Shown: in pieces, positions 1-64,000 of the stretch | Position numbering within the stretch: position 1 is the first letter of the stretch | Layout: each line of letters begins with the position of its first letter | Origin: Sipunculus nudus | Taxonomy: Eukaryota > Annelida > Sipuncula > Golfingiida > Sipunculidae | Direction: 5' to 3' | Assembly (NCBI GenBank): GCA_026874595.1 | Contig: CM049310.1 | Span: 2,542,001 to 2,606,000 of the forward strand | DNA: 64,000 nucleotides | Translations under genes and position numbers: made by a program | Notes under the pieces: model-generated | What the model was told of the DNA's origin: nothing | Seen by the model: only the letters and a program-made list of their open reading frames with translations | The model's database searches: none

Positions 1-26
1 TTCATTCATGATGTTTATCTTTCAAG

Positions 27-140
27 CGGCAACCCCATGTAGCAGCAACCCCTGTCAGAATGGAGCCACATGTACCGTACAAGGAAGTGGATATGTCTGT
101 ACCTGTGCTACTGGATTTTCTGGCATCAACTGTCAGACTG
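27..140 (+). CDS. EGF-like exon 1 (cassette type A)
   Basis: The acceptor is TTCAAG and the donor GTAAAG, both phase 1. The exon encodes a complete six-cysteine EGF module with C-S-S-N-P-C (O-glucose consensus), QNGATC (O-fucose consensus) and [10 protein letters not shown] (O-GlcNAc consensus). There is no D-x-D/N-E calcium-binding start, so it is probably a non-calcium EGF. It is nearly identical to the exons at 2040 and 4792. It is the first exon visible, and the protein continues upstream. Confidence 0.88.
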
Positions 141-1133
141 GTAAAGCATTTTGTCTTGTAATTTTAGGAAATTCATAAGTACCTCTTGTGCATAAACTTA
201 AGTATTGATAAATTGTATTTACTTTTCCATCAGACATACAAAAATTAGGGATAAAAATTAGGCAATACTGGTTATTTATGATATATTTCCAGCCTAGTTT
301 TGCTTTGAAATGTAGGTTATAGATAATAGAAGCATTACTGCTTTGAAACTTTTATAACTGCATATAACTGACATTTTCAGAATATTCTGATCCCCCTAGT
401 TCTGTATGGGAATTATTGGTAGGACTAGGGTTTGAGGGGATAATCTGTGGACCAAACTACAGTGTGTTAAATTAGGACTGGCTGGCCTGGGCATTTGCAG
501 GATAGTAGGAGTTCATTCAAAACAGGCAGTGAAGCATCCAGGCAGGTGTCACACTCATTTAAGTGATTCTAAAGCCCTCAGTTTGAGGCATCCCACAGGC
601 TTGAAATCTTTGAAAATCACGAATAAGTTCTTTATACATTCAAGGCCTTGAAAGACCTTGAATTTAATTAATTTTGAAACCTTTACTTGGAGAGACTGTC
701 AATTGAACTCTAATATTAATGGCTGACTTTGCTATGGTTGACCAAGAGGGGCAAGGCTTTTTTACCTGCAAATGTATGTCTGTAGACTCTGTCTTGAAAT
801 GGATAAATAAAGAAATCAAAGAGGACCAGACTGCTGAAGTGGTGGTAATGCAGATACCTGTATTCAATTAAACTCCAGAAAATTCAAATTTATATCCCTT
901 GGGGGGACAAAATTGAAAAATCTTCAAAGTAAAAAAAAAAAAAAAAATGTATTGAAACCCTTAGCTTGGTTAGAGTGGTTCAAACAAAAAACAACAAAAC
1001 AGCAACATTTCTTTGTATGTGTTTTGTTCAATATATATTGCACTGATGATATTGGATACTGATAATATAAAATTGTCCAAAATTTAATGAACATTATTTT
1101 CTTGATATCATCTTGGAATTATGTGTTTGATAG

Positions 1134-1250
1134 TGGTCAATGGTGCATGTGCCAGCAACCCTTGTCAAAATGGAGCTACCTGTACTGTGGTAGGATCTGG
1201 GTACGCCTGTACCTGTCCCTCTGGGTTCTCTGGTGTCAACTGTCAGAACG
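1134..1250 (+). CDS. EGF-like exon 2 (cassette type B)
   Basis: The acceptor is TTTGATAG and the donor GTAAGC; length is 117 nt, phase 1-1. It has six cysteines, starts [10 protein letters not shown] and ends [10 protein letters not shown]. It is nearly identical to the exon at 3081, which shares the [10 protein letters not shown] core. All three Notch-type O-glycosylation consensus sites are present. Confidence 0.9.
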
Positions 1251-1518
1251 GTAAGCAAACCTTATAAATATTTAAATATGGCAGATTTCCCATTTTGTAG
1301 TATTTCTTGAATGTGCAGTTATTTTGAAACCTGGTAAACTGTAAAGAAACCTTAGCTCTTACCATACAGGGTTTGCATAAGCTGTGAAATGAGTCCATTA
1401 AATTTTTTTATGTATTTGATAAATGTACCCCTGTCCAAAATTAATCTCTAGCTGGTGAAGATTTTGCATCAACTTGCTTCTAATTATCAATGACATATTG
1501 CTCTGATAATTGTTTCAG

Positions 1519-1632
1519 CCCCAAACTACTGCCTGAGTAACCCCTGTCTTAATGGAGGTACCTGCACCTCAACAGCAACAGGCTGGCAGTGTACTTGTCC
1601 ACCAGGACTGGGAGGTCTACAGTGTAACCAGG
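1519..1632 (+). CDS. EGF-like exon 3 (cassette type C)
   Basis: The acceptor is TGTTTCAG and the donor GTATGT, phase 1-1. It has six cysteines with [12 protein letters not shown] and the distinctive STATGWQCTC core. The last loop, CPPGLGGLQC, has no Ser/Thr, so the O-GlcNAc consensus is absent. It pairs with the near-identical exon at 4369. Confidence 0.9.
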
Positions 1633-2039
1633 GTATGTTATGGTCATGATTTATATTATCATCATCATCATTACTATTCACTACTGTTTACAAATGGTTT
1701 CTACCATGTGACTTTACCACAGATCTAAACACTCTTTGCTAAAGAAATGGGTAATTCTAATTTTTTTAATGATAGGTATAATTAATCATTGTCATTCACT
1801 ATTTAAGTCAGACCTCAAGTCAAACAAAGTACAACTACCCTTGTATCCCTGACAGGATACTTTTTCAGTCCTTCATAAATGTTGAATATCCCAGGTCATT
1901 AATTTTCAGTATTATTTGAAAGAAATGTCTACACCTATTATATTTGCAATTTCATCCTAAAACAACTAAAAACAAATGACATGTCCTTAATTCTAACTTG
2001 GTTTACAATAAATACGGACCTTGGTGATTTCTTTCAAAG

Positions 2040-2153
2040 CAGCCACCCCATGTAGCAGCAACCCCTGTCAGAATGGAGCCACATGTACAGTACAAGGAAG
2101 TGGATATGTCTGTACTTGTCCAGCAGGATTTTCTGGCATCAACTGTCAGACTG
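2040..2153 (+). CDS. EGF-like exon 4 (type A, second cassette)
   Basis: The acceptor is TTTCAAAG; an alternative AG three bases further in would remove one codon. The donor is GTAAAG. The protein differs from exon 1 by very few residues ([10 protein letters not shown] instead of [10 protein letters not shown]). The bases just after the donor also resemble those after exon 1, which supports duplication of genomic DNA. Confidence 0.9.
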
Positions 2154-3080
2154 GTAAAGTGTTTTATGCATTGTAATAACTGCATAATCTTAAATACTAC
2201 TTGGGCATAACATAAAGTTTGATTGAAATATTGCTCTGTTAGGTAAATGTATTTAAATATTAATATTAATTGCTTTATTATATATTAATATATATAATAA
2301 TGCTGTATTCTATATGAATACTTAATACTGTGAAACCGACTGTTGTGAATTTACAGTGTTGTTTTTCTTCAGCGTGAATGCTTGATATATATTAATGTAT
2401 ATTTGCTTTGTAAAATTCACTTCTGAGTGATTATAGATTAGGGGTTTATCCTGACAGTCTTTCATTTTGTCCTGGCTGGCAGTATCACTTTGAATATGGT
2501 AATGGTATATTATCAGCTTTGGTCTACTTTTCAACTTGAGTTTGAGTTCAGAATTCAGTGGGTCATGACTTGCTGGTAGTGGATCTGAATCATGAATTTA
2601 AACAGTTCTACTTGTAACCATAATGGTAAAGATTTGAAGCTGACAGAATATTCTTATTCATTCAGTGTGGAATTGATAGTTATAGGTAGTGTTAGGTATT
2701 GAGTGGGCAGTCAGAGACACATCTAGCGGAAGAATGGTTCTTTTAAGTCAAGAATTAGCTGGACCAGGTTTCTGCATAATAATGGGGGCCCATTTACAAA
2801 ACCAGTCACTAAAGGCAGCAATAAGTGCCAAAACTAAATTAAATATAAATTTGCTAACTTTGTCCAGAGTGTAAAACAGGATGGTTAGAGTGACATGTGT
2901 AACATTGAATAAAACAGCAACAACAATAATGTCATTCTTTTATTCATTATTTAATAAGAAATACACTAGTCATGTAAATTACTGATAATATAAAATCCAG
3001 GTACTTTGTCTTCTTTATTCTCACTAATTATATGCAGCTCTTTTTGGAAAAGAATTATTTTTTACTTCTGTGCTTTACAG

Positions 3081-3197
3081 TGGCTAATGGACCATGTGCC
3101 AGCAACCCCTGTCAGAATGGAGCTACCTGTACCGTGGTAGGATCTGGGTACGCCTGTACCTGTCCCTCTGGGTTCTCTGGTCTAAACTGTCAGAACG
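3081..3197 (+). CDS. EGF-like exon 5 (type B, second cassette)
   Basis: The acceptor is GCTTTACAG and the donor GTGAGC; length is 117 nt. The encoded module matches exon 2 except for a few residues (A-N-G-P-C start, CPSGFSGLNC end). Six cysteines and all three O-glycosylation consensus motifs are present. Confidence 0.92.
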
Positions 3198-4368
3198 GTG
3201 AGCAAACTCGAAAATAGGGGTAGGATATTGCCCAGTGTTCAAAGCAATGAATTATGTGGTGCAAAAACCCCTATTTGAACCCAAATCACAACTAAGTTTA
3301 AAGGGCTAAATGGTCAGATCTTGATAGAAATATATAAAACCCAAAATAATGTATTTGCTCTATTGTTTCAACCACTTGTTATTATTACAGTGATCATATG
3401 TTTTACATGAAAAAAATAGGACTTAACCACTATAAATTGAAGGCATGATTCATTACCTTTATTAGCATACTCAATATTGAATTAAAGGTTCTTGAATTTT
3501 ATGCACCACTTGAAATACATGAAATCTTAAAAATAAGTTCAATTACATGTTAATAAAATGTCAATGAAGTTTACCATGGTTAGATAGATAACACTTGTTA
3601 TATGAATATGAGCTAATAAAACTTAAAGAGTTCTTCTGTGACCAATTTGATTAGTTATTACAATAAAGCCTGGAAATCAGTTGACTTATAGTGACTCTTC
3701 TCTGTCATAAACAGATTTATACACTGGTCGTAATAACACCTTTCGGCTTGTCTCAGGCAGGCAGACTTGTGCACAGAAAGGCATATTTCATCATATTGTA
3801 TCAGTCTGTTGGAAAGATGAATGCCTAGATTTCTCCACATTAGTAGCTGATAAGTAGATACAAACATGACACAAAATGTTTATTTTACAGGTGGTATTCC
3901 ATTAACTCCCTATATTTCCTATATCTTCCTATAAAATAGTCTATAATTTCTTATACTTTCTGGCATTTAGGCCCTCATCTCCTGTCCTTTTTGTTCTTTT
4001 CACTGCACAGTTGTGTTTCTGATATAACAATGTTACTCTCAAAAACAATTTTTTTTTGTATGCAAGTGTGCATGTAGAATGGCATGTAAAATTGCAGAAT
4101 CAGGTTTACACTGAGCAAAGTATGACTGAAAGTTTGATATGATGGTAGGATGCATATTTAGCAGAAATATATTATTTCAGCCCAAAAGTTAACCTGTAAT
4201 AATGCCTTTCTGTTTGAAAGGTGAAAATTTCAGTCTTACCAGCCTTGTTATTGATATTTCAACTCTCATAAAGGTAATATACAATTAAAGGATTACTGAA
4301 TATTTCTTAAGGTGCTGCAAAAATCATTGATTAGTGAATGGTTGATTCAGAAAATGTATCTTTTGTAG

Positions 4369-4482
4369 CACCCAACTTCTGTCTGAGTAACCCTTGCTTT
4401 AACGGAGGCACATGCACCTCAACAGCAACAGGCTGGCAGTGTACTTGTCCAACCGGACTGGGAGGTCTACAGTGTAATCAAG
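4369..4482 (+). CDS. EGF-like exon 6 (type C, second cassette)
   Basis: The acceptor is TTTTGTAG and the donor GTACAA. It is nearly identical to exon 3, including the STATGWQCTC core and CPTGLGGLQC end. It keeps C-L-S-N-P-C and FNGGTC and lacks the Ser/Thr of the last-loop O-GlcNAc site. Confidence 0.9.
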
Positions 4483-4791
4483 GTACAAGAAATATTATTG
4501 TTTAAACAAATTCAATTTATTTGTTAATATTTTTATTTCATTATATATATATACCCATTAACTTTATTTTGTTTTTGGTCTATTCTTTGTGTATGTGTGT
4601 GTCCAGAAGATATCAGAAGAAAAATTTCATGAATTTTGGAGAAATGTGACAGGTAGGTAGAGAGTATGAAGTTAGTTTAATTTTAGTTTTAAGTTCCCAT
4701 GCAAATAATCTCAAGATGGACATATTTTCCAAAAGCCAGTCTAAATCAGTCCATAGCATAAATGATGTAATTCTTGTTTTTTTTTAACAAG

Positions 4792-4905
4792 CTGGGACCC
4801 CATGTAGCAGCAACCCCTGTCAGAACGGAGCCACATGTACAGTACAAGGAAGTGGATATGTCTGTACTTGTCCCGCAGGATTTTCTGGCACCAACTGTCA
4901 AACTG
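4792..4905 (+). CDS. EGF-like exon 7 (type A, third cassette)
   Basis: A T-rich tract leads into an AACAAG acceptor; the donor is GTATGT. It begins G-T-P-C-S-S-N-P-C and carries the [11 protein letters not shown] core of exons 1 and 4. Six cysteines and all three glycosylation motifs are intact. Confidence 0.9.
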
Positions 4906-5232
4906 GTATGTGGTTTCTAATTGTTAAAAATTGTACAGTTTTGCTTTATATCATATGATTTTTATTAAATGTCTTTAGGAGAGATTGAAGAGATATCCAC
5001 CAAGGATTACAAAGTAGGAGTTCAGCTTTCTGTGTTGTAAACTCTGACTGTTGTTGGCCAGCTGGGGTTGTAACATCCCAATACATGTTATTCCACTGAA
5101 ATTATTGTGCCTGTTCATATGTATCTCAGCAAGATCAGATTTTTTCTAGAACTCAACATATATCTATGAGGCAAAGGAATTTTAGAGTATTAATTCAGGG
5201 CTTGAAAGTAGTCCATTCTTTTATCCTGACAG

Positions 5233-5346
5233 TGGCCACTCCATGCTCCAGCAACCCCTGTCAGAATGGAGCCACCTGTACAGTCATTGGTTCTGGATAC
5301 GCCTGTACCTGCCCTCCTGGATTCTCAGGATCCAACTGTCAGAATG
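5233..5346 (+). CDS. EGF-like exon 8 (type B, third cassette) with a GC donor
   Basis: The acceptor is CTGACAG. The module reads [10 protein letters not shown] then a [10 protein letters not shown] core and [10 protein letters not shown]. Its start resembles type A and its core type B, which suggests exchange between cassettes. The only phase-compatible donor is GCGAGT at 5347, making a GC-AG intron. The nearest GT, at 5351, would break the frame. Confidence 0.85.
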
Positions 5347-5874
5347 GCGAGTACATTTCATCCTCACTTATTGCAATATCCCACACTGTCATAGAAGATC
5401 ATGGGAATTACAGCAATTGAAAAATACAAGAGTAGCCTCTGTTGTTGCAAATTATAGTGCAAGAACTGGCAATTGGTATGATATTAGCATGCTCAGATAT
5501 TGCAAATGACAGGGAATCATAGATACTCACAGCATATTTAGAGAGGTCACAGAAAATGGAAGACAGTTGTCAGACACAACCCTCATACCCCAGCATAATG
5601 TAAGCTGGACAGTGTGTTATGTTAGATGTCTTGTAAGGGGTCATCCTGCATTGTGATATGCTATGGTTTCTTGTGACTCAAAGGATGAGTTACTGGATTG
5701 TCTTGAAATTTTATAGCTTTTGAGAGATTTATCAGTTTTACAAGAGTGATGGTGCCCGTGCAACCATTATCTTTACATGTACACATTGATAGCTCAGTTT
5801 ACTTGACAGAGGTGGATGTTAATGTGTAAGTAATAACTACTGTTTTTAAATATTCCATTTCTACTTAATTCCAG

Positions 5875-5988
5875 CACCAAATTTCTGTCTGAGCAACCCA
5901 TGTAGAAACGGAGGTGTCTGCTCATCATCAGCTACAGGATGGACTTGTGCCTGCCCCCCCGGGTTCTCAGGAGTTGACTGCCAAACAG
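5875..5988 (+). CDS. EGF-like exon 9 (type C, third cassette, diverged)
   Basis: The acceptor is AATTCCAG and the donor GTACAA. It begins P-N-F-C-L-S-N-P-C like exons 3 and 6 but has RNGGVC in place of the O-fucose site. Its core is SATGWTCAC, and the last loop, CPPGFSGVDC, does carry the O-GlcNAc consensus. It is the last exon of the three-cassette block. Confidence 0.9.
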
Positions 5989-6156
5989 GTACAAACATTT
6001 ATTTATTAGATATGTGGTATATCCTTATACAGAATCAGAGGTTAACTGTTATGTTCTAACTAAAGCTTATAGCATCTGGATAATTTGATGCCCCATGCTT
6101 AAAATAAACCATTCTTATCACATCGTTACCTTCACCCTCATTCATCAGACAGTGCT

Positions 6157-7147
6157 GCCAGTAAGTCACATGTCTACACCAGTAAGCCACATGTCTACAC
6201 CAGTAAGCCACATGTCTACACAAGTAAGCCACATGTCTACACCAGTAAGCCACATGTCTACACCAGTAAGCCACATGTCTACACCAGTAAGCCACATGTC
6301 TACACCAGTAAGTCACATGTCTACACAAGTAAGTCACATGCTTACACCAGTAAGCCACATGCCTACACCAGTAAGCCACATGCCTACACCAGTAAGCCAC
6401 ATGCCTACACCAGTAAGCCACATGCCTACACCAGTAAGTCACATGCTTACACCAGTAAGCCACATGTCTACACCAGTAAGTCACATGCTTACACCAGTAA
6501 GCCACATGTCTACACCAGTAAGCCACATGTCTACACCAGTAAGCCACATGCCTACACCAGTAAGCCACATGCCTACACCAGTAAGCCACATGCCTACACC
6601 AATAAGCCACATGCCTACACCAGTAAGTCACATGTCTACACAAGTAAGCCACATGCCTACACCAGTAAGTCACATGTCTACACAAGTAAGTCACATGCTT
6701 ACACCAGTAAGCCACATGCCTACACCAGTAAGCCACATGTCTACACCAGTAAGCCACATGTCTACACCAGTAAGCCACATGTCTACACCAGTAAGCCACA
6801 TGTCTACACCAGTAAGCCACATGCCTACACCAGTAAGCCACATGCCTACACCAGTAAGCCACATGCCTACACCAGTAAGCCACATGCCTACACCAGTAAG
6901 TCACGTCTACACCAGTAAGTCACATGCCTACACCAGTAAGCCACATGTCTACACCAGTAAGCCACATGTCTACACCAGTAAGCCACATGTCTACACCAGT
7001 AAGCCACATGTCTACACCAGTAAGCCACATGTCTACACCAGTAAGCCACATGTCAACACCAGTAAGCCACATGTCTACACCAGTAAGCCACATGTCTACA
7101 CCAGTAAGCCACATGTCTACACCAGTAAGCCACATGCCTATACCATT
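6157..7147. repeat. 21-bp minisatellite, about 47 copies, in intron 9
   Basis: A head-to-tail array with unit core CCACATGTCTACACC plus AGTAAG. Variants are GTCT/GCCT/GCTT and GTAAGC/GTAAGT. The period is a multiple of three, so several frames stay open by chance (VSHMSTP, HVYTSKP and so on). One copy near 6900 has a 2-bp deletion that shifts them all. I treat it as intronic and non-coding. It lies between EGF exon 9 and the suspect exon 10. Confidence 0.95.
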
Positions 7148-7539
7148 AAAAAAAGATGATCCACTTAGTTTTCAATGTAAGCAAATCTTTTAACACATAA
7201 CTGAGAGATAGCCGTTATTTAAAAAGATTTATAAAAAGCAACATTCAGGTGATTACACAACATATTTTCAAATCAGTGTTTTGAAAACATACATGAGTAA
7301 TCCCAGTGTCCCTTTACAGATACAAAAGAGTGCTGCTTTTCCCAATGCCGTTTTCAGAAAATTCATTTTTCCAGAATGATAAATGGGGAAAAATTATATT
7401 TTACAAAATATTTTTAAGCATGTAAATGCTTCTTATGAATTATTGTAATAATGAGTCACAAGAGCCTGCAGTCAGGTGTTTAAGCCCAGTGGTGAGGGAG
7501 AAGTTTACTCAATTTTAAGCTTTGGCATTTCCTTAGTAA

Positions 7540-8423
7540 TTGCAATATGTCTAGTGGATTTGTTGGTGACATTGTTAGATTGTTCAGATCATACAATTTA
7601 AATAACTTTCTAATTTCATATATGGAGACTATGACGTTTTGTAATCAGAATACGTGGAAAGACCTTGTTCAGGATCAGATTATAAAGCAAGGTGTCCTCC
7701 ACTTTGATATAAGAACAAGAGGTAAACTTGAGTTCAGAATGCTAAGAGCTGTACAAAGTGAGCCGTTTATTCCTTGTAAAATATGGTACGCCGCCAGGGA
7801 CATTCCTGGATCATTTAGTATATTCTGTTACTCGGCGCAGTTATTATCTGCATCAGACACGTATCCTGCGTCTCAACTTTGCCATTTTTGCGGCAAGATG
7901 TATAATTCTCCGTTACTTCATGCATCTTTATCATGTTCAAATTCTAGTGAAAGCAGAGCCTCTATCTGGAACTTTATATTAGATAAACTTCCCTTCACAG
8001 TTAGCGCTGCACTAAGTATTCTTGGTGATTTCGACTTTGTTGCTACTTTGCTTGGTAAAGATTTAACAGATTGTCCAGACTGGACATATGAACTTTCTGT
8101 TCTGTATATTTATCGGGCAGCTTTGTTCTTTAAAGAAGTAAGACCAGTAATAGAAGCCTTGTAATTTTCAAGTGAGATGTTGCCTGATCTTTCTCATTTT
8201 ATATATATATAAAAAAAAATAATTAATTTTCCTCTCCTTGCAATTATAACACATTAATTGTAACATTATTACATCCTTTTGTAATCTTGTATTTTTCACG
8301 TTGCAGAACCTTCACTGATTTAATTATTATTTATTATTAGTTTTCTTGTCATGTTTACATATGTATTGCATTTGATTGTACTCTTCGATCTCTCGGAGGA
8401 AATAAAGATTATCAATCAATCAT
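7540..8423 (+). mobile_element. 5'-truncated non-LTR retrotransposon (LINE) 3' fragment
   Basis: An ORF at 7547-8164 (205 residues) contains C-H-F-C-G-K, then H and C spaced like the zinc-knuckle found after the reverse transcriptase domain of many LINEs. It is followed by 3' sequence ending in an AATAAAG and an ATC-rich repeat tail (ATCAATCAATC) at 8411-8423, typical of LINE 3' ends. The RT core is absent, so this is a 5'-truncated insertion, though its ORF end is intact. The clade is uncertain. Confidence 0.6.
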
Positions 8424-8825
8424 ACATCACTTTATAGAATGCGAGCCTGCATGTATATATAGATAAGCAGTTCACTGCCTCCAGCACATATCCTAAAAAT
8501 AGGTGAGACTTTTTATTGCTGATCAAACTGTGCAATAAATCCAATATTTATCTTATATTTCATGGTCTTTAAAAGGTAGAAAAGAAATGCTGTGTTCCCT
8601 AAGTGAAATTAGCATTAATTTACAATTTAATTTTTGCAAACTTCCGCCTAGACCCCTGACTGGTTTTCTGAAATTTTTATTTTTCTGAACAAAAAGCCTC
8701 TGTTTCCTGACACTTTCAGAAAAACCCCACTCTACTGAGTTTGATTTTTTGACAAAACTATGAGGTATAATCAATATCTCAAAACAGATGCTTCATTTAA
8801 CTTACCAATATTAATTCTTGTTTGT

Positions 8826-8945
8826 TGGTAAATGGAAATGCCTGCTCAAGTAACCCCTGCAGGAATGGTGCCACCTGTGTAGCAAATGGTTCCGGCTTTT
8901 TATGCCAGTGCCCTGCAGGATTTTCTGGAACCCTCTGTGATCAGG
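8826..8945 (+). CDS. EGF-like exon 10, splice acceptor missing (possible dead exon)
   Basis: An open six-cysteine module ([26 protein letters not shown]) ends at a GTTTGT donor. By alignment with other exons (TG + GTN + AAT) it should start at 8826. The preceding bases are TTTGT, not an AG. The nearest upstream AG, at about 8785, is out of phase. The exon is either not spliced in, uses an exotic acceptor, or the assembly has a base error. Its loss would leave the frame intact because both sides are phase 1. Confidence 0.55.
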
Positions 8946-9677
8946 GTTTGTATCACTTAGGCTGTAATATATAAGTAGCCATAAATACACAACCAAATAG
9001 AAATTGCATTATACCAGTATGGCACACAAGGAGTTTTATCGCAGTCATTTAGAGAAGCTCATTGTAATGGTTGGCATATTATAACAGTAGAATCCATGTG
9101 CATTTTTCCTATAATTATTTTAATTTCCCTCTGACTGAAAATTCATGAAAAAGAAAATTTGTTAATTACAAATACCATCTCTGAGTTGACCATCAATGTT
9201 GCTCAGGCTTTCAAAGGTAAAGTTATGAATGGTGGAAGCCGTGAAAAGCATTAATAGAAATATTAAATCATTCATATGGTTTATTTTAAGGGTCAGTAAA
9301 GCAGAAAAAGGCTGTTATAATTGAGGGAAATTTTGTTTCTTCAGCAAGAATTTCCGGGCAGTGCTTAATATGACTTGCTCCTTCATTTAGATTTGGTCAG
9401 TAGTCTCCCTCATCTTAAAAACATTGAAGAACAAAACGTTTGCTACACCATTATTCCTGCTCTTCATGATTTGTGATGCTTTAATAGACAGGCCACACCA
9501 TACATTTAAAAATAGTGTAAAAAAATGTGTTAGAAGAATATTTGTTCATTATTTACCCCAAAAGTTTCTGTCAGTGTATTTTTTTTGTCTTGGAAAATGG
9601 AATCTTAAGGCAAGAAAATTTTAACTAAGTTCGTAATATATATGCTGAAAGTCTCGTATCTGTCCCTTATCTTGCAG

Positions 9678-9791
9678 TTGCCACGGCATGTGCCAGCAAT
9701 CCCTGTCTTAATGGAGGTACCTGTGCTGTCTCTGGCAATGTCTACTTCTGTACCTGTCCTCCAGGGTATGCAGGAGCCAACTGTCAGTTTG
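9678..9791 (+). CDS. EGF-like exon 11
   Basis: The acceptor is ATCTTGCAG and the donor GTAAGA, phase 1-1. Six cysteines: [13 protein letters not shown], then [11 protein letters not shown]-glucose and O-fucose consensus sites are present. The last loop has Ala in place of Ser/Thr, so there is no O-GlcNAc site. Confidence 0.92.
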
Positions 9792-9858
9792 GTAAGAACT
9801 GTCTTCTCTCGTGCCACAGTCCAGCCCAGTATGGATTTTTGTCAATATTTTATAAATC

Positions 9859-11041
9859 ATTGTAGCCGCCAAAACAAAGTTTTCCGGATACTATGTTTTT
9901 GATTGGGTTCTGCCGCTGCCGCGTTCATTTCCGGAGAACTCCTCTGAGACTACTGGACTGATTTTTCCAAAACTTACACCAATTATCAGGTCACATGTTA
10001 ATTGCTGCTTTACCAATTTGCGTTGACCTATGAACTTTCCTCTCTCAAGTGCGTCCATCTGTGCCTCTGTTTTGACACATAAACCCACATATCTTCGGAC
10101 TCGTTTGACCAATCAGGAAAAAATTTTGTACAGATGTAGCCCTTTGATAGCTTTATAACATACACAAAAAATGATGGCGCCACCTGCAACTGTGTTTTCA
10201 CAGTGACCATCTGTTTATCTGCCTTGGGTTAAAATCACTCATATCTCTGCAGTGGTTTGATTAATTCACCTGAAATTTGGCATGCGTATACATCCTGGAT
10301 AGCTTTCTTGGTTTTTTGACAGGTGGTGCCACCTACATTCACGTTCACGCTGCAGACATCCGTGCTTATATCTCTGGACTGGTTTGACATATCTTCCTGA
10401 AAATTTGCATGTGTTTAGATCTCACATAGCTCTTTAGCATACAAGAAATTGGTGGCGCCACCTGCAATTATTTTTGCACAGCATTTATCTGTTAGTTTGA
10501 CTTGGGTTAAAATCACTCATATCTCGGCAGTGGTTTGACTTATATACACCTAAAATTTGGCATGCGTATACATCCTGGATAGCTTTCTTGATTTTATGAC
10601 AGGTGGCGCCACCTACATTTACGTTCATGCTGCAAATATCCATGCTAATATCTCCAGACTGGTTTGAAGTATTTTCCTGAAGTTTTTTATGTGTTTGGAT
10701 CTCACATAGCTCTTTATCATACAAGAAACTGGTGGCACCACCTGCAACCAATTTTTGCACAGCGTCCATATGTTTGTCTGCTGTGGGTTAAAATCGCTCG
10801 TATCTCTGTAGTAGTTTGACTTTTCCACCTGAAATTTTGCATGTGTATACATGTTGGATAGTTTCTCATTCAAATTACAGGTGGTGCCACCTACAATCAT
10901 GTTTACATGGCAGACATCCATGCTAATATGTAACACATCTAACTCTATTTCCCCTTGCCACTCAATCCATGTCTCACTTCAACTGTCCTACTCTGATTTT
11001 GGCATATACACGTAGTCGCTTGTCGACTACCTGTATTCTAG
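9859..11041 (+). mobile_element. Family B Helentron-like non-autonomous element, copy B1
   Basis: The 5' end TGTAGCCGCCAAAAC starts a hairpin. The 3' end has the stem-loop GTAGTCG-CTTGT-CGACTAC followed by CTGTATTCTAG and T. The interior is a run of about 150/290-bp units, each with an inverted GGTGGCGCCACC-like palindrome (exact at 10451 and 10602). It has no coding capacity. It sits in intron 11, between EGF exons 11 and 12. Confidence 0.65.
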
Positions 11042-11537
11042 TTCAATATTGATATATCACTTGTCTTAAATTAATCAGGTTCTCCGACAGTTATTTAGAC
11101 TGACTAACCAAGTCTCACATGGTTGATGTGAGATCTAAGCATATAGAGCTTGCCATATGCCCTCATACACAGGACAGATTTTTTAGAGGTTTGCCAACTT
11201 AAAAGTCTCACTATGTAAGCTTACAGTAAGGCTTATATTTAGTTGTACCCAACCAGCACCTAACTTTTAAAAGATATCTTGCTGGAATCAGCTGATGATT
11301 TTCATTCATTATTTGATGAAATGCAAGATACATATATGCATGTGAATTCTGTGCCACCAGGAAAGTATGTTCCAGTGCTTAAAGTAGAAAATGAAAACCC
11401 ATAAGATAATTTCTTATTTCAGCAGAAGTCACTGTTTTATGGCAGTTTTGTCTCCAGATTGAAACAGTTTTTTTTAAAGAAAAATAACTATTTCCAACTT
11501 GATTTATCTGTTTGTAAAGTATTGGTTTTTATTCCAG

Positions 11538-11651
11538 CACCTTCCCCCTGCTTCAGCAACCCTTGTCTGAATGGTGGTGCTTGTTCGGTCAATGGCAACA
11601 GCTACATATGTTTCTGTGCTACTGGATTCTCAGGAACAAACTGCCAGTTTT
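11538..11651 (+). CDS. EGF-like exon 12
   Basis: The acceptor is TTATTCCAG and the donor GTATGT. The exon ends on T, which joins CG of the next exon to make Ser. Six cysteines: [12 protein letters not shown] (no O-fucose Ser/Thr), [10 protein letters not shown]. Confidence 0.9.
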
Positions 11652-12106
11652 GTATGTATCTAATAACCACTGATTGTTGGAATGGTTGTTTGAAATCTGC
11701 AGTGTCCCATCTCTGCATGATACAAATTAAAGAATTCCACATATTTTTGTCAGTAATAATAATTTGAATTATTTGAAAATCTAAAACAACCTTTAAATAA
11801 AATAAACACATTTTATGCTACAATTTAGTTTTAACTATGTTTTGTTTGGCGTTTCGCCAAAAAGAATATCCATGGGTATTTCTGAATAATATTGCCTTTA
11901 GCAAGTTCTTGAAAAGCCAGGAGACACAAGTCTCAAAATAAAATGTACCAAAATGAAAATACAATTACTGTAAATGAGTTTAATCCAACACAAAAACCCA
12001 TCATAGAATACTTTTCCATAGTCTTTCTTTTGTAAGTTATTGCAATACTTTAATCTACATACAGATGTACGGCTAGTCTTAATGGAGATATTCATTAACA
12101 TTGGGA

Positions 12107-12184
12107 ACCTTTATATTATAGGCACAGGTAAGACCTTTATATTATAGACACAGGTAAGACCTTTATATTATAGGCACAGGTAAG
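12107..12184 (+). repeat. 26-bp tandem repeat, 3 copies, each with a donor-like CAGGTAAG
   Basis: Three head-to-tail units, the middle one with a single substitution (GACACAG for GGCACAG). Each holds a pyrimidine/TA stretch ending TTATAG, then GCACAG, then GTAAG. It lies in the intron ahead of EGF exon 13. Confidence 0.9.
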
Positions 12185-12354
12185 ACCTGAGTCTTTGTCT
12201 GTAATACTGTAGAGGTGCCCAAATTAGATATTGTCAAATTCTCTCAGGATCACCCCTGGTGTTTGTATTTTAAAGGTGCCAGTAACAGAGTGGTGTCCAA
12301 AAAGAGACATTTCCCTGTTAGCATTTCATCAGTTTCTTTTTTGTTAATTTTTAG

Positions 12355-12468
12355 CGGCTGGGGCTTGTAACAGCAACCCCTGTCAGAACGGAGCTACATG
12401 CACACCCGCTGGAAGTGGGTACACATGTACTTGCCCTACAGGGTTCACTGGGGTCAACTGTCAGACTG
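12355..12468 (+). CDS. EGF-like exon 13
   Basis: The acceptor is AATTTTTAG and the donor GTCAGT. Six cysteines: [24 protein letters not shown], so all three glycosylation consensus sites are present. A 26-bp tandem triplicate carrying donor-like CAGGTAAG lies about 170 bp upstream in the preceding intron. Confidence 0.9.
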
Positions 12469-13077
12469 GTCAGTGACAGATTTTATTCTTTAAAGTATTG
12501 CTTACACATTCAGTATTTATTGCTCTAAAATAAGAATGCTGCTATCACTTCACAAAAAACTAAAAAATGATAATGTATTCATTTTAGTTTATGAATTCAT
12601 TTATTCTTTTTAGTGCTGGATTTAATATATCATGGTCAAGGCACTGTACATGTGACTGATCAACGAGATCTGTTAGAAGGCTCAGAATGTAGTTTTGATA
12701 ATATAAATATACTGGTTAATGGACACTCCATTTATTACTTTGCAATAGTTGTAGTTTGTTTTGTCTTCAGTTTATATTTTCCAAAAGGATGCTCTTTCCA
12801 ATTTCTTTGATAAATGTTAATGTTACTTCCACAAGAGTATGATCATGGCTATGTTATTACCCATGTCTGTCTGGTTGTTGGTTTGTTTGTGGAAAAAAAT
12901 ATATTGAAAGGTTATGGAAGGAGAGGTGGGTATTGAAGCATGGTGGGTTGGCTAAATTTTGGACTAAATGAATTGTTGATTTAAATTTCTTTTGTACTGA
13001 CATTGTGCTGAGTGCATCCCTATTTTTACCATTTACAATGAATATTTGTTATAGTTTGAATTACCTTGTTTTCCCAG

Positions 13078-13191
13078 CTCCTAACCCATGCTCCAGTAAC
13101 CCATGTCTGAATGGCGCCAACTGTGCTGTGGTGGGCAACACATACTTCTGTGACTGTGTCCTTGGTTACACTGGAACAAACTGCCAGACAC
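13078..13191 (+). CDS. EGF-like exon 14
   Basis: The acceptor is TTTTCCCAG and the donor GTAAGA. Six cysteines: N-P-C-S-S-N-P-C, LNGANC, CVLGYTGTNC. The O-fucose position is Asn, so that site is lost. The 33-bp minisatellite begins within the next few hundred bases. Confidence 0.92.
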
Positions 13192-13412
13192 GTAAGAATG
13201 ACACCAATGTAACAGCATGTACTGTAAATACACATTATGTAATGGTGCTACATAAAGAACATACACATAAGATTAGATAAGCCTTTATTCATCATGCAAG
13301 GCATGGTTTTCAGTTTGCAAGCATTTACAGCACATACATAGACACCTACAGGTATTGGATAAAAAGACAGAGCTAAAATTGCTTGCCGGTCGCTGCCGTG
13401 CAGTGCCCCCTG

Positions 13413-16400
13413 CACATCATGTAATGGTGCAACATATAGAAAATTCACATCATGTAATGGTGCTACATATAGAAAATTCACATCATGTTATGGTGCTACA
13501 TATAGAAGTTTCACATCATGTAATGGTGCTACATATAGAAAATTCACATCATGTAATGGTGCTACATATAGAAAATTAACTTCATGTAATGGTGCTACAT
13601 ATAGAAAATTCACATCATGTAATGGTGCTACATATAGAAAATTCACTTCATATGATGGTGCTACATATAGAAAATTCACATCATGTAGTGGTGCTACATA
13701 TAGAAGTTTCACATCATGTAATGGTGCTACATATAGAAGTTTCACATCATGTGATGGTGCTACATATAGAAGTTTCACATCATGTGATGGTGCTTCATAT
13801 AGAAAATTCACATCATGTAATGGTGCTACATATAGAAGTTTCACATCATGTAATGGTGCTACATATAGAAGTTTCACATCATGTAATAATGCTACATATA
13901 GAATATTCACATCATGTAATGGTGCTACATATAGAAAATTCACATCATGTAATGGTGCTACATATAGAAAATTCACATCATGTAATGGTGCTACATATAG
14001 AAGTTTCACATCATGTAATGGTGCTTCATATAGAAAATTCACATCATGTATTGGTGCTACATATAGAAAATTCACATCATGTAATGGTGCTACATATAGA
14101 AAATTCACTTCATGTAACGGTGCTACATATAGAAAATTCATATCATGTAATGGTGCTACATATAGAAAATTCACATCATGTAATGGTGCTACATATAGAA
14201 AATTCACATCATGTAATGGTGCTACATATAGAAAATTCACTTCATGTAATGGTGCTACATATAGAAGTTTCACATCATGTAATGGTGCTTCATATAGAAA
14301 ATTCACATCATGTAATGGTGCTACATATAGAAGTTTCACATCATGTGATGGTGCTTTATATAGAAAATTCACTTCATGTAATGGTGCTACATATAGAAGT
14401 TTCACATCATGTAATGGTGCTACATATAGAAGTTTCACATCATGTAATGGTGCTACATATAGAAGTTTCACATCATGTAATGGTGCTACATATAGAAAAT
14501 TCACATCATGTAATGGTGCTACATATAGAAAATTCACTTCATGTAATGGTGCTACATATAGAAAATTCACATCATGTAATGGTGCTACATATAGAAAATA
14601 CACTTCATGTAATGGTGCTACATATAGAAAATTCACATCATGTAATGGTGCTACATATAGAAAATTCACTTCATGTAATGGTGCTACATATAGAAAATTC
14701 ACATCATGTAATGGTGCTACATATAGAAAATTCACTTCATGTAATGGTGCTACATATAGAAAATTCACATCATGTAATGGTGCTACATATAGAAAATTAC
14801 ATTCATGTAATGGTGCTATATATAGAAAATTCACATCATGTAATGGTGCTACATATAGAAAATTCACTTCATGTGATGGTGCTACATATAGAAAATTCAC
14901 ATCATGTAGTGGTGCTACATATAGAAGTTTCACATCATGTGATGGTGCTACATATAGGAAATTCACATCATGTAATGGTGCTACATATAGAAAATTCACA
15001 TCATGTAATGGTGCTACATATAGAAGTTTCACATCATGTAATGGTGCTTCATATAGAAAATTCACATCATGTATTGGTGCTACATATAGAAAATTCACAT
15101 CATGTAATGGTGCTACATATAGAAAATTCACTTCATGTAACGGTGCTACATATAGAAAATTCATATCATGTAATGGTGCTACATATAGAAAATTCACATC
15201 ATGTAATGGTGCTACATATAGAAAATTCACATCATGTAATGGTGCTACATATAGAAAATTCACTTCATGTAATGGTGCTACATATAGAAGTTTCACATCA
15301 TGTAATGGTGCTTCATATAGAAAATTCACATCATGTAATGGTGCTACATATAGAAGTTTCACATCATGTGATGGTGCTTTATATAGAAAATTCACTTCAT
15401 GTAATGGTGCTACATATAGAAGTTTCACATCATGTAATGGTGCTACATATAGAAGTTTCACATCATGTAATGGTGCTACATATAGAAGTTTCACATCATG
15501 TAATGGTGCTACATATAGAAAATTCACATCATGTAATGGTGCTACATATAGAAAATTCACTTCATGTAATGGTGCTACATATAGAAAATTCACATCATGT
15601 AATGGTGCTACATATAGAAAATACACTTCATGTAATGGTGCTACATATAGAAAATTCACATCATGTAATGGTGCTACATATAGAAAATTCACTTCATGTA
15701 ATGGTGCTACATATAGAAAATTCACATCATGTAATGGTGCTACATATAGAAAATTCACTTCATGTAATGGTGCTACATATAGAAAATTCACATCATGTAA
15801 TGGTGCTACATATAGAAAATTACATTCATGTAATGGTGCTATATATAGAAAATTCACATCATGTAATGGTGCTACATATAGAAAATTCACTTCATGTGAT
15901 GGTGCTACATATAGAAAATTCACATCATGTAGTGGTGCTACATATAGAAGTTTCACATCATGTGATGGTGCTACATATAGAAGTTTCACATCATGTGATG
16001 GTGCTACATATAGAAGTTTCACATCATGTGATGGTGCTTCATATAGAAAATTCACATCATGTAATGGTGCTACATATAGAAGTTTCACATCATGTAATGG
16101 TGCTACATATAGAAGTTTCACATCATGTAATAATGCTACATATAGAATATTCACATCATGTAATGGTGCTACATATAGAAAATTCACATCATGTAATGGT
16201 GCTACATATAGAAAATTCACATCATGTAATGGTGCTACATATAGAAGTTTCACATCATGTAATGGTGCTTCATATAGAAAATTCACATCATGTATTGGTG
16301 CTACATATAGAAAATTCACATCATGTAATGGTGCTACATATAGAAAATTCATATCATGTAATGGTGCTAAGTATATAAAATTCACATCATGTAATGGTGC

Positions 16401-17605
16401 TACATATAGAAGTTTCACATCATGTGATGGTGCTTCATATAGAAAATTCACATCATGTAATGGTGCTACATATAGAAGTTTCACATCATGTAATGGTGCT
16501 ACATATAGAAGTTTCACATCATGTAATGGTGCTACATATAGAAGTTTCACATCATGTAATGGTGCTACATATAGAAAATTCACATCATGTAATGGTGCTA
16601 CATATAGAAAATTCACATCATGTAATGGTGCTACATATAGAAAATTCACATCATGTAATGGTGCTTCATATAGAAAATTCACATCATGTAATGGTGCTAC
16701 ATATAGAAGTTTCACATCATGTAATGGTGCTTCATATAGAAAATTCACATCATGTAATGGTGCTACATATAGAAAATTCACATCATGTAATGGTGCTACA
16801 TATAGAAAATTCACATCATGTTATGATGCTACATATAGAAATTCACTTCATGTAATGGTGCTACATATAGAAGTTTCACATCATGTGATGGTGCTTCATA
16901 TAGAAAATTCACATCATGTAATGGTGCTACATATAGAAAATTCACATCATGTAATGGTGCTACATAAAGAAGTTTCACATCATGTAATGGTGCTACATAT
17001 AGAAGTTTCACATCATGTAATGGTGCTACATATAGAAGTTTCACATCATGTAATAATGCTACATATAGAAAATTCACATCATGTAATGGTGCTACATATA
17101 GAAAATTCACATCATGTAATGGTGCTACATATAGAAAATTCACATCATGTAATGGTGCTACATATAGAAGTTTCACATCATGTAATGGTGCATCATATAG
17201 AAAATTCACATCATGTATTGGTGCTACATATAGAAAATTCACATCATGTAATGGTGCTACATATAGAAAATTCACTTCATGTAATGGTGCTACATATAGA
17301 AAATTCACATCATGTAATGGTGCTACATATAGAAGTTTCACATCATGTAATAATGCTACATATAGAAAATTCACATCATGTAATGGTGCTACATATAGAA
17401 AATTCACATCATGTAATGGTGCTACCTATAGAAAATTCACATCATGTTATGATGCTACATATAGAAATTCACTTCATGTAATGGTGCTACATATAGAAAA
17501 TTCACATCATGTAATGGTGCTACATATAGAAAATTCACATCATGTAATGGTGCTACATATAGAAAATTCACATCATGTAATGGTGCATCATATAGAAGTT
17601 TCACA
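13413..17605. repeat. 33-bp minisatellite, about 127 copies, with higher-order repeats
   Basis: An uninterrupted array of a 33-bp unit (core CATCATGTAATGGTGCTAC plus ATATAGAA and a variable AAATTCA/GTTTCA end) fills most of intron 14. A degenerate outlier copy is at about 13231-13260. Variant units recur at a fixed offset of 1023 bp (31 units): compare 14118 with 15141 and 14797 with 15820. A second offset of 2244 bp (68 units) links 13901 and 16145. Because 33 is divisible by 3, long frames stay open on both strands. Two one-base deletions (about 16838 and 17464) break them. Confidence 0.95.
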
Positions 17606-18010
17606 CTTCCATTCAATGGATGTAGATGTAGCAGAACTAGTGGACAGACTAAGTTTGTTTGGGATGTGCCAAAGTCTGGATGTCAATCTATTACAGTGTT
17701 GTATACATTTGCTCAATTTTCTAAATAATCAATTTAATATATAAAAAAATAATTTTTCCCATAAAAGCAAGGAATGCATTGCATATCTTACAACCCTGAT
17801 GTAGATTTAATGTCTTTTAGAATATTAATGTAAAATGTAGAAATACAGCAGTTACTGTTAATACAGCAGTTTCTGTTGTTTGCACTAGTCACTTAGAATT
17901 ATTGATAGCTTGGGTGTAAAATACATGAAAAGAAAAATTTATCTAGGGATTATCCTATAGGATGTTTTTCCAATAAAAAAAGAAAATATCGTTTATTTTC
18001 ACTCTTGCAG

Positions 18011-18127
18011 CTCCAGCAAATCCCTGTGCCAGCAACCCATGTTTGAATGGAGGCCAGTGTGCCAACAATAATGGAGTGTTTGTCTGTACCTGTCCAACAG
18101 GATTCACAGGGGCCACTTGTCAGAACG
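18011..18127 (+). CDS. EGF-like exon 15
   Basis: The acceptor is CTCTTGCAG and the donor GTAAAG; length is 117 nt. Six cysteines: [14 protein letters not shown] (no O-fucose Ser/Thr), [10 protein letters not shown]. It lies 3' of the large minisatellite, so intron 14 is about 4.8 kb. Confidence 0.92.
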
Positions 18128-18467
18128 GTAAAGTCAGATACTAACTTAAGTTACTATAAAATATTTGTTTATTTGTTACAACAAGAAGGAAGCATACTAT
18201 CAAGCTGTGCTCCCACTTGGTCAAAATGCAGGTATGTTCAGAATATCATTTGACAAAACATTAACTGCTTGTCATTTTTACAGACATGGATATAACATAT
18301 ACATCATAAGTTTTAATACTTTTGCTGAAATTATTTCCATTTTGCCATGTTCATTCTGCTTGAATGCCATAAATTTAGTCGTTCAACCAAAATACAATTG
18401 AACTAGGAAGGACAATGCCATTTTCATTTGAATTTTGCAACTAACTAGACATAATTATTATTTTCAG

Positions 18468-18575
18468 GGCCATGTGACTCAGTGCCCTGCCTGAATGGAG
18501 GAACTTGTAACGTCTTCGGGTCCACCTATTTTTGTACCTGTCTCACAGGCTATGCTGGAGCCAACTGCCAGTTCC
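18468..18575 (+). CDS. EGF-like exon 16
   Basis: The acceptor is TATTTTCAG and the donor GTGAGT. At 108 nt it is the shortest EGF exon. Six cysteines: [24 protein letters not shown]. It closely follows exon 15 and precedes exon 17, with introns of about 340 and 370 bp. Confidence 0.92.
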
Positions 18576-18944
18576 GTGAGTACTCTTCTGGGTATATTGA
18601 AGTTTTCCACATCGTATATCTTCTTTTTTAATTGCAGAAATATCAGGAACTGATTATCACAAGATTTGATTTATATTCTAGGCATAATTGAAATTGTTTT
18701 CATTCAAGGTATTTAAATTAAAAAATCTGGATGTTGACTCTAGGTGGTGTTAAAAAATGTATGACAGTATCACTGTTAGTTGTAAGTGCATCATTGCTCC
18801 ATGGAAACATTTCCATATTACAATATCTAAATTTTTATTCATTAGTGTAGTTGATAATTTAAATTATCTTTAATTGTTATAATTAATTAATCTTAACTAT
18901 TGTCTTTTGTTGATTTAATTATTGTCCTTTCTTGATCTTTGTAG

Positions 18945-19058
18945 CTCCGAGTGTATGCACTGTCAACCCTTGTCAGAATGGTGGTCTGTGTCTCCTAAAT
19001 GGTGGCACATATGCCTGTAGCTGTCCTCCAGGGTTTACTGGAACAAACTGTCAGACAG
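18945..19058 (+). CDS. EGF-like exon 17
   Basis: The acceptor is CTTTGTAG and the donor GTTGGT. Six cysteines: [23 protein letters not shown]. It is the only repeat without the O-glucose Ser (Val instead), and it also lacks the O-fucose residue. A 17-kb repeat-filled intron follows. Confidence 0.9.
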
Positions 19059-20282
19059 GTTGGTTGGCTGTAGCAGATCTGGAGTCTATTTCATGTCATA
19101 TAACTATTGAGGAATTACCATCTCAGATACCCTGTTTCAACACTCATTGTCCATCTGTTTGATAAAGAATTGTATATTTCCCTAAAAATTACTTCTCTGC
19201 TTTACCATGGTTTTTGGCAGGTGTGAATATAATTATTGTACTATTCCCAGAGTTATCTACAACATGATGATTTCAAAACCATCTCATATATTTAAAGTGA
19301 TTGTGTGAGACTTAGAAATTTCCTGTGTCCTACTGAGTGAGGCTTTCCTGTGGTCTCACTGAATGGTTTTAATACACAAAACTAAGGCTTCAAGAGCTAA
19401 AGCTCCTCACATCATGACATATGTTAGTAATCAAGTTGGCCTATAAGCAGGATCAAGGGAAGTACATGATTAAGGTGAAACCAAAGAAAAATAAACTGTT
19501 TTACAGAATTACCACTTCTAAAATGTTTTTTTTTCTATGAATGAGCAAGGAGTCTTTGCTGTTTGTGCTCTTACTCCATCACTTAAAAACTCATAAGGGA
19601 ATCAGGGAAAATAGACTATGTTTGTGCTATTATACATAATTTCAAGAACTGAAGCAGAGGTTTTGCATTTTTGCATTTTTTTAGGTTAACAGGTAAAATT
19701 CTAAAGAGAAAAAAAATAAAAATCACCTGCTCGCTCATAATTATACATAATTAGAGCTATTTATTTATTTTTTTTACTTTGGTCAAGTGACTTGGACCAG
19801 TATCAACAGTCTGTGTAAACATAATGGAGGAGAATCAACAGTGTGTGTAAACATATTTGAGCAGTATCAACAGTTGTAAACATAATTTCAGTGTTCTTAG
19901 GTATTGTCCAAACTCAAACTCTGGGAACATTTGACAGTCTGGGATGGAAAAGAAATGAAAAAGTAACCTGTTCCAGCCTTCCAGGAAAGTGATCTGCCAA
20001 AATAAAAGTCCAGCTTGTCCAAAATAATAAAACCAAAGCAAGTTTTTAAGTGTTATCATTCTTTTTCATGCTTTAGACAAAGTTCTGACTGTTATAGAGT
20101 CTTCACATTTTGACCTTGTATTTTTGACCATGTATTTTATATTTGTAACTGTGGACCTCATTTTCATGTGACTTTTATTTCGAACTTTTTTACAGCTTTG
20201 ACCAGTATAAGTCCAGTGGAAAAACATGAATTTAACAGTAGATTTGCTAAATTGGTCCAAAAAAAACTTCCATTCTGTTTTT
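19059..20282 (+). other. Start of intron 17: no recognisable element
   Basis: AT-rich unique sequence. Short direct repeats with ACAGT and TGTGTAAACATA occur around 19805-19870. No coding or RNA feature is supported. Confidence 0.4.
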
Positions 20283-20995
20283 AGCTCAGCTGACTGAAAG
20301 TCATCTGAGCTATAGCGATCGCTCTTTGTCCGTTGTCCGTCTGTCCGTCTGTCCGTCCGTTAACCAGGCACAAATCGTAACCGCTGAACCTAGAACCTTG
20401 TAACTTGGGATTCTGAGAGGTCCATGAAAAATCTCCTTGGAAACCAGAAATTAGGTCTCTTTTACCCATATCCTTCGAGCTATGGGGCCCCAATGTACCC
20501 CCCAGAAAAGTCAAAAATTTCATACAAAAACTTCAATATCTCATTAACTACTTAACTGATGGTCATGATTTTTGGCATACATATTGATCATGAGATGTTC
20601 CATCACTTCCTGCAGACTGATGGCGCCACCTGTATTTTTCGATTTTTTACAAATTTTTTTCTCTATTTTTGAGACCTTTAAAAATGTGAACATCTGTTAA
20701 CAAGGCACAAATCCTAAAGCCTAGACCTAGAATCTTAATTCTTGATACACTGAGAGGTCCATGAAAAATCTCCTTGGAAACCAGAAATTAGGTCTCTGTT
20801 ACCCATATCCTTCGAGCTATGGGGCCCCAAAGTACCTCCAAGAATAGTAAAAAATTTCATACAAAAACTTCAATATCTCAATAACTACAACACTGATGGT
20901 CATGATTTTTGGCATACATATTGATCATGAGATGTTCCATAAGTTCCTGCAGACTGGTGGCGCCACCTTTATTTTTCGATTTTTTTACAATTTTT

Positions 20996-23596
20996 AGCTC
21001 AGCTGACTATAAGTCATCTGAGCTATAGTCGTGGTCCATTGTCCGTCGTCCGTCCGTCTGTCCGTCCGTCCGTCCGTCCGTCCGTAGATGTGGCACGTTT
21101 TGAAACCGTAAGACCTAGGAATCCAAAATTCAGCATAATGTTAGATGTCCCCAAGATCTCCTACCAAGCCGAAAACTGGGTCTTTGCGACTTCATTCCTT
21201 TGAGAAATTAAGGAAAAACCTCAATTTTTTATTAAAAACCTATTTTCACACTTTAGGACTGCCTAATATCAAAACCACTCATCTGTTTTTCCTCATATTT
21301 CCTATAAATAATCCTCTATATAATTCCTATGTACATGCCAGAAATTAGGTCTGTATTATTTAATTTAAAAAAGTTATGGGCCCAAACATAATGCATTTTG
21401 TAAATAATCAGGAAAGAAATTTTATCACTTAACACAAAACTTGTTAAAGCTAAGCACTTTTTTTCCAGTAATATTACTTTTATTAATCAAAATTAAATTG
21501 TATACCCAAAATTAGATCAAAATCTTTTAAATTTTTAAAAATATTAGCAAAAATAAAAAATTGGTACCTTAAATTTTGCCCAACTTTGACCATGGCACGT
21601 TTTTTTGCTGTAACTGCTGTGGATTTAATTTTCACAGCATGTTTTTGTTAGCATTTCAACTGTTAACACCAAACATTTGAAACCAGTTGATCAAAAACTG
21701 TAGATTTTATTCAAGTTTTCAAGCACCATGTCACATATTGCTAGTGTTATGCAGTTTGCTAGAGCTCAGCTCCCGAGCTTCAGCTCTAAGTTCCTTAAAT
21801 TTGGCATACAGTTAGATTTCTCCAAAATCCCCTACCATGCCAAGAATTTGGTCACTAGGACTTAATTCCTTCGAGATATCAATGAAAAACTTCATTTTTC
21901 CATTAAAAACCCATTGTTACACTTTAAGACTGCCTAATATCAAAACCACTGATCTGACTTTGATCATATATAATATACATATTTTTCTATACATTCACTA
22001 TGCACATGCCAGAAATGATGTCAGTATTGTGTATTTATGGGCCCAAACATAATGCACTTTGTAAAAAATCAAGAAATATATTTACTCCCTTAACAAGGGC
22101 ATTGCTGAAGCTAGAGATCTTTTTTGTCAGGGATGTAACATTATTTAATCAAGGTTCAATTGAATACCCAAAATTAGTTCTGAATTTTTCAAATTTTATA
22201 AGTTATTAGTATAAATATAAAATTAGTACCTTAAATTTTGCCCAACTGTGACCATGGCACGTTTGTTTCCCGTAAGCACTGTTGATATAATTTTCATATC
22301 ATGCACACATAAGGATTTCAGCTTTTTAGTTTAGAAAGCTGAAAGAAATTTGCCAAATATTGTAGCTTTTATTAATGATTTTTATGAGACCCTGTCAGAC
22401 TTTGGCTCTCTACAGCCCCTCTTGAGTCACCTATATGTTGACCTTGTTGACCTTTCATCAAATTATGCACGCTTGAGGGGAGAATCCAGGCAGCTTATGG
22501 CCAGCCACAGTTGATCCAGGTGTTCAACCCAACTCATCTAGTAGTTTTAACCAACAACATAACAATAAATTAATAAATTTTTTATTGGTTTTTAATAACA
22601 AATTAAAGAAAAATAGAAAAGGAATTTGTTAGTTTATAATAACAGGAAATTAACTTGCAGTTACTGATGATATAAGAATCTTGTATCGATGGGTAGAATG
22701 TCACATATTCCAAATAACACCATGCAGTCACCTATGGCATTTTTCAGTTCATTTTTAATGATAAAGAAGTAAATCATATTATTCATTACTAATCATTAAG
22801 GATTATATGAAGGAAATTAATGATAGACAAAGATGCATTTGATAATATTAATCTAGATTCCTACTGTGTCTAGTGTGTACATTGATGTGAAATTAGTCCA
22901 AAATGAATTTTTTACAGTTATTTTTTAATATAAATAAAAGCCATAAAACCAGGTACTTATGATCATTATTTAAATGTGTGAATTTTGTATATTCTGGATT
23001 CTCAACATCATTGTATCGTGAAAACTGAATAAATACCAGACATGGTGCAAATACTTTGTAATTGTATTTAAATACGAATATGATTATGTACTCCATTATA
23101 AAATTTCTTGCATAAAGAATGGGAATTCAGGTAAAAATGAAAGTATATGAATACTCGTGCAAATACTTTCAAAATGTATTCATGAATGCATTCATGAATA
23201 TGTTCTTTAATATTATTTTAATAATCATATCAGTTATATTTCATTTTATAAAATCATATGATTCTCTTATTATTTTTAATAAAAATTATATTTGGGACAA
23301 TATTTGTAATTTTTTTAATAAATAGATAAACTCTTATATTATATGTTCTGCTTATAAGTTATATGGCCAAGTCAAAATCTGTGTGACAGTAGTACTCCAT
23401 TTGTTAATAAAATAAATGAAATCAATCCTCTTCCCTGTCTCCAAAGGTACTATCAAAATCATACATAAGCTAAACAACAACAACTCATAATACAGCTTAT
23501 ATTTATTACCACACAAAACCAGCATGTGCCTCATTTCTAAATAATATTTTTTTATCCTATATAACAGCTGAGCGTCGTGACCCATAGGTCCCTTGT
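20996..23596 (+). mobile_element. Family A element, copy A2, nested in A1
   Basis: It begins AGCTCAGCTGACTATAAG and ends GACCCATAGGTCCCTTGTT. The A1 unit is cut at ...TTTTTTACAATTTTT and continues after the insertion at TCCTCTATTTTTGAGAC. Undisturbed A1 units are contiguous there. It contains two related internal blocks, each with TTTTGCCCAACT and CCATGGCACGTTT, then a variable right half. No intact ORF is present. Confidence 0.65.
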
Positions 23597-25210
23597 TTCC
23601 TCTATTTTTGAGACGTTTAAAGATGCTGTCATCTGTTAACGTGGCACAAATCATAACCGCTGGACCTAGAATCTTCATTCTTGACACACTGAGAAACCTA
23701 TTAAAAGTCTCCGTGGAAACCATAAATTAGATCTCTGTTACCCATATCCTTTGAGCTATGGGGCCCCAAATTACCCCCCAGAATAGTCAAAAATTTCATA
23801 CAAAAACTTAAATATCTCATTAACTACATCACTGATGGTCATGATTTTTTGCATACATATTGATCATGTGATGTGTCATCAGTTCCTGCAGACTGGTGGC
23901 GCTACCAGAGAGCTTAGATGATGAGAGGGAATTTTTCGATTTTTTACGAATTTAAAAATGTGAACAGCTGTTAACAGGGCACAAATCATAAAGACTGGAC
24001 CTAGAATCTTCATTCTTGACACACTGAGAGGTCCATAAAAAGTCTGCATGGAAACCTGAAATAAGGTCTCTGTTACCCATATCCTTTGAGCTATGGGGGG
24101 CTCCCAATAACCCCCCAGAATAATGGAAAATTTGATAAAAACAAACTGCAACATCTCAATAACTACAACACTGATGGTCATGATTTTTGGCATACATATT
24201 GATCAAGAGGTGTTTCATCAGTACCTGCAGACTGGTGGTGCCACCTGTATTTTTTCAAATTTTCACAATTTTTTTTCTCTATTTTCGAGACCTTTCAGGA
24301 TGTAGTTATCTGTCAACAGGGTACAAATCGTAAGGACTTGACCTAGAATCTTCATTGTTGACACACAGGGAGACCCATGATAAGTCTCCATGGACACCTG
24401 AAATTAGGTCTCTGTTACCCATATCCTTTGAGCTATGGCACTCCAAAGTACAGCTCAGAATAATGGAAAATTTGATACAAAAGCTGAAGTATCTGAACAA
24501 CTAATGCAGAGATCACCATAATTGTTTTCATGGATATTGATCATGGAGTGTTTCATCAGTTTCTGCAGACTGGTGGCACCACCTGTATTTGTTCGGGTTT
24601 TTTTACGAATTTTTTCTCTATTTTTGAGACCTTTAAAGTTATGAACATCTGTTAACAGGGCACAAATCATTAAAACTGGACCTAGAATCTTCATTCTTGA
24701 CACACAGGGAGACCCATGAAAAAATCTCCATGGAAACCTGAAATTAGGTCTCTGTCACCCATATTCTTTAAGCTGTATGGCTCCAAATTACCCCCCAGAA
24801 TAATGGAAAATTTGATACAAAAACTTGTTCCATCAGTTTCTGCAGACTGGGTGCGCCACCTCTATTTTTTTCAAATTTTTACGATTTTTTTTCTCTTTTA
24901 TTGATACCTTTAAAGATGTGGTTATCTGTCAACAGGGTACAAATCGCAACAACTGGACCTAGAATCTTCATTCTTGTCATGCAAGAAGGCCCATGAAAAG
25001 TGCCTGTGGAAACTTAAAATCAGGTCTCTGTTACCCATATCCTTCAAGCTATAGGACTCCGAAGTATCCCTCAGAATAATGGACAATTTGATACAAAAGC
25101 TGAAGTATCTGAACAACTAATGGGGAGATCACCATGATTCTTTGCATGGATATTGATGTTTGTAAGTGTTTTTATTAGTTTCTGCAGACTGGTGGAGCCA
25201 CCTGTATTTT

Positions 25211-26528
25211 TGTACCCGCCAAAACGAAGTTTTTGACCGGGTTCCTCCGCCGTTGCTGCGTTCTTTTCCAGAGAGCTCCTCTGGGACTTGATTTTATCAG
25301 CTTTCCAAGCTCATATCTCGGGAACCGTTTGACTGATCAGGAAATAAAATTTATACTAATGTAGCCCTTGGATAGCTCTATAACATACACAAAAAATGGT
25401 GGCTCCACCTGTAACCATGTTTGCACAGTGTCCATCTGTTCATCTGCCTTTGGTTAAAATCACTCATATCTCTGCAGTGAATTGACTAATTCACCTGAAA
25501 TTCGGCATGCGTATACATCCTGGATAGCTTTCTTGATTTTATGACAGGTGGCGCCACCTACATTCTCATTCACGCTGATGACATCCAAGCTCATATTTCG
25601 GGAACCGTTTGACCGATCGGGCCAAAATTTTGCATGTATATAGATCTAACATAGCTCTTTATCATACGCTAAACTGGTGGCGCCACCTGCAACCATTTTT
25701 GCACAGCATCTGTCTGTTTGTCTGCCGTGCAATAATGTCACTCATATCTCGGCAGTGGTTTGACATATCTGCCTAAAATTTTGCAGTTTTATACATCCTG
25801 GATAGCTTTCTTGATTTTATGACAGGTGGTGCCACCTTTATTCTAGTTTATGCTGCAGACATCCAAGCTCACATCTCGGGAACCGTTTAAACGAATGGGC
25901 CAAAACTTTGCATGTGTATAGATCTTACATAGGTCTTTATCATACACAAAACTGGAGGGGCCACCTGCAACCATTTTTGCACATTTTGCACAGCGTCTGT
26001 CTGTTGGTCTGCCGTGGCCTAAAATCACTCATTTCTCTGTAGTGGTTTGACATAACTGCCTAAAATTTTGCAGGTTTATACATCCTGGATAGCTTTCTTG
26101 ATTTTATGACAGGTGGCGCCACCTACATTCTAGTTTACGCTGCAGACATCAAAGCTCATATCTCAGGAACCATTTGACCGATTGGGCCAAAATTGTGCTT
26201 GTGTTTAGATCTCACATAGGTCTTTATCATACACAAAACAGCAACCATTTTTGCACAGCGTCTGTCTGTTTGTCTGCCGTGGGCTAAAATCACTCATATC
26301 CATGTAGTGGTTTGACTTTTCTGCCTAAAATTTTGCATATGTATACAACTTGGACAGCTTTCTGGATTTGTGGTAGGTTGCACAACCTACATACACATTT
26401 AGGCTGCAGACATCCATGCTAATATGCAACATACCTCACTATGTTTCCCCTTGCCACTCAATCCATGCCTCACTTCACTCTGATTTTGGCAGATACACGT
26501 AGTCACTTGTCGGCTATCCGTATTATAG
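25211..26528 (+). mobile_element. Family B element, copy B2, nested in A1
   Basis: The 5' TGTACCCGCCAAAACGAAG and 3' ATACACGTAGTCACTTGTCG...TATTATAG correspond to the ends of B1 (CTAG changed to ATAG, hairpin eroded). The A1 text CTGTATTTT breaks before it and TTTACACATTTTTTCTC follows, so it landed in a T-tract. Internal units carry the exact 12-bp palindrome at 25547, 25676 and 26112. Confidence 0.62.
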
Positions 26529-26710
26529 TTTTTAAAGTTTACACATTTTTTCTCTATTTTTCAGATATATAAATACAGACTAAATCTTGGCCTGTTGGTT
26601 AATCTGTTTGATGCTTCAGTTGAATGGGTATCTACCATTCTGATGATAAAATTTCCTTTTGTGAATCTCTTCCCAGTCAGCTGAGCGTCATGACCCATGG
26701 GTCACTTGTT

Positions 26711-29266
26711 ATAGTTCTGCTTAATTTTCAGTGTCAATGAACAGATAAAGTTAGTAAAGTCTCTGGTTGTACGACCCAAGCTTAACGTACTTGTCCATTC
26801 AGATATGTTCCTCATAATGATAATTGTCAGAGTCCCCACTTCAGTTGGTTTCTGGTGATCAAACATTCAGATTTTCATAGCCTGCATGTACATATTGTTA
26901 AAGTTAAAAATATTCTAAAGCTACACTGGGCTATGTGAAAACTGGTTGATCTGTTTCTTGATATTAAAAAGAAATATTCATGAATCTTTTAATTTTTAAT
27001 TTTACATGTCTCGTTTGCTTTATTTCAAATGCTTGACATCCTTGGTAAACAAACTTTTTGTTTCTCAGCATCTTCCAGATATGTTGTTGAAGGTAAATAT
27101 TTTGTATAACTGCTTATTTTTTATTTTTGTTTCTTCTCCATCTTTTAATATATATTTATCTCATTTTAATTTTCTTTTTGACAGACCCCCTGTATAGGGG
27201 TACCTGTGTTATGCTGGCCCCCTCCTGTCAGGTGTGGGAATTCTATATGAATCTTGAATCCATTGATGCCCTACTACCCAAATGTTCCCTAGGTCAACAA
27301 ATGAAACTTGATTAGCCATGTTTCATCATTGAATAATATATATTACAAAAAATCTCCTCCACCCTTCACAGGCATTAACACTTGTTATAATTTGGCCTGA
27401 TGAGTAGGTAACTCCACAGAAATTCAGCTTTGTCCAATATGGCCTACTTTAAGAAATGACACTAGTCATTCCAATAACTGCACTGCAACTGTCATCAGCA
27501 CTGTCTGAATGATATCACTGCATGCAGTGGTAATCTGAGCATTATGCTCTGAGTGAAATATTAACACAAAAGTGATGGTGCATGGACAACCAACATGTAT
27601 TTAATTTACTTATTAGGTGGCAAATATGTTTTCAAGCTGTTATGCAGTAATAAAGCAATGGGAGTATTTTCTCTCTGTGGGTGAAAAGATTCACCAAGTT
27701 GAAATTTAAATCTTTATCACAGATGGTTGGTCTCATTAGATTGTAAGCAAACAAATTTACTTGTTGGATTTATGTATTTGAAGTAACACTATTGTAGTGG
27801 TCAGGCATTGTCAAAAATTTTTTTCAATAAGATTTTCACTAGCATCTTTTTACATGAACATACAGCAATTCAAATATCCCATGCAGACTGGCTTATTTAA
27901 GAGGGGCAAAAATGTGACTAGTTGCCATGAGACCTGAGCCCTTCCTGGTTAAGAAGTTCTCTTTTCATCTGATGAGTTGTTTTGAGGAATCAGTTGTTGT
28001 CCCATTGCAGAATTACAGAGTGATATATCAACCTAAAATTATCTCTGAAAATTGAAACCTTTCCTTGCCAACTTTAAGCAAGATCTAGAGCAGGTTTGGT
28101 AAAACCAAAACACAAATCAAACTATCTCTGGCCCTCACCATTTTGTTATCTTTGACTCACTTACTCACTGGGATCACCAGTACATGCTCCCTGTTGCTGG
28201 ATTTCTGTTCATCTCACCCCACCCCCTCCCAACCTTCCAGAGCACATAACACTACCCACCTGTGCACCTTCTGTCACTGAGTGCTAACATTTTATACCAA
28301 TCCCAGAAATTAGTGAATGCAAAAGCTCTCGTCCATTCAGTTGCCCCTGTCCACCTATTGCTATAGTCCTCCACCACAGGGGGGAGTACTACTCTTTTTC
28401 ACTTCACAAATTTTACAGGCAGTTCATCTCAAACTGTTTATTAAAAATAAAATAGATATATAAAATGCATAATCAAATTTAATGAAAAAAATACCTTGCC
28501 TTACTTAGAAAAACTGATCCATAAAATAATATTCCCAGAGAATTAATGACATTATAATGCATCTGTTGTATTGAGGAAAAATCACTCCACAATATGGACT
28601 GGATCAGTAACCATTTTGTCAAGAGATGCCATGAACAGGAGTACAATAAAAAAGGCAGCTGGTTCAGTAATTATCTATAGCATATCAATTCATTATTGCA
28701 CCAAAAATTACACTTTAACCCCTTTCATATTTGCTGCTTTGGATTTTCTGAATTGTTAGTTTGAATGATAAACTGCATAAAAACAGGTGGACAGGGGTGT
28801 TGGAACAGACTTTAAACCCTTACCTTTTTAAGACATCTCACTGCAACTGCAGTTGGTCTTTTTATGTTTTCAGATATCATGTAAACATTATCTCATTTTA
28901 TAATAACTCTATTACTCTATCCATTTTTTTTTAAATTTTAAAATACAAGTCATTTTAAAGAGCATAAATTCATATATGTCTTGATGTTAGTGGATAAAAG
29001 ACATACTGTGCATTTTTTTCCCAGTATTTGACACTTAATAATATAAATGACCACAGATGACTCTTAAAGATTACATGAAAGGGCATGTTGTTTTTATATT
29101 TCTCAGCATAATGAAATTGTAAACACTCTTTTACCAAACTACTTTCATTAATATTGTAGGCCACTAGCCTTGCAAGTTTTTGAAAGATCAGTTGTTGAAG
29201 AATAACATAATTTTCTTGTCTGTTTAATTTAGTGTCTGATTTCACAGAGATTTTTTCTCCATTTTT
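26711..29266 (+). other. Intron 17, unique segment
   Basis: About 2.5 kb with no EGF-like exon, no repeat ends and no coding ORF that I can recognise. It separates the two family A clusters of intron 17. Confidence 0.4.
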
Positions 29267-29325
29267 AGCTCAGCTGACTATAAGTCATCTGAGCTATAGT
29301 CATGGTCCATTGTCCGTCGTCCGTC

Positions 29326-29360
<35 letters not shown>

Positions 29361-32300
29361 CCGTCTGGATGTCCGTCCGTAAGACTGGCACGTTTCGACA
29401 CTGTTGGACCTACGAATCTGAATTTCGGCATACAGTTAGATGTCCCCATAATCTCCTACCATGCCAAAAATTGGGTCAATAGGACTTTGTCCTTTGAGAT
29501 ATTAAGGAAAAACCTCAATTTTTTATTAGAAATCTATTTTCACACTTCAGGACTGCCTAATATCAAACCACTCATCTGGTTTTCTTCATATTTACCATAA
29601 ATATTCCTCTATATAGTTCCTATGTACATGCCAGATATTAAGTCAGTATTATATAATTTAAAAAAGTTATTGGCCCAAACATAATGCACTTTGTAAAAAA
29701 ATCAGGAAGATATTTTGTCACTTAAGACCCAAAGTGTTAAAGGTAGGGACTTTTTTCCAGTAATACAACTTTAATTAATCAAAATTTAATTGTATACCAA
29801 AAAATTTGGTAAATTTTTTTAAATATTGGCAAAAATATAAAATTGGTACCTTAAATTTTGCCCAACTTTGGCCATGGCACGTTTTTTTCCTGTTAGTACT
29901 GTGGATTTAATTTTCACACCATGTATACATAAGGATTTAATCTGTTAAAATCTGAAATTTGAAAATAAAAGCTGCAAAATTAGGCTAGTTATTGAATGTT
30001 TTTGGAGGCTCTTGTTGTATTCCCTTACATTGTCAAGCAGTCCACTTTGATGACTGTAGGTCATTCAGTGCACATCTCTATGCTCCCCAGGCTGTTGACA
30101 TAATTTTAGATGTCCCCAAAATCTCCTACCATACCGAAAATTGGGTCATTAGGACTTTGTTCCTTCTAGATATTAAGGAAAAAAACTCCGTTTTCCATAA
30201 AAAAAGCCATTGTTACACTTCAAGGCTGACTAATATCAAAACCACTGATCTGTTTTTGATCGTATTTAGTATTCACATTCTTTTATACATTTTCTATGAA
30301 CATACCAAAAATTAGGTCAGTATTGAGTATTATTTTGAAGTTATGGGCCAAAACATAATGCAATTTTTTTAAAAATCAGGAAATATATTTACTCACATGA
30401 GAATTGCTGAACCTAGAGACCTTTTTTCAGGAATATAACTTTATTTAATCAAAATTCAATTGTTTACCCAAAATTAGATCTGAATTTTGCAATTTTTTTA
30501 AGTTATTAGCATAAATAAAAAACAATACCTTAAATTTTGTCCAACTTTGGCACTGTTGATTTAATTTTCCCAGCATATATGCATAAGGATTTAATCTTTT
30601 AAAATCTGAACTTTCAAAAGAAATTGATTGGAATGAATAGCTTTTATTCATGTTTTCACACACCATGTCAAGTGTTGTTTACATCTAGCCCACCTAGTAG
30701 TACAGCCTTCACTTGCATTATGTAACCCACCCCAGGTAGCTTACCTTGGCCCAGCTTGGCCACTACTAGCAGGCTTCCCCTCGCCCTGCACTCATCCCCC
30801 CCCCCCCCCCCGGCTGGTGCATAAACTAGATGAATGTTATAATTTTTCTGTATTTTATTTTATTCTTGGACATGCTACATTTTAGATTTTGTATTGAACC
30901 ACCAGGGTTACAATGATTAAAGTGTACATTTAACTGTGTCCACAAAGTGGTGTATTGCTGTGAAAGTCTGGATGTTCATGAGATAAGTAATTCCTTACTT
31001 CAGAAGAGTAAAAACTTCACCAGGTGTGAAATTGACTATTAATTCCAGTAATTAAAACTGAGATAGTAATTAGCACAATGATATTGTTTGTCCATCATTC
31101 AACCAACAGTGTGTATATTTTATTTGAAAAGATGTTTTATTTTGTCAAATTTACTTTTATTTTATTTTGGTGAATAAAATTAAGCATGTCCTGAAAACTC
31201 CAATATGCAAAACTTTTTAATAGTGATTCAAGGAATATTCTTGTAGATGCCATGTTGTGGCATTATTTTCTTTTAAAATCAGTTAAAACATTTATGATTT
31301 AAAAATAATGAAATATATGTGTATGCATAATATGACCCAATGTTTTTTACTCTGTATATATAATGATTGCAACTTTTGCAACAATTCTAATATTTTAACT
31401 TATATTTTCAGGTTTTTAGCTCAGCTGACTATAAGTCATCTGAGCTATAGTCGTGGTCCATTGTCCGTCGTCCGTCCGTCTGTCCGTCCGTCCGTCCGTC
31501 CGTCCGTCCGTCCGTCCGTCCGTAGATGTGGCACGTTTTGAAACGGTAAGACCTAGGAATCCAAAATTCAGCATAATGTTAGATGTCCCCAAGATCTCCT
31601 ACCAAGCCGAAAACTGGGTCTTTGCGACTTCGTTCCTTTGAGAAATTAAGGAAAAACCTCAATTTTTTATTTAAATCCTATTTTCACACTTCAGGACTGC
31701 CTAATTTCAAAACCACTCATCTGTTTTTCCTCATATTAACCATAAATATTCTTCTATATAGTTCCTATGTACATGCCAGAAATTAAGTCTGTTAAGTATA
31801 AATTCTTTAAGTTATGGGCCCAAACATAATGGACTTTGTAAAAAATCAGGAAAAATATTTACTCACTTAACATGAAAAATATTGAAACTAGAGTCTATTT
31901 TCCCAAGTATATAACTATGTTTAATTAAGATTCAATTTTTTACCCAAAATTAGATCTGAATTTTGTAAATTTTTTAAGTAATTAGCATAAAAATAAAATC
32001 AGTACCTTAAATTTTGCCCAACTTTGACCATGGCACGTTTTTTTCCTGTAAGTACCATTGATTTAATTTTCACAGCATGTAAACATAAATATTTAATTTG
32101 TTTAAATCTGAAATTTGGAAGTAAAAGCTTGAAAATTAAGCTAGTTATTGATTTTTTTCTTGAGGCTCTATTGTAGTCATTTGCTTTGATTACAGATTAC
32201 AGATGCAGGGTCCCACTCCAGGTCACTGGAAGTCAGCTATGCCAGGGTTTCTGATTTGTTACAGTCACTGGGGGAGATCCCCTGCTGTGACAGGTGTACA

Positions 32301-34338
32301 GTTATTCTGATATCACCACCCCATTCCCCCCCCCCCCCCCCCCCCGCAAACCCAACCCACCAAATGTTATGCAGTATTGTTATTGTTTTCACTGTATCTC
32401 CTTAATTGTAATGCTGTTTCCACTCTGATATGCAAAAACTTTCCTTAAAAAAGTAATTCAAGGTATAATCCAGAAGATGCAATGTTGTGTAATGTAACAT
32501 TTTTAAAGAAATCATTTTTCTTTTAAATGATTTTACCAATCATAATAGAACCCATCAGTATGCTTAAATTATGATAAAATATGAAGCACATTATGGATAA
32601 ATAAAGACACAATTCAAAATTGTGAAATCTAAATCAAGTATTTTTTTTAGACATTTATTGTTTTGCAGATTTAAAAGATATATTTTTGTGGTAAAAAATA
32701 AATAAACATTTGTATGCATGATGTGGTGTTATCTGACAAGATTGAGATTTATGATGATGCAATTGAGAATTATGAATCAACTTTTATATTCAGATATATA
32801 TGTTATATTGAAAATGTATAGAAATATAAACTTAAATTTAAAAAAAAAATGATGTGATAAAAAAATGAGGATTTGTTACAAACATTTGTTCATTATTTTC
32901 CTGCATCAGCAGAATTTGAGATCAGGCTTTGTTTGCCATGTTTTATGTTGTTAATTAGTTATATTTCAACTGTATACATTTCATAAAAAAAAAACATATT
33001 TAATAATTTATATTATACAAAAAAAAGATTTGATTGAACAAATGTGTAAACTACTGAAATGTCAACAGTTAATCGAAAAGCCAACTAATGATCATGGTAA
33101 TTGTACAGATCATTTGTTCACAAACTGCTCACATGCTTCAGTTTCAACATTAGGGAACACATGGTCAGGTCACAAAATATTATTTGCAACAATTTCTTGC
33201 TCATCAATACAAACCAATCATATAAACCAACCATGGCCTTTATTACCTCTTCCTCTTACACTTTATCTCCATTTGATATTATTTTAGATTTTTACCTTCA
33301 AGGTTAACGTCAGCTGAGCATAGTGACCCATAGGTCCCTTGTTTAATTAAAAATTTATAAACCTGTAAATAAAAAAATGATACAGATAAAAACTTCTTAA
33401 TGGAAAAAGTGGGTCTGCTTAAAAAAATAGGATTATATATAAACTTAAATGCATTATTCTCTTGAAAGTGAAATAAAGGTATTAGTCCATTCTGTCCACT
33501 TGCCTGTCCATCTGTAAATTTTCGTATGCAACACAGTATCTCAAAACTTTTACTGTTTTTCTTCATGACAGTCTTGTCAGAGTATTAGTTTGCAATCATA
33601 TATTTAGAACTTTACTATAACCAAGTAGGAGGGCCCCTTTCCTCTTAGCTTTTCATATTCTTATATAAATGAAAAACATTACAATAGAATATTTCTACAT
33701 CCACCTTCGTGCTGCCCTCACTTTTCCCTTCTCCGAACCCCATCCCAAAGTCAGCCTCAGTAAGCAAGAACAAGATGAATCAGATATATTCATACTTTAA
33801 TATTTTGTATAACTATTCGTCCATAGGTACCTATGTACATGCCAGAAATTATGTCAATATTGTGTAATATGTAGACATAGTGGGCATCACAATAATGTAC
33901 CTTGTCAAGACTAAAGAGATATTGTGTCATACAGTCACATATTCATAAATCACTTCATCAGCATAGTTAATCATAACATCATATCTGTCAAATTGAACAC
34001 TTGCAGACTACCATACACTTTAGATCCTTCAACAAATAGCCTTATCATCTACTACTGCTTATTACTGCTGTCATTGCATTCATATTTGCTCAAATATATC
34101 ACAATTTTCAACCCCTTCTAAATAAATAAAAAATAAACCACTTTATTTGACTCTATTAATCCATCAGTCAGGTAATTTCATTTATCATTTACTCACATAT
34201 TACATTACATTCCTTTATAATAGCCCAACATGTACATGATATTCATAAGCTTTATCGACTCGATATAGTATCACAGTGGAGAAACATTTATAGTCCAATC
34301 ACGATCAGCTGAGCGCCGTGACCCATGGGTCCCTTGTT
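29267..34338 (+). mobile_element. Family A element, copy A3 (outer, carries nested A4)
   Basis: It starts AGCTCAGCTGACTATAAG, with the (TCCG)n/TCTG tract and the GTAAGACTGGCACGTTTC subtype, and ends CAGCTGAGCGCCGTGACCCATGGGTCCCTTGTT at about 34338. Its right part (33835-34338) matches the right part of the complete copy A8. The middle is interrupted by A4. Confidence 0.6.
31418..33342 (+). mobile_element. Family A element, copy A4, nested in A3
   Basis: It starts AGCTCAGCTGACTATAAG with a long pure (TCCG)n run and the TAGATGTGGCACGTTTTG subtype. It ends CAGCTGAGCATAGTGACCCATAGGTCCCTTGTT. Its first 1.4 kb is nearly identical to A5 (41223 onwards), including a poly-C run in the same place, which suggests recent relatedness. 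Confidence 0.6.
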
Positions 34339-34447
34339 TGTTTTGGGTACATATATGGCTTATTCTATACAGGACTTTATTTCATTCATCTATGCCAAAT
34401 TCTGTACTTGCTGTGCAATATGGAAATCATTTTTTATGCAAAGGTAA

Positions 34448-36225
34448 GGCCAGACTTTTTTAATTTTTCGGTTTACAAACCAGCCGACCTCCGATTTCCT
34501 CATTTCAGAAAAAAAATAAAATTGGCATTTTGACTTTTTTTCCTTTTATATTGCGTCGCCGAATCCAGAACGGTTGTTGACAAATGAATTGTTTAGTGAC
34601 CAAGTGTATTAGATCACCTCAAACGTTAGAACTCTTATGATTGGCTAATAAGGTCACTTTCTTAATGACAGATGGAGGGTTTAAGCCAATCACAATAGGG
34701 TATCCTTGGGCCATAAATGCAATTGATTGGCCATCAAGTAGTCAAAAGATTCAGCAGGGAAATTGAGAATTCTTGGAGAGTTTTCAAAGTTCGTTTTCTG
34801 CACTACAGTACATTTTCAAACCAGCGTTTAGGTCATATTTGTTAAACATATTTGTTATAGATAGATGTGAATTAGAAAAGAAAATTAGCTTGGTTGCATA
34901 GCGGCTTTACCAGCTTGCCACTGTTAATAACTTGCTGGATATACAAACAAATTTACTTCTTAAGACTAATTATTGCACTCAAAGTAAGACGCTATTTATT
35001 ACTGCAAATTGGCTAAGTTTCACAAGTTTACTCTTTACAAAAATATTATAACTTGTCAAATCTTAAAACATAGTCTTGTAACGCTTAAAAGAAAATTACT
35101 GAACAGATGAAATAATATACTGCATGAGGACGTCATGTACTCTTTGAAAACTCCAGGAATTCCCAGGGTTTCTGCAGTATTTTCGACTATCTGTAGTCTT
35201 AGTGGCGCGGTTTTATGTGAAGCGTTGGCTTTGCCGGTATTTTTATAGTCAAAACAAAAGCAAGCTAAAATGAAAGCCATTTAAAATGCAGAAACTTTGA
35301 AAGGATTCATTTAATTGTTCAAAACGGATGTGATGGAAGCTTTGATGTGTATGGATGCCGAAAGGCAATTACAGACTGACAGTGGCCAAGTGAAGGCATA
35401 TTAAACCGAGTACAGTACGTACTGTCACGGCCATGGTAAGAAATGCAGATGAATAAATAAAGATTATTAATACTTTTAAAAATTTTAAAACAGTTGAATA
35501 ATTCAATGTGATCTCCAATGGGAACCTCACTTTATTAGCAGTTGTTGTAAATTCAAAGGACTGTCAAACATGAGCAACACCAAAAAGGAAAGGTCATGCC
35601 ATGGTCATGAATCAAACAACTAGAGTTCCATGTTGTTGACATTTGATAAACAATAGACGAAAAGCTGCAAGTCGCATATTGTCATTGTTATTGTCATTCA
35701 CGACTGAAAAATAAAAACTGCAGTCTATCATGCTAGCAATGAATATTTAGTTTTCTCCTTGCATATCTGACAAAAAATATATTATTTTGTATTTGTATAA
35801 GTGTTTGACTGGTCTTTAATTTGTAAAACTTTATAAAATAGGCAGTTTACTTGGCAGGGACAGTGACTGAATTTTTATTTCAGGTGTGTATGAAATCATA
35901 TATAAGTTTTACTGTTTAAACTTTTTTTTGTCATTAATTTACCTTCAATGACATTTGAATGACTTGAAATAACATGGCACACGCAAGATTCATGTGGAAA
36001 ACTCAAGAGGATGATGATAATATTTTATTTTTTATATATTATTTTATATATTTTATACAGGTTTATATAGAGCCATTTAAATATGAATTTTTATAACCCA
36101 ACTGTACAATACAGGATTCACCAACACCAGTATCCAGGTTTGTTTCAATTTTTTTTTTTTCCTACCTCCTACCTATCACTTTTGTTAATCATGTTCGTAA
36201 ACCAAAGAATTAAAAAAGTCTGGCC
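34448..36225. mobile_element. PIF/Harbinger-like DNA transposon, probably non-autonomous
   Basis: Terminal inverted repeats of about 33 bp with three mismatches start GGCCAGACTTTTTTAATT on each side. The 3-bp sequence TAA flanks both ends (34445-34447 and 36226-36228), the TWA-type target duplication of PIF/Harbinger elements. At 1778 bp it could once have coded, but I recognise no transposase. A 74-residue minus-strand ORF at 35056-35280 has no known motif. It abuts the splice acceptor region of EGF exon 18. Confidence 0.75.
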
Positions 36226-36310
36226 TAAATGGAATTTAATATTACATATCCACATTTCCTCTTCCATGTATTGCCATGATGAATATGTAATAATGCTAAT
36301 TTCTTTTCAG

Positions 36311-36424
36311 TGGTCAACAACTGTGCCAGTGCCCCATGTCTTAATGGAGGAACCTGTGTCAATAGTGGCAGTGGATACAACTGTACTTGTGTGCTGGGCT
36401 TTACAGGCACCAACTGTCAAATCA
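36311..36424 (+). CDS. EGF-like exon 18 (last EGF repeat)
   Basis: The acceptor is TTCTTTTCAG and the donor GTAAGT. Six cysteines: [24 protein letters not shown]. All three Notch-type O-glycosylation consensus sites are present. It sits 85 bp downstream of a PIF/Harbinger-like element, which must therefore leave the branch point and acceptor intact. Confidence 0.92.
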
Positions 36425-36928
36425 GTAAGTCCATGCTGCTGGAGGATTATCATTTAAATGTATTTGGATAAGTGAGAATTATGTTAGTTCACCCAAATAT
36501 AGATTTATTTTTAAGCCTCTTCTGTTTGTTTTTCCTCCTGGCTATATTAATTATTATTTTGGTGGAAATACTAGTAAAACAATCATACATTGAATGATAA
36601 AATGGGACTCAGATTGGAGAGAGAGATCAGTGAGCACAATAGTATCCCCAGCATTACTAGACTGCTGACTTTTACTAACTAGACAGTGGGAACTTATTTC
36701 AGAGGAATGTGTGATTTTGATAATATGTTTTCCATCACAGATCTAATACATTTAAATGTGGCAAGAATAGAATAATTGTCCCTGTATAAATGTAACTAAA
36801 TATCACTACTATACTGGTGGTAGTGGGGCACTTAGTGGAATCAGGTAATACAAGACAAAAAGAAATCTTTCAGGAAATCTTTAAAAAAAATGGCCTCATG
36901 CAGTGCTCTTCCTTCACCAGGAATATAA

Positions 36929-37832
36929 CTAGAATACGGGTAGTCGACAAGCGACTACGTGTATCCGCCTAAATCAGAGTGGAACGGGTGAAGTAAGGCA
37001 TGGAGTGAGTGGCAAGGGGAAATAGAGTGAAGTGTTGCATATTAGCATGGATGTCTGCAGCCAAACGGTGTATGTATGTTGTGCCACCTACCACAAAATC
37101 CAGAAAGCATTCCAAGTTGTTTAAATATGCAAAATATGAGGCAGATAAGTCAAACCACTACATGTTTATGAGTGATTTTAGCCCATGGCAGACAAACAGA
37201 TGGACACTGTACAAAAATGGTTGAAGGTGGCGCCGCCAGTTTTGCGTATGATAAAGAGCTATGTGATAACTATACACATGCAAAACTTTGGGCTAATCGG
37301 TCAAACGGTTTCCAAGATATGAGCTTGGATGTCTGCTGCATAAACTAGAATGCAGGTGGCGCCACCTGTCATAAAATCAAGAGAGCTGTCGGGGATGTAT
37401 AAACCTGAAAAATTTTAGGCAGATATGTCAAACCACTGCCGAGATATGAGTGATTTTATCCCATGACAGACAAACAGACGGGAGCTGTGCAAATATGGCT
37501 GCAGGTGGTGCCACCATTTTTTGTGTATGTTATAAAGCTCTCCAAGGGCTACATTTGTGCAAAAAAATTTTCCTGATCCGTCAAATGGTTCCCGAGATAT
37601 GTGGGTTTATGTGTGGAAACAGACGCACAAACGGACACAGAGCGCAGAGGAAAGGTCAGAGGTCAAAACAAAATCGGGGCGCAGCAGTTCACATGTGACC
37701 CGAACATAATCCCGGGTTTTGTAAAATTCTGCCCAGTGGTTACGGAGGAGTTCTCCGGACACCTACGCGGCGGCCACGGCGGCGGTGGGCTGAAAACATG
37801 GTATCCGCAAAACTCTGTTTTGGCGGATACAA
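36929..37832 (-). mobile_element. Family B element, copy B3 (minus orientation)
   Basis: On the minus strand it begins TGTATCCGCCAAAACAGAG with a hairpin closing at GCGGATA. It carries GGCGGATACA just before the stem GTAGTCG-CTTGT-CGACTAC and ends CCGTATTCTAG/TT. This copy shows the 10-bp subterminal inverted repeat TGTATCCGCC/GGCGGATACA perfectly. The exact palindrome is at 37355. It lies in the intron between EGF exon 18 and the vWA domain. Confidence 0.68.
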
Positions 37833-38230
37833 TTACGTCAACAGTAAATCCTTTATTGTTATGAGATTTGCAACTTTGCACCAGCTTTTAGGTGTTATGA
37901 TGTAAAAATTATTCCACTGTCATGCACTGCTCTGGCTGGGTAGATGGCACAAAACAGAGATTTGGCAGTGTACTGCTAGATATCATGTGGAGTTGAACCC
38001 CAAATTACGACCACCGTGTGACCTTGGGGATTAAACAAAGTGGTCATAATTAGGGGGTGATCATATTTGTGAAATTCTAAGTTAGTGAGATAATATATTC
38101 GGGTCCATGAAGACTGGTTGTAATTGTGGGATGGTCGCATTTGTAGGTGGTCACAATTAAGACGGGTTTCCATTGTATTTGTTTCATGAGTAAAATCATG
38201 TTTTCATTATGATTATTATTACCTTTACAG
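37833..38230 (+). other. Intron remnant before the vWA exon
   Basis: About 400 bp of unique sequence with the acceptor CCTTTACAG at its end. Nothing else is recognisable. Confidence 0.4.
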
Positions 38231-38523
38231 CCTGTGGTCCTGTGGATTTGTCTTTCTTACTGGATCAGTCAGGATCTATTGGTAGTGCCAACTGGCCCCA
38301 GATTACCAGCTTTGCCAAGAAGATTGTGACAGCCCTACCAGTGAACCCAGCACAGACCCAAGTCGGTGTTGTCACGTTTAGTATTACTGGAAAGCAGGAA
38401 TTCCCGCTGAACCAGTACACGTCCCAATCTGCCGTGAATAATGCCATTGATGCCATTGTATACAGTGGAAGCTGGACCAATACCTCAGGAGGCCTATATG
38501 TCATGAGAACTCAGACCTTCCAG
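38231..38523 (+). CDS. vWA domain, N-terminal exon (MIDAS DxSxS)
   Basis: The acceptor is CCTTTACAG and the donor GTAAAT; length is 293 nt, entering in phase 1 and leaving in phase 0. It encodes C-G-P-V-D-L-S-F-L-L-D-Q-S-G-S-I-G, the classic first beta strand and DxSxS metal-ion-dependent adhesion site, followed by an amphipathic helix, V-G-V-V-T-F-S and the NTSGGL segment that supplies the MIDAS threonine. These are the hallmarks of integrin-I/matrilin/collagen-type vWA domains that bind ligands through a divalent metal. The rest of the domain is 9.8 kb downstream. Confidence 0.95.
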
Positions 38524-38903
38524 GTAAATCATGCTATGTTTTTCAATTCTTTCTCTATTTACTTAAGGCTGTAACAATACACTGGTGCATTGATAGGTCA
38601 CAAAGTCATGGAATTGTTTTGGACTTCAGATCTGCGCTCTTCTACCTTCAATAAAAGTAATACAGCTATATTACCAGTCAAACCATTTTTAGCTCAGCTG
38701 AGCTTTAGTCGTGGTCCATTGTCCGTCGTCCGTCCGTCTGTCTGTCTGTCCGTCCGTAGATGTGGCACATTTTGAAACAGTAAGACCTAGGAATCCAAAA
38801 TTCAGCATTATGTAAGATGTCCCCAAGATCTCCTACCAAGCCGAAAACTGGGTCTTTGTGACTTCGTTCCTTTGAGAAATAAAGTAAAAACCTCAATTTT
38901 TTT

Positions 38904-41900
38904 AGCTCAGTTGACTATAAGTCATCTGAGCTATAGTCGTGGTCCATTGTCCGTCGTCTGTCGGGCCGTCCATACGTCAGTCTGTCTGGATGTCTGTCCG
39001 TAAGACTGGCACGTTTCGACACCATTGGACCTACGAATCTGAAATTTGCCATACAGTTAGATGTCCTGAAAATCTCCTACCATGCGGGAAATTGGGTCAA
39101 TAGGACTTCGTTCCTTAGAGATATTATGGAAAAACCTCAATTTTTTATTAGAAATCTATTTTCACACTTCAGGACTGCCTAATATCAAAACCAGTCATCT
39201 GGTTTTCTTCATATTAACCATAAATATTCCTCTATATAGTTCCTATGTACATGCCAGAAATTAAGTCAGTATTATTTAATTTAAAAAAGTTATGGGCCCA
39301 AACATAATGGACTTTTTAAAAAAATCAGGAAAGATATTTGGTCACTTAAGACCAAAAGTGTTAAAGGTAGGGACTTTTTTTCAGTTATACAACTTTAATT
39401 GATCAAAATTTAATTGTATACCAAAAATTAGATCAAAATCTGTTAAATTTTTTTAAATATTGGCAAAAATATAAAATTGGTACCTTAAATTTTGACCATG
39501 GCACGTTTTTTTCTTGTTAGTACTGTGGATTTAATTTTCACAGCATGTTTTTGTTAGCATTTTGTCTGTTAACACCAAAAACCAGTTGATCAAAAACTGT
39601 AGATTTAATTCAAGTTTTCAAGCACCATGTCACATCAAGTTTACATCAAGCTAGTGTTATGCAGTTTGCTAGAGCTCAGCTCCCCAGCTTTAGCTCTAGG
39701 TTCCTTAAATTTAGCATACAGTTAGATGTCTCCAAAATCCCCTACCATGCCAAGAATTTGATCACTAGGACTTAATTCCTTCGAAATATTTATGAAAAAC
39801 TTCATTTTTCCATTTAAACCCATTGTTACACAGTGTAAGACTGCCTTATATCAAAACCACTGATCTGACTTTGATCATATATAATATACATATTTTTCTA
39901 TACATTCGCTATGCACATGCCAGAAATGATGTCAGTATTGTGTAATTGTTTTAAGTTATGGGCCCAAACAAAATGCACTTTTTAAAAAATCAAGAAATAT
40001 ATTTACTCCCTTAACAAGAGGATTGCTGAAGCTAGAGATTTTTTTGTCAGGGATGTAATATTATATAATCAAGATTCAATTGAATACCAAAAATTAGTTC
40101 TGAATTTTTCAAATTTTATAAGTTATTAGTATAAATATAAAATTAGTACCTTAAATTTTGCCCAACTGTGACCATGGCACGTTTGTTTCCCGCGAGCACT
40201 GTTGATATAATTTTCATATCATGCACACATAAGGATTTCAGCTTTTTAGTTTAGAAAGCTGAAAGAAATTGGCCAAAAATTGTAGCTTTTATTAATGTTT
40301 TTATGAGACCCTGTCAGACTTTGGCTCTATCCAGCCCCTCTTGAGTCACCTGTATGTTGACCTTGTTGACCTTTCATCAAATTATGCACGCTTGAGGCGA
40401 GAATCCAGGCAGCTTATGGCCAGCCACAGTTGATCCAGGTGTCCAACCCAACTCATCTAGTAGTTGTTTTGAAAAACAACATAACAATAAACAATAAATT
40501 AATAATTTTGTATTGTTTTTTTGTAACAAATTAAAGAAAAATTAATAGAAAAGGAAATTTGTTAGTTGATGAGTAACAGAAAATTAACTTGCAGTTACTG
40601 ATGATGTAAGAATCTTGTATGGATGGATAGAATATCAATGTCAATGTTATTCCAAATAACACCATGCAGTCACCTATGGTATTTTTCAGTGAAATTTTAA
40701 TGATAAAAAAATAAATCATATTATTCATTACTAATCATTAGGGATCATATGAAGGAAATTAATGATAGACAAAGATGCAGTTGATAATATTAATCTAGAT
40801 TCCTACTGTGTCTAGTGTGTAGATTGATGTGAAAGTAGTCCAAAGTGAATATATTACATTTATTTTTTTTTTAATATAAATGAAAGCCATAAAACCAGGT
40901 ACTTATGATCATTATTTAAATTTGTGAATTTTGTATATTCTGGTTTCTCAACATCTTTGTTTGGCTTAAACTGAATAAATACTAGACATGGTGCGAATGC
41001 TTTGCAAATGTATTTGAATACAAATATGAATATGTACTGCATTAAAAAATTTTATTGCATAAGAATGGGAATTCAGGTAAAAATGAAAGTATTTGAATAC
41101 CAGTGCAGATACTTTCAAAATGTATTCATGAATGCATTCATGAATATATTCTATAATATAATCTCAATAATCTTTCAGTTATATTTTATTTTAAAAAATC
41201 GTATGATTTTCTTATTATTTTTAGCTCAGCTGACTATAAGTCATCTGAGCTATAGTCGTGGTCCATTGTCCGTCATCCGTCCGTCTGTCCGTCCGTCCGT
41301 CCGTCCGTCCGTCCGTAGATGTGGCACGTTTTGAAACCGTAAATCCTAGGAATCCAAAATTCAGCATAATGTTAGATGTCCCCAAGATCTCCTACCAAGC
41401 CGAAAACTGGGTCTTTGCGACTTCGTTCCTTTGAGAAATTAAGGAAAAACCTCAATTTTTTATTAAAATCCTATTTTCACACTTCAGGACTGCCTTATAT
41501 CAAAACCACTCATCTTTTTTTCCTCATTTTACCATAAATATTCTTCTATATAGTTCCTATGTACATGCCAGAAATTAAGTCTGTTAAGTATAAATTCTTT
41601 AAGTTATGGGCCCAAACATAATGGACTTTGTAAAAAATCAGGAAAAATATTTACTCACTTAACATGAAAAATTTTGAAACTAGAGTCTATTTTCCCAAGT
41701 ATATAACTATGTTTAATTAAGATTCAATTGTTTACCCAAAATTAGATCTAAATTTTGTAAATTTTTTAAGTAATTAGCATAAAAATAAAATCAGTACCTT
41801 AAATTTTGCTCAACTTTGACCATGGCACGTTTTTTTTCTGTAAGTACCATTGATTTAATTTTCACAGCATGTAAACATAAATATTTAATTTGTTTAAATC

Positions 41901-44464
41901 TGAAATTTGGAAGTAAAAGCTTGAAAATTAAGCTAGTTATTGATTTTTTTTCTTGAGGCTCTATTGTAGTCATTTGCTTTGATTACAGATTACAGATGCA
42001 GGGTCCAACTCCAGGTCACTGGAAGTCAGCAATGCCAGGGTTTCTGATTTGTTACAGTCACTGGGGGAGATCCCCTGCTGTGACAGGTGTACAGTTATTC
42101 TCATATCACAACCTAAATCACCCCCCCCCCCCCCAAACCTAACCCACCAAGTGTTCACTGTATCTCCTTAATTGTAATGCTGTTTCCACTCTGATATGCA
42201 AAAACTTTCCTTGAAAAAGTAATTCAAGGTGTAATCCAGAAGATGCAATGTTGTGTAATGTAGCATTTTTAAATAATCATTTTTCATTTAAATGATTTTA
42301 CCAATCATAATGGAACCCATCAGTGTGCTTAAATTATGATAAAATATGAAGCACATTATGGATAAATAAAGACACAATTAAAAATTGAGAAGTCTAAATC
42401 AAGTATTTTTTTTAGATATTTATTGTTTTGCAGATTTAAAAGATATATTTTTGTGGTAAAAAATAAATAAACATTTGTATGCATGATATGGTGTTATCTG
42501 ACAAGATTGGATTTATGATGATGCAATTGAGAATTATGAATCAACTTTTATATTCAGATATATATGTTATATTGAAAATGTATAGAAATATAAACTTAAA
42601 TTAAAAAAAAAATTAATGTGATAAAAAATTAAGAAATATATTTACTCCCTTAACAAGGGCATTGCTGAAGCTAGAGATTTTTTTGTCAGGGATGTAACAT
42701 TATTTAATCAAGATTCAATTGAATACCCAAAATTAGTTCTTAATTTTTCAAATTTTATAAGTTATTAGTATAAATATAAAATTAGTACCTTAAATTTTGC
42801 CCAACTGTGACCATGGCACGTTTGTTTCCCGTGAGCACTGTTGATATAATTTTCATATCATGCACACATAAGGATTTCAGCTTAGAAAGCTGAAAGAAAT
42901 TGGCCAAAAATTGTAGCTTTTATTAATATTTTTTATGAGACCCTGTCAGACTTTGGCTCTCCCCAGCCCCTCTTGAATCACCTGTATTATGCATGCTTGA
43001 GGCGAGGCATACATGGAATCCAGGCAGCTTATGGCCAGCCACAGTTGATCCAGGTGTCCAACCCAACTCATCTAGTAGTTTTAACCAACAACATAACAAT
43101 AAACAATAAATTAATAAATTTTTATTGGTTTTTAATAACAAATTAAAGAAAAATAATAAAAGGAATTTGTTAGTTTATAATAACAGGAAATTAACTTGCA
43201 GTTACTGATGATATAAGAATCTTGTATGGATGGGTAGAATGTCACGTATTCCAAATAACACCATGCAGTCACCTATGGCATTTTTCAGTTCAATTTTAAT
43301 GATAAAGAAGTAAATCATATTATTCATTACTAATCATTAGGGATCATATGAAGGAAATTAATGATAGACAAAGATGCAGTTGATAATATTAATCTAGATT
43401 CCTACTGTGTCTAGTGTGTACATTGATGTGAAATTAGTCAAAAATGAATTTTTTACAGTTATTTTTAATATAAATAAAAGCCATAAAACCAGGTACTTAT
43501 GATCATTATTTAAATGTGTGAATTTTGTATATTCTGGATTCTCAACATCATTGTTTGGTGAAAACTGAATAAATACCAGACATGGTGCGAATACTTTGTA
43601 ATTGTATTTAAATAGGAATATGATTATGTACTCCATTATAAAATTTCTTGCATAAAGAATGGGAATTCAGGTAAAAATGAAAGTATATGAATATATGTAA
43701 CTCGTGCAAATACTTTCAAAATGTATTCATGAATGCATTCATGAATATATTCTTTAATATTATTTTAATAATCATTTCAGTTATATTTCATTTTACAAAA
43801 TCATATGATTCTCTTATTATTTTTAATAAAAATTATATTTGGGACAATATTTGTATTTTTTTTTAATAAATAGTTAAACTCATATTATATGTTCTGCTTA
43901 TAAGTTATTTGGCCTAGTCAAAATCTGTGTGACAATAGTACTCCATTTGTTAATAAAATAAATGAAATCAATGCTCTTCCCTGTCTCCAAAGGAACTATC
44001 AAAATCATACATAAGCTAAACAACAACAACTCATAATACAGCTTATATTTATTACCACACAAAACCAGCATGTACCTCATTTCTAAATAATATTTTTTTA
44101 TCATATATAACAGCTGAGTGTCGTGACCCATAGGTCCCTTGTTTTTTAATAAAGTTATATTGGCACAATATTTATTATTAAATTTTAATAAATAGTTAAA
44201 CTCTTTTATAATATGTGCTGCTTATAAGTTATATGGCCTAGTCAAAATCTGTGTGACAATAGCACTCCATTTGTTAATAAAATAAATGAAATCAATCCTC
44301 TTCCCTGTCTCCAAAGATACTATCAAAATCATACATAAGCTAAACACCAACAACTCATAATAAAGCATATTTATTACCACACAAAACAAGCATGTGCCTC
44401 TTTCCCAAATCATATTTTTTATCATATATAACAGCTGAGCGCCATGACCCATGGGTCCCTTGTT
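38904..44464 (+). mobile_element. Family A element, copy A7, nested in A6
   Basis: It starts AGCTCAGTTGACTATAAG, of the GTAAGACTGGCACGTTTC subtype, and ends CAGCTGAGCGCCATGACCCATGGGTCCCTTGTT. It is split by A5: it breaks at TTCTTATTATTTTT (41222) and resumes at about 44143 with TTTTAATAAAGTTATATT, matching the contiguous text of A2 near 23265. Confidence 0.62.
41223..44142 (+). mobile_element. Family A element, copy A5, innermost and chimeric
   Basis: It starts AGCTCAGCTGACTATAAG and ends CAGCTGAGTGTCGTGACCCATAGGTCCCTTGTT. From 41223 to about 42625 it follows A4 closely. From about 42630 on it follows the right half of A2 (from about 22075). The switch falls in an A/T-rich GATAAAAAATTAAGAAATA stretch. 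Confidence 0.6.
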
Positions 44465-45899
44465 ATTAAAAACCTATTTTCACACTTCAGGACTGTCTAA
44501 TATCAAAACCACTCATCTGTTAATCTTCATATTTACCATAAATATTTCTCTATATAGTTCCTATGTACATGCTAGAAATTAGGTCTGTATTATATAACTT
44601 AAAAAAGTTATGGGGACTTTGTAAAAATTCAGGAAAAATATTCAGTCACCTAATTAACACCAAAAAATGTTAAAGCTAGGGACTTTTTTCAGCAAATATA
44701 ACTTTAATTAATCAAAATTTAATTGTATACCCAAAATTAGATCAAAATCTTTTAAATTTTTTAAAATATTAGCAAAAATATAAAATTGGAACCTTAAATT
44801 TTTGCCCAAATTTGACCATGGCACTTTTTTTCTCGTAAGTATATTTAATTTATTTTTCACAGCTGGGATAAATGTTGATTTAATCTGTTGAGTTCTGAAA
44901 TTTGAAAGTAAAAGCTTAAAAATTATTCTAATTATTGAAGTTTTTCAGATGCTCTTAATGTATTTGCATTTTGTATATCAAAGACCCCACTCTTGCTCAC
45001 TACAGCCTTGCCTAGGTAACCTTATGAGTGATGCAGCACTGGCAGAACACCCCTGCTGTAATAAACATACACTTATTCTAAAACGTTGTTCTGATGTAGC
45101 ATTTTAAAAGTTATTTCCTTTTCAATAATTAAACAAAATATATATTAAGCCATCAGAAGGCATAATTTAATAATATATGATAAAAATCATGGATAAATAA
45201 AGGTGCAATTTAAAATTGTGAATTCTGGAGTGTTATTTTCATATATTTATTGCTTTGCAAATTTAAAAAATATATTTTATAAAAAAAAAAGAAATATATC
45301 TGTGTGCATAATGTGATGTTACCTGACTAAATTAAGTATAAATATTGATGCAGTTTAGATTTGTGAATGTATTTTAAATATTCAGATATATATATGATAT
45401 ACTGTAAATATATAGTAAAATTTATATACTTAAAAAAAATGACTTAACAAAAAAAAACATAGGATCTAATGCAAATATTTGTTCATTATTTTCCTGTCTC
45501 AGTAGAATGGAAATTAAAGTTATTTGCTTTGTTTTCCATCTCTCTGCCTGTTTTTAAATATTTAAAAATAAATTCATTTAAATTAAATTTTATCCTTTAC
45601 ATAAATGCAGAGGTGCTGTAACTCCCACCAGTCCCTGTAAGCACCATTGAATTTAATACCGTATTCTGTATTTATATCCAAAGGTTTACGTTGTAACTCT
45701 CCCCCCCCCAGTCATTGAGCCCTAGTTCCTGAGCACTGAGGATAGTATTTTATTGCAACTTCAAAAACTCTATGGTGATGCAGTTATAACTGTCACCATC
45801 AGCTGAGCGCCTTGACCTATGGGTCCCTTGTTTTGTATTGCATATCTCTCAAAGGTCCATTTCATATAATAAAATGCACCATGATTGAAAATGCACCCT

Positions 45900-46640
45900 C
45901 CTGGGGCATTCTTTGAAGCGCATGTTGTTACAGCTGCTCTTTTTATTGTGTGACACGGGCGTAACTTGTGTTGTGACACCCTCTCCGGGCCGTTTGTTAC
46001 ATTCTCAGTTTAATCCGTACTGGTTGAACTCTCGTTGTCATGTTAGCCTTGGGCTTTCTCGCCTGGTCGTGAGTCACGTGATGACCCTGGTATGTAGAGA
46101 TACACCGAGTGATGTTCTCCTAGATGGTTCCTGTAACGCATGTTTACTGTGTTGTGTGGCATCTTTTGGACTGTTCGAGAAGTGGAAAATTCTCGGCTTG
46201 GGGTGAACAGTATAGAAAGGGGCTGTGTTTTAGAGCCAAGAGAGCAGCAGAGAAGATTTCTAGTGGACGCAGAAGCGTGTGTCAGTCACAAATTCTGGGA
46301 CCTTATCCGACGAGTGCGGCAATTATAGCTTTTCTTTTCGACTTCAGTTTACTTTCTGGATTGTTACAAGAGCTTTACACTGGACTGTCATTCTCCGAGA
46401 GTGTACATTTAAAGAACTTATCGTTGTGACGGTGGTGGTATCCAGGTACTGTGCACTTTGTGTATGTTACTGTGTGATTGTATTGATTTGATGTTATAAC
46501 GCTGTTTTACTGTATAATTGTATCGCTTTAGTGTATTGTAATGTTAGGGTTGTTTTAAGAATAAATTATAGTTATTTGTTAACAAAAAACCACTGACTTC
46601 TTTATTCATTCCCCTAGACATTTCACGCTGCCTAGTGTTA
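45900..46640 (+). other. CpG-containing block with a poly(A) signal; candidate solo LTR
   Basis: Base composition changes sharply from the AT-rich surroundings, with many CG dinucleotides. AATAAA occurs near 46560. The block is bounded by TGTTACAG (about 45935) and GTGTTACA (about 46636). No matching target duplication is seen, and several short overlapping frames have no recognisable protein. It could be a solo LTR, another transposon or a regulatory region. Confidence 0.25.
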
Positions 46641-47013
46641 CAGAATCTGATTTTTTTTTATCTCCATTACAAAATTTGTGTTCATCACGCATACATGATG
46701 TTTATATTAGGTTCCATAACAATGTTCACAGTTAAAAATTTCTTCCTGAGCCGGCCATAGGAAATGGTAGAATCATATTGCTGTAACTTAATTGTAACAA
46801 GAAGAGTTTATAATTCTTGATTAAAAAGCTCTTGGCTTATTATTCTAATCCCTTGCTAAAGAGAAGCTTACCTCCATAACTGCACTGAATTCATACTTCA
46901 AACAGTTTATCCATATTGAGCAGTACTGTAATTAACTTTATTAGCCAAGGTCAAAGTTACATTACCGTAAAGTTACGGTATTACTATAAAGACACTGTTT
47001 AGCGCTGTTCACA

Positions 47014-48154
47014 CAGGGGTGTAGCCAGAGGTGGGCCGCAGGGGGCCATGGCCCCCCCCCCACCCCCTCCCCAGGTTGCATCCAGTACTCCCCGTCCTTT
47101 CGGAATTTCACTTAATCTTATACTAATATATATACATATATATATATACAAATACATACATATATATGCATTAATTTGCCTTTGCTATCAGAAGGGGATC
47201 CAGAGAGGGCGGCTTCGGCGCGTGGCCCCCTGTTGTTCTGCAGTATCTCTCATTTTATCCATTTCCCAATTTTCGTGGTTAATTTTCATTTTTCATATTT
47301 CTTTTTATTAGTCAGCAATACAATTTCATATAAGTTATCTGCAGTTTATTAATCTACAAATTCATAAGTTGAGGATGAGGATATTTATTAACAGCTGCAA
47401 GAACAACTGCAGAGCACCAGGCCCTTGTTGGGGTTGACCACGGACAATCTCATGGCTTGATGCTCTGTTGTTACCTTATTCGCGATCTGTGCTCTTAGGA
47501 GTCCTGTGTGCTGTCGAGACCACGGATCCCGGTAAAATTTAGTTTAACAAAATGTAACATAAGACATCAACAGTTATTTCACTCCCAGATTACATTTGAA
47601 AGAAAATATTTTGCAAGTTATAAACGTAATTGGGCCTTTGCGCCATTGACTTTAACATGTTGAAAATGATTAAAATTTTATATCCTAAATTTGAAGAAAT
47701 ATAAATATTAAATATTGAACCTCTCTACAGTTTGACAACTTACGCAAAGACATGAGGGAACAGTTTTTACGGGAACAGGAAATCCTCATTTTTTTGTAAA
47801 AATTGCCTCAAAATGTCCTCTTTACATTGCATATTCAAAATATTTCCCTATAGGGGGGGGGGGGGATACCCCCTCCAAAACCCTCCCCATGTACCTAAAA
47901 CTAACCTTAATAAACTATGGTTCATACTTGAAAAAAAAGAAAATATATATTTTAATACACTTAAATATATAACGTATAGTAATAATAATAATAATAATAA
48001 ATATATAAACATATTAACATATATACATGTATATATAACAGTTTTCATAGTACCCATACATGCATATTAGTGCCCCCCCTCCCATGTTTTCGAAATTCTG
48101 GATCCGCCACTGATCATGGCCCCCTCCCCTCCCTCAATCCTGGCTACGCGCCTG
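47014..48154. mobile_element. hAT-like non-autonomous element, degenerate
   Basis: The ends CAGGGGTGTAGCCAG and, inverted at the right, CAGGCGCGTAGCCAG match the CAGGGGCGTAGCCAG-type termini common in animal hAT elements. The 8-bp flanks (TGTTCACA / TCTCAAGA) agree only weakly. A second terminus-like motif (GGATCCGCCACTG at about 48100) lies inside the right end. The interior has G/C runs and an (AAT)n tract near 47980. No ORF is supported. Confidence 0.4.
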
Positions 48155-48339
48155 TCTCAAGACATTATATCATGACATTTTATAAGTGTGGCAGTGTGAC
48201 AGTGAGCACATGTATGGATCTGGCATGATGCTGTCCATAAATTACAGAAACAACCAATGAAAAACTTGCTGATATTGAGTCAGACACTGGTACCTTGCTC
48301 CACTCAGGATGTTTAACTTTTCCTTTTATTTGACATCAG

Positions 48340-48454
48340 CCTGGGTCAGGAGACCGACCAACCGCTCCCAATGTGGCTGTGGTCTTCACAGACGGAGCAT
48401 CAAACAGAGACCAGCAGAACACTATACCGGAGGCACAGAGGGTCCAGGCAGCTG
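48340..48454 (+). CDS. vWA domain, middle exon (FTDGAS strand)
   Basis: The acceptor is TTTGACATCAG and the donor GTAAGT; it enters in phase 0 and leaves in phase 1. It encodes R-P-T-A-P-N-V-A-V-V-F-T-D-G-A-S-N-R. The Asp of FTDG is the third MIDAS ligand. It joins exactly in frame to the exon ending at 38523, so all MIDAS elements (DxSxS, T, D) are present. Confidence 0.93.
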
Positions 48455-48754
48455 GTAAGTACCAGAAACAGTCACCTAAAAGTGTTTTGGTTAGTGTGTA
48501 AAAAGCAAAAAAGTGAACTTTTTTTCTGTGTGACGTTGCAACTTTAACTGAATGTAAATAAGTATGCCTAAGGTCTTGGAGAAATAGCTGTTGAAGCTTG
48601 GCCTCTAAACTAGGCAGCTGAAGTTCATGGATCATCAGATGGGAAACTGCAACATGTTGGCTCTTAACTCTCTTGAAATCATGAATACTCATGACTTTGC
48701 AGGTAACCAATTGGTGTTATGATACACTTTATGAATATTCAGGAATTTTTCCAG

Positions 48755-48922
48755 GTATTACCAGCTATGTGGTAGCTGTTGGTCCACCGAGTCAGATGAA
48801 CACAGCAGAGTTACAGGCCATCGCTAGTGACCCTGACAGCACCTACCTGACCACCCTGGCCACGCTGAGTGATCTGGACTCCGTGGTCAACCAGATGGTA
48901 CAGGGCATTTGTCAGTCCTCAG
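48755..48922 (+). CDS. vWA domain, C-terminal exon
   Basis: The acceptor is TTTTTCCAG and the donor GTCTGT, phase 1-1. It encodes G-I-T-S-Y-V-V-A-V-G-P, a typical vWA strand, then A-S-D-P-D-S-T-Y and a final helix L-S-D-L-D-S-V-V-N-Q-M ending at Cys-Gln. The terminal Cys could pair with the Cys opening the domain (C-G-P-V-D), as in many vWA modules. Confidence 0.93.
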
Positions 48923-49651
48923 GTCTGTAGTAAATGCACAATTATTATTATTTTTATGGAGTTGCTTATTTAGACTTAGGAAAAATGCCTAAAATCCCAA
49001 GTAAAACAAGATATCACTTAATTTGATTTTTTATATATATTACAATATATCAATTTTAGCCATAGAAATATATGCATTTATTTTGTTTGTATTATTCCTT
49101 CTCCGAAAAGAATGGGTTGCTTCACATGGCCAGAATTTCAATATTATTCAGCGAAATGCATGTATTATAATAATTTGTAATAATAATATTACAAATAGTA
49201 AAAAAAAGTAATAGATCTATAGCTTAACACCTCTATCTAGTGGCAGTTCATATGATTCCTGATGAATGCATTGTCAGTATTGCCACCTAAGTTTAAAATA
49301 TCTCATCTTTAATGTCAGAAGAAAGTCCTTCCTTGATTGCATGTAGATGTTTTGCAGCAAGAGCTATATATATATATACACAATATACAATGAAGCATTC
49401 TTACTGATATTCTTACCATATTTTTTGCATCACTGTCAGTCATATATAAATAAACCAAGTCCATCCTCAAACTAATGACACATAACAACCAGACCGTGCT
49501 TTATATTTGTTATATTTGTGTTTCATAAAGCTTCTCCATCAGGCAGTTTTAAATGGAATTCCCTCAGTACAGGAGTCATGGAGTTGACTACACAAGAAAT
49601 GACTGAAATCTTCAACTTGTAAAATCATATGTTCCTACTGCTGTGTGCAGT
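48923..49651 (+). other. Intron after the vWA domain: no recognisable element
   Basis: AT-rich unique DNA with a short (TA)n run near 49370. Nothing supported. Confidence 0.4.
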
Positions 49652-50034
49652 CAGGGGCGTCAATACAGGGGGTTTAGGGTTAAATATCCCCCCCACACAC
49701 ACTTTTTAGCAAGGGGGAATGGTAAATGTAATCATCCCTCCTGCTATTCAGAGAATAATATTTATATAATGAAAATGAAATATATTAATAATTTGAAATA
49801 TAGACTTTGGTGTCATTTCGAGTTTATTATTTAATATTATATATCAAAACCTAGTTTAGAATTAACCTATACTGAAAACATAATAACATATTTTTTAAAC
49901 CTTATACTATATATATATATGTGTTTGTGAGTATGTGTTTATAAAAAAGTTGTCCCATCGTTGATTACCTTGCCACACCTGCTGGTCATCCCCACTACCC
50001 ACCTCCTACCCTTGAAGATAAATTGATGCCACTG
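49652..50034. mobile_element. Short hAT-like MITE with 8-bp target duplication
   Basis: The left end CAGGGGCGTCAAT and inverted right end CAGTGGCATCAAT differ at two of 13 positions. The flanking octamers TGTGCAGT (49644-49651) and TGTGTAGT (50035-50042) match at seven of eight positions, as expected of a hAT duplication. At 383 bp it is non-coding. Confidence 0.65.
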
Positions 50035-50463
50035 TGTGTAGTCATATGACTACCTGGATACTGGTGGGGGGGGGGATCCCCTCATCAAGCTTTCCTGTGT
50101 TATATAACACTTCAGTAACACAGGGTCATGGCATTGGTGTGGCTTCTACCCAGAAACAGAGTAATCACCTTTTCACAATGGTATATAAATCTTTGAATTA
50201 AAAATATATCATGTTGGTCCAGATTAGCTCAAACTTGAATAGATTGTTCCTTTGGTGTTTCTCTAACTCTCCACAAGAAATCTTCAAAATCTGTTAGCAT
50301 AAAGTTGCTAACAGACTGACCACCAACAAAGGAAAAAATCATAAAAGCCTGTCTGAACTAGATAAATTATGTTAATGTCATAAATCTGATGCATGTGAGG
50401 TGATCTAGTAAATATATTTGAATATCTGTAGAACAACGGTGCTAAACCATGCTTTTATTTCAG

Positions 50464-50568
50464 CTGCTCCAGTCACACTGGCTCCAACTGTTCCAACTGC
50501 CCCACCAACATCTCCACCAACAGCTCCACCAACTGTTCCTCCAACTGCTTCTCCTACCCAGCCGCCAG
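50464..50568 (+). CDS. Pro/Thr-rich linker exon
   Basis: The acceptor is TTTATTTCAG and the donor GTACAT, phase 1-1. It encodes 35 residues that are almost all Pro, Thr, Ala, Ser and Val, in loose P-T-A-P-P-T-x-P-P repeats with no cysteine. Such segments are usually extended and mucin-type O-glycosylated (inference). It separates the vWA domain from the LU-like domain. Confidence 0.88.
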
Positions 50569-51041
50569 GTACATTCTTTAATCATTAAAATTGCTCTTCC
50601 TATCAAAATTCTTGGTTGCCATGGATATTAAAATGCAGTTTCTCATCTTTATTATTGATATATTGCATCATGCTTACTGCTTGGTTGAACAGCTAGTTGT
50701 TGAGCTCAACATGCTTTAACCATTCTATTGAAGTTATGTACTGTGTCTAATTGGCATAAATATGATCCGAGTAAATGCCTTGCATAATAATATTGTTGAT
50801 ATCAATGTAAAAAACAGTAAAAGGTTAAATAAAAATAAATGGTCAAAGATTTTGAATAAAATAGTACACATGAGAAATTTAATTAAATGCATGTTTCAGG
50901 TAAGTTTGAATATTGCCATAATTATATTGAAATGTATCTATAAAATCTGATAAAATTTTGAGAGAAAACCAAAATCACCATATTGAGTCAGTAATTTATA
51001 TATAGTGTGATTGAACAGTTTCTGTTTATTATCCTTTACAG

Positions 51042-51182
51042 CGAACAATGTTTGCTTAGACTGTGACACAGACACCTGGGGCACTCTATGTAACACAGAT
51101 GCTATTCTAGCAGATGTTGTGGGAGAGATACCATCAAAGACATGTACAGGGGGCTGTTATATATCTCAAGAAGGAAATGGAA
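51042..51182 (+). CDS. LU (Ly6/uPAR)-like domain, first exon
   Basis: The acceptor is ATCCTTTACAG and the donor GTGAGT, phase 1-1. It encodes V-C-L-D-C-D-T-D-T-W-G-T-L-C and later K-T-C-T-G-G-C-Y-I. The C-x2-C opening and the C-x2-G-C-Y strand match the first half of three-finger Ly6/uPAR domains. No GPI signal follows. Confidence 0.8.
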
Positions 51183-51575
51183 GTGAGTAGCGTGCAGTTC
51201 TTCCTCTTTGTTATTATTTAATAATATTCTGTTAAAATGTTTCTTGGAAATGGAACTTTGAATTGTGATAACACTTAGTTCATTTTAGTCATTTTTTTTC
51301 AAATTTTACATTTAATACTAACTCAAATTACAGATTTCTTTACAAGGCAAAGTAGGTTTCAGACAATATACCATTACAATCAGTTCTTTGGGACATTTTC
51401 TTTGTTTTTTCTTCTGAACTTTGTTATTGACAAAATGGCTGTAAATTGCCAAATAAAGACGACTCAACAGTTAAAGTTAATCAACAGCTAGAGTTCATCA
51501 TTGCTACATTTTAGAAAACAAGGTCACAAATTTTAAGCAGTGTCATAAAAGATACTGATTTAAAAATAAATAAAA

Positions 51576-53171
51576 CTAGATATTTCTTGGCACTGCAGGT
51601 GCCACAGTATCCCCAGACAATTAACCCCCCCCCCCCCCTCCTCCCAGCCTCAATGAATAGGATCCCATCTTGAATTCAGATGCAGAGACTGACACTTGGC
51701 AAGCCTACATAGTTTCTTATAAGTATGGGCATATTTAAGGTAAAGGTCACTCTCATAGGAGAGGTCATGATCCAAATTGAAGTATACCTCATTCTGTAAC
51801 CCCTATCTATATACATGATATGAAAGAAATCTGTCCATTAGTTTTCAACTTATCATGCTAACAGTGCTGTGAAGGGGCAAGGGTGGGGTATTACAAGATG
51901 GGAAAGCAAGAAAACAACACAAGGTGGCGCCTCCTGTATTCTGCAGAAGAGAGAAAAAAATTCGATGATTTAAAAAAAAAAATTTAAATTTAAATTAAAT
52001 TTTTTTTTTAACTTAAAAATTTTTATATGCATGATATGAAAGAAATCTGTCCATTAGTTTTCAACTTATCATGCTAACAGTGCTGTGAAGTGGCAATGGT
52101 GGGGTATTACAAGGTGCAAAAGCAAGAAAACGTCACAAGGTGGTGCCACCTGTATTCTGCAGAAGAGAAAAAAAATCCAAGATTTAAAAAAAAAATAAAA
52201 ATTAAAAGATATTTTTTTTTTTTTAACTTAAAAATATATATATATGCATGATATGAAAGAAATCTGTCCTTCAGTTTTCAATTTATCATGCTAACAGTGC
52301 TGTCAAGTGGAAATGGTGGGGTATTAACAGGCGCAAAAGCAAGAAAACGACACAAGGTGGCGCCACCTGTATTATCATAATCGCTGCTGTGACCTTGAAA
52401 AAATGCATCAAGATCATCCATGTTCGAACTTGAGCTAGCCGTTGATAAGATGTATCAAACCTGTGGGTTTGGTGACTGTACCTAAAATTCTTACAAAGTT
52501 AACATCAATTTAACAAGAAAACGACAAGAAGTAGCGCCAAAGCTATCTGAGATCTTCAGTCAATTTGATTTTTGGATCATTTCATGTATCCCTTACTGAG
52601 ATTTTTAAAGATTTTGTGTGAATTTCACCAAAAATGGGAATATTCAAGGTCAAGGCCATTCTCATAGGAAAGGTCATGACCCCAATTTAAATAAACATCA
52701 TCCTATGACCTATATCTATGTTTATGCATAATTTAAAGAAATCTGTCCATTAGTTTTCGACATATAATGCTCACAGTATTGTCAAGTGGCAATTTTGGGG
52801 GTATTAAAAGGCACAAAAACAAGTAAAGAATAATAGGTGGCGCCACCAGTTTCTGGAACATGACAACCCTATCCATGATCTCCGATCAACTTGATTTTGG
52901 ATCAATCCATGCAAGATTTCTTGAGATATTTAAGAATTTGTGTGATTTTCCAAAAGTTTGGACCTATTCAAGGTCAAGGACACTCTCTTAGTGAAGGTCA
53001 TGACCTCATTTTTAAAAGGTGTCGTCCTCTCACCCATATCTATACATATACCAAGTTTGGTAAAGATCCGTAAAATATTTTTTTGAGTTATCGCGCCAAC
53101 AAGATTTATATGCGGCGGCGTTAGGACTGGTATGAAAACATAGTATCCCCAGACTTTGTCCGAGGATACAA
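51576..53171 (-). mobile_element. Family B-related Helentron-like element, copy B4 (minus orientation)
   Basis: On the minus strand it begins TTGTATCCTCGGACAAAG (a hairpin closing at GGGGATACTATG). Near its end it has GGATACTG, the stem-loop TGGCAC-CTGCA-GTGCCA and a final ATATCTAG/TT. The interior has at least three units of about 300 bp with GAAAGAAATCTGTCC and the palindrome GGTGGCGCCACC (exact at 52356 and 52836). It is a different subfamily from B1-B3. It lies in the intron that splits the LU-like domain. Confidence 0.6.
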
Positions 53172-53406
53172 TTAATAGCAAACATTTTAAATGGTTCTCA
53201 TTTTGAAAGATTTTATTTCTCCACAGTTAAAAATAGGGTGGCACCTCTGAAAATAATCGTCCTCCTCATGCAATACACATTAATATTTCTATTTACCTGG
53301 TAAGCTTTCAGAAGAAATGTGTCTAAGATATAACTGACCTTTACCAAGACCAGTTTATCAAGAATGTTTAAAGGAAACTCATTGTTCTATTAATTCTCTT
53401 TGACAG

Positions 53407-53583
53407 AGGTTACAAGAGGCTGTGTAGAGGACATAGGCCTGGCGACCAATCAGCTGCCAGTGTTTGTCACGGGGTTGAACAGTGTCTGCATCCCATCAGG
53501 CACCACTGAGCGATGCTACTGTAACACTGCTGGATGCACCAACGGATCATTCCAGTCTCTAGGAGGGGGAATCACTGCAAGTA
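53407..53583 (+). CDS. LU (Ly6/uPAR)-like domain, second exon
   Basis: The acceptor is CTTTGACAG and the donor GTAAGT, phase 1-1. It encodes V-T-R-G-C-V-E-D and ends the fold with E-R-C-Y-C-N-T-A-G-C-T-N. The T-R-G-C strand and C-x-C-N-T-x2-C-(T)-N terminus are diagnostic of the LU fold. With the previous exon this gives ten cysteines, the full set. A Gly/Ser-rich stretch follows. Confidence 0.82.
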
Positions 53584-54707
53584 GTAAGTAATCTTGGTGC
53601 CTCTCATCAGAGGGCATTAGCTCTCAGAAAAAATCAGCTAAAGGATATTTTACAATAGTATTTTCAAACTGATAGATAGATCATTTGAGGATTTTGTAAG
53701 TATGGTGGGATATAAATCTAATTTAAAAAAAAATGCACTTAAGTTTGCAATAATAATAATAATAATAATAATAATAGAATATTGCTTTAATGTATATATC
53801 ACTAAAAGATTGAATAAGATGTATGGTAAAGCTTTACACTAACAGTGGTTACTTAATTTGAGACAGAGTTCACAGTAAAATTAAACACTTTTAATCATAC
53901 ATTGTGATATTGAAAAACATTTAGAAAGAAACCTCAGTTTGGACTTAAAAAAGGACACAAATTATAAAATCAAAGTCACAAAATCAGAAGAAAAGTACAT
54001 TTAAGAGAGACTGATCTTTTATATGACCGTAAATGAGTGGTCTGCAATTAAAGACGCAGTGATAGGGGATGAACATGTGGAAGTTCTTTCTTCAAGTTTG
54101 ATTCTTAGTCTTGAACGTAGGACCAAACAAGCTTTTCCTAATCAGTGTGAATAAGGTGGGTAACAAAAGTCTGTAAAAAAGCCCAATTTGAATATAACTT
54201 GAATTCTTTTTAGCAGTGCCTGATAATCTGGCAAAACTTGAAAACTCAAATACAGTGTGACTCCAGCTCTTGTAATGACATGTAACAAACCTCTGCTTGC
54301 TGGCAGATGATATGATAACTGCAACATTCTGAACTTTGACCTGGATGTAATATTCATCTATTTTTCAAATTATTATCAATTATTGATTTGCTTGTCAATA
54401 CTTAAAAATGTTTTTCTTTAAACTATGTGATTCTGATACTCCAAAATCAACACACCTCATAGTAAACTTTGTATATATGTCTGTTGAACTCAGCAGCTTA
54501 GTATAACATTCTACTCCATGTCTTTGACCTGAACATGGTCATTTCCTTAATAAATAATTGTCTGGTTTAAATTTTCAACTTATATTCAAAGATATATATA
54601 TATATACATATATATATTATCACAATCAGTCTTACCCCTATTTTTTGCACATGCCGTAAAATTTTACCTCTAGATCACATACTGAATATTTCTCTGCTTT
54701 ATTTCAG
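53584..54707 (+). other. Last intron; contains an (AAT)n microsatellite
   Basis: Mostly unique AT-rich sequence. An (AAT)n tract runs from about 53749 to 53776 and a (TA)n tract lies near 54595. No further element is seen. Confidence 0.6.
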
Positions 54708-54835
54708 ATTTTATCTCTTGCACCTGTGGAACATGCAATGTAGTCACGGCAAACCCATACAGCTGTGTTATCAACACCCTTGTCCCTCGCTGTGGATGCG
54801 GCAATAATTGCGGAACATGCGACTATAACCCATAG
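54708..54835 (+). CDS. Terminal exon: Cys-rich tail and stop codon
   Basis: The acceptor is CTTTATTTCAG. The exon encodes 42 residues including the split codon, then TAG at 54833-54835. Eight cysteines occur (C-T-C-G-T-C, Y-S-C, R-C-G-C-G-N-N-C-G-T-C). I do not recognise this module. It has no hydrophobic C-terminal segment, which argues against a GPI or transmembrane anchor. Confidence 0.85.
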
Positions 54836-56074
54836 TTCACAGCAGAGTGACTGGACTGTCAGAGACCTACTGTAACATAGGAAGTGCATTTATTTAATTT
54901 TTACTTTAAGAATATATAAAACATTTATATTTAATAAAAATATTAAAATTATAAAATGGACAAACATACAATTACTCATGTGACATATGTATCTATCAGG
55001 GGTTCTTTCAAAGGTAATGACTAATGAAGAAACTTTTGTGGCTATGACACGTTACTCAGCCAAGGCTGAGAGGATGTACATTACTTAACAAGTGACATTA
55101 ACTAACTTGGTTTAATGCATGACTTCAGTTGATTTTGTCTTCATAGTCTTTTCATAGGACCATTCACTGGTTTACCTGAATATGCTAGATATATTTGATT
55201 GTTATTTATGTAGTGTACAGTCATCAATGAGGGTAAACCAGTGTCTACATCATCAGACTTTCATTTACAAATTACTCTTGAGAAATCTGTAATATATTTT
55301 TCATGTGGCCCTCATTATGAGTAAAATATACCAGCCTTTACATTTCTTTCTCTGCTCTTATAATTACTGTACTGTTGCTAAGATTGTCTAGTCTCAATAG
55401 TAATTCATTAACATGGATAAACACATCAATATGCAGATATATATTTCTCAAACAAAATCAAAATCAGAATTTAGGCTTTTCAGAAATTTTAAGCAACTGA
55501 TTATATATCAGATATGACTATTTTATGATACAAGTGTGTGCATACTTTATTTTTTCATAAGCATGCCAGGCAGTAACATAGCAAAACTTTAGGGATCACA
55601 GATGAATTATTACATTGCCTTGATGAAGCAAAGGAAAATGCTAGATGTTTAGCTACATTTGAATTGTCTGAAAATTTCATGATAAACTCAGTCTTTATCA
55701 CAAGATTTTCATGTTTTTCAAAATAATAGATCAATTTGATCTTTCTGTTATTCATGCTTCTGATGTTTGTATTTGTTTTATTTCAGTTCTTGATAGATTG
55801 CGATTGCTAATTAGATTGCAGTCTGTCAGATCCATCAGTAATTATACCTGATCAGTACAAGAAGCATAATGGTTTAAAACTTGCTTGCATAACATTTCTC
55901 ATAGGCATGTTATCCACAAGGCTTATGAATTTATCTTGAGACAGATAACCTTAGGCAGTTTTATGAAAATATGATGGCAGTTGATGAACGAATGACTGTA
56001 ATGACAGGAAATGTTCGCGGCTGTGATTCATGTTGGATTCATTTTCATTCTGATTCATCCGATCAAGCAATAAA
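54836..56074 (+). other. 3' untranslated region with two candidate poly(A) signals
   Basis: AATAAA occurs at 54932-54937, about 100 bp after the stop, and at 56069-56074. The second is followed by a GT/T-rich stretch like a downstream cleavage element. Which one is used cannot be decided from sequence. Nothing else is recognisable in between. Confidence 0.45.
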
Positions 56075-57689
56075 ATGTTTGTTCTGCATTGTTTGGTTTG
56101 TTATTATTGTTATTTGTTTTCATTATTATGATAAAATCCTGGGTTTTTAAGTGCTCATCCAGAGTGGGTTTAGAGAGGCCTCTCTTTTTTTCAACCAGAA
56201 ATCTTGGAAATGTAATGATATACACACATAATACTGAAAAGCTATGCCAGATATTGGGCCTCGCAGCATTTTCTTCACTACTTCTGCATGTGATAGTCAT
56301 GTAAAAAGTCTTCCAACGCTGTTTGAATGTTATAGCTTATGTTGAGTTATAAGAATAATGGTGCTCACCTGGTCATATGATCCATTCTAGGTGTGTCGCT
56401 GTTTGTATGTCAGGCCAGGATGTGTCTTGTTATATATAACGGCCCCTATTGGATAAACTGTGTGTAGACCTCTTTATTTTATATAACAGCCCCTGTTGGA
56501 TAGACTGTGTGTAGACCTCGTTATATATAATGGCCCCTGTTGGATAGCTAGTCTGTGTGTAGACCTCTTGTTATAGTCATAATATAAGTTATAGTATGGT
56601 ATGACCGTTTTATTATTGGTTCGTTTGAACTGATTCTGTCGTAGTATTTTTTAGAACACTGGGGATATGAAAACTTTATTACAAATAGGGATTCAAGCGC
56701 CTGTGCTTGAATCAAGCCATATTTAAACTGTTACATCTGAAATTCAGTCATCACCTTTAAAGACGTATGAATAGATAAACCGCACTTTTAACAATGACCG
56801 GTAGATGAGTGAATCACGGGCACCTAGAATCCATAAAAATTAATGTCAAATAGTGTGAGTAGTGTATTTAAATGATCCTGGAGAAATCTCCATGCTGATC
56901 CAGTATTAGCTCACGTTTAACTTTGTGAAAGGTTCGAAAAAATAATGTATAAGCTGTTGAACAAATATTTAAAATTGAACCTCAAAAAGTAGAATAATCT
57001 TTACTTGAGTATATTCACACCAGCTGATAAATCCGGTTAACGGGCTTTTTTTCGGGTTTTGGGGATGTATTAAATGATATGAGGAATATTGGCTTAATTT
57101 TTTTTCTAAAATTTTAAATAAAATATAGATTTTCATTGGAATGCTGTCTCAATAAGATATGTAAAAAACTTTTCTCAGTTATTTTGTGGCGCTGTGATCG
57201 TGGCAAGAAATTCATACATCGGTATGTTTACCTTGAAGAGCTGGTCAGTGATGATGTTTACATTTGCGAACCGGAATGGGACGCGGGGCATTCAGATTTT
57301 TGAAGATATTTGTTTGTTACATATATGATTATTGTAAAAAGTATATAGTTTGATGTAAGGTAGATATGAAAGATGAAAGATATATTAAATGTATATTCAA
57401 GGAAGCTGTTTCTTAAAAAAAGGAATGGGAATATGCATACCACGTTAGTAGCAGAAGCGGACCCACGGGTAAATATTGAAAAACTTTTTCGCATACATTA
57501 TAATTATCAATATCTTTTGAGATATTGCATTGATTTTTCTATAGATTGCATGGTTCCTTGAAGAATATTTGTAGAATTAAATTTCAGACCAGTCTGACAT
57601 CCAATATGGCCACATGGCTATCATTTTGATTACCTGGCCAATACGGGGCCCTTCAGGGTGCCAATAATTTCTAGTTTAATATTTGAGCC
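56075..57689. other. Intergenic region downstream of the gene
   Basis: Unique AT-rich sequence apart from the tandem triplicate at 56428-56576. No EGF, vWA or other conserved coding segment is recognisable. Confidence 0.4.
56428..56576. repeat. Imperfect tandem triplicate of about 50-60 bp
   Basis: Three copies of a segment with TATATAAC/TGGCCCCTGTTGGATA followed by CTGTGTGTAGACCTC. Copies vary in length and by substitutions. Confidence 0.75.
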
Positions 57690-58968
57690 AAGATATATTT
57701 ATTATTATTTATTTGTTAAAATATATATAAAATATAACAGGGTAGCCCGTTCAGACAAGACTGTCTGATCTCCAACAGGGCCCTGTTTGGATATACAGTT
57801 TATTCAATGTATAAAACATGTAAAATGCAATCAGAATTAATAAAAGTGACTAAAGATAAAATTATTCAGCAAGATGGGATATTTAACATGAAAATATATA
57901 ACTATGACATTTAACGTAATATACAGCAAGATATGATATTAAACATAAAAATTAAACTCTGATATGCAACGTAATATACAAGGCAATCATGAGTGTGAAA
58001 TAAATATGAACTATAACAGAGTTTAAGATAGCATGCAATAAATGACATATAAAGCACAGAGGTTTATTACATGATACTTATTTTAAAGACCTGTAAGGAG
58101 GAGAAGTTTCTTTGAGATTCATTTAATGTGTTCCACAAAATAGGACCTCGGCATTAAATGATTTCTTTAGGTAGTCTGTCCGAGGTTTGGGTACATATAA
58201 TTTATTGGAATAGCTATTGCGTGTATCATGTTGGTGGACTTGGCGAACAAACGTGAACCGGTCTGTCATATAGGATGGACTTAAGTTATTCAGACATTTC
58301 AACTGATTTAATGCCAAGGGACTGACGGATAGCTGTTATGCTACATTCATGATTAAAATTTCGACTTATAATACGTGCGGCTCGATTTCGAAGACTCTGA
58401 ATGGGTGTAAGACATGAAGAAGGCGCATTTCCCCAGATTGTGAGGCCGTAGTCAATATGTGGCTGAATCAGGCCAGTGTACATTTTCAATGCAGTGTCTT
58501 GAGGTATGTATCGACTGCACCTAAAGAGTGCACCTACTTTAGAGAAGAGCTTTTTGCATACTTGTTCAGAGTGATCCGACCATGTTAGGTTTTCATTAAG
58601 CACTATAACCCCAAGTAAGTGATACTGTTAGATTGTTTGACGGGCTGGTCAAATGCTGTGATATTAAGGTCTAAAGTCTCCATAGAACGGGATCTGAAGA
58701 GGATGGTTGATGTTTTTTCGATATTGATTGAAAGCTTATTATTATAAAACCACTTAGATAAAGTAGGATCATTACTTGTATAGTAAATAATGGGGTCATC
58801 CGCAAAAAGATTACATTGACAATTGCCAGTGTTTCCAGTAATATCATTTACATAAATTAAAAATAAAATGGGTTCTAATACAGAACCTTGGGGTATTCCA
58901 ATTTTCACAGGATGCTGTGAAGATACTGCGTTAGCTTTTTTAACAGCATGAGATCTATCGGAGTTTTA
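57690..58968 (-). mobile_element. LINE remnant with reverse transcriptase palm (decayed)
   Basis: Minus-strand pieces at 58603-58908, 58286-58603 and 58123-58317 give consecutive parts of a non-LTR reverse transcriptase. They include GIPQGSVLEP (the usual GP is EP), NLFADD (the F/Y-ADD active-site box), then YLG, LTWSDH and PHIDYGLTIWGN. Frameshifts near 58605 and 58300 break the frame. The 5' part of the RT and the endonuclease are missing. The 3' end is in the TATTATTATT region at about 57690-57710. The clade is CR1/Jockey-like at best guess. Confidence 0.7.
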
Positions 58969-59775
58969 TTTTTTTTTGTTTATTTCAAACATCTTTTACC
59001 AGGATGGCCTATATTCAGCTCATTTGCTGGTTTTCAACAGGGTCCTGGAGAAAGTTAGAACATATAAAATGAATAAAATATACATCATACAGATACAGAT
59101 TAAACATGACATAGTGTTATATACATATTAAATACATAGTTCAATATATAGCGCGAACGATTAAAAGATGTTATGCAGTAATGGAACATTGTCGTTACAT
59201 AGAAGACATTGAAAATAAGATAAAATAAAATACATATCAATCTCATGAAATTGATGAAAGGTAGATTTATGGTAATTTACAAGTTAGAATAATATAAAAT
59301 TGTGCTATCGTCGCATCAAACATCTATATAAACGCTTAAAATGGTCGTGATCTGAGGCATACTTAAAGTATAAAGGCAGTTGATTCCAAAGATATGGACC
59401 TGCATAGCTAAAACTAGATTTAAAACGTTCACGCATAGGCCTGGGTAAAATCAAATTATGGCTGTCAGAAGACCGTGGTTCATATGGCATCCGTTGCAAC
59501 ATAAGAGCAGTTTTAAAATATTCAGGTACGTCTTCAGACAAACATTTATATACAATTGAACACAAAAAATACCGATACCTTTCTTCCACAGTCATCCAAC
59601 CTAGGTGTTTAATTAATGACGCAGACGAAGTTTTATTGTCAAAATTTTTTGTAACGACGCGTGCGGCTTTGCTCTGAAGCTTTTGGACTCTATTTAAATA
59701 AGATTTAAAACAATTGCCCCAAACAGATATGCAGTAATCTATGTGACTTTGAAAAAGGGCAAAATATACTTAATT
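58969..59775 (-). mobile_element. Second LINE remnant, RT C-terminal part
   Basis: A minus-strand open frame from about 59775 to 59305 reads FQSHIDYCISVWGN, LQSKAARVVTKNF, MTVEERYRYFL and ends near FKRLYRCLMRR. This is the RT thumb/C-terminal region of the same general LINE type as its neighbour. An A-rich 3' end (minus strand) lies at about 58970. It is 5'-truncated. It abuts the preceding LINE remnant directly. Confidence 0.62.
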
Positions 59776-59840
59776 CAGGCTGGTAGTCGACAGTATCTTA
59801 CTGAGGCGAAAGAGAATTCATTATTTAGATTTTAATTTTT

Positions 59841-62451
59841 AGCTCAGCTGACTATAAGTCATCTGAGCTATAGTCGTGGTCCATTGTCCGTCGTCCGTCC
59901 GTCTGTCTTGCCGTCCGTCCGTCCGTCCGTCTGTCCGTCTGGATGTCCGTCCGTAAGACTGGCACGTTTCGACACCGTTCGACCTACGAATCTGAAATTC
60001 GGCATACAGTTAGATGTCCCCAAAATCTCCTACCATGCCAAAAATTGGGTCAATATGACTTCGTTCCTTCGAGATATTAAGGAAAAACCTCAATTTTTTA
60101 TTAGAAATCTATTTTCACACTTCAGGACTGCCTAATATCAAAACCACTCATCTGGTTTTCTTCATTTTTATCATAAATATGGTTCCTATGTACATGCCAG
60201 AAATTAAGTCAGTATTATTTAATTTTAAAAAGTTATGGGCCCAAATATAATGGACTTTGTAAAAAAATGAGGAAAGATATTTTGTCACTTAAGACCAAAA
60301 GTGTTAAAGGTAGGAATTTTTTTTTCAGTAATACTACTTTAAATAATCAAAATTGAATTGTATACCAAAAATTAGATCAAAATCTGTTAAATTTTTTTAA
60401 ATATTGGCAAAAATATACAATTGGTACCTTAAATTTTGCCCAAGTTTGACCATGGCACGTTTTTTTCCTGTAACTGCTGTGGATTTAATTTTCAAAGCAT
60501 GTTTTTGTTACCATTTCAACTGTTAAAACAAAAAATTTGAAATCAGTTGATCAAAAACTGTAGATTTTATTCAAGTTTTAAAGCACCATGTCATATATTG
60601 TTTACACCAAGCTAGTGTTATGCAGTTTACTAGAGCTCAGCTCCCCAGCTTCAGCTCTAAGTTCCTTAAATTTTGCATACAGTTAGATGTCCCCCAAATC
60701 CTCTACCATACTAAAAGTTTGGTCACTAGGACTGCATTCCTTCGAGATATTAAGAAAAAACTTCATTTTTCCATTAAAACCCCATTGTTACACTTTAAGA
60801 TTGCCTAATATCAAAACCACTGATCTGACTTTTATAATATATAATATACATATTTTTCTATACATTCGCTATGCATATGCCAGAAATGATGTCAGTATCG
60901 TGTAATTGTTTTAAGTTCTAGGCCCAACCATAATGCACTTTGTAAAAAATCAAGAAATATATTTACTCTCTTAACATGAAAATTGCTGAAGGTAGACATT
61001 TTTTGCCAGGGATATAACATTATTTAATCGAGATTCAATTGTATTCCCAAAATTAGTTCTGAATTTTTCAAATTTTATAAGTTATTAGCATAAATATAAA
61101 ATCAGTACCTTAAATTTTGCCCAACTTTGGCCATGGCATGTTTTTTCCCTGTAAGCACTGTTGATTTAATTTTCATATCTTGCACTGGTAAGGATTTAAG
61201 CTTCTAAATTCTGAAGTTATAAAAGGAATTGGTCAAAAACTAGCTTTTATGAAAGTTTTTATGAGACCATATCACACCTTGGCTGTACTGAAGCCCCTCT
61301 TTTATGTCCCCACATTGACCTTTCAGGCCAATTATGCATGCTTGAAGCGAGGCACTCTGCAGCCAGCCAGCTCTTGGGTGGCTTCAACTGGATCTAACTG
61401 TCCAACCCCCTCCACTAGTATTTGTTTAGGCCATAAACATAACAATAAACTTTTTTTTATATTTGGTTTATGATAAGAACTTTAAAAAAATAAATGGAAA
61501 AGGAATTTATAGTTAATGAGTTACAGGGGATTACCTTGCAATTACTGATCATTTATGGATCTTCCATGAATGGCCAAAATTGTATTTCAAATAACACCAT
61601 GCAGTCACCATTGGGTATTTTTCATTTCAACCATAAAAATGAAAAATAAATAATTAAAATAAATTGTTGTTTACTATTAGGGATTATATGAAGCAAGATA
61701 ATGATAGACAAGGATGCAGTTGATTATATTAAATTAATCTAAATTTCCAGGTCTTTTCCAGGTCTTTAACTTGTTGGTTTATATTTATTACAAAATTAAA
61801 ATAATAAATAAATATGTCAAAAATTTAAAATATTACTCAGACAAGTGTTCATTAAAGATTTTTATTTGTTTGACTTATAACTCATAGTTGTATCAGTTGT
61901 TACATGAGACTGGCTAAATAATCAAAATTTATATTGCTGGTCCTTTATTTCAGTTCATAAAATTAAACATTCCCAACTCCAGTTTGCTCCTGGTATGATA
62001 TATTGGGTGTTTTGATCCTTGGATTAATTTTAACACATGTATTAGTTTTATAGCTGAGAATACTTTTCTTTTTTTCCTGATACCATTTAAAAAAATATAA
62101 ATATTCAAATTTTTCCTATTAGTGCTGTGGATATAATTTTCACAGCATGTACACATTAACATTTCATCTGTTAAAATCTGAAATTTGAAATCAATTGATC
62201 AAAAACTGTAGATTTTATTCAAGTTTCCAGGTACCATGTCTTCATTGTTTGCATCAGATCAGTATAAATGCAGTGTACTGGGCAGTTACATAACACCTTC
62301 AGGTCTGACCTACTGCCACTGTGAGTGTCTGGGTCAGCCTTGGTCAGGCAGTAATTACCAGAGAGCCTCTCTTTCTCTCTCTCTCTGGCAGTCTAGGTCT
62401 CTCTTTCTCTCTCTTTCTCTCCTCTGCTTTTTCTCTTTCTTTCTCCATCTT

Positions 62452-62491
<40 letters not shown>

Positions 62492-63868
62492 TCTCTACTT
62501 TCCTCCCTTGCTCCCTCCATCCCATTCTGTTGACAGGTACTATAAACTAGATACATTAGCTATAAATGTTGATGCAATTTAGAAATGTGAATCAACTGAA
62601 ATATTCACAATCACATGTATGTTATACTGTAGATTTATAGTAACATTCGGAAACTTGGATTAAAATTATGTAATGAAAAAAAGGAATAAATTCAAATATT
62701 GTTAATTTTTCCTTGGCTCAGTAGAATAGGGAAAAAAATTATTTGCTTTGCTTCTCCATCTTTCTTTCTGTTTTAAATATTTAATGTTCATGAATAAACT
62801 TTTTTTTATAAGCACTGTTGAATTAAATTTCATATCCTGTATGTATATGCAAGGGTGTTGTAACTCTCACCATCCTCTTCTTCACCCCACTGAGGCTTTG
62901 CTCCTTGGCACTGTGAACAATAGTTCTATGGCTATTGCATAAAATTTAATAATTAAAGAAAATATCTACAGAGAGACAGAGGCATTGTAACTCTGATCAT
63001 AACACAACACCCCCCCCCCCCCCCCCCCCATCAAGTCATTGCACCTGTGGAATGAGGACGTTATGGCAACTGTATACATATCATAAAATTGATAAAAAAA
63101 GGTTTACCAAATAAATTGGATCTCATCAGACAAATGTGTAAACTGTTGAACTGTCAACAGCTTATCAAAAAGGTAACCAATGGAAAGGCATGGTCAGGTC
63201 TCAAATATTATTTGCAACATTTTCTTCAATCATATAAACCAACCATGGCCTAGATTACCTCTTCCTCTCAAACATTATCTACATTTCATCATATTTTTAA
63301 GATTTTAACCTTCCAGGTGGTTCAGTACTGTTGACCATTTGTCCATAGGTACCTATGTACATGCCAGAAATTATGTCAATATTGTGTAATATGTAGCGTG
63401 AGGGGCATCAAAATAATGCACCTTGTCAAGACCGATCTTGTCAAGATATTATGCCATACAGTCACAAATTCATAAATCCCCTCATCAGTATAGTTAATCA
63501 TAACCTTTTATCTGTCAAATTGAAGTCTTGCAGTTTTCCATACACTATAGATCCTTCAACAAATAGCCTTATCATCATTATACCACTGCTTAGCATACTG
63601 TCATTGCATTCATATTTGCTCAAATAAATTGCTTTTTTCGACCCCTCCCAAATAAATAAAAAATAAACCACTCTATTTTACTCCATATTAATCCATCAGT
63701 CAGGTTATTTCATATATCATTTACTCACATATTACATTATATTCCTTTATAAAACCCAACATGACCATGATATTCTAAGCTTTATCTACTGAATATAGTA
63801 TCACAATGGTGATACATTTATAGTCCAATCAGGATCAGGTGAGCGCCGTGACCCATGGGTCCCTTGTT
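59841..63868 (+). mobile_element. Family A element, copy A8, apparently full length (4.0 kb)
   Basis: It starts TTTTT/AGCTCAGCTGACTATAAG, with the hairpin, (TCCG)n and GTAAGACTGGCACGTTTC. It runs without an internal family A end to GTGAGCGCCGTGACCCATGGGTCCCTTGTT. Two diverged internal blocks each carry TTTTGCCCAACT/CCATGGCACG. It also holds a (CT)n tract (about 62375-62500) and a poly-C run near 63011. No transposase or Rep/helicase coding is visible, so it is non-autonomous. Confidence 0.62.
62370..62500. repeat. (CT)n / TTTCT low-complexity tract
   Basis: A polypyrimidine CTCTCT run inside copy A8, about 130 bp. Open frames here (Leu/Ser on plus, Arg/Glu on minus) are compositional. Confidence 0.9.
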
Positions 63869-64000
63869 TTCCTGTAAGTACTGTGGATTTAATTTTCTCA
63901 GCATGTTTTTGTTAGCATTTTGTCTGTTAACACCAAAAATTTGAAACCAGTTGATCAAAAACTGTAGATTTTATTCAAGTTTTCAAGCACCATGTAACAT
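63869..64000 (+). mobile_element. Partial internal segment of another family A copy
   Basis: Directly after the A8 end, the sequence CTGTGGATTTAATTTTC...AAAACTGTAGATTTTATTC matches internal family A sequence (compare about 21610-21740 and 60475-60590). It runs off the window, so its 3' end is not visible. Confidence 0.55.

Follow-up and report, generated by a model that had tools for sequence, protein, structure and literature searches.

A giant gene of Sipunculus nudus predicted to encode a secreted EGF/vWA tether with a terminal LU-like domain

The window, i.e., the whole 64,000-nucleotide stretch of Sipunculus nudus DNA that was analysed, held only the 3' part of a gene. The borders of the feature at 27 and 54835 were upheld, the former being the base directly after the acceptor of the window's first EGF exon and the latter the final base of the stop codon. 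Position 27 was ruled out as the start of the gene; upstream of the window lay 40 further EGF exons, an N-terminal vWA domain and a leader exon. The splice model comprised 66 exons in a single open frame without stops, from -63660 to 54835 in window coordinates (118.5 kb, 2,794 aa), encoding in order a leader with a furin-like site, vWA1, 57 EGF repeats, vWA2, a Pro/Thr linker, a ten-cysteine LU-like domain and an eight-cysteine tail. The leader exon (-63660..-63564, phase-1 donor) encoded MALVVAVALLSAASA; the predicted furin-like site was RQKR. When 64 kb upstream were scanned for leader exons, three candidates survived, of which two were nested starts of the exon at -63660..-63564; both the donor matrix and the leader filter were home-made, and a first, stricter cut-off yielded no leader where the relaxed one yielded three. 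Rfam (gathering cut-off) and tRNA scans of the window gave no matches. The features of the window were as follows.

EGF exons, from cysteine motif and splice sites (8843..8938 from cysteine motif):
27..140, + strand, EGF exon, first in the window and 41st of the gene model
1134..1250, + strand, EGF exon
1519..1632, + strand, EGF exon
2040..2153, + strand, EGF exon
3081..3197, + strand, EGF exon
4369..4482, + strand, EGF exon
4792..4905, + strand, EGF exon
5233..5346, + strand, EGF exon with a GC donor
5875..5988, + strand, EGF exon
8843..8938, + strand, EGF motif without AG acceptor, not in the model
9678..9791, + strand, EGF exon
11538..11651, + strand, EGF exon
12355..12468, + strand, EGF exon
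13078..13191, + strand, EGF exon
18011..18127, + strand, EGF exon
18468..18575, + strand, EGF exon
18945..19058, + strand, EGF exon
36311..36424, + strand, EGF exon, last (57th) of the gene model
vWA2, linker, LU-like domain and tail:
38231..38523, + strand, vWA2 exon a with MIDAS D-Q-S-G-S (frame, Pfam)
48340..48454, + strand, vWA2 exon b, phase-0 entry, T-D-G motif (frame, Pfam)
48755..48922, + strand, vWA2 exon c, donor CAG/GTCTGT (frame)
50464..50568, + strand, Pro/Thr linker exon (frame)
51042..51182, + strand, LU-like exon 1, C1-C5 (frame, paralogue, LU profile)
53407..53583, + strand, LU-like exon 2, C6-C10 (frame, paralogue, LU profile)
54708..54835, + strand, eight-cysteine tail exon and stop codon (frame, paralogue)
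54933..54938, + strand, AATAAA/ATTAAA-type poly(A) signal (motif downstream of the stop codon)

Eighteen EGF cysteine motifs were identified by regular expression on the + strand of the window and none on the minus strand. Usable splice sites flanked 17 of these (16 as AG/GT pairs, and one whose donor after 5346 is GC), while for the motif at 8843-8938 an in-phase AG acceptor was missing from the nearest 60 bases; this motif is probably a dying exon that is skipped, and was omitted from the model. A sequence-only reading of this DNA had counted at least 18 EGF repeats, a figure that stands for motifs but becomes 17 for the model. Pfam marked 17 EGF stretches in the spliced window chain (PF00008, 1.6e-125), i.e., every window repeat of the model; this count covers the window, and the 40 upstream repeats were known by their cysteine motif. 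EGF_CA was absent from the ten Pfam families that the window chain with its 17 repeats matched at E<=1, and families other than EGF-type and VWA were not found there, save one weak FXa_inhibition match below the cut-off.

Across all 58 EGF motifs of the gene, AG and GT fitted phase 1 in 56, phase 0 in none and phase 2 in three; since AG, GT and phase 1 were themselves search criteria, the first count alone proves little and the other phases served as the control. The exon structure was judged to exceed chance because the control phases reached only 0 and 3 of 58, and because GT stood exactly 7 bases past the last cysteine codon in 57 of 58 motifs, against a mean of 4.4 at the other eight offsets; the order kept in a paralogue added to this. 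Duplicated EGF exons were under purifying rather than diversifying selection (35 pairs in five groups; pooled pN = 0.083, pS = 0.471), and the introns contained three EGF exons that had decayed, together with 20 stretches that copy part of an EGF exon. Copying, selection and loss of EGF exons can all be seen inside this one gene. Consensus sites for glycans, taken from the part of PMC9672378 that defines them, were found for O-glucose in 55 of the 58 motifs, for O-fucose in 38 and for O-GlcNAc in at least 31.

A rather doubtful alternative is that several proteins arise from the locus through skipping of symmetric EGF exons or early ends, the 66-exon product being one isoform or none. Exon lengths were divisible by three in 62 of 66 cases (21 of 24 in the window chain), and the EGF exon without an acceptor and the intronic remnants point the same way. 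Against this, the frame was whole across 66 exons; the only other start exons to pass the filter inside the array were poor-looking ones at 12814/12820; and isoforms would leave the ending of the protein unchanged.

Pfam VWA (PF00092) matched vWA1 (4.3e-36) and a complete vWA2 (1.1e-39 in the window chain, 2.1e-41 when given alone), with MIDAS motifs D-S-S-G-S and D-Q-S-G-S respectively. Collagen VI a3 and PTMP1 led the solved relatives of vWA2 among the best 60 of 107 PDB matches. vWA exons were numerous in the genome at large, with 397 candidates, of which 150 were scored. The donor after vWA2 exon c was poor, its score of 1.1 on the home-made matrix being undercut by four of the 23 window-chain donors; were the intron retained, translation would read G-L-stop and the protein would end two residues on. 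Past this donor, the Pro/Thr linker, the two exons of the ten-cysteine domain and the cysteine-rich tail joined in frame without a stop. The claim that EGF repeats, vWA, linker, ten-cysteine domain and tail share one frame was borne out by a stop-free join and agreeing phases.

LU domains span 60-90 residues and carry ten cysteines paired 1-5, 2-3, 4-6, 7-8 and 9-10, with Asn directly after C10. Ten cysteines occurred in approximately 90 residues of the window copy and in a longer stretch of a paralogue described below. The domain was composed of two exons with phase-1 borders; the intron within it separated C5 from C6, which corresponds to the tip of loop 2, and this arrangement is the one described for LU exons. 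In the paralogue C10 was followed by Asn (C-N), whereas the window copy read C-T-N, and the latter is labelled 'LU-like' for that reason. Pfam gave no LU-named family at E<=10, although HMMER filters drop most weak matches; the window copy matched best to a Pfam family whose function is unknown (E = 0.22), and the paralogue matched DUF753 (E = 0.0079, below the cut-off). No LU match was found in PDB for the domain, nor any PDB match to the tail at E<=10.

The window copy alone aligned by hhalign with a profile of LU domains from the same genome at E = 5.8e-5 (score 28.7), a score reached by none of 300 plain and none of 300 cysteine-keeping shuffles (best 27.7), while an EGF profile used as control gave E = 0.056. 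The window and paralogue copies as a pair gave E = 0.0098, and shuffles reached this score in 1/60 and then 2/250 plain cases, and in 0/60 and then 6/250 cysteine-keeping cases; the paralogue alone gave E = 0.11. Among the LU profile comparisons, only that of the window copy alone was strong. The profile comprised six domains, five of them joined by eye from two exons, which may have introduced wrong residues at the joins.

Cysteine order, the exon pair, intron placement and the same-genome profile agree, and for this reason the domain is likely to be an LU domain, as judged from sequence. An unrelated cysteine-rich module is unlikely: the missing Asn in the window copy, the lack of LU matches in Pfam and PDB, and the weak comparisons for the pair and the paralogue would suit it, but the ten-cysteine, two-exon anatomy, the window copy's profile match beyond all shuffles and the EGF control, and the C-N of the paralogue argue against it. 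The proposal of an LU domain was favoured by anatomy and profile, though not by the databases; likewise, the HMM check advised for the spliced product recognised vWA and EGF but not LU.

The paralogue lay 33 Mb distant on the same contig (C5:35.445-35.505 Mb). Its order was EGF, last vWA, two EGFs, LU exon 1, LU exon 2, eight-cysteine tail and stop, and the phases of its LU and tail exons matched those of the window. It had 39 EGF motifs, 38 of which fitted phase 1 and none either other phase, and its last vWA was recognised by Pfam (6.7e-44) from exon joins set by eye, with two residues at the first join probably wrong. The LU and tail regions of the two genes were identical at 58 of 139 aligned residues, with 65, 54 and 91 differences at the three codon positions. 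Glycan sites were far rarer in the EGFs of the paralogue (O-glucose 12/39, O-fucose 3/39). Protein searches for a third LU-tail gene, cut off at E<=1 for the window query and at E<=10 for the paralogue query, recovered the two known genes and no other among the first-look candidates, the only ones scored.

Several other gene families were sought in the genome. One i-type lysozyme had PDB 8bbu as its nearest solved relative (124.8 bits), ahead of 2dqa (75) and 3ab6 (72.8); we take 8bbu to be medical-leech destabilase and the other two to be bivalve lysozymes. Searches for haemocyanin and annelid erythrocruorin linkers gave no match, but control genomes gave none either. The three haemerythrin matches fell on C118 and C128, presumably bacterial contigs. 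Neither these searches nor one for cytochrome oxidase III pointed clearly to one phylum, and the lysozyme is a single gene.

Outside the leader, no 19-residue stretch exceeded a mean hydropathy of 1.31, so that no membrane-like segment was evident, in agreement with the earlier view that the protein has no visible anchor. A GPI-type hydrophobic C-terminal signal was not found, the final 30 residues having a mean hydropathy of -0.06 and the terminus being C-D-Y-N-P. Because a membrane anchor was not seen, the protein would work in matrix, mucus or glue. With a probability of roughly 0.6, the locus is one gene for a secreted, two-headed extracellular tether of approximately 2,794 aa with a terminal LU-like/tail knob; as predicted from sequence, the product most likely leaves the cell, carries O-glycans and serves as a two-headed tether in matrix or adhesion. 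The leader and RQKR site would be cleaved off, leaving N- and C-terminal vWA domains (MIDAS D-x-S-G-S) that may serve as ligand-binding heads, with collagen, a partner of PTMP1, as one conceivable ligand. The 57 EGF repeats between them would make up a long spacer that is coated with sugars and stapled by disulfides, with an O-glucose site in nearly all and O-fucose or O-GlcNAc sites in many. The Pro/Thr hinge would set apart the knob, i.e., the putative LU three-finger domain plus eight-cysteine tail, through which the tether may contact a further protein or associate with itself.

Of the functions previously offered, an adhesion or matrix protein stays the best reading, while a mollusc origin was confirmed by no test. 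A role in immune recognition, in blood or mucus, in place of that of a structural tether, is quite improbable: EGF exons have been duplicated and lost and vWA exons abound in the genome, but changes among the EGF copies are purifying, not diversifying, and Pfam reported nothing in the window chain beyond EGF-type, VWA and the one weak match. That the LU and tail exons form a separate small gene, the EGF/vWA protein stopping after vWA2, is very improbable: the weak donor with a stop two codons beyond, AATAAA/ATTAAA signals at 49449 and 50197, and the three exons, own signal sequence included, described as typical of LU genes in the portion of PMC6600238 on gene structure would allow it, but the linker and LU exons stay in phase, the paralogue repeats the order with matching phases, and no start exon with a signal-peptide-like product and a phase-1 donor passed the home-made filter between 48922 and 51041, even at a lax donor cut-off, where the sequence-only reading had asked whether the LU exons have a start of their own.

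Under the preferred reading of one continuous tether, the LU domain may have been gained as a phase-1/phase-1 exon pair via exon shuffling, before the duplication that produced the paralogue. We give even odds to the fuller proposition that LU is a true shuffled module here, the phase-1 pair and eight-cysteine exon having joined a vWA/EGF matrix gene and then been co-duplicated, and that they now make up the conserved knob at the C-terminus in a new family of giant two-headed tethers, one member of which has an O-glucose site on nearly every EGF. If so, LU shuffling would be plainly exemplified by two paralogues in which LU ends an EGF/vWA mosaic, and the knob would be a testable terminal binding element of a matrix tether. 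An EGF/vWA/LU chain was not named in the portions consulted of the literature on LU/Ly6 with EGF/vWA, adhesives, matrix, shell and exon shuffling.

Among known systems, the limpet adhesive proteins are likewise large and cysteine-rich, carry EGF repeats and belong to adhesive mucus, but the rows listed in the relevant part of PMC7333891 have vWFD, lectin, Kazal and other domains rather than vWA plus LU. Notch and its ligands likewise have EGF repeats with consensus sites for O-glucose, O-fucose and O-GlcNAc; unlike them, the present chain had no membrane-like segment outside the leader, and no EGF_CA match in its 17 window repeats. Matrilins and other vWA/EGF matrix proteins are secreted fibril linkers in which vWA lies beside an EGF stretch, with few EGFs and a C-terminal coiled coil. 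The present chain shares vWA and EGF with matrilins, but has many EGFs and ends in the LU-like domain and an eight-cysteine tail. Proximal thread matrix protein 1 (PTMP1) of mussel byssus (PDB 4cn8), second among the matches listed for vWA2 (1.4e-26; best 60 of 107), is also secreted, comes from an invertebrate and has two vWA domains. PTMP1 binds collagens and, at 48.5 kDa against approximately 2,800 aa here, is described in the excerpts used of PMC4754843 without an EGF array, LU or cysteine tail. In the sections drawn upon, PMC6600238 calls LU a 'proto-module' whose exons are symmetric and mostly phase-1, like those of mobile modules, yet which occurs mainly alone or repeated, the few mosaic settings named being GPIHBP1, SP-10 and TGF-beta receptors; this agrees with the earlier remark that LU is seldom found in mosaic proteins. 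The ten cysteines, two phase-1 exons and inner intron in loop 2 described there recur here, but where LU proteins are mostly single or repeated units, free or GPI-anchored, the putative LU domain here terminates an EGF/vWA mosaic without an anchor.

Examination of the flanking DNA, 120 kb on the upstream side of the window and 10 kb on the other, showed that the gene model extends beyond the upstream edge. The sequence-only reading had placed the chain at 27-54835; its 3' end was confirmed, but 27 is not the start of the gene, since 40 further EGF exons (-54020 to -621; negative coordinates lie upstream of the window start), a first vWA domain (vWA1) and a leader-like exon lie upstream. No EGF exons were seen above -54020 as far as -120000. 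The scan for a start exon covered 64 kb above vWA1 and kept exons only if they had a phase-1 donor, encoded a hydrophobic leader and offered a cleavage-like site; it produced three matches, two of which were nested starts of one exon, while the third was poor-looking. The exons of the second vWA domain (vWA2), linker, ten-cysteine domain and tail were taken from translations and then joined computationally.

Features of the predicted gene, in window coordinates
-63660/-63636 to -63564: leader-like exon, MALVVAVALLSAASAAPRQKRQAP (start-exon scan)
-55624 to -55037: vWA1, a single exon preceding the upstream EGF exons (Pfam, 4.3e-36)
In the window, + strand: vWA2, three exons (translation and in-frame join)
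After vWA2, + strand: Pro/Thr linker (translation and in-frame join)
+ strand: ten-cysteine domain, two exons (translation and in-frame join)
+ strand, stop ending at 54835: eight-cysteine tail and stop codon (translation and in-frame join)
54933 and 54942: poly(A)-type signals, downstream of the stop

In the splice model, 66 exons join into a single frame that predicts a protein of 2,794 residues; cysteine makes up 13.0% of them. The model has 64 phase 1 introns and one of phase 0, and exon length is divisible by three in 62 cases. Its parts are the leader-like exon, 57 EGF motifs between two vWA domains that each carry a MIDAS, the linker, an LU-like domain and the tail; an in-frame stop follows two codons beyond vWA2 if the splice is not made.

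Within the window, a cysteine regex returned the 18 EGF motifs noted earlier, all on the + strand. Splice sites in a common frame were available for 17, including one whose donor, after 5346, is GC. The other motif (8843-8938) had no in-phase AG acceptor and is therefore probably skipped, as an exon in decay; because its borders are phase 1-1, skipping keeps the frame. Just upstream, an open frame (7496-8164) resembled a retroelement tail when its translation was read by eye. The exons of all parts join in one frame, as had been claimed, and Pfam analysis of the spliced window chain (1,021 residues) bore out a vWA after the EGFs (EGF, 17 stretches, 1.6e-125; VWA, 1.1e-39), but matched no LU family. 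EGF_CA was absent from the Pfam results for this part of the protein, and the last 148 residues alone matched nothing in Pfam at E<=1.

Two minisatellites in the window were intronic. The first (33-bp unit, ~127 units, 13413-17605) contained a long open frame on each strand (1,372 and 1,110 aa); both were attributed to unit length and not to a gene, because 33 is a multiple of three. The open frames in the second (21-bp unit, 47 units, 6158-7149), at most 356 aa long, probably have the same cause. Downstream of the gene, frames on the minus strand (58123-59769) resembled, by eye, pieces of a non-LTR reverse transcriptase.

The window occupies 2542001-2606000 (+ strand) of contig C5. When the LU-tail protein was compared with the assembly (1.43 Gb, 153 contigs), one place besides its own exons was matched at E<=1, at 35,498,453 on the same contig (E = 0.003), with vWA exons close by. 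The 60 kb examined around this paralogue contained 39 EGF motifs, and at its 3' end a split vWA was followed by two EGFs, the two LU exons and an eight-cysteine tail. Its LU and tail exons were phase 1 at both ends, as in the window gene. Two EGFs occupy the place of the Pro/Thr linker, the introns of the last vWA fall at different positions, and extra vWA matches occur among the EGFs. Across LU and tail, 58 of 139 aligned residues were identical, with 65, 54 and 91 nucleotide differences at first, second and third codon positions. A reciprocal search from the paralogue (E<=10), among the first-look candidates scored, found nothing beyond the two genes.

The mollusc affiliation implied by the sequence-only reading was not borne out by the marker-gene searches made. 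A COX3 search of the assembly gave 18 matches, in pairs, on eight contigs (C60, C61, C62, C66, C72, C74, C75 and C89). The places inspected on C89 and C66 both held gene sets of bacterial appearance, and so the assembly seems to include several related bacterial genomes; the closest named relative of one oxidase subunit was an uncultured Spirochaetia MAG (62% identity).

Since AG, GT and phase 1 had been search criteria for EGF exons, a phase control was applied, with sites sought 4-20 bases upstream and 4-12 bases downstream of each motif. Phase-1 sites were found for 56 of 58 motifs in the target gene, against none for phase 0 and three for phase 2; the corresponding values for the paralogue were 38, 0 and 0 of 39.

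Among 35 pairs of duplicated EGF exons, in five groups picked by eye, pooled pS was 0.471 and pN was 0.083. Two pairs had an ungapped identity of 0.95-0.97 over the next 60 intron bases; the other 33 had 0.20-0.55. Decayed EGF copies were located at -47850, -47373 and -45817. A tandem array (-33867 to -30661; 21 units of 153 bp, 97% matches) had a consensus that included an EGF-exon acceptor together with the initial two thirds of the exon. By tblastn, 20 partial exon copies were resolved ahead of the single complete one, which has a donor, so that about 20 decoy acceptors precede one real exon. Between -20013 and -18838, the 3' end of the adjoining EGF exon (APFTGPTCTD) was matched repeatedly over short stretches, several of them at ~55-base spacing, and these were read as a further satellite seeded from the exon end.

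The ten-cysteine domain is probably an LU domain, with a probability of about 0.8 judged from sequence. According to the review PMC6600238, an LU domain is 60-90 residues long, contains ten cysteines (paired 1-5, 2-3, 4-6, 7-8, 9-10) with Asn after the tenth, and is encoded by two exons, generally phase-1-flanked, whose shared intron falls at the tip of loop 2. Ten cysteines were also found in the window domain, which is encoded by an exon pair with LU-type phases, the intron lying between C5 and C6. C-N occurs in the paralogue, but in the window domain the Asn comes one residue later (C-T-N). Neither Pfam nor PDB gave an LU match for the domain, and the paralogue matched DUF753 below the family cut-off (0.0079). 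A profile of six LU domains from the same genome, located via PF00021 and PF17064, matched the window domain (E = 5.8e-5, score 28.7), and none of 300 plain or 300 cysteine-keeping shuffles reached this score (best 27.7); an EGF profile, for comparison, gave E = 0.056. However, the window and paralogue domains as a pair gave E = 0.0098, reached by 1/60 plain and 0/60 cysteine-keeping shuffles in a first run and by 2/250 and 6/250 in a larger one, and the paralogue alone gave E = 0.11; these weak scores count against LU identity, in opposition to the window domain's own. The LU label of the sequence-only reading is favoured by exon pair, cysteines, phases and the profile match of the window domain alone, but not by Pfam, PDB or the Asn position. 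Elsewhere, C4 (75.53-75.73 Mb) held 25 of the 30 PF00021 (UPAR_LY6) matches listed; each of three loci inspected there was one open frame, encoding a leader, a stalk of Ser/Thr-rich repeats, an LU domain and a GPI-like hydrophobic end.

The predicted protein had no hydrophobic C-terminus, nor, outside the leader, any 19-residue stretch with mean hydropathy above 1.31, in agreement with the membrane anchor having been noted as missing. The protein may be secreted, with an RQKR propeptide cleaved off and ligands bound by vWA. The PDB listing for vWA2 was led by collagen VI a3 and mussel PTMP1, the latter described as a collagen binder in PMC4754843. Consensus patterns drawn from PMC9672378, that for O-GlcNAc being narrower than published, identified 55 O-glucose, 38 O-fucose and at least 31 O-GlcNAc sites in the 58 target EGF motifs. 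The paralogue's 39 motifs had 12, 3 and 25 respectively, and therefore the predicted sugar coat is not common to both genes to the same degree. The molecule would act as an elongated tether that has binding heads at both ends, the LU/eight-cysteine knob being set behind a Pro/Thr hinge.

Matrix proteins combining vWA and EGF domains are common. An EGF/vWA/LU chain was not named in titles or abstract openings of the literature searched. LU domains in mosaic proteins are described as rare in PMC6600238, which names GPIHBP1, SP-10 and the TGF-beta receptors.
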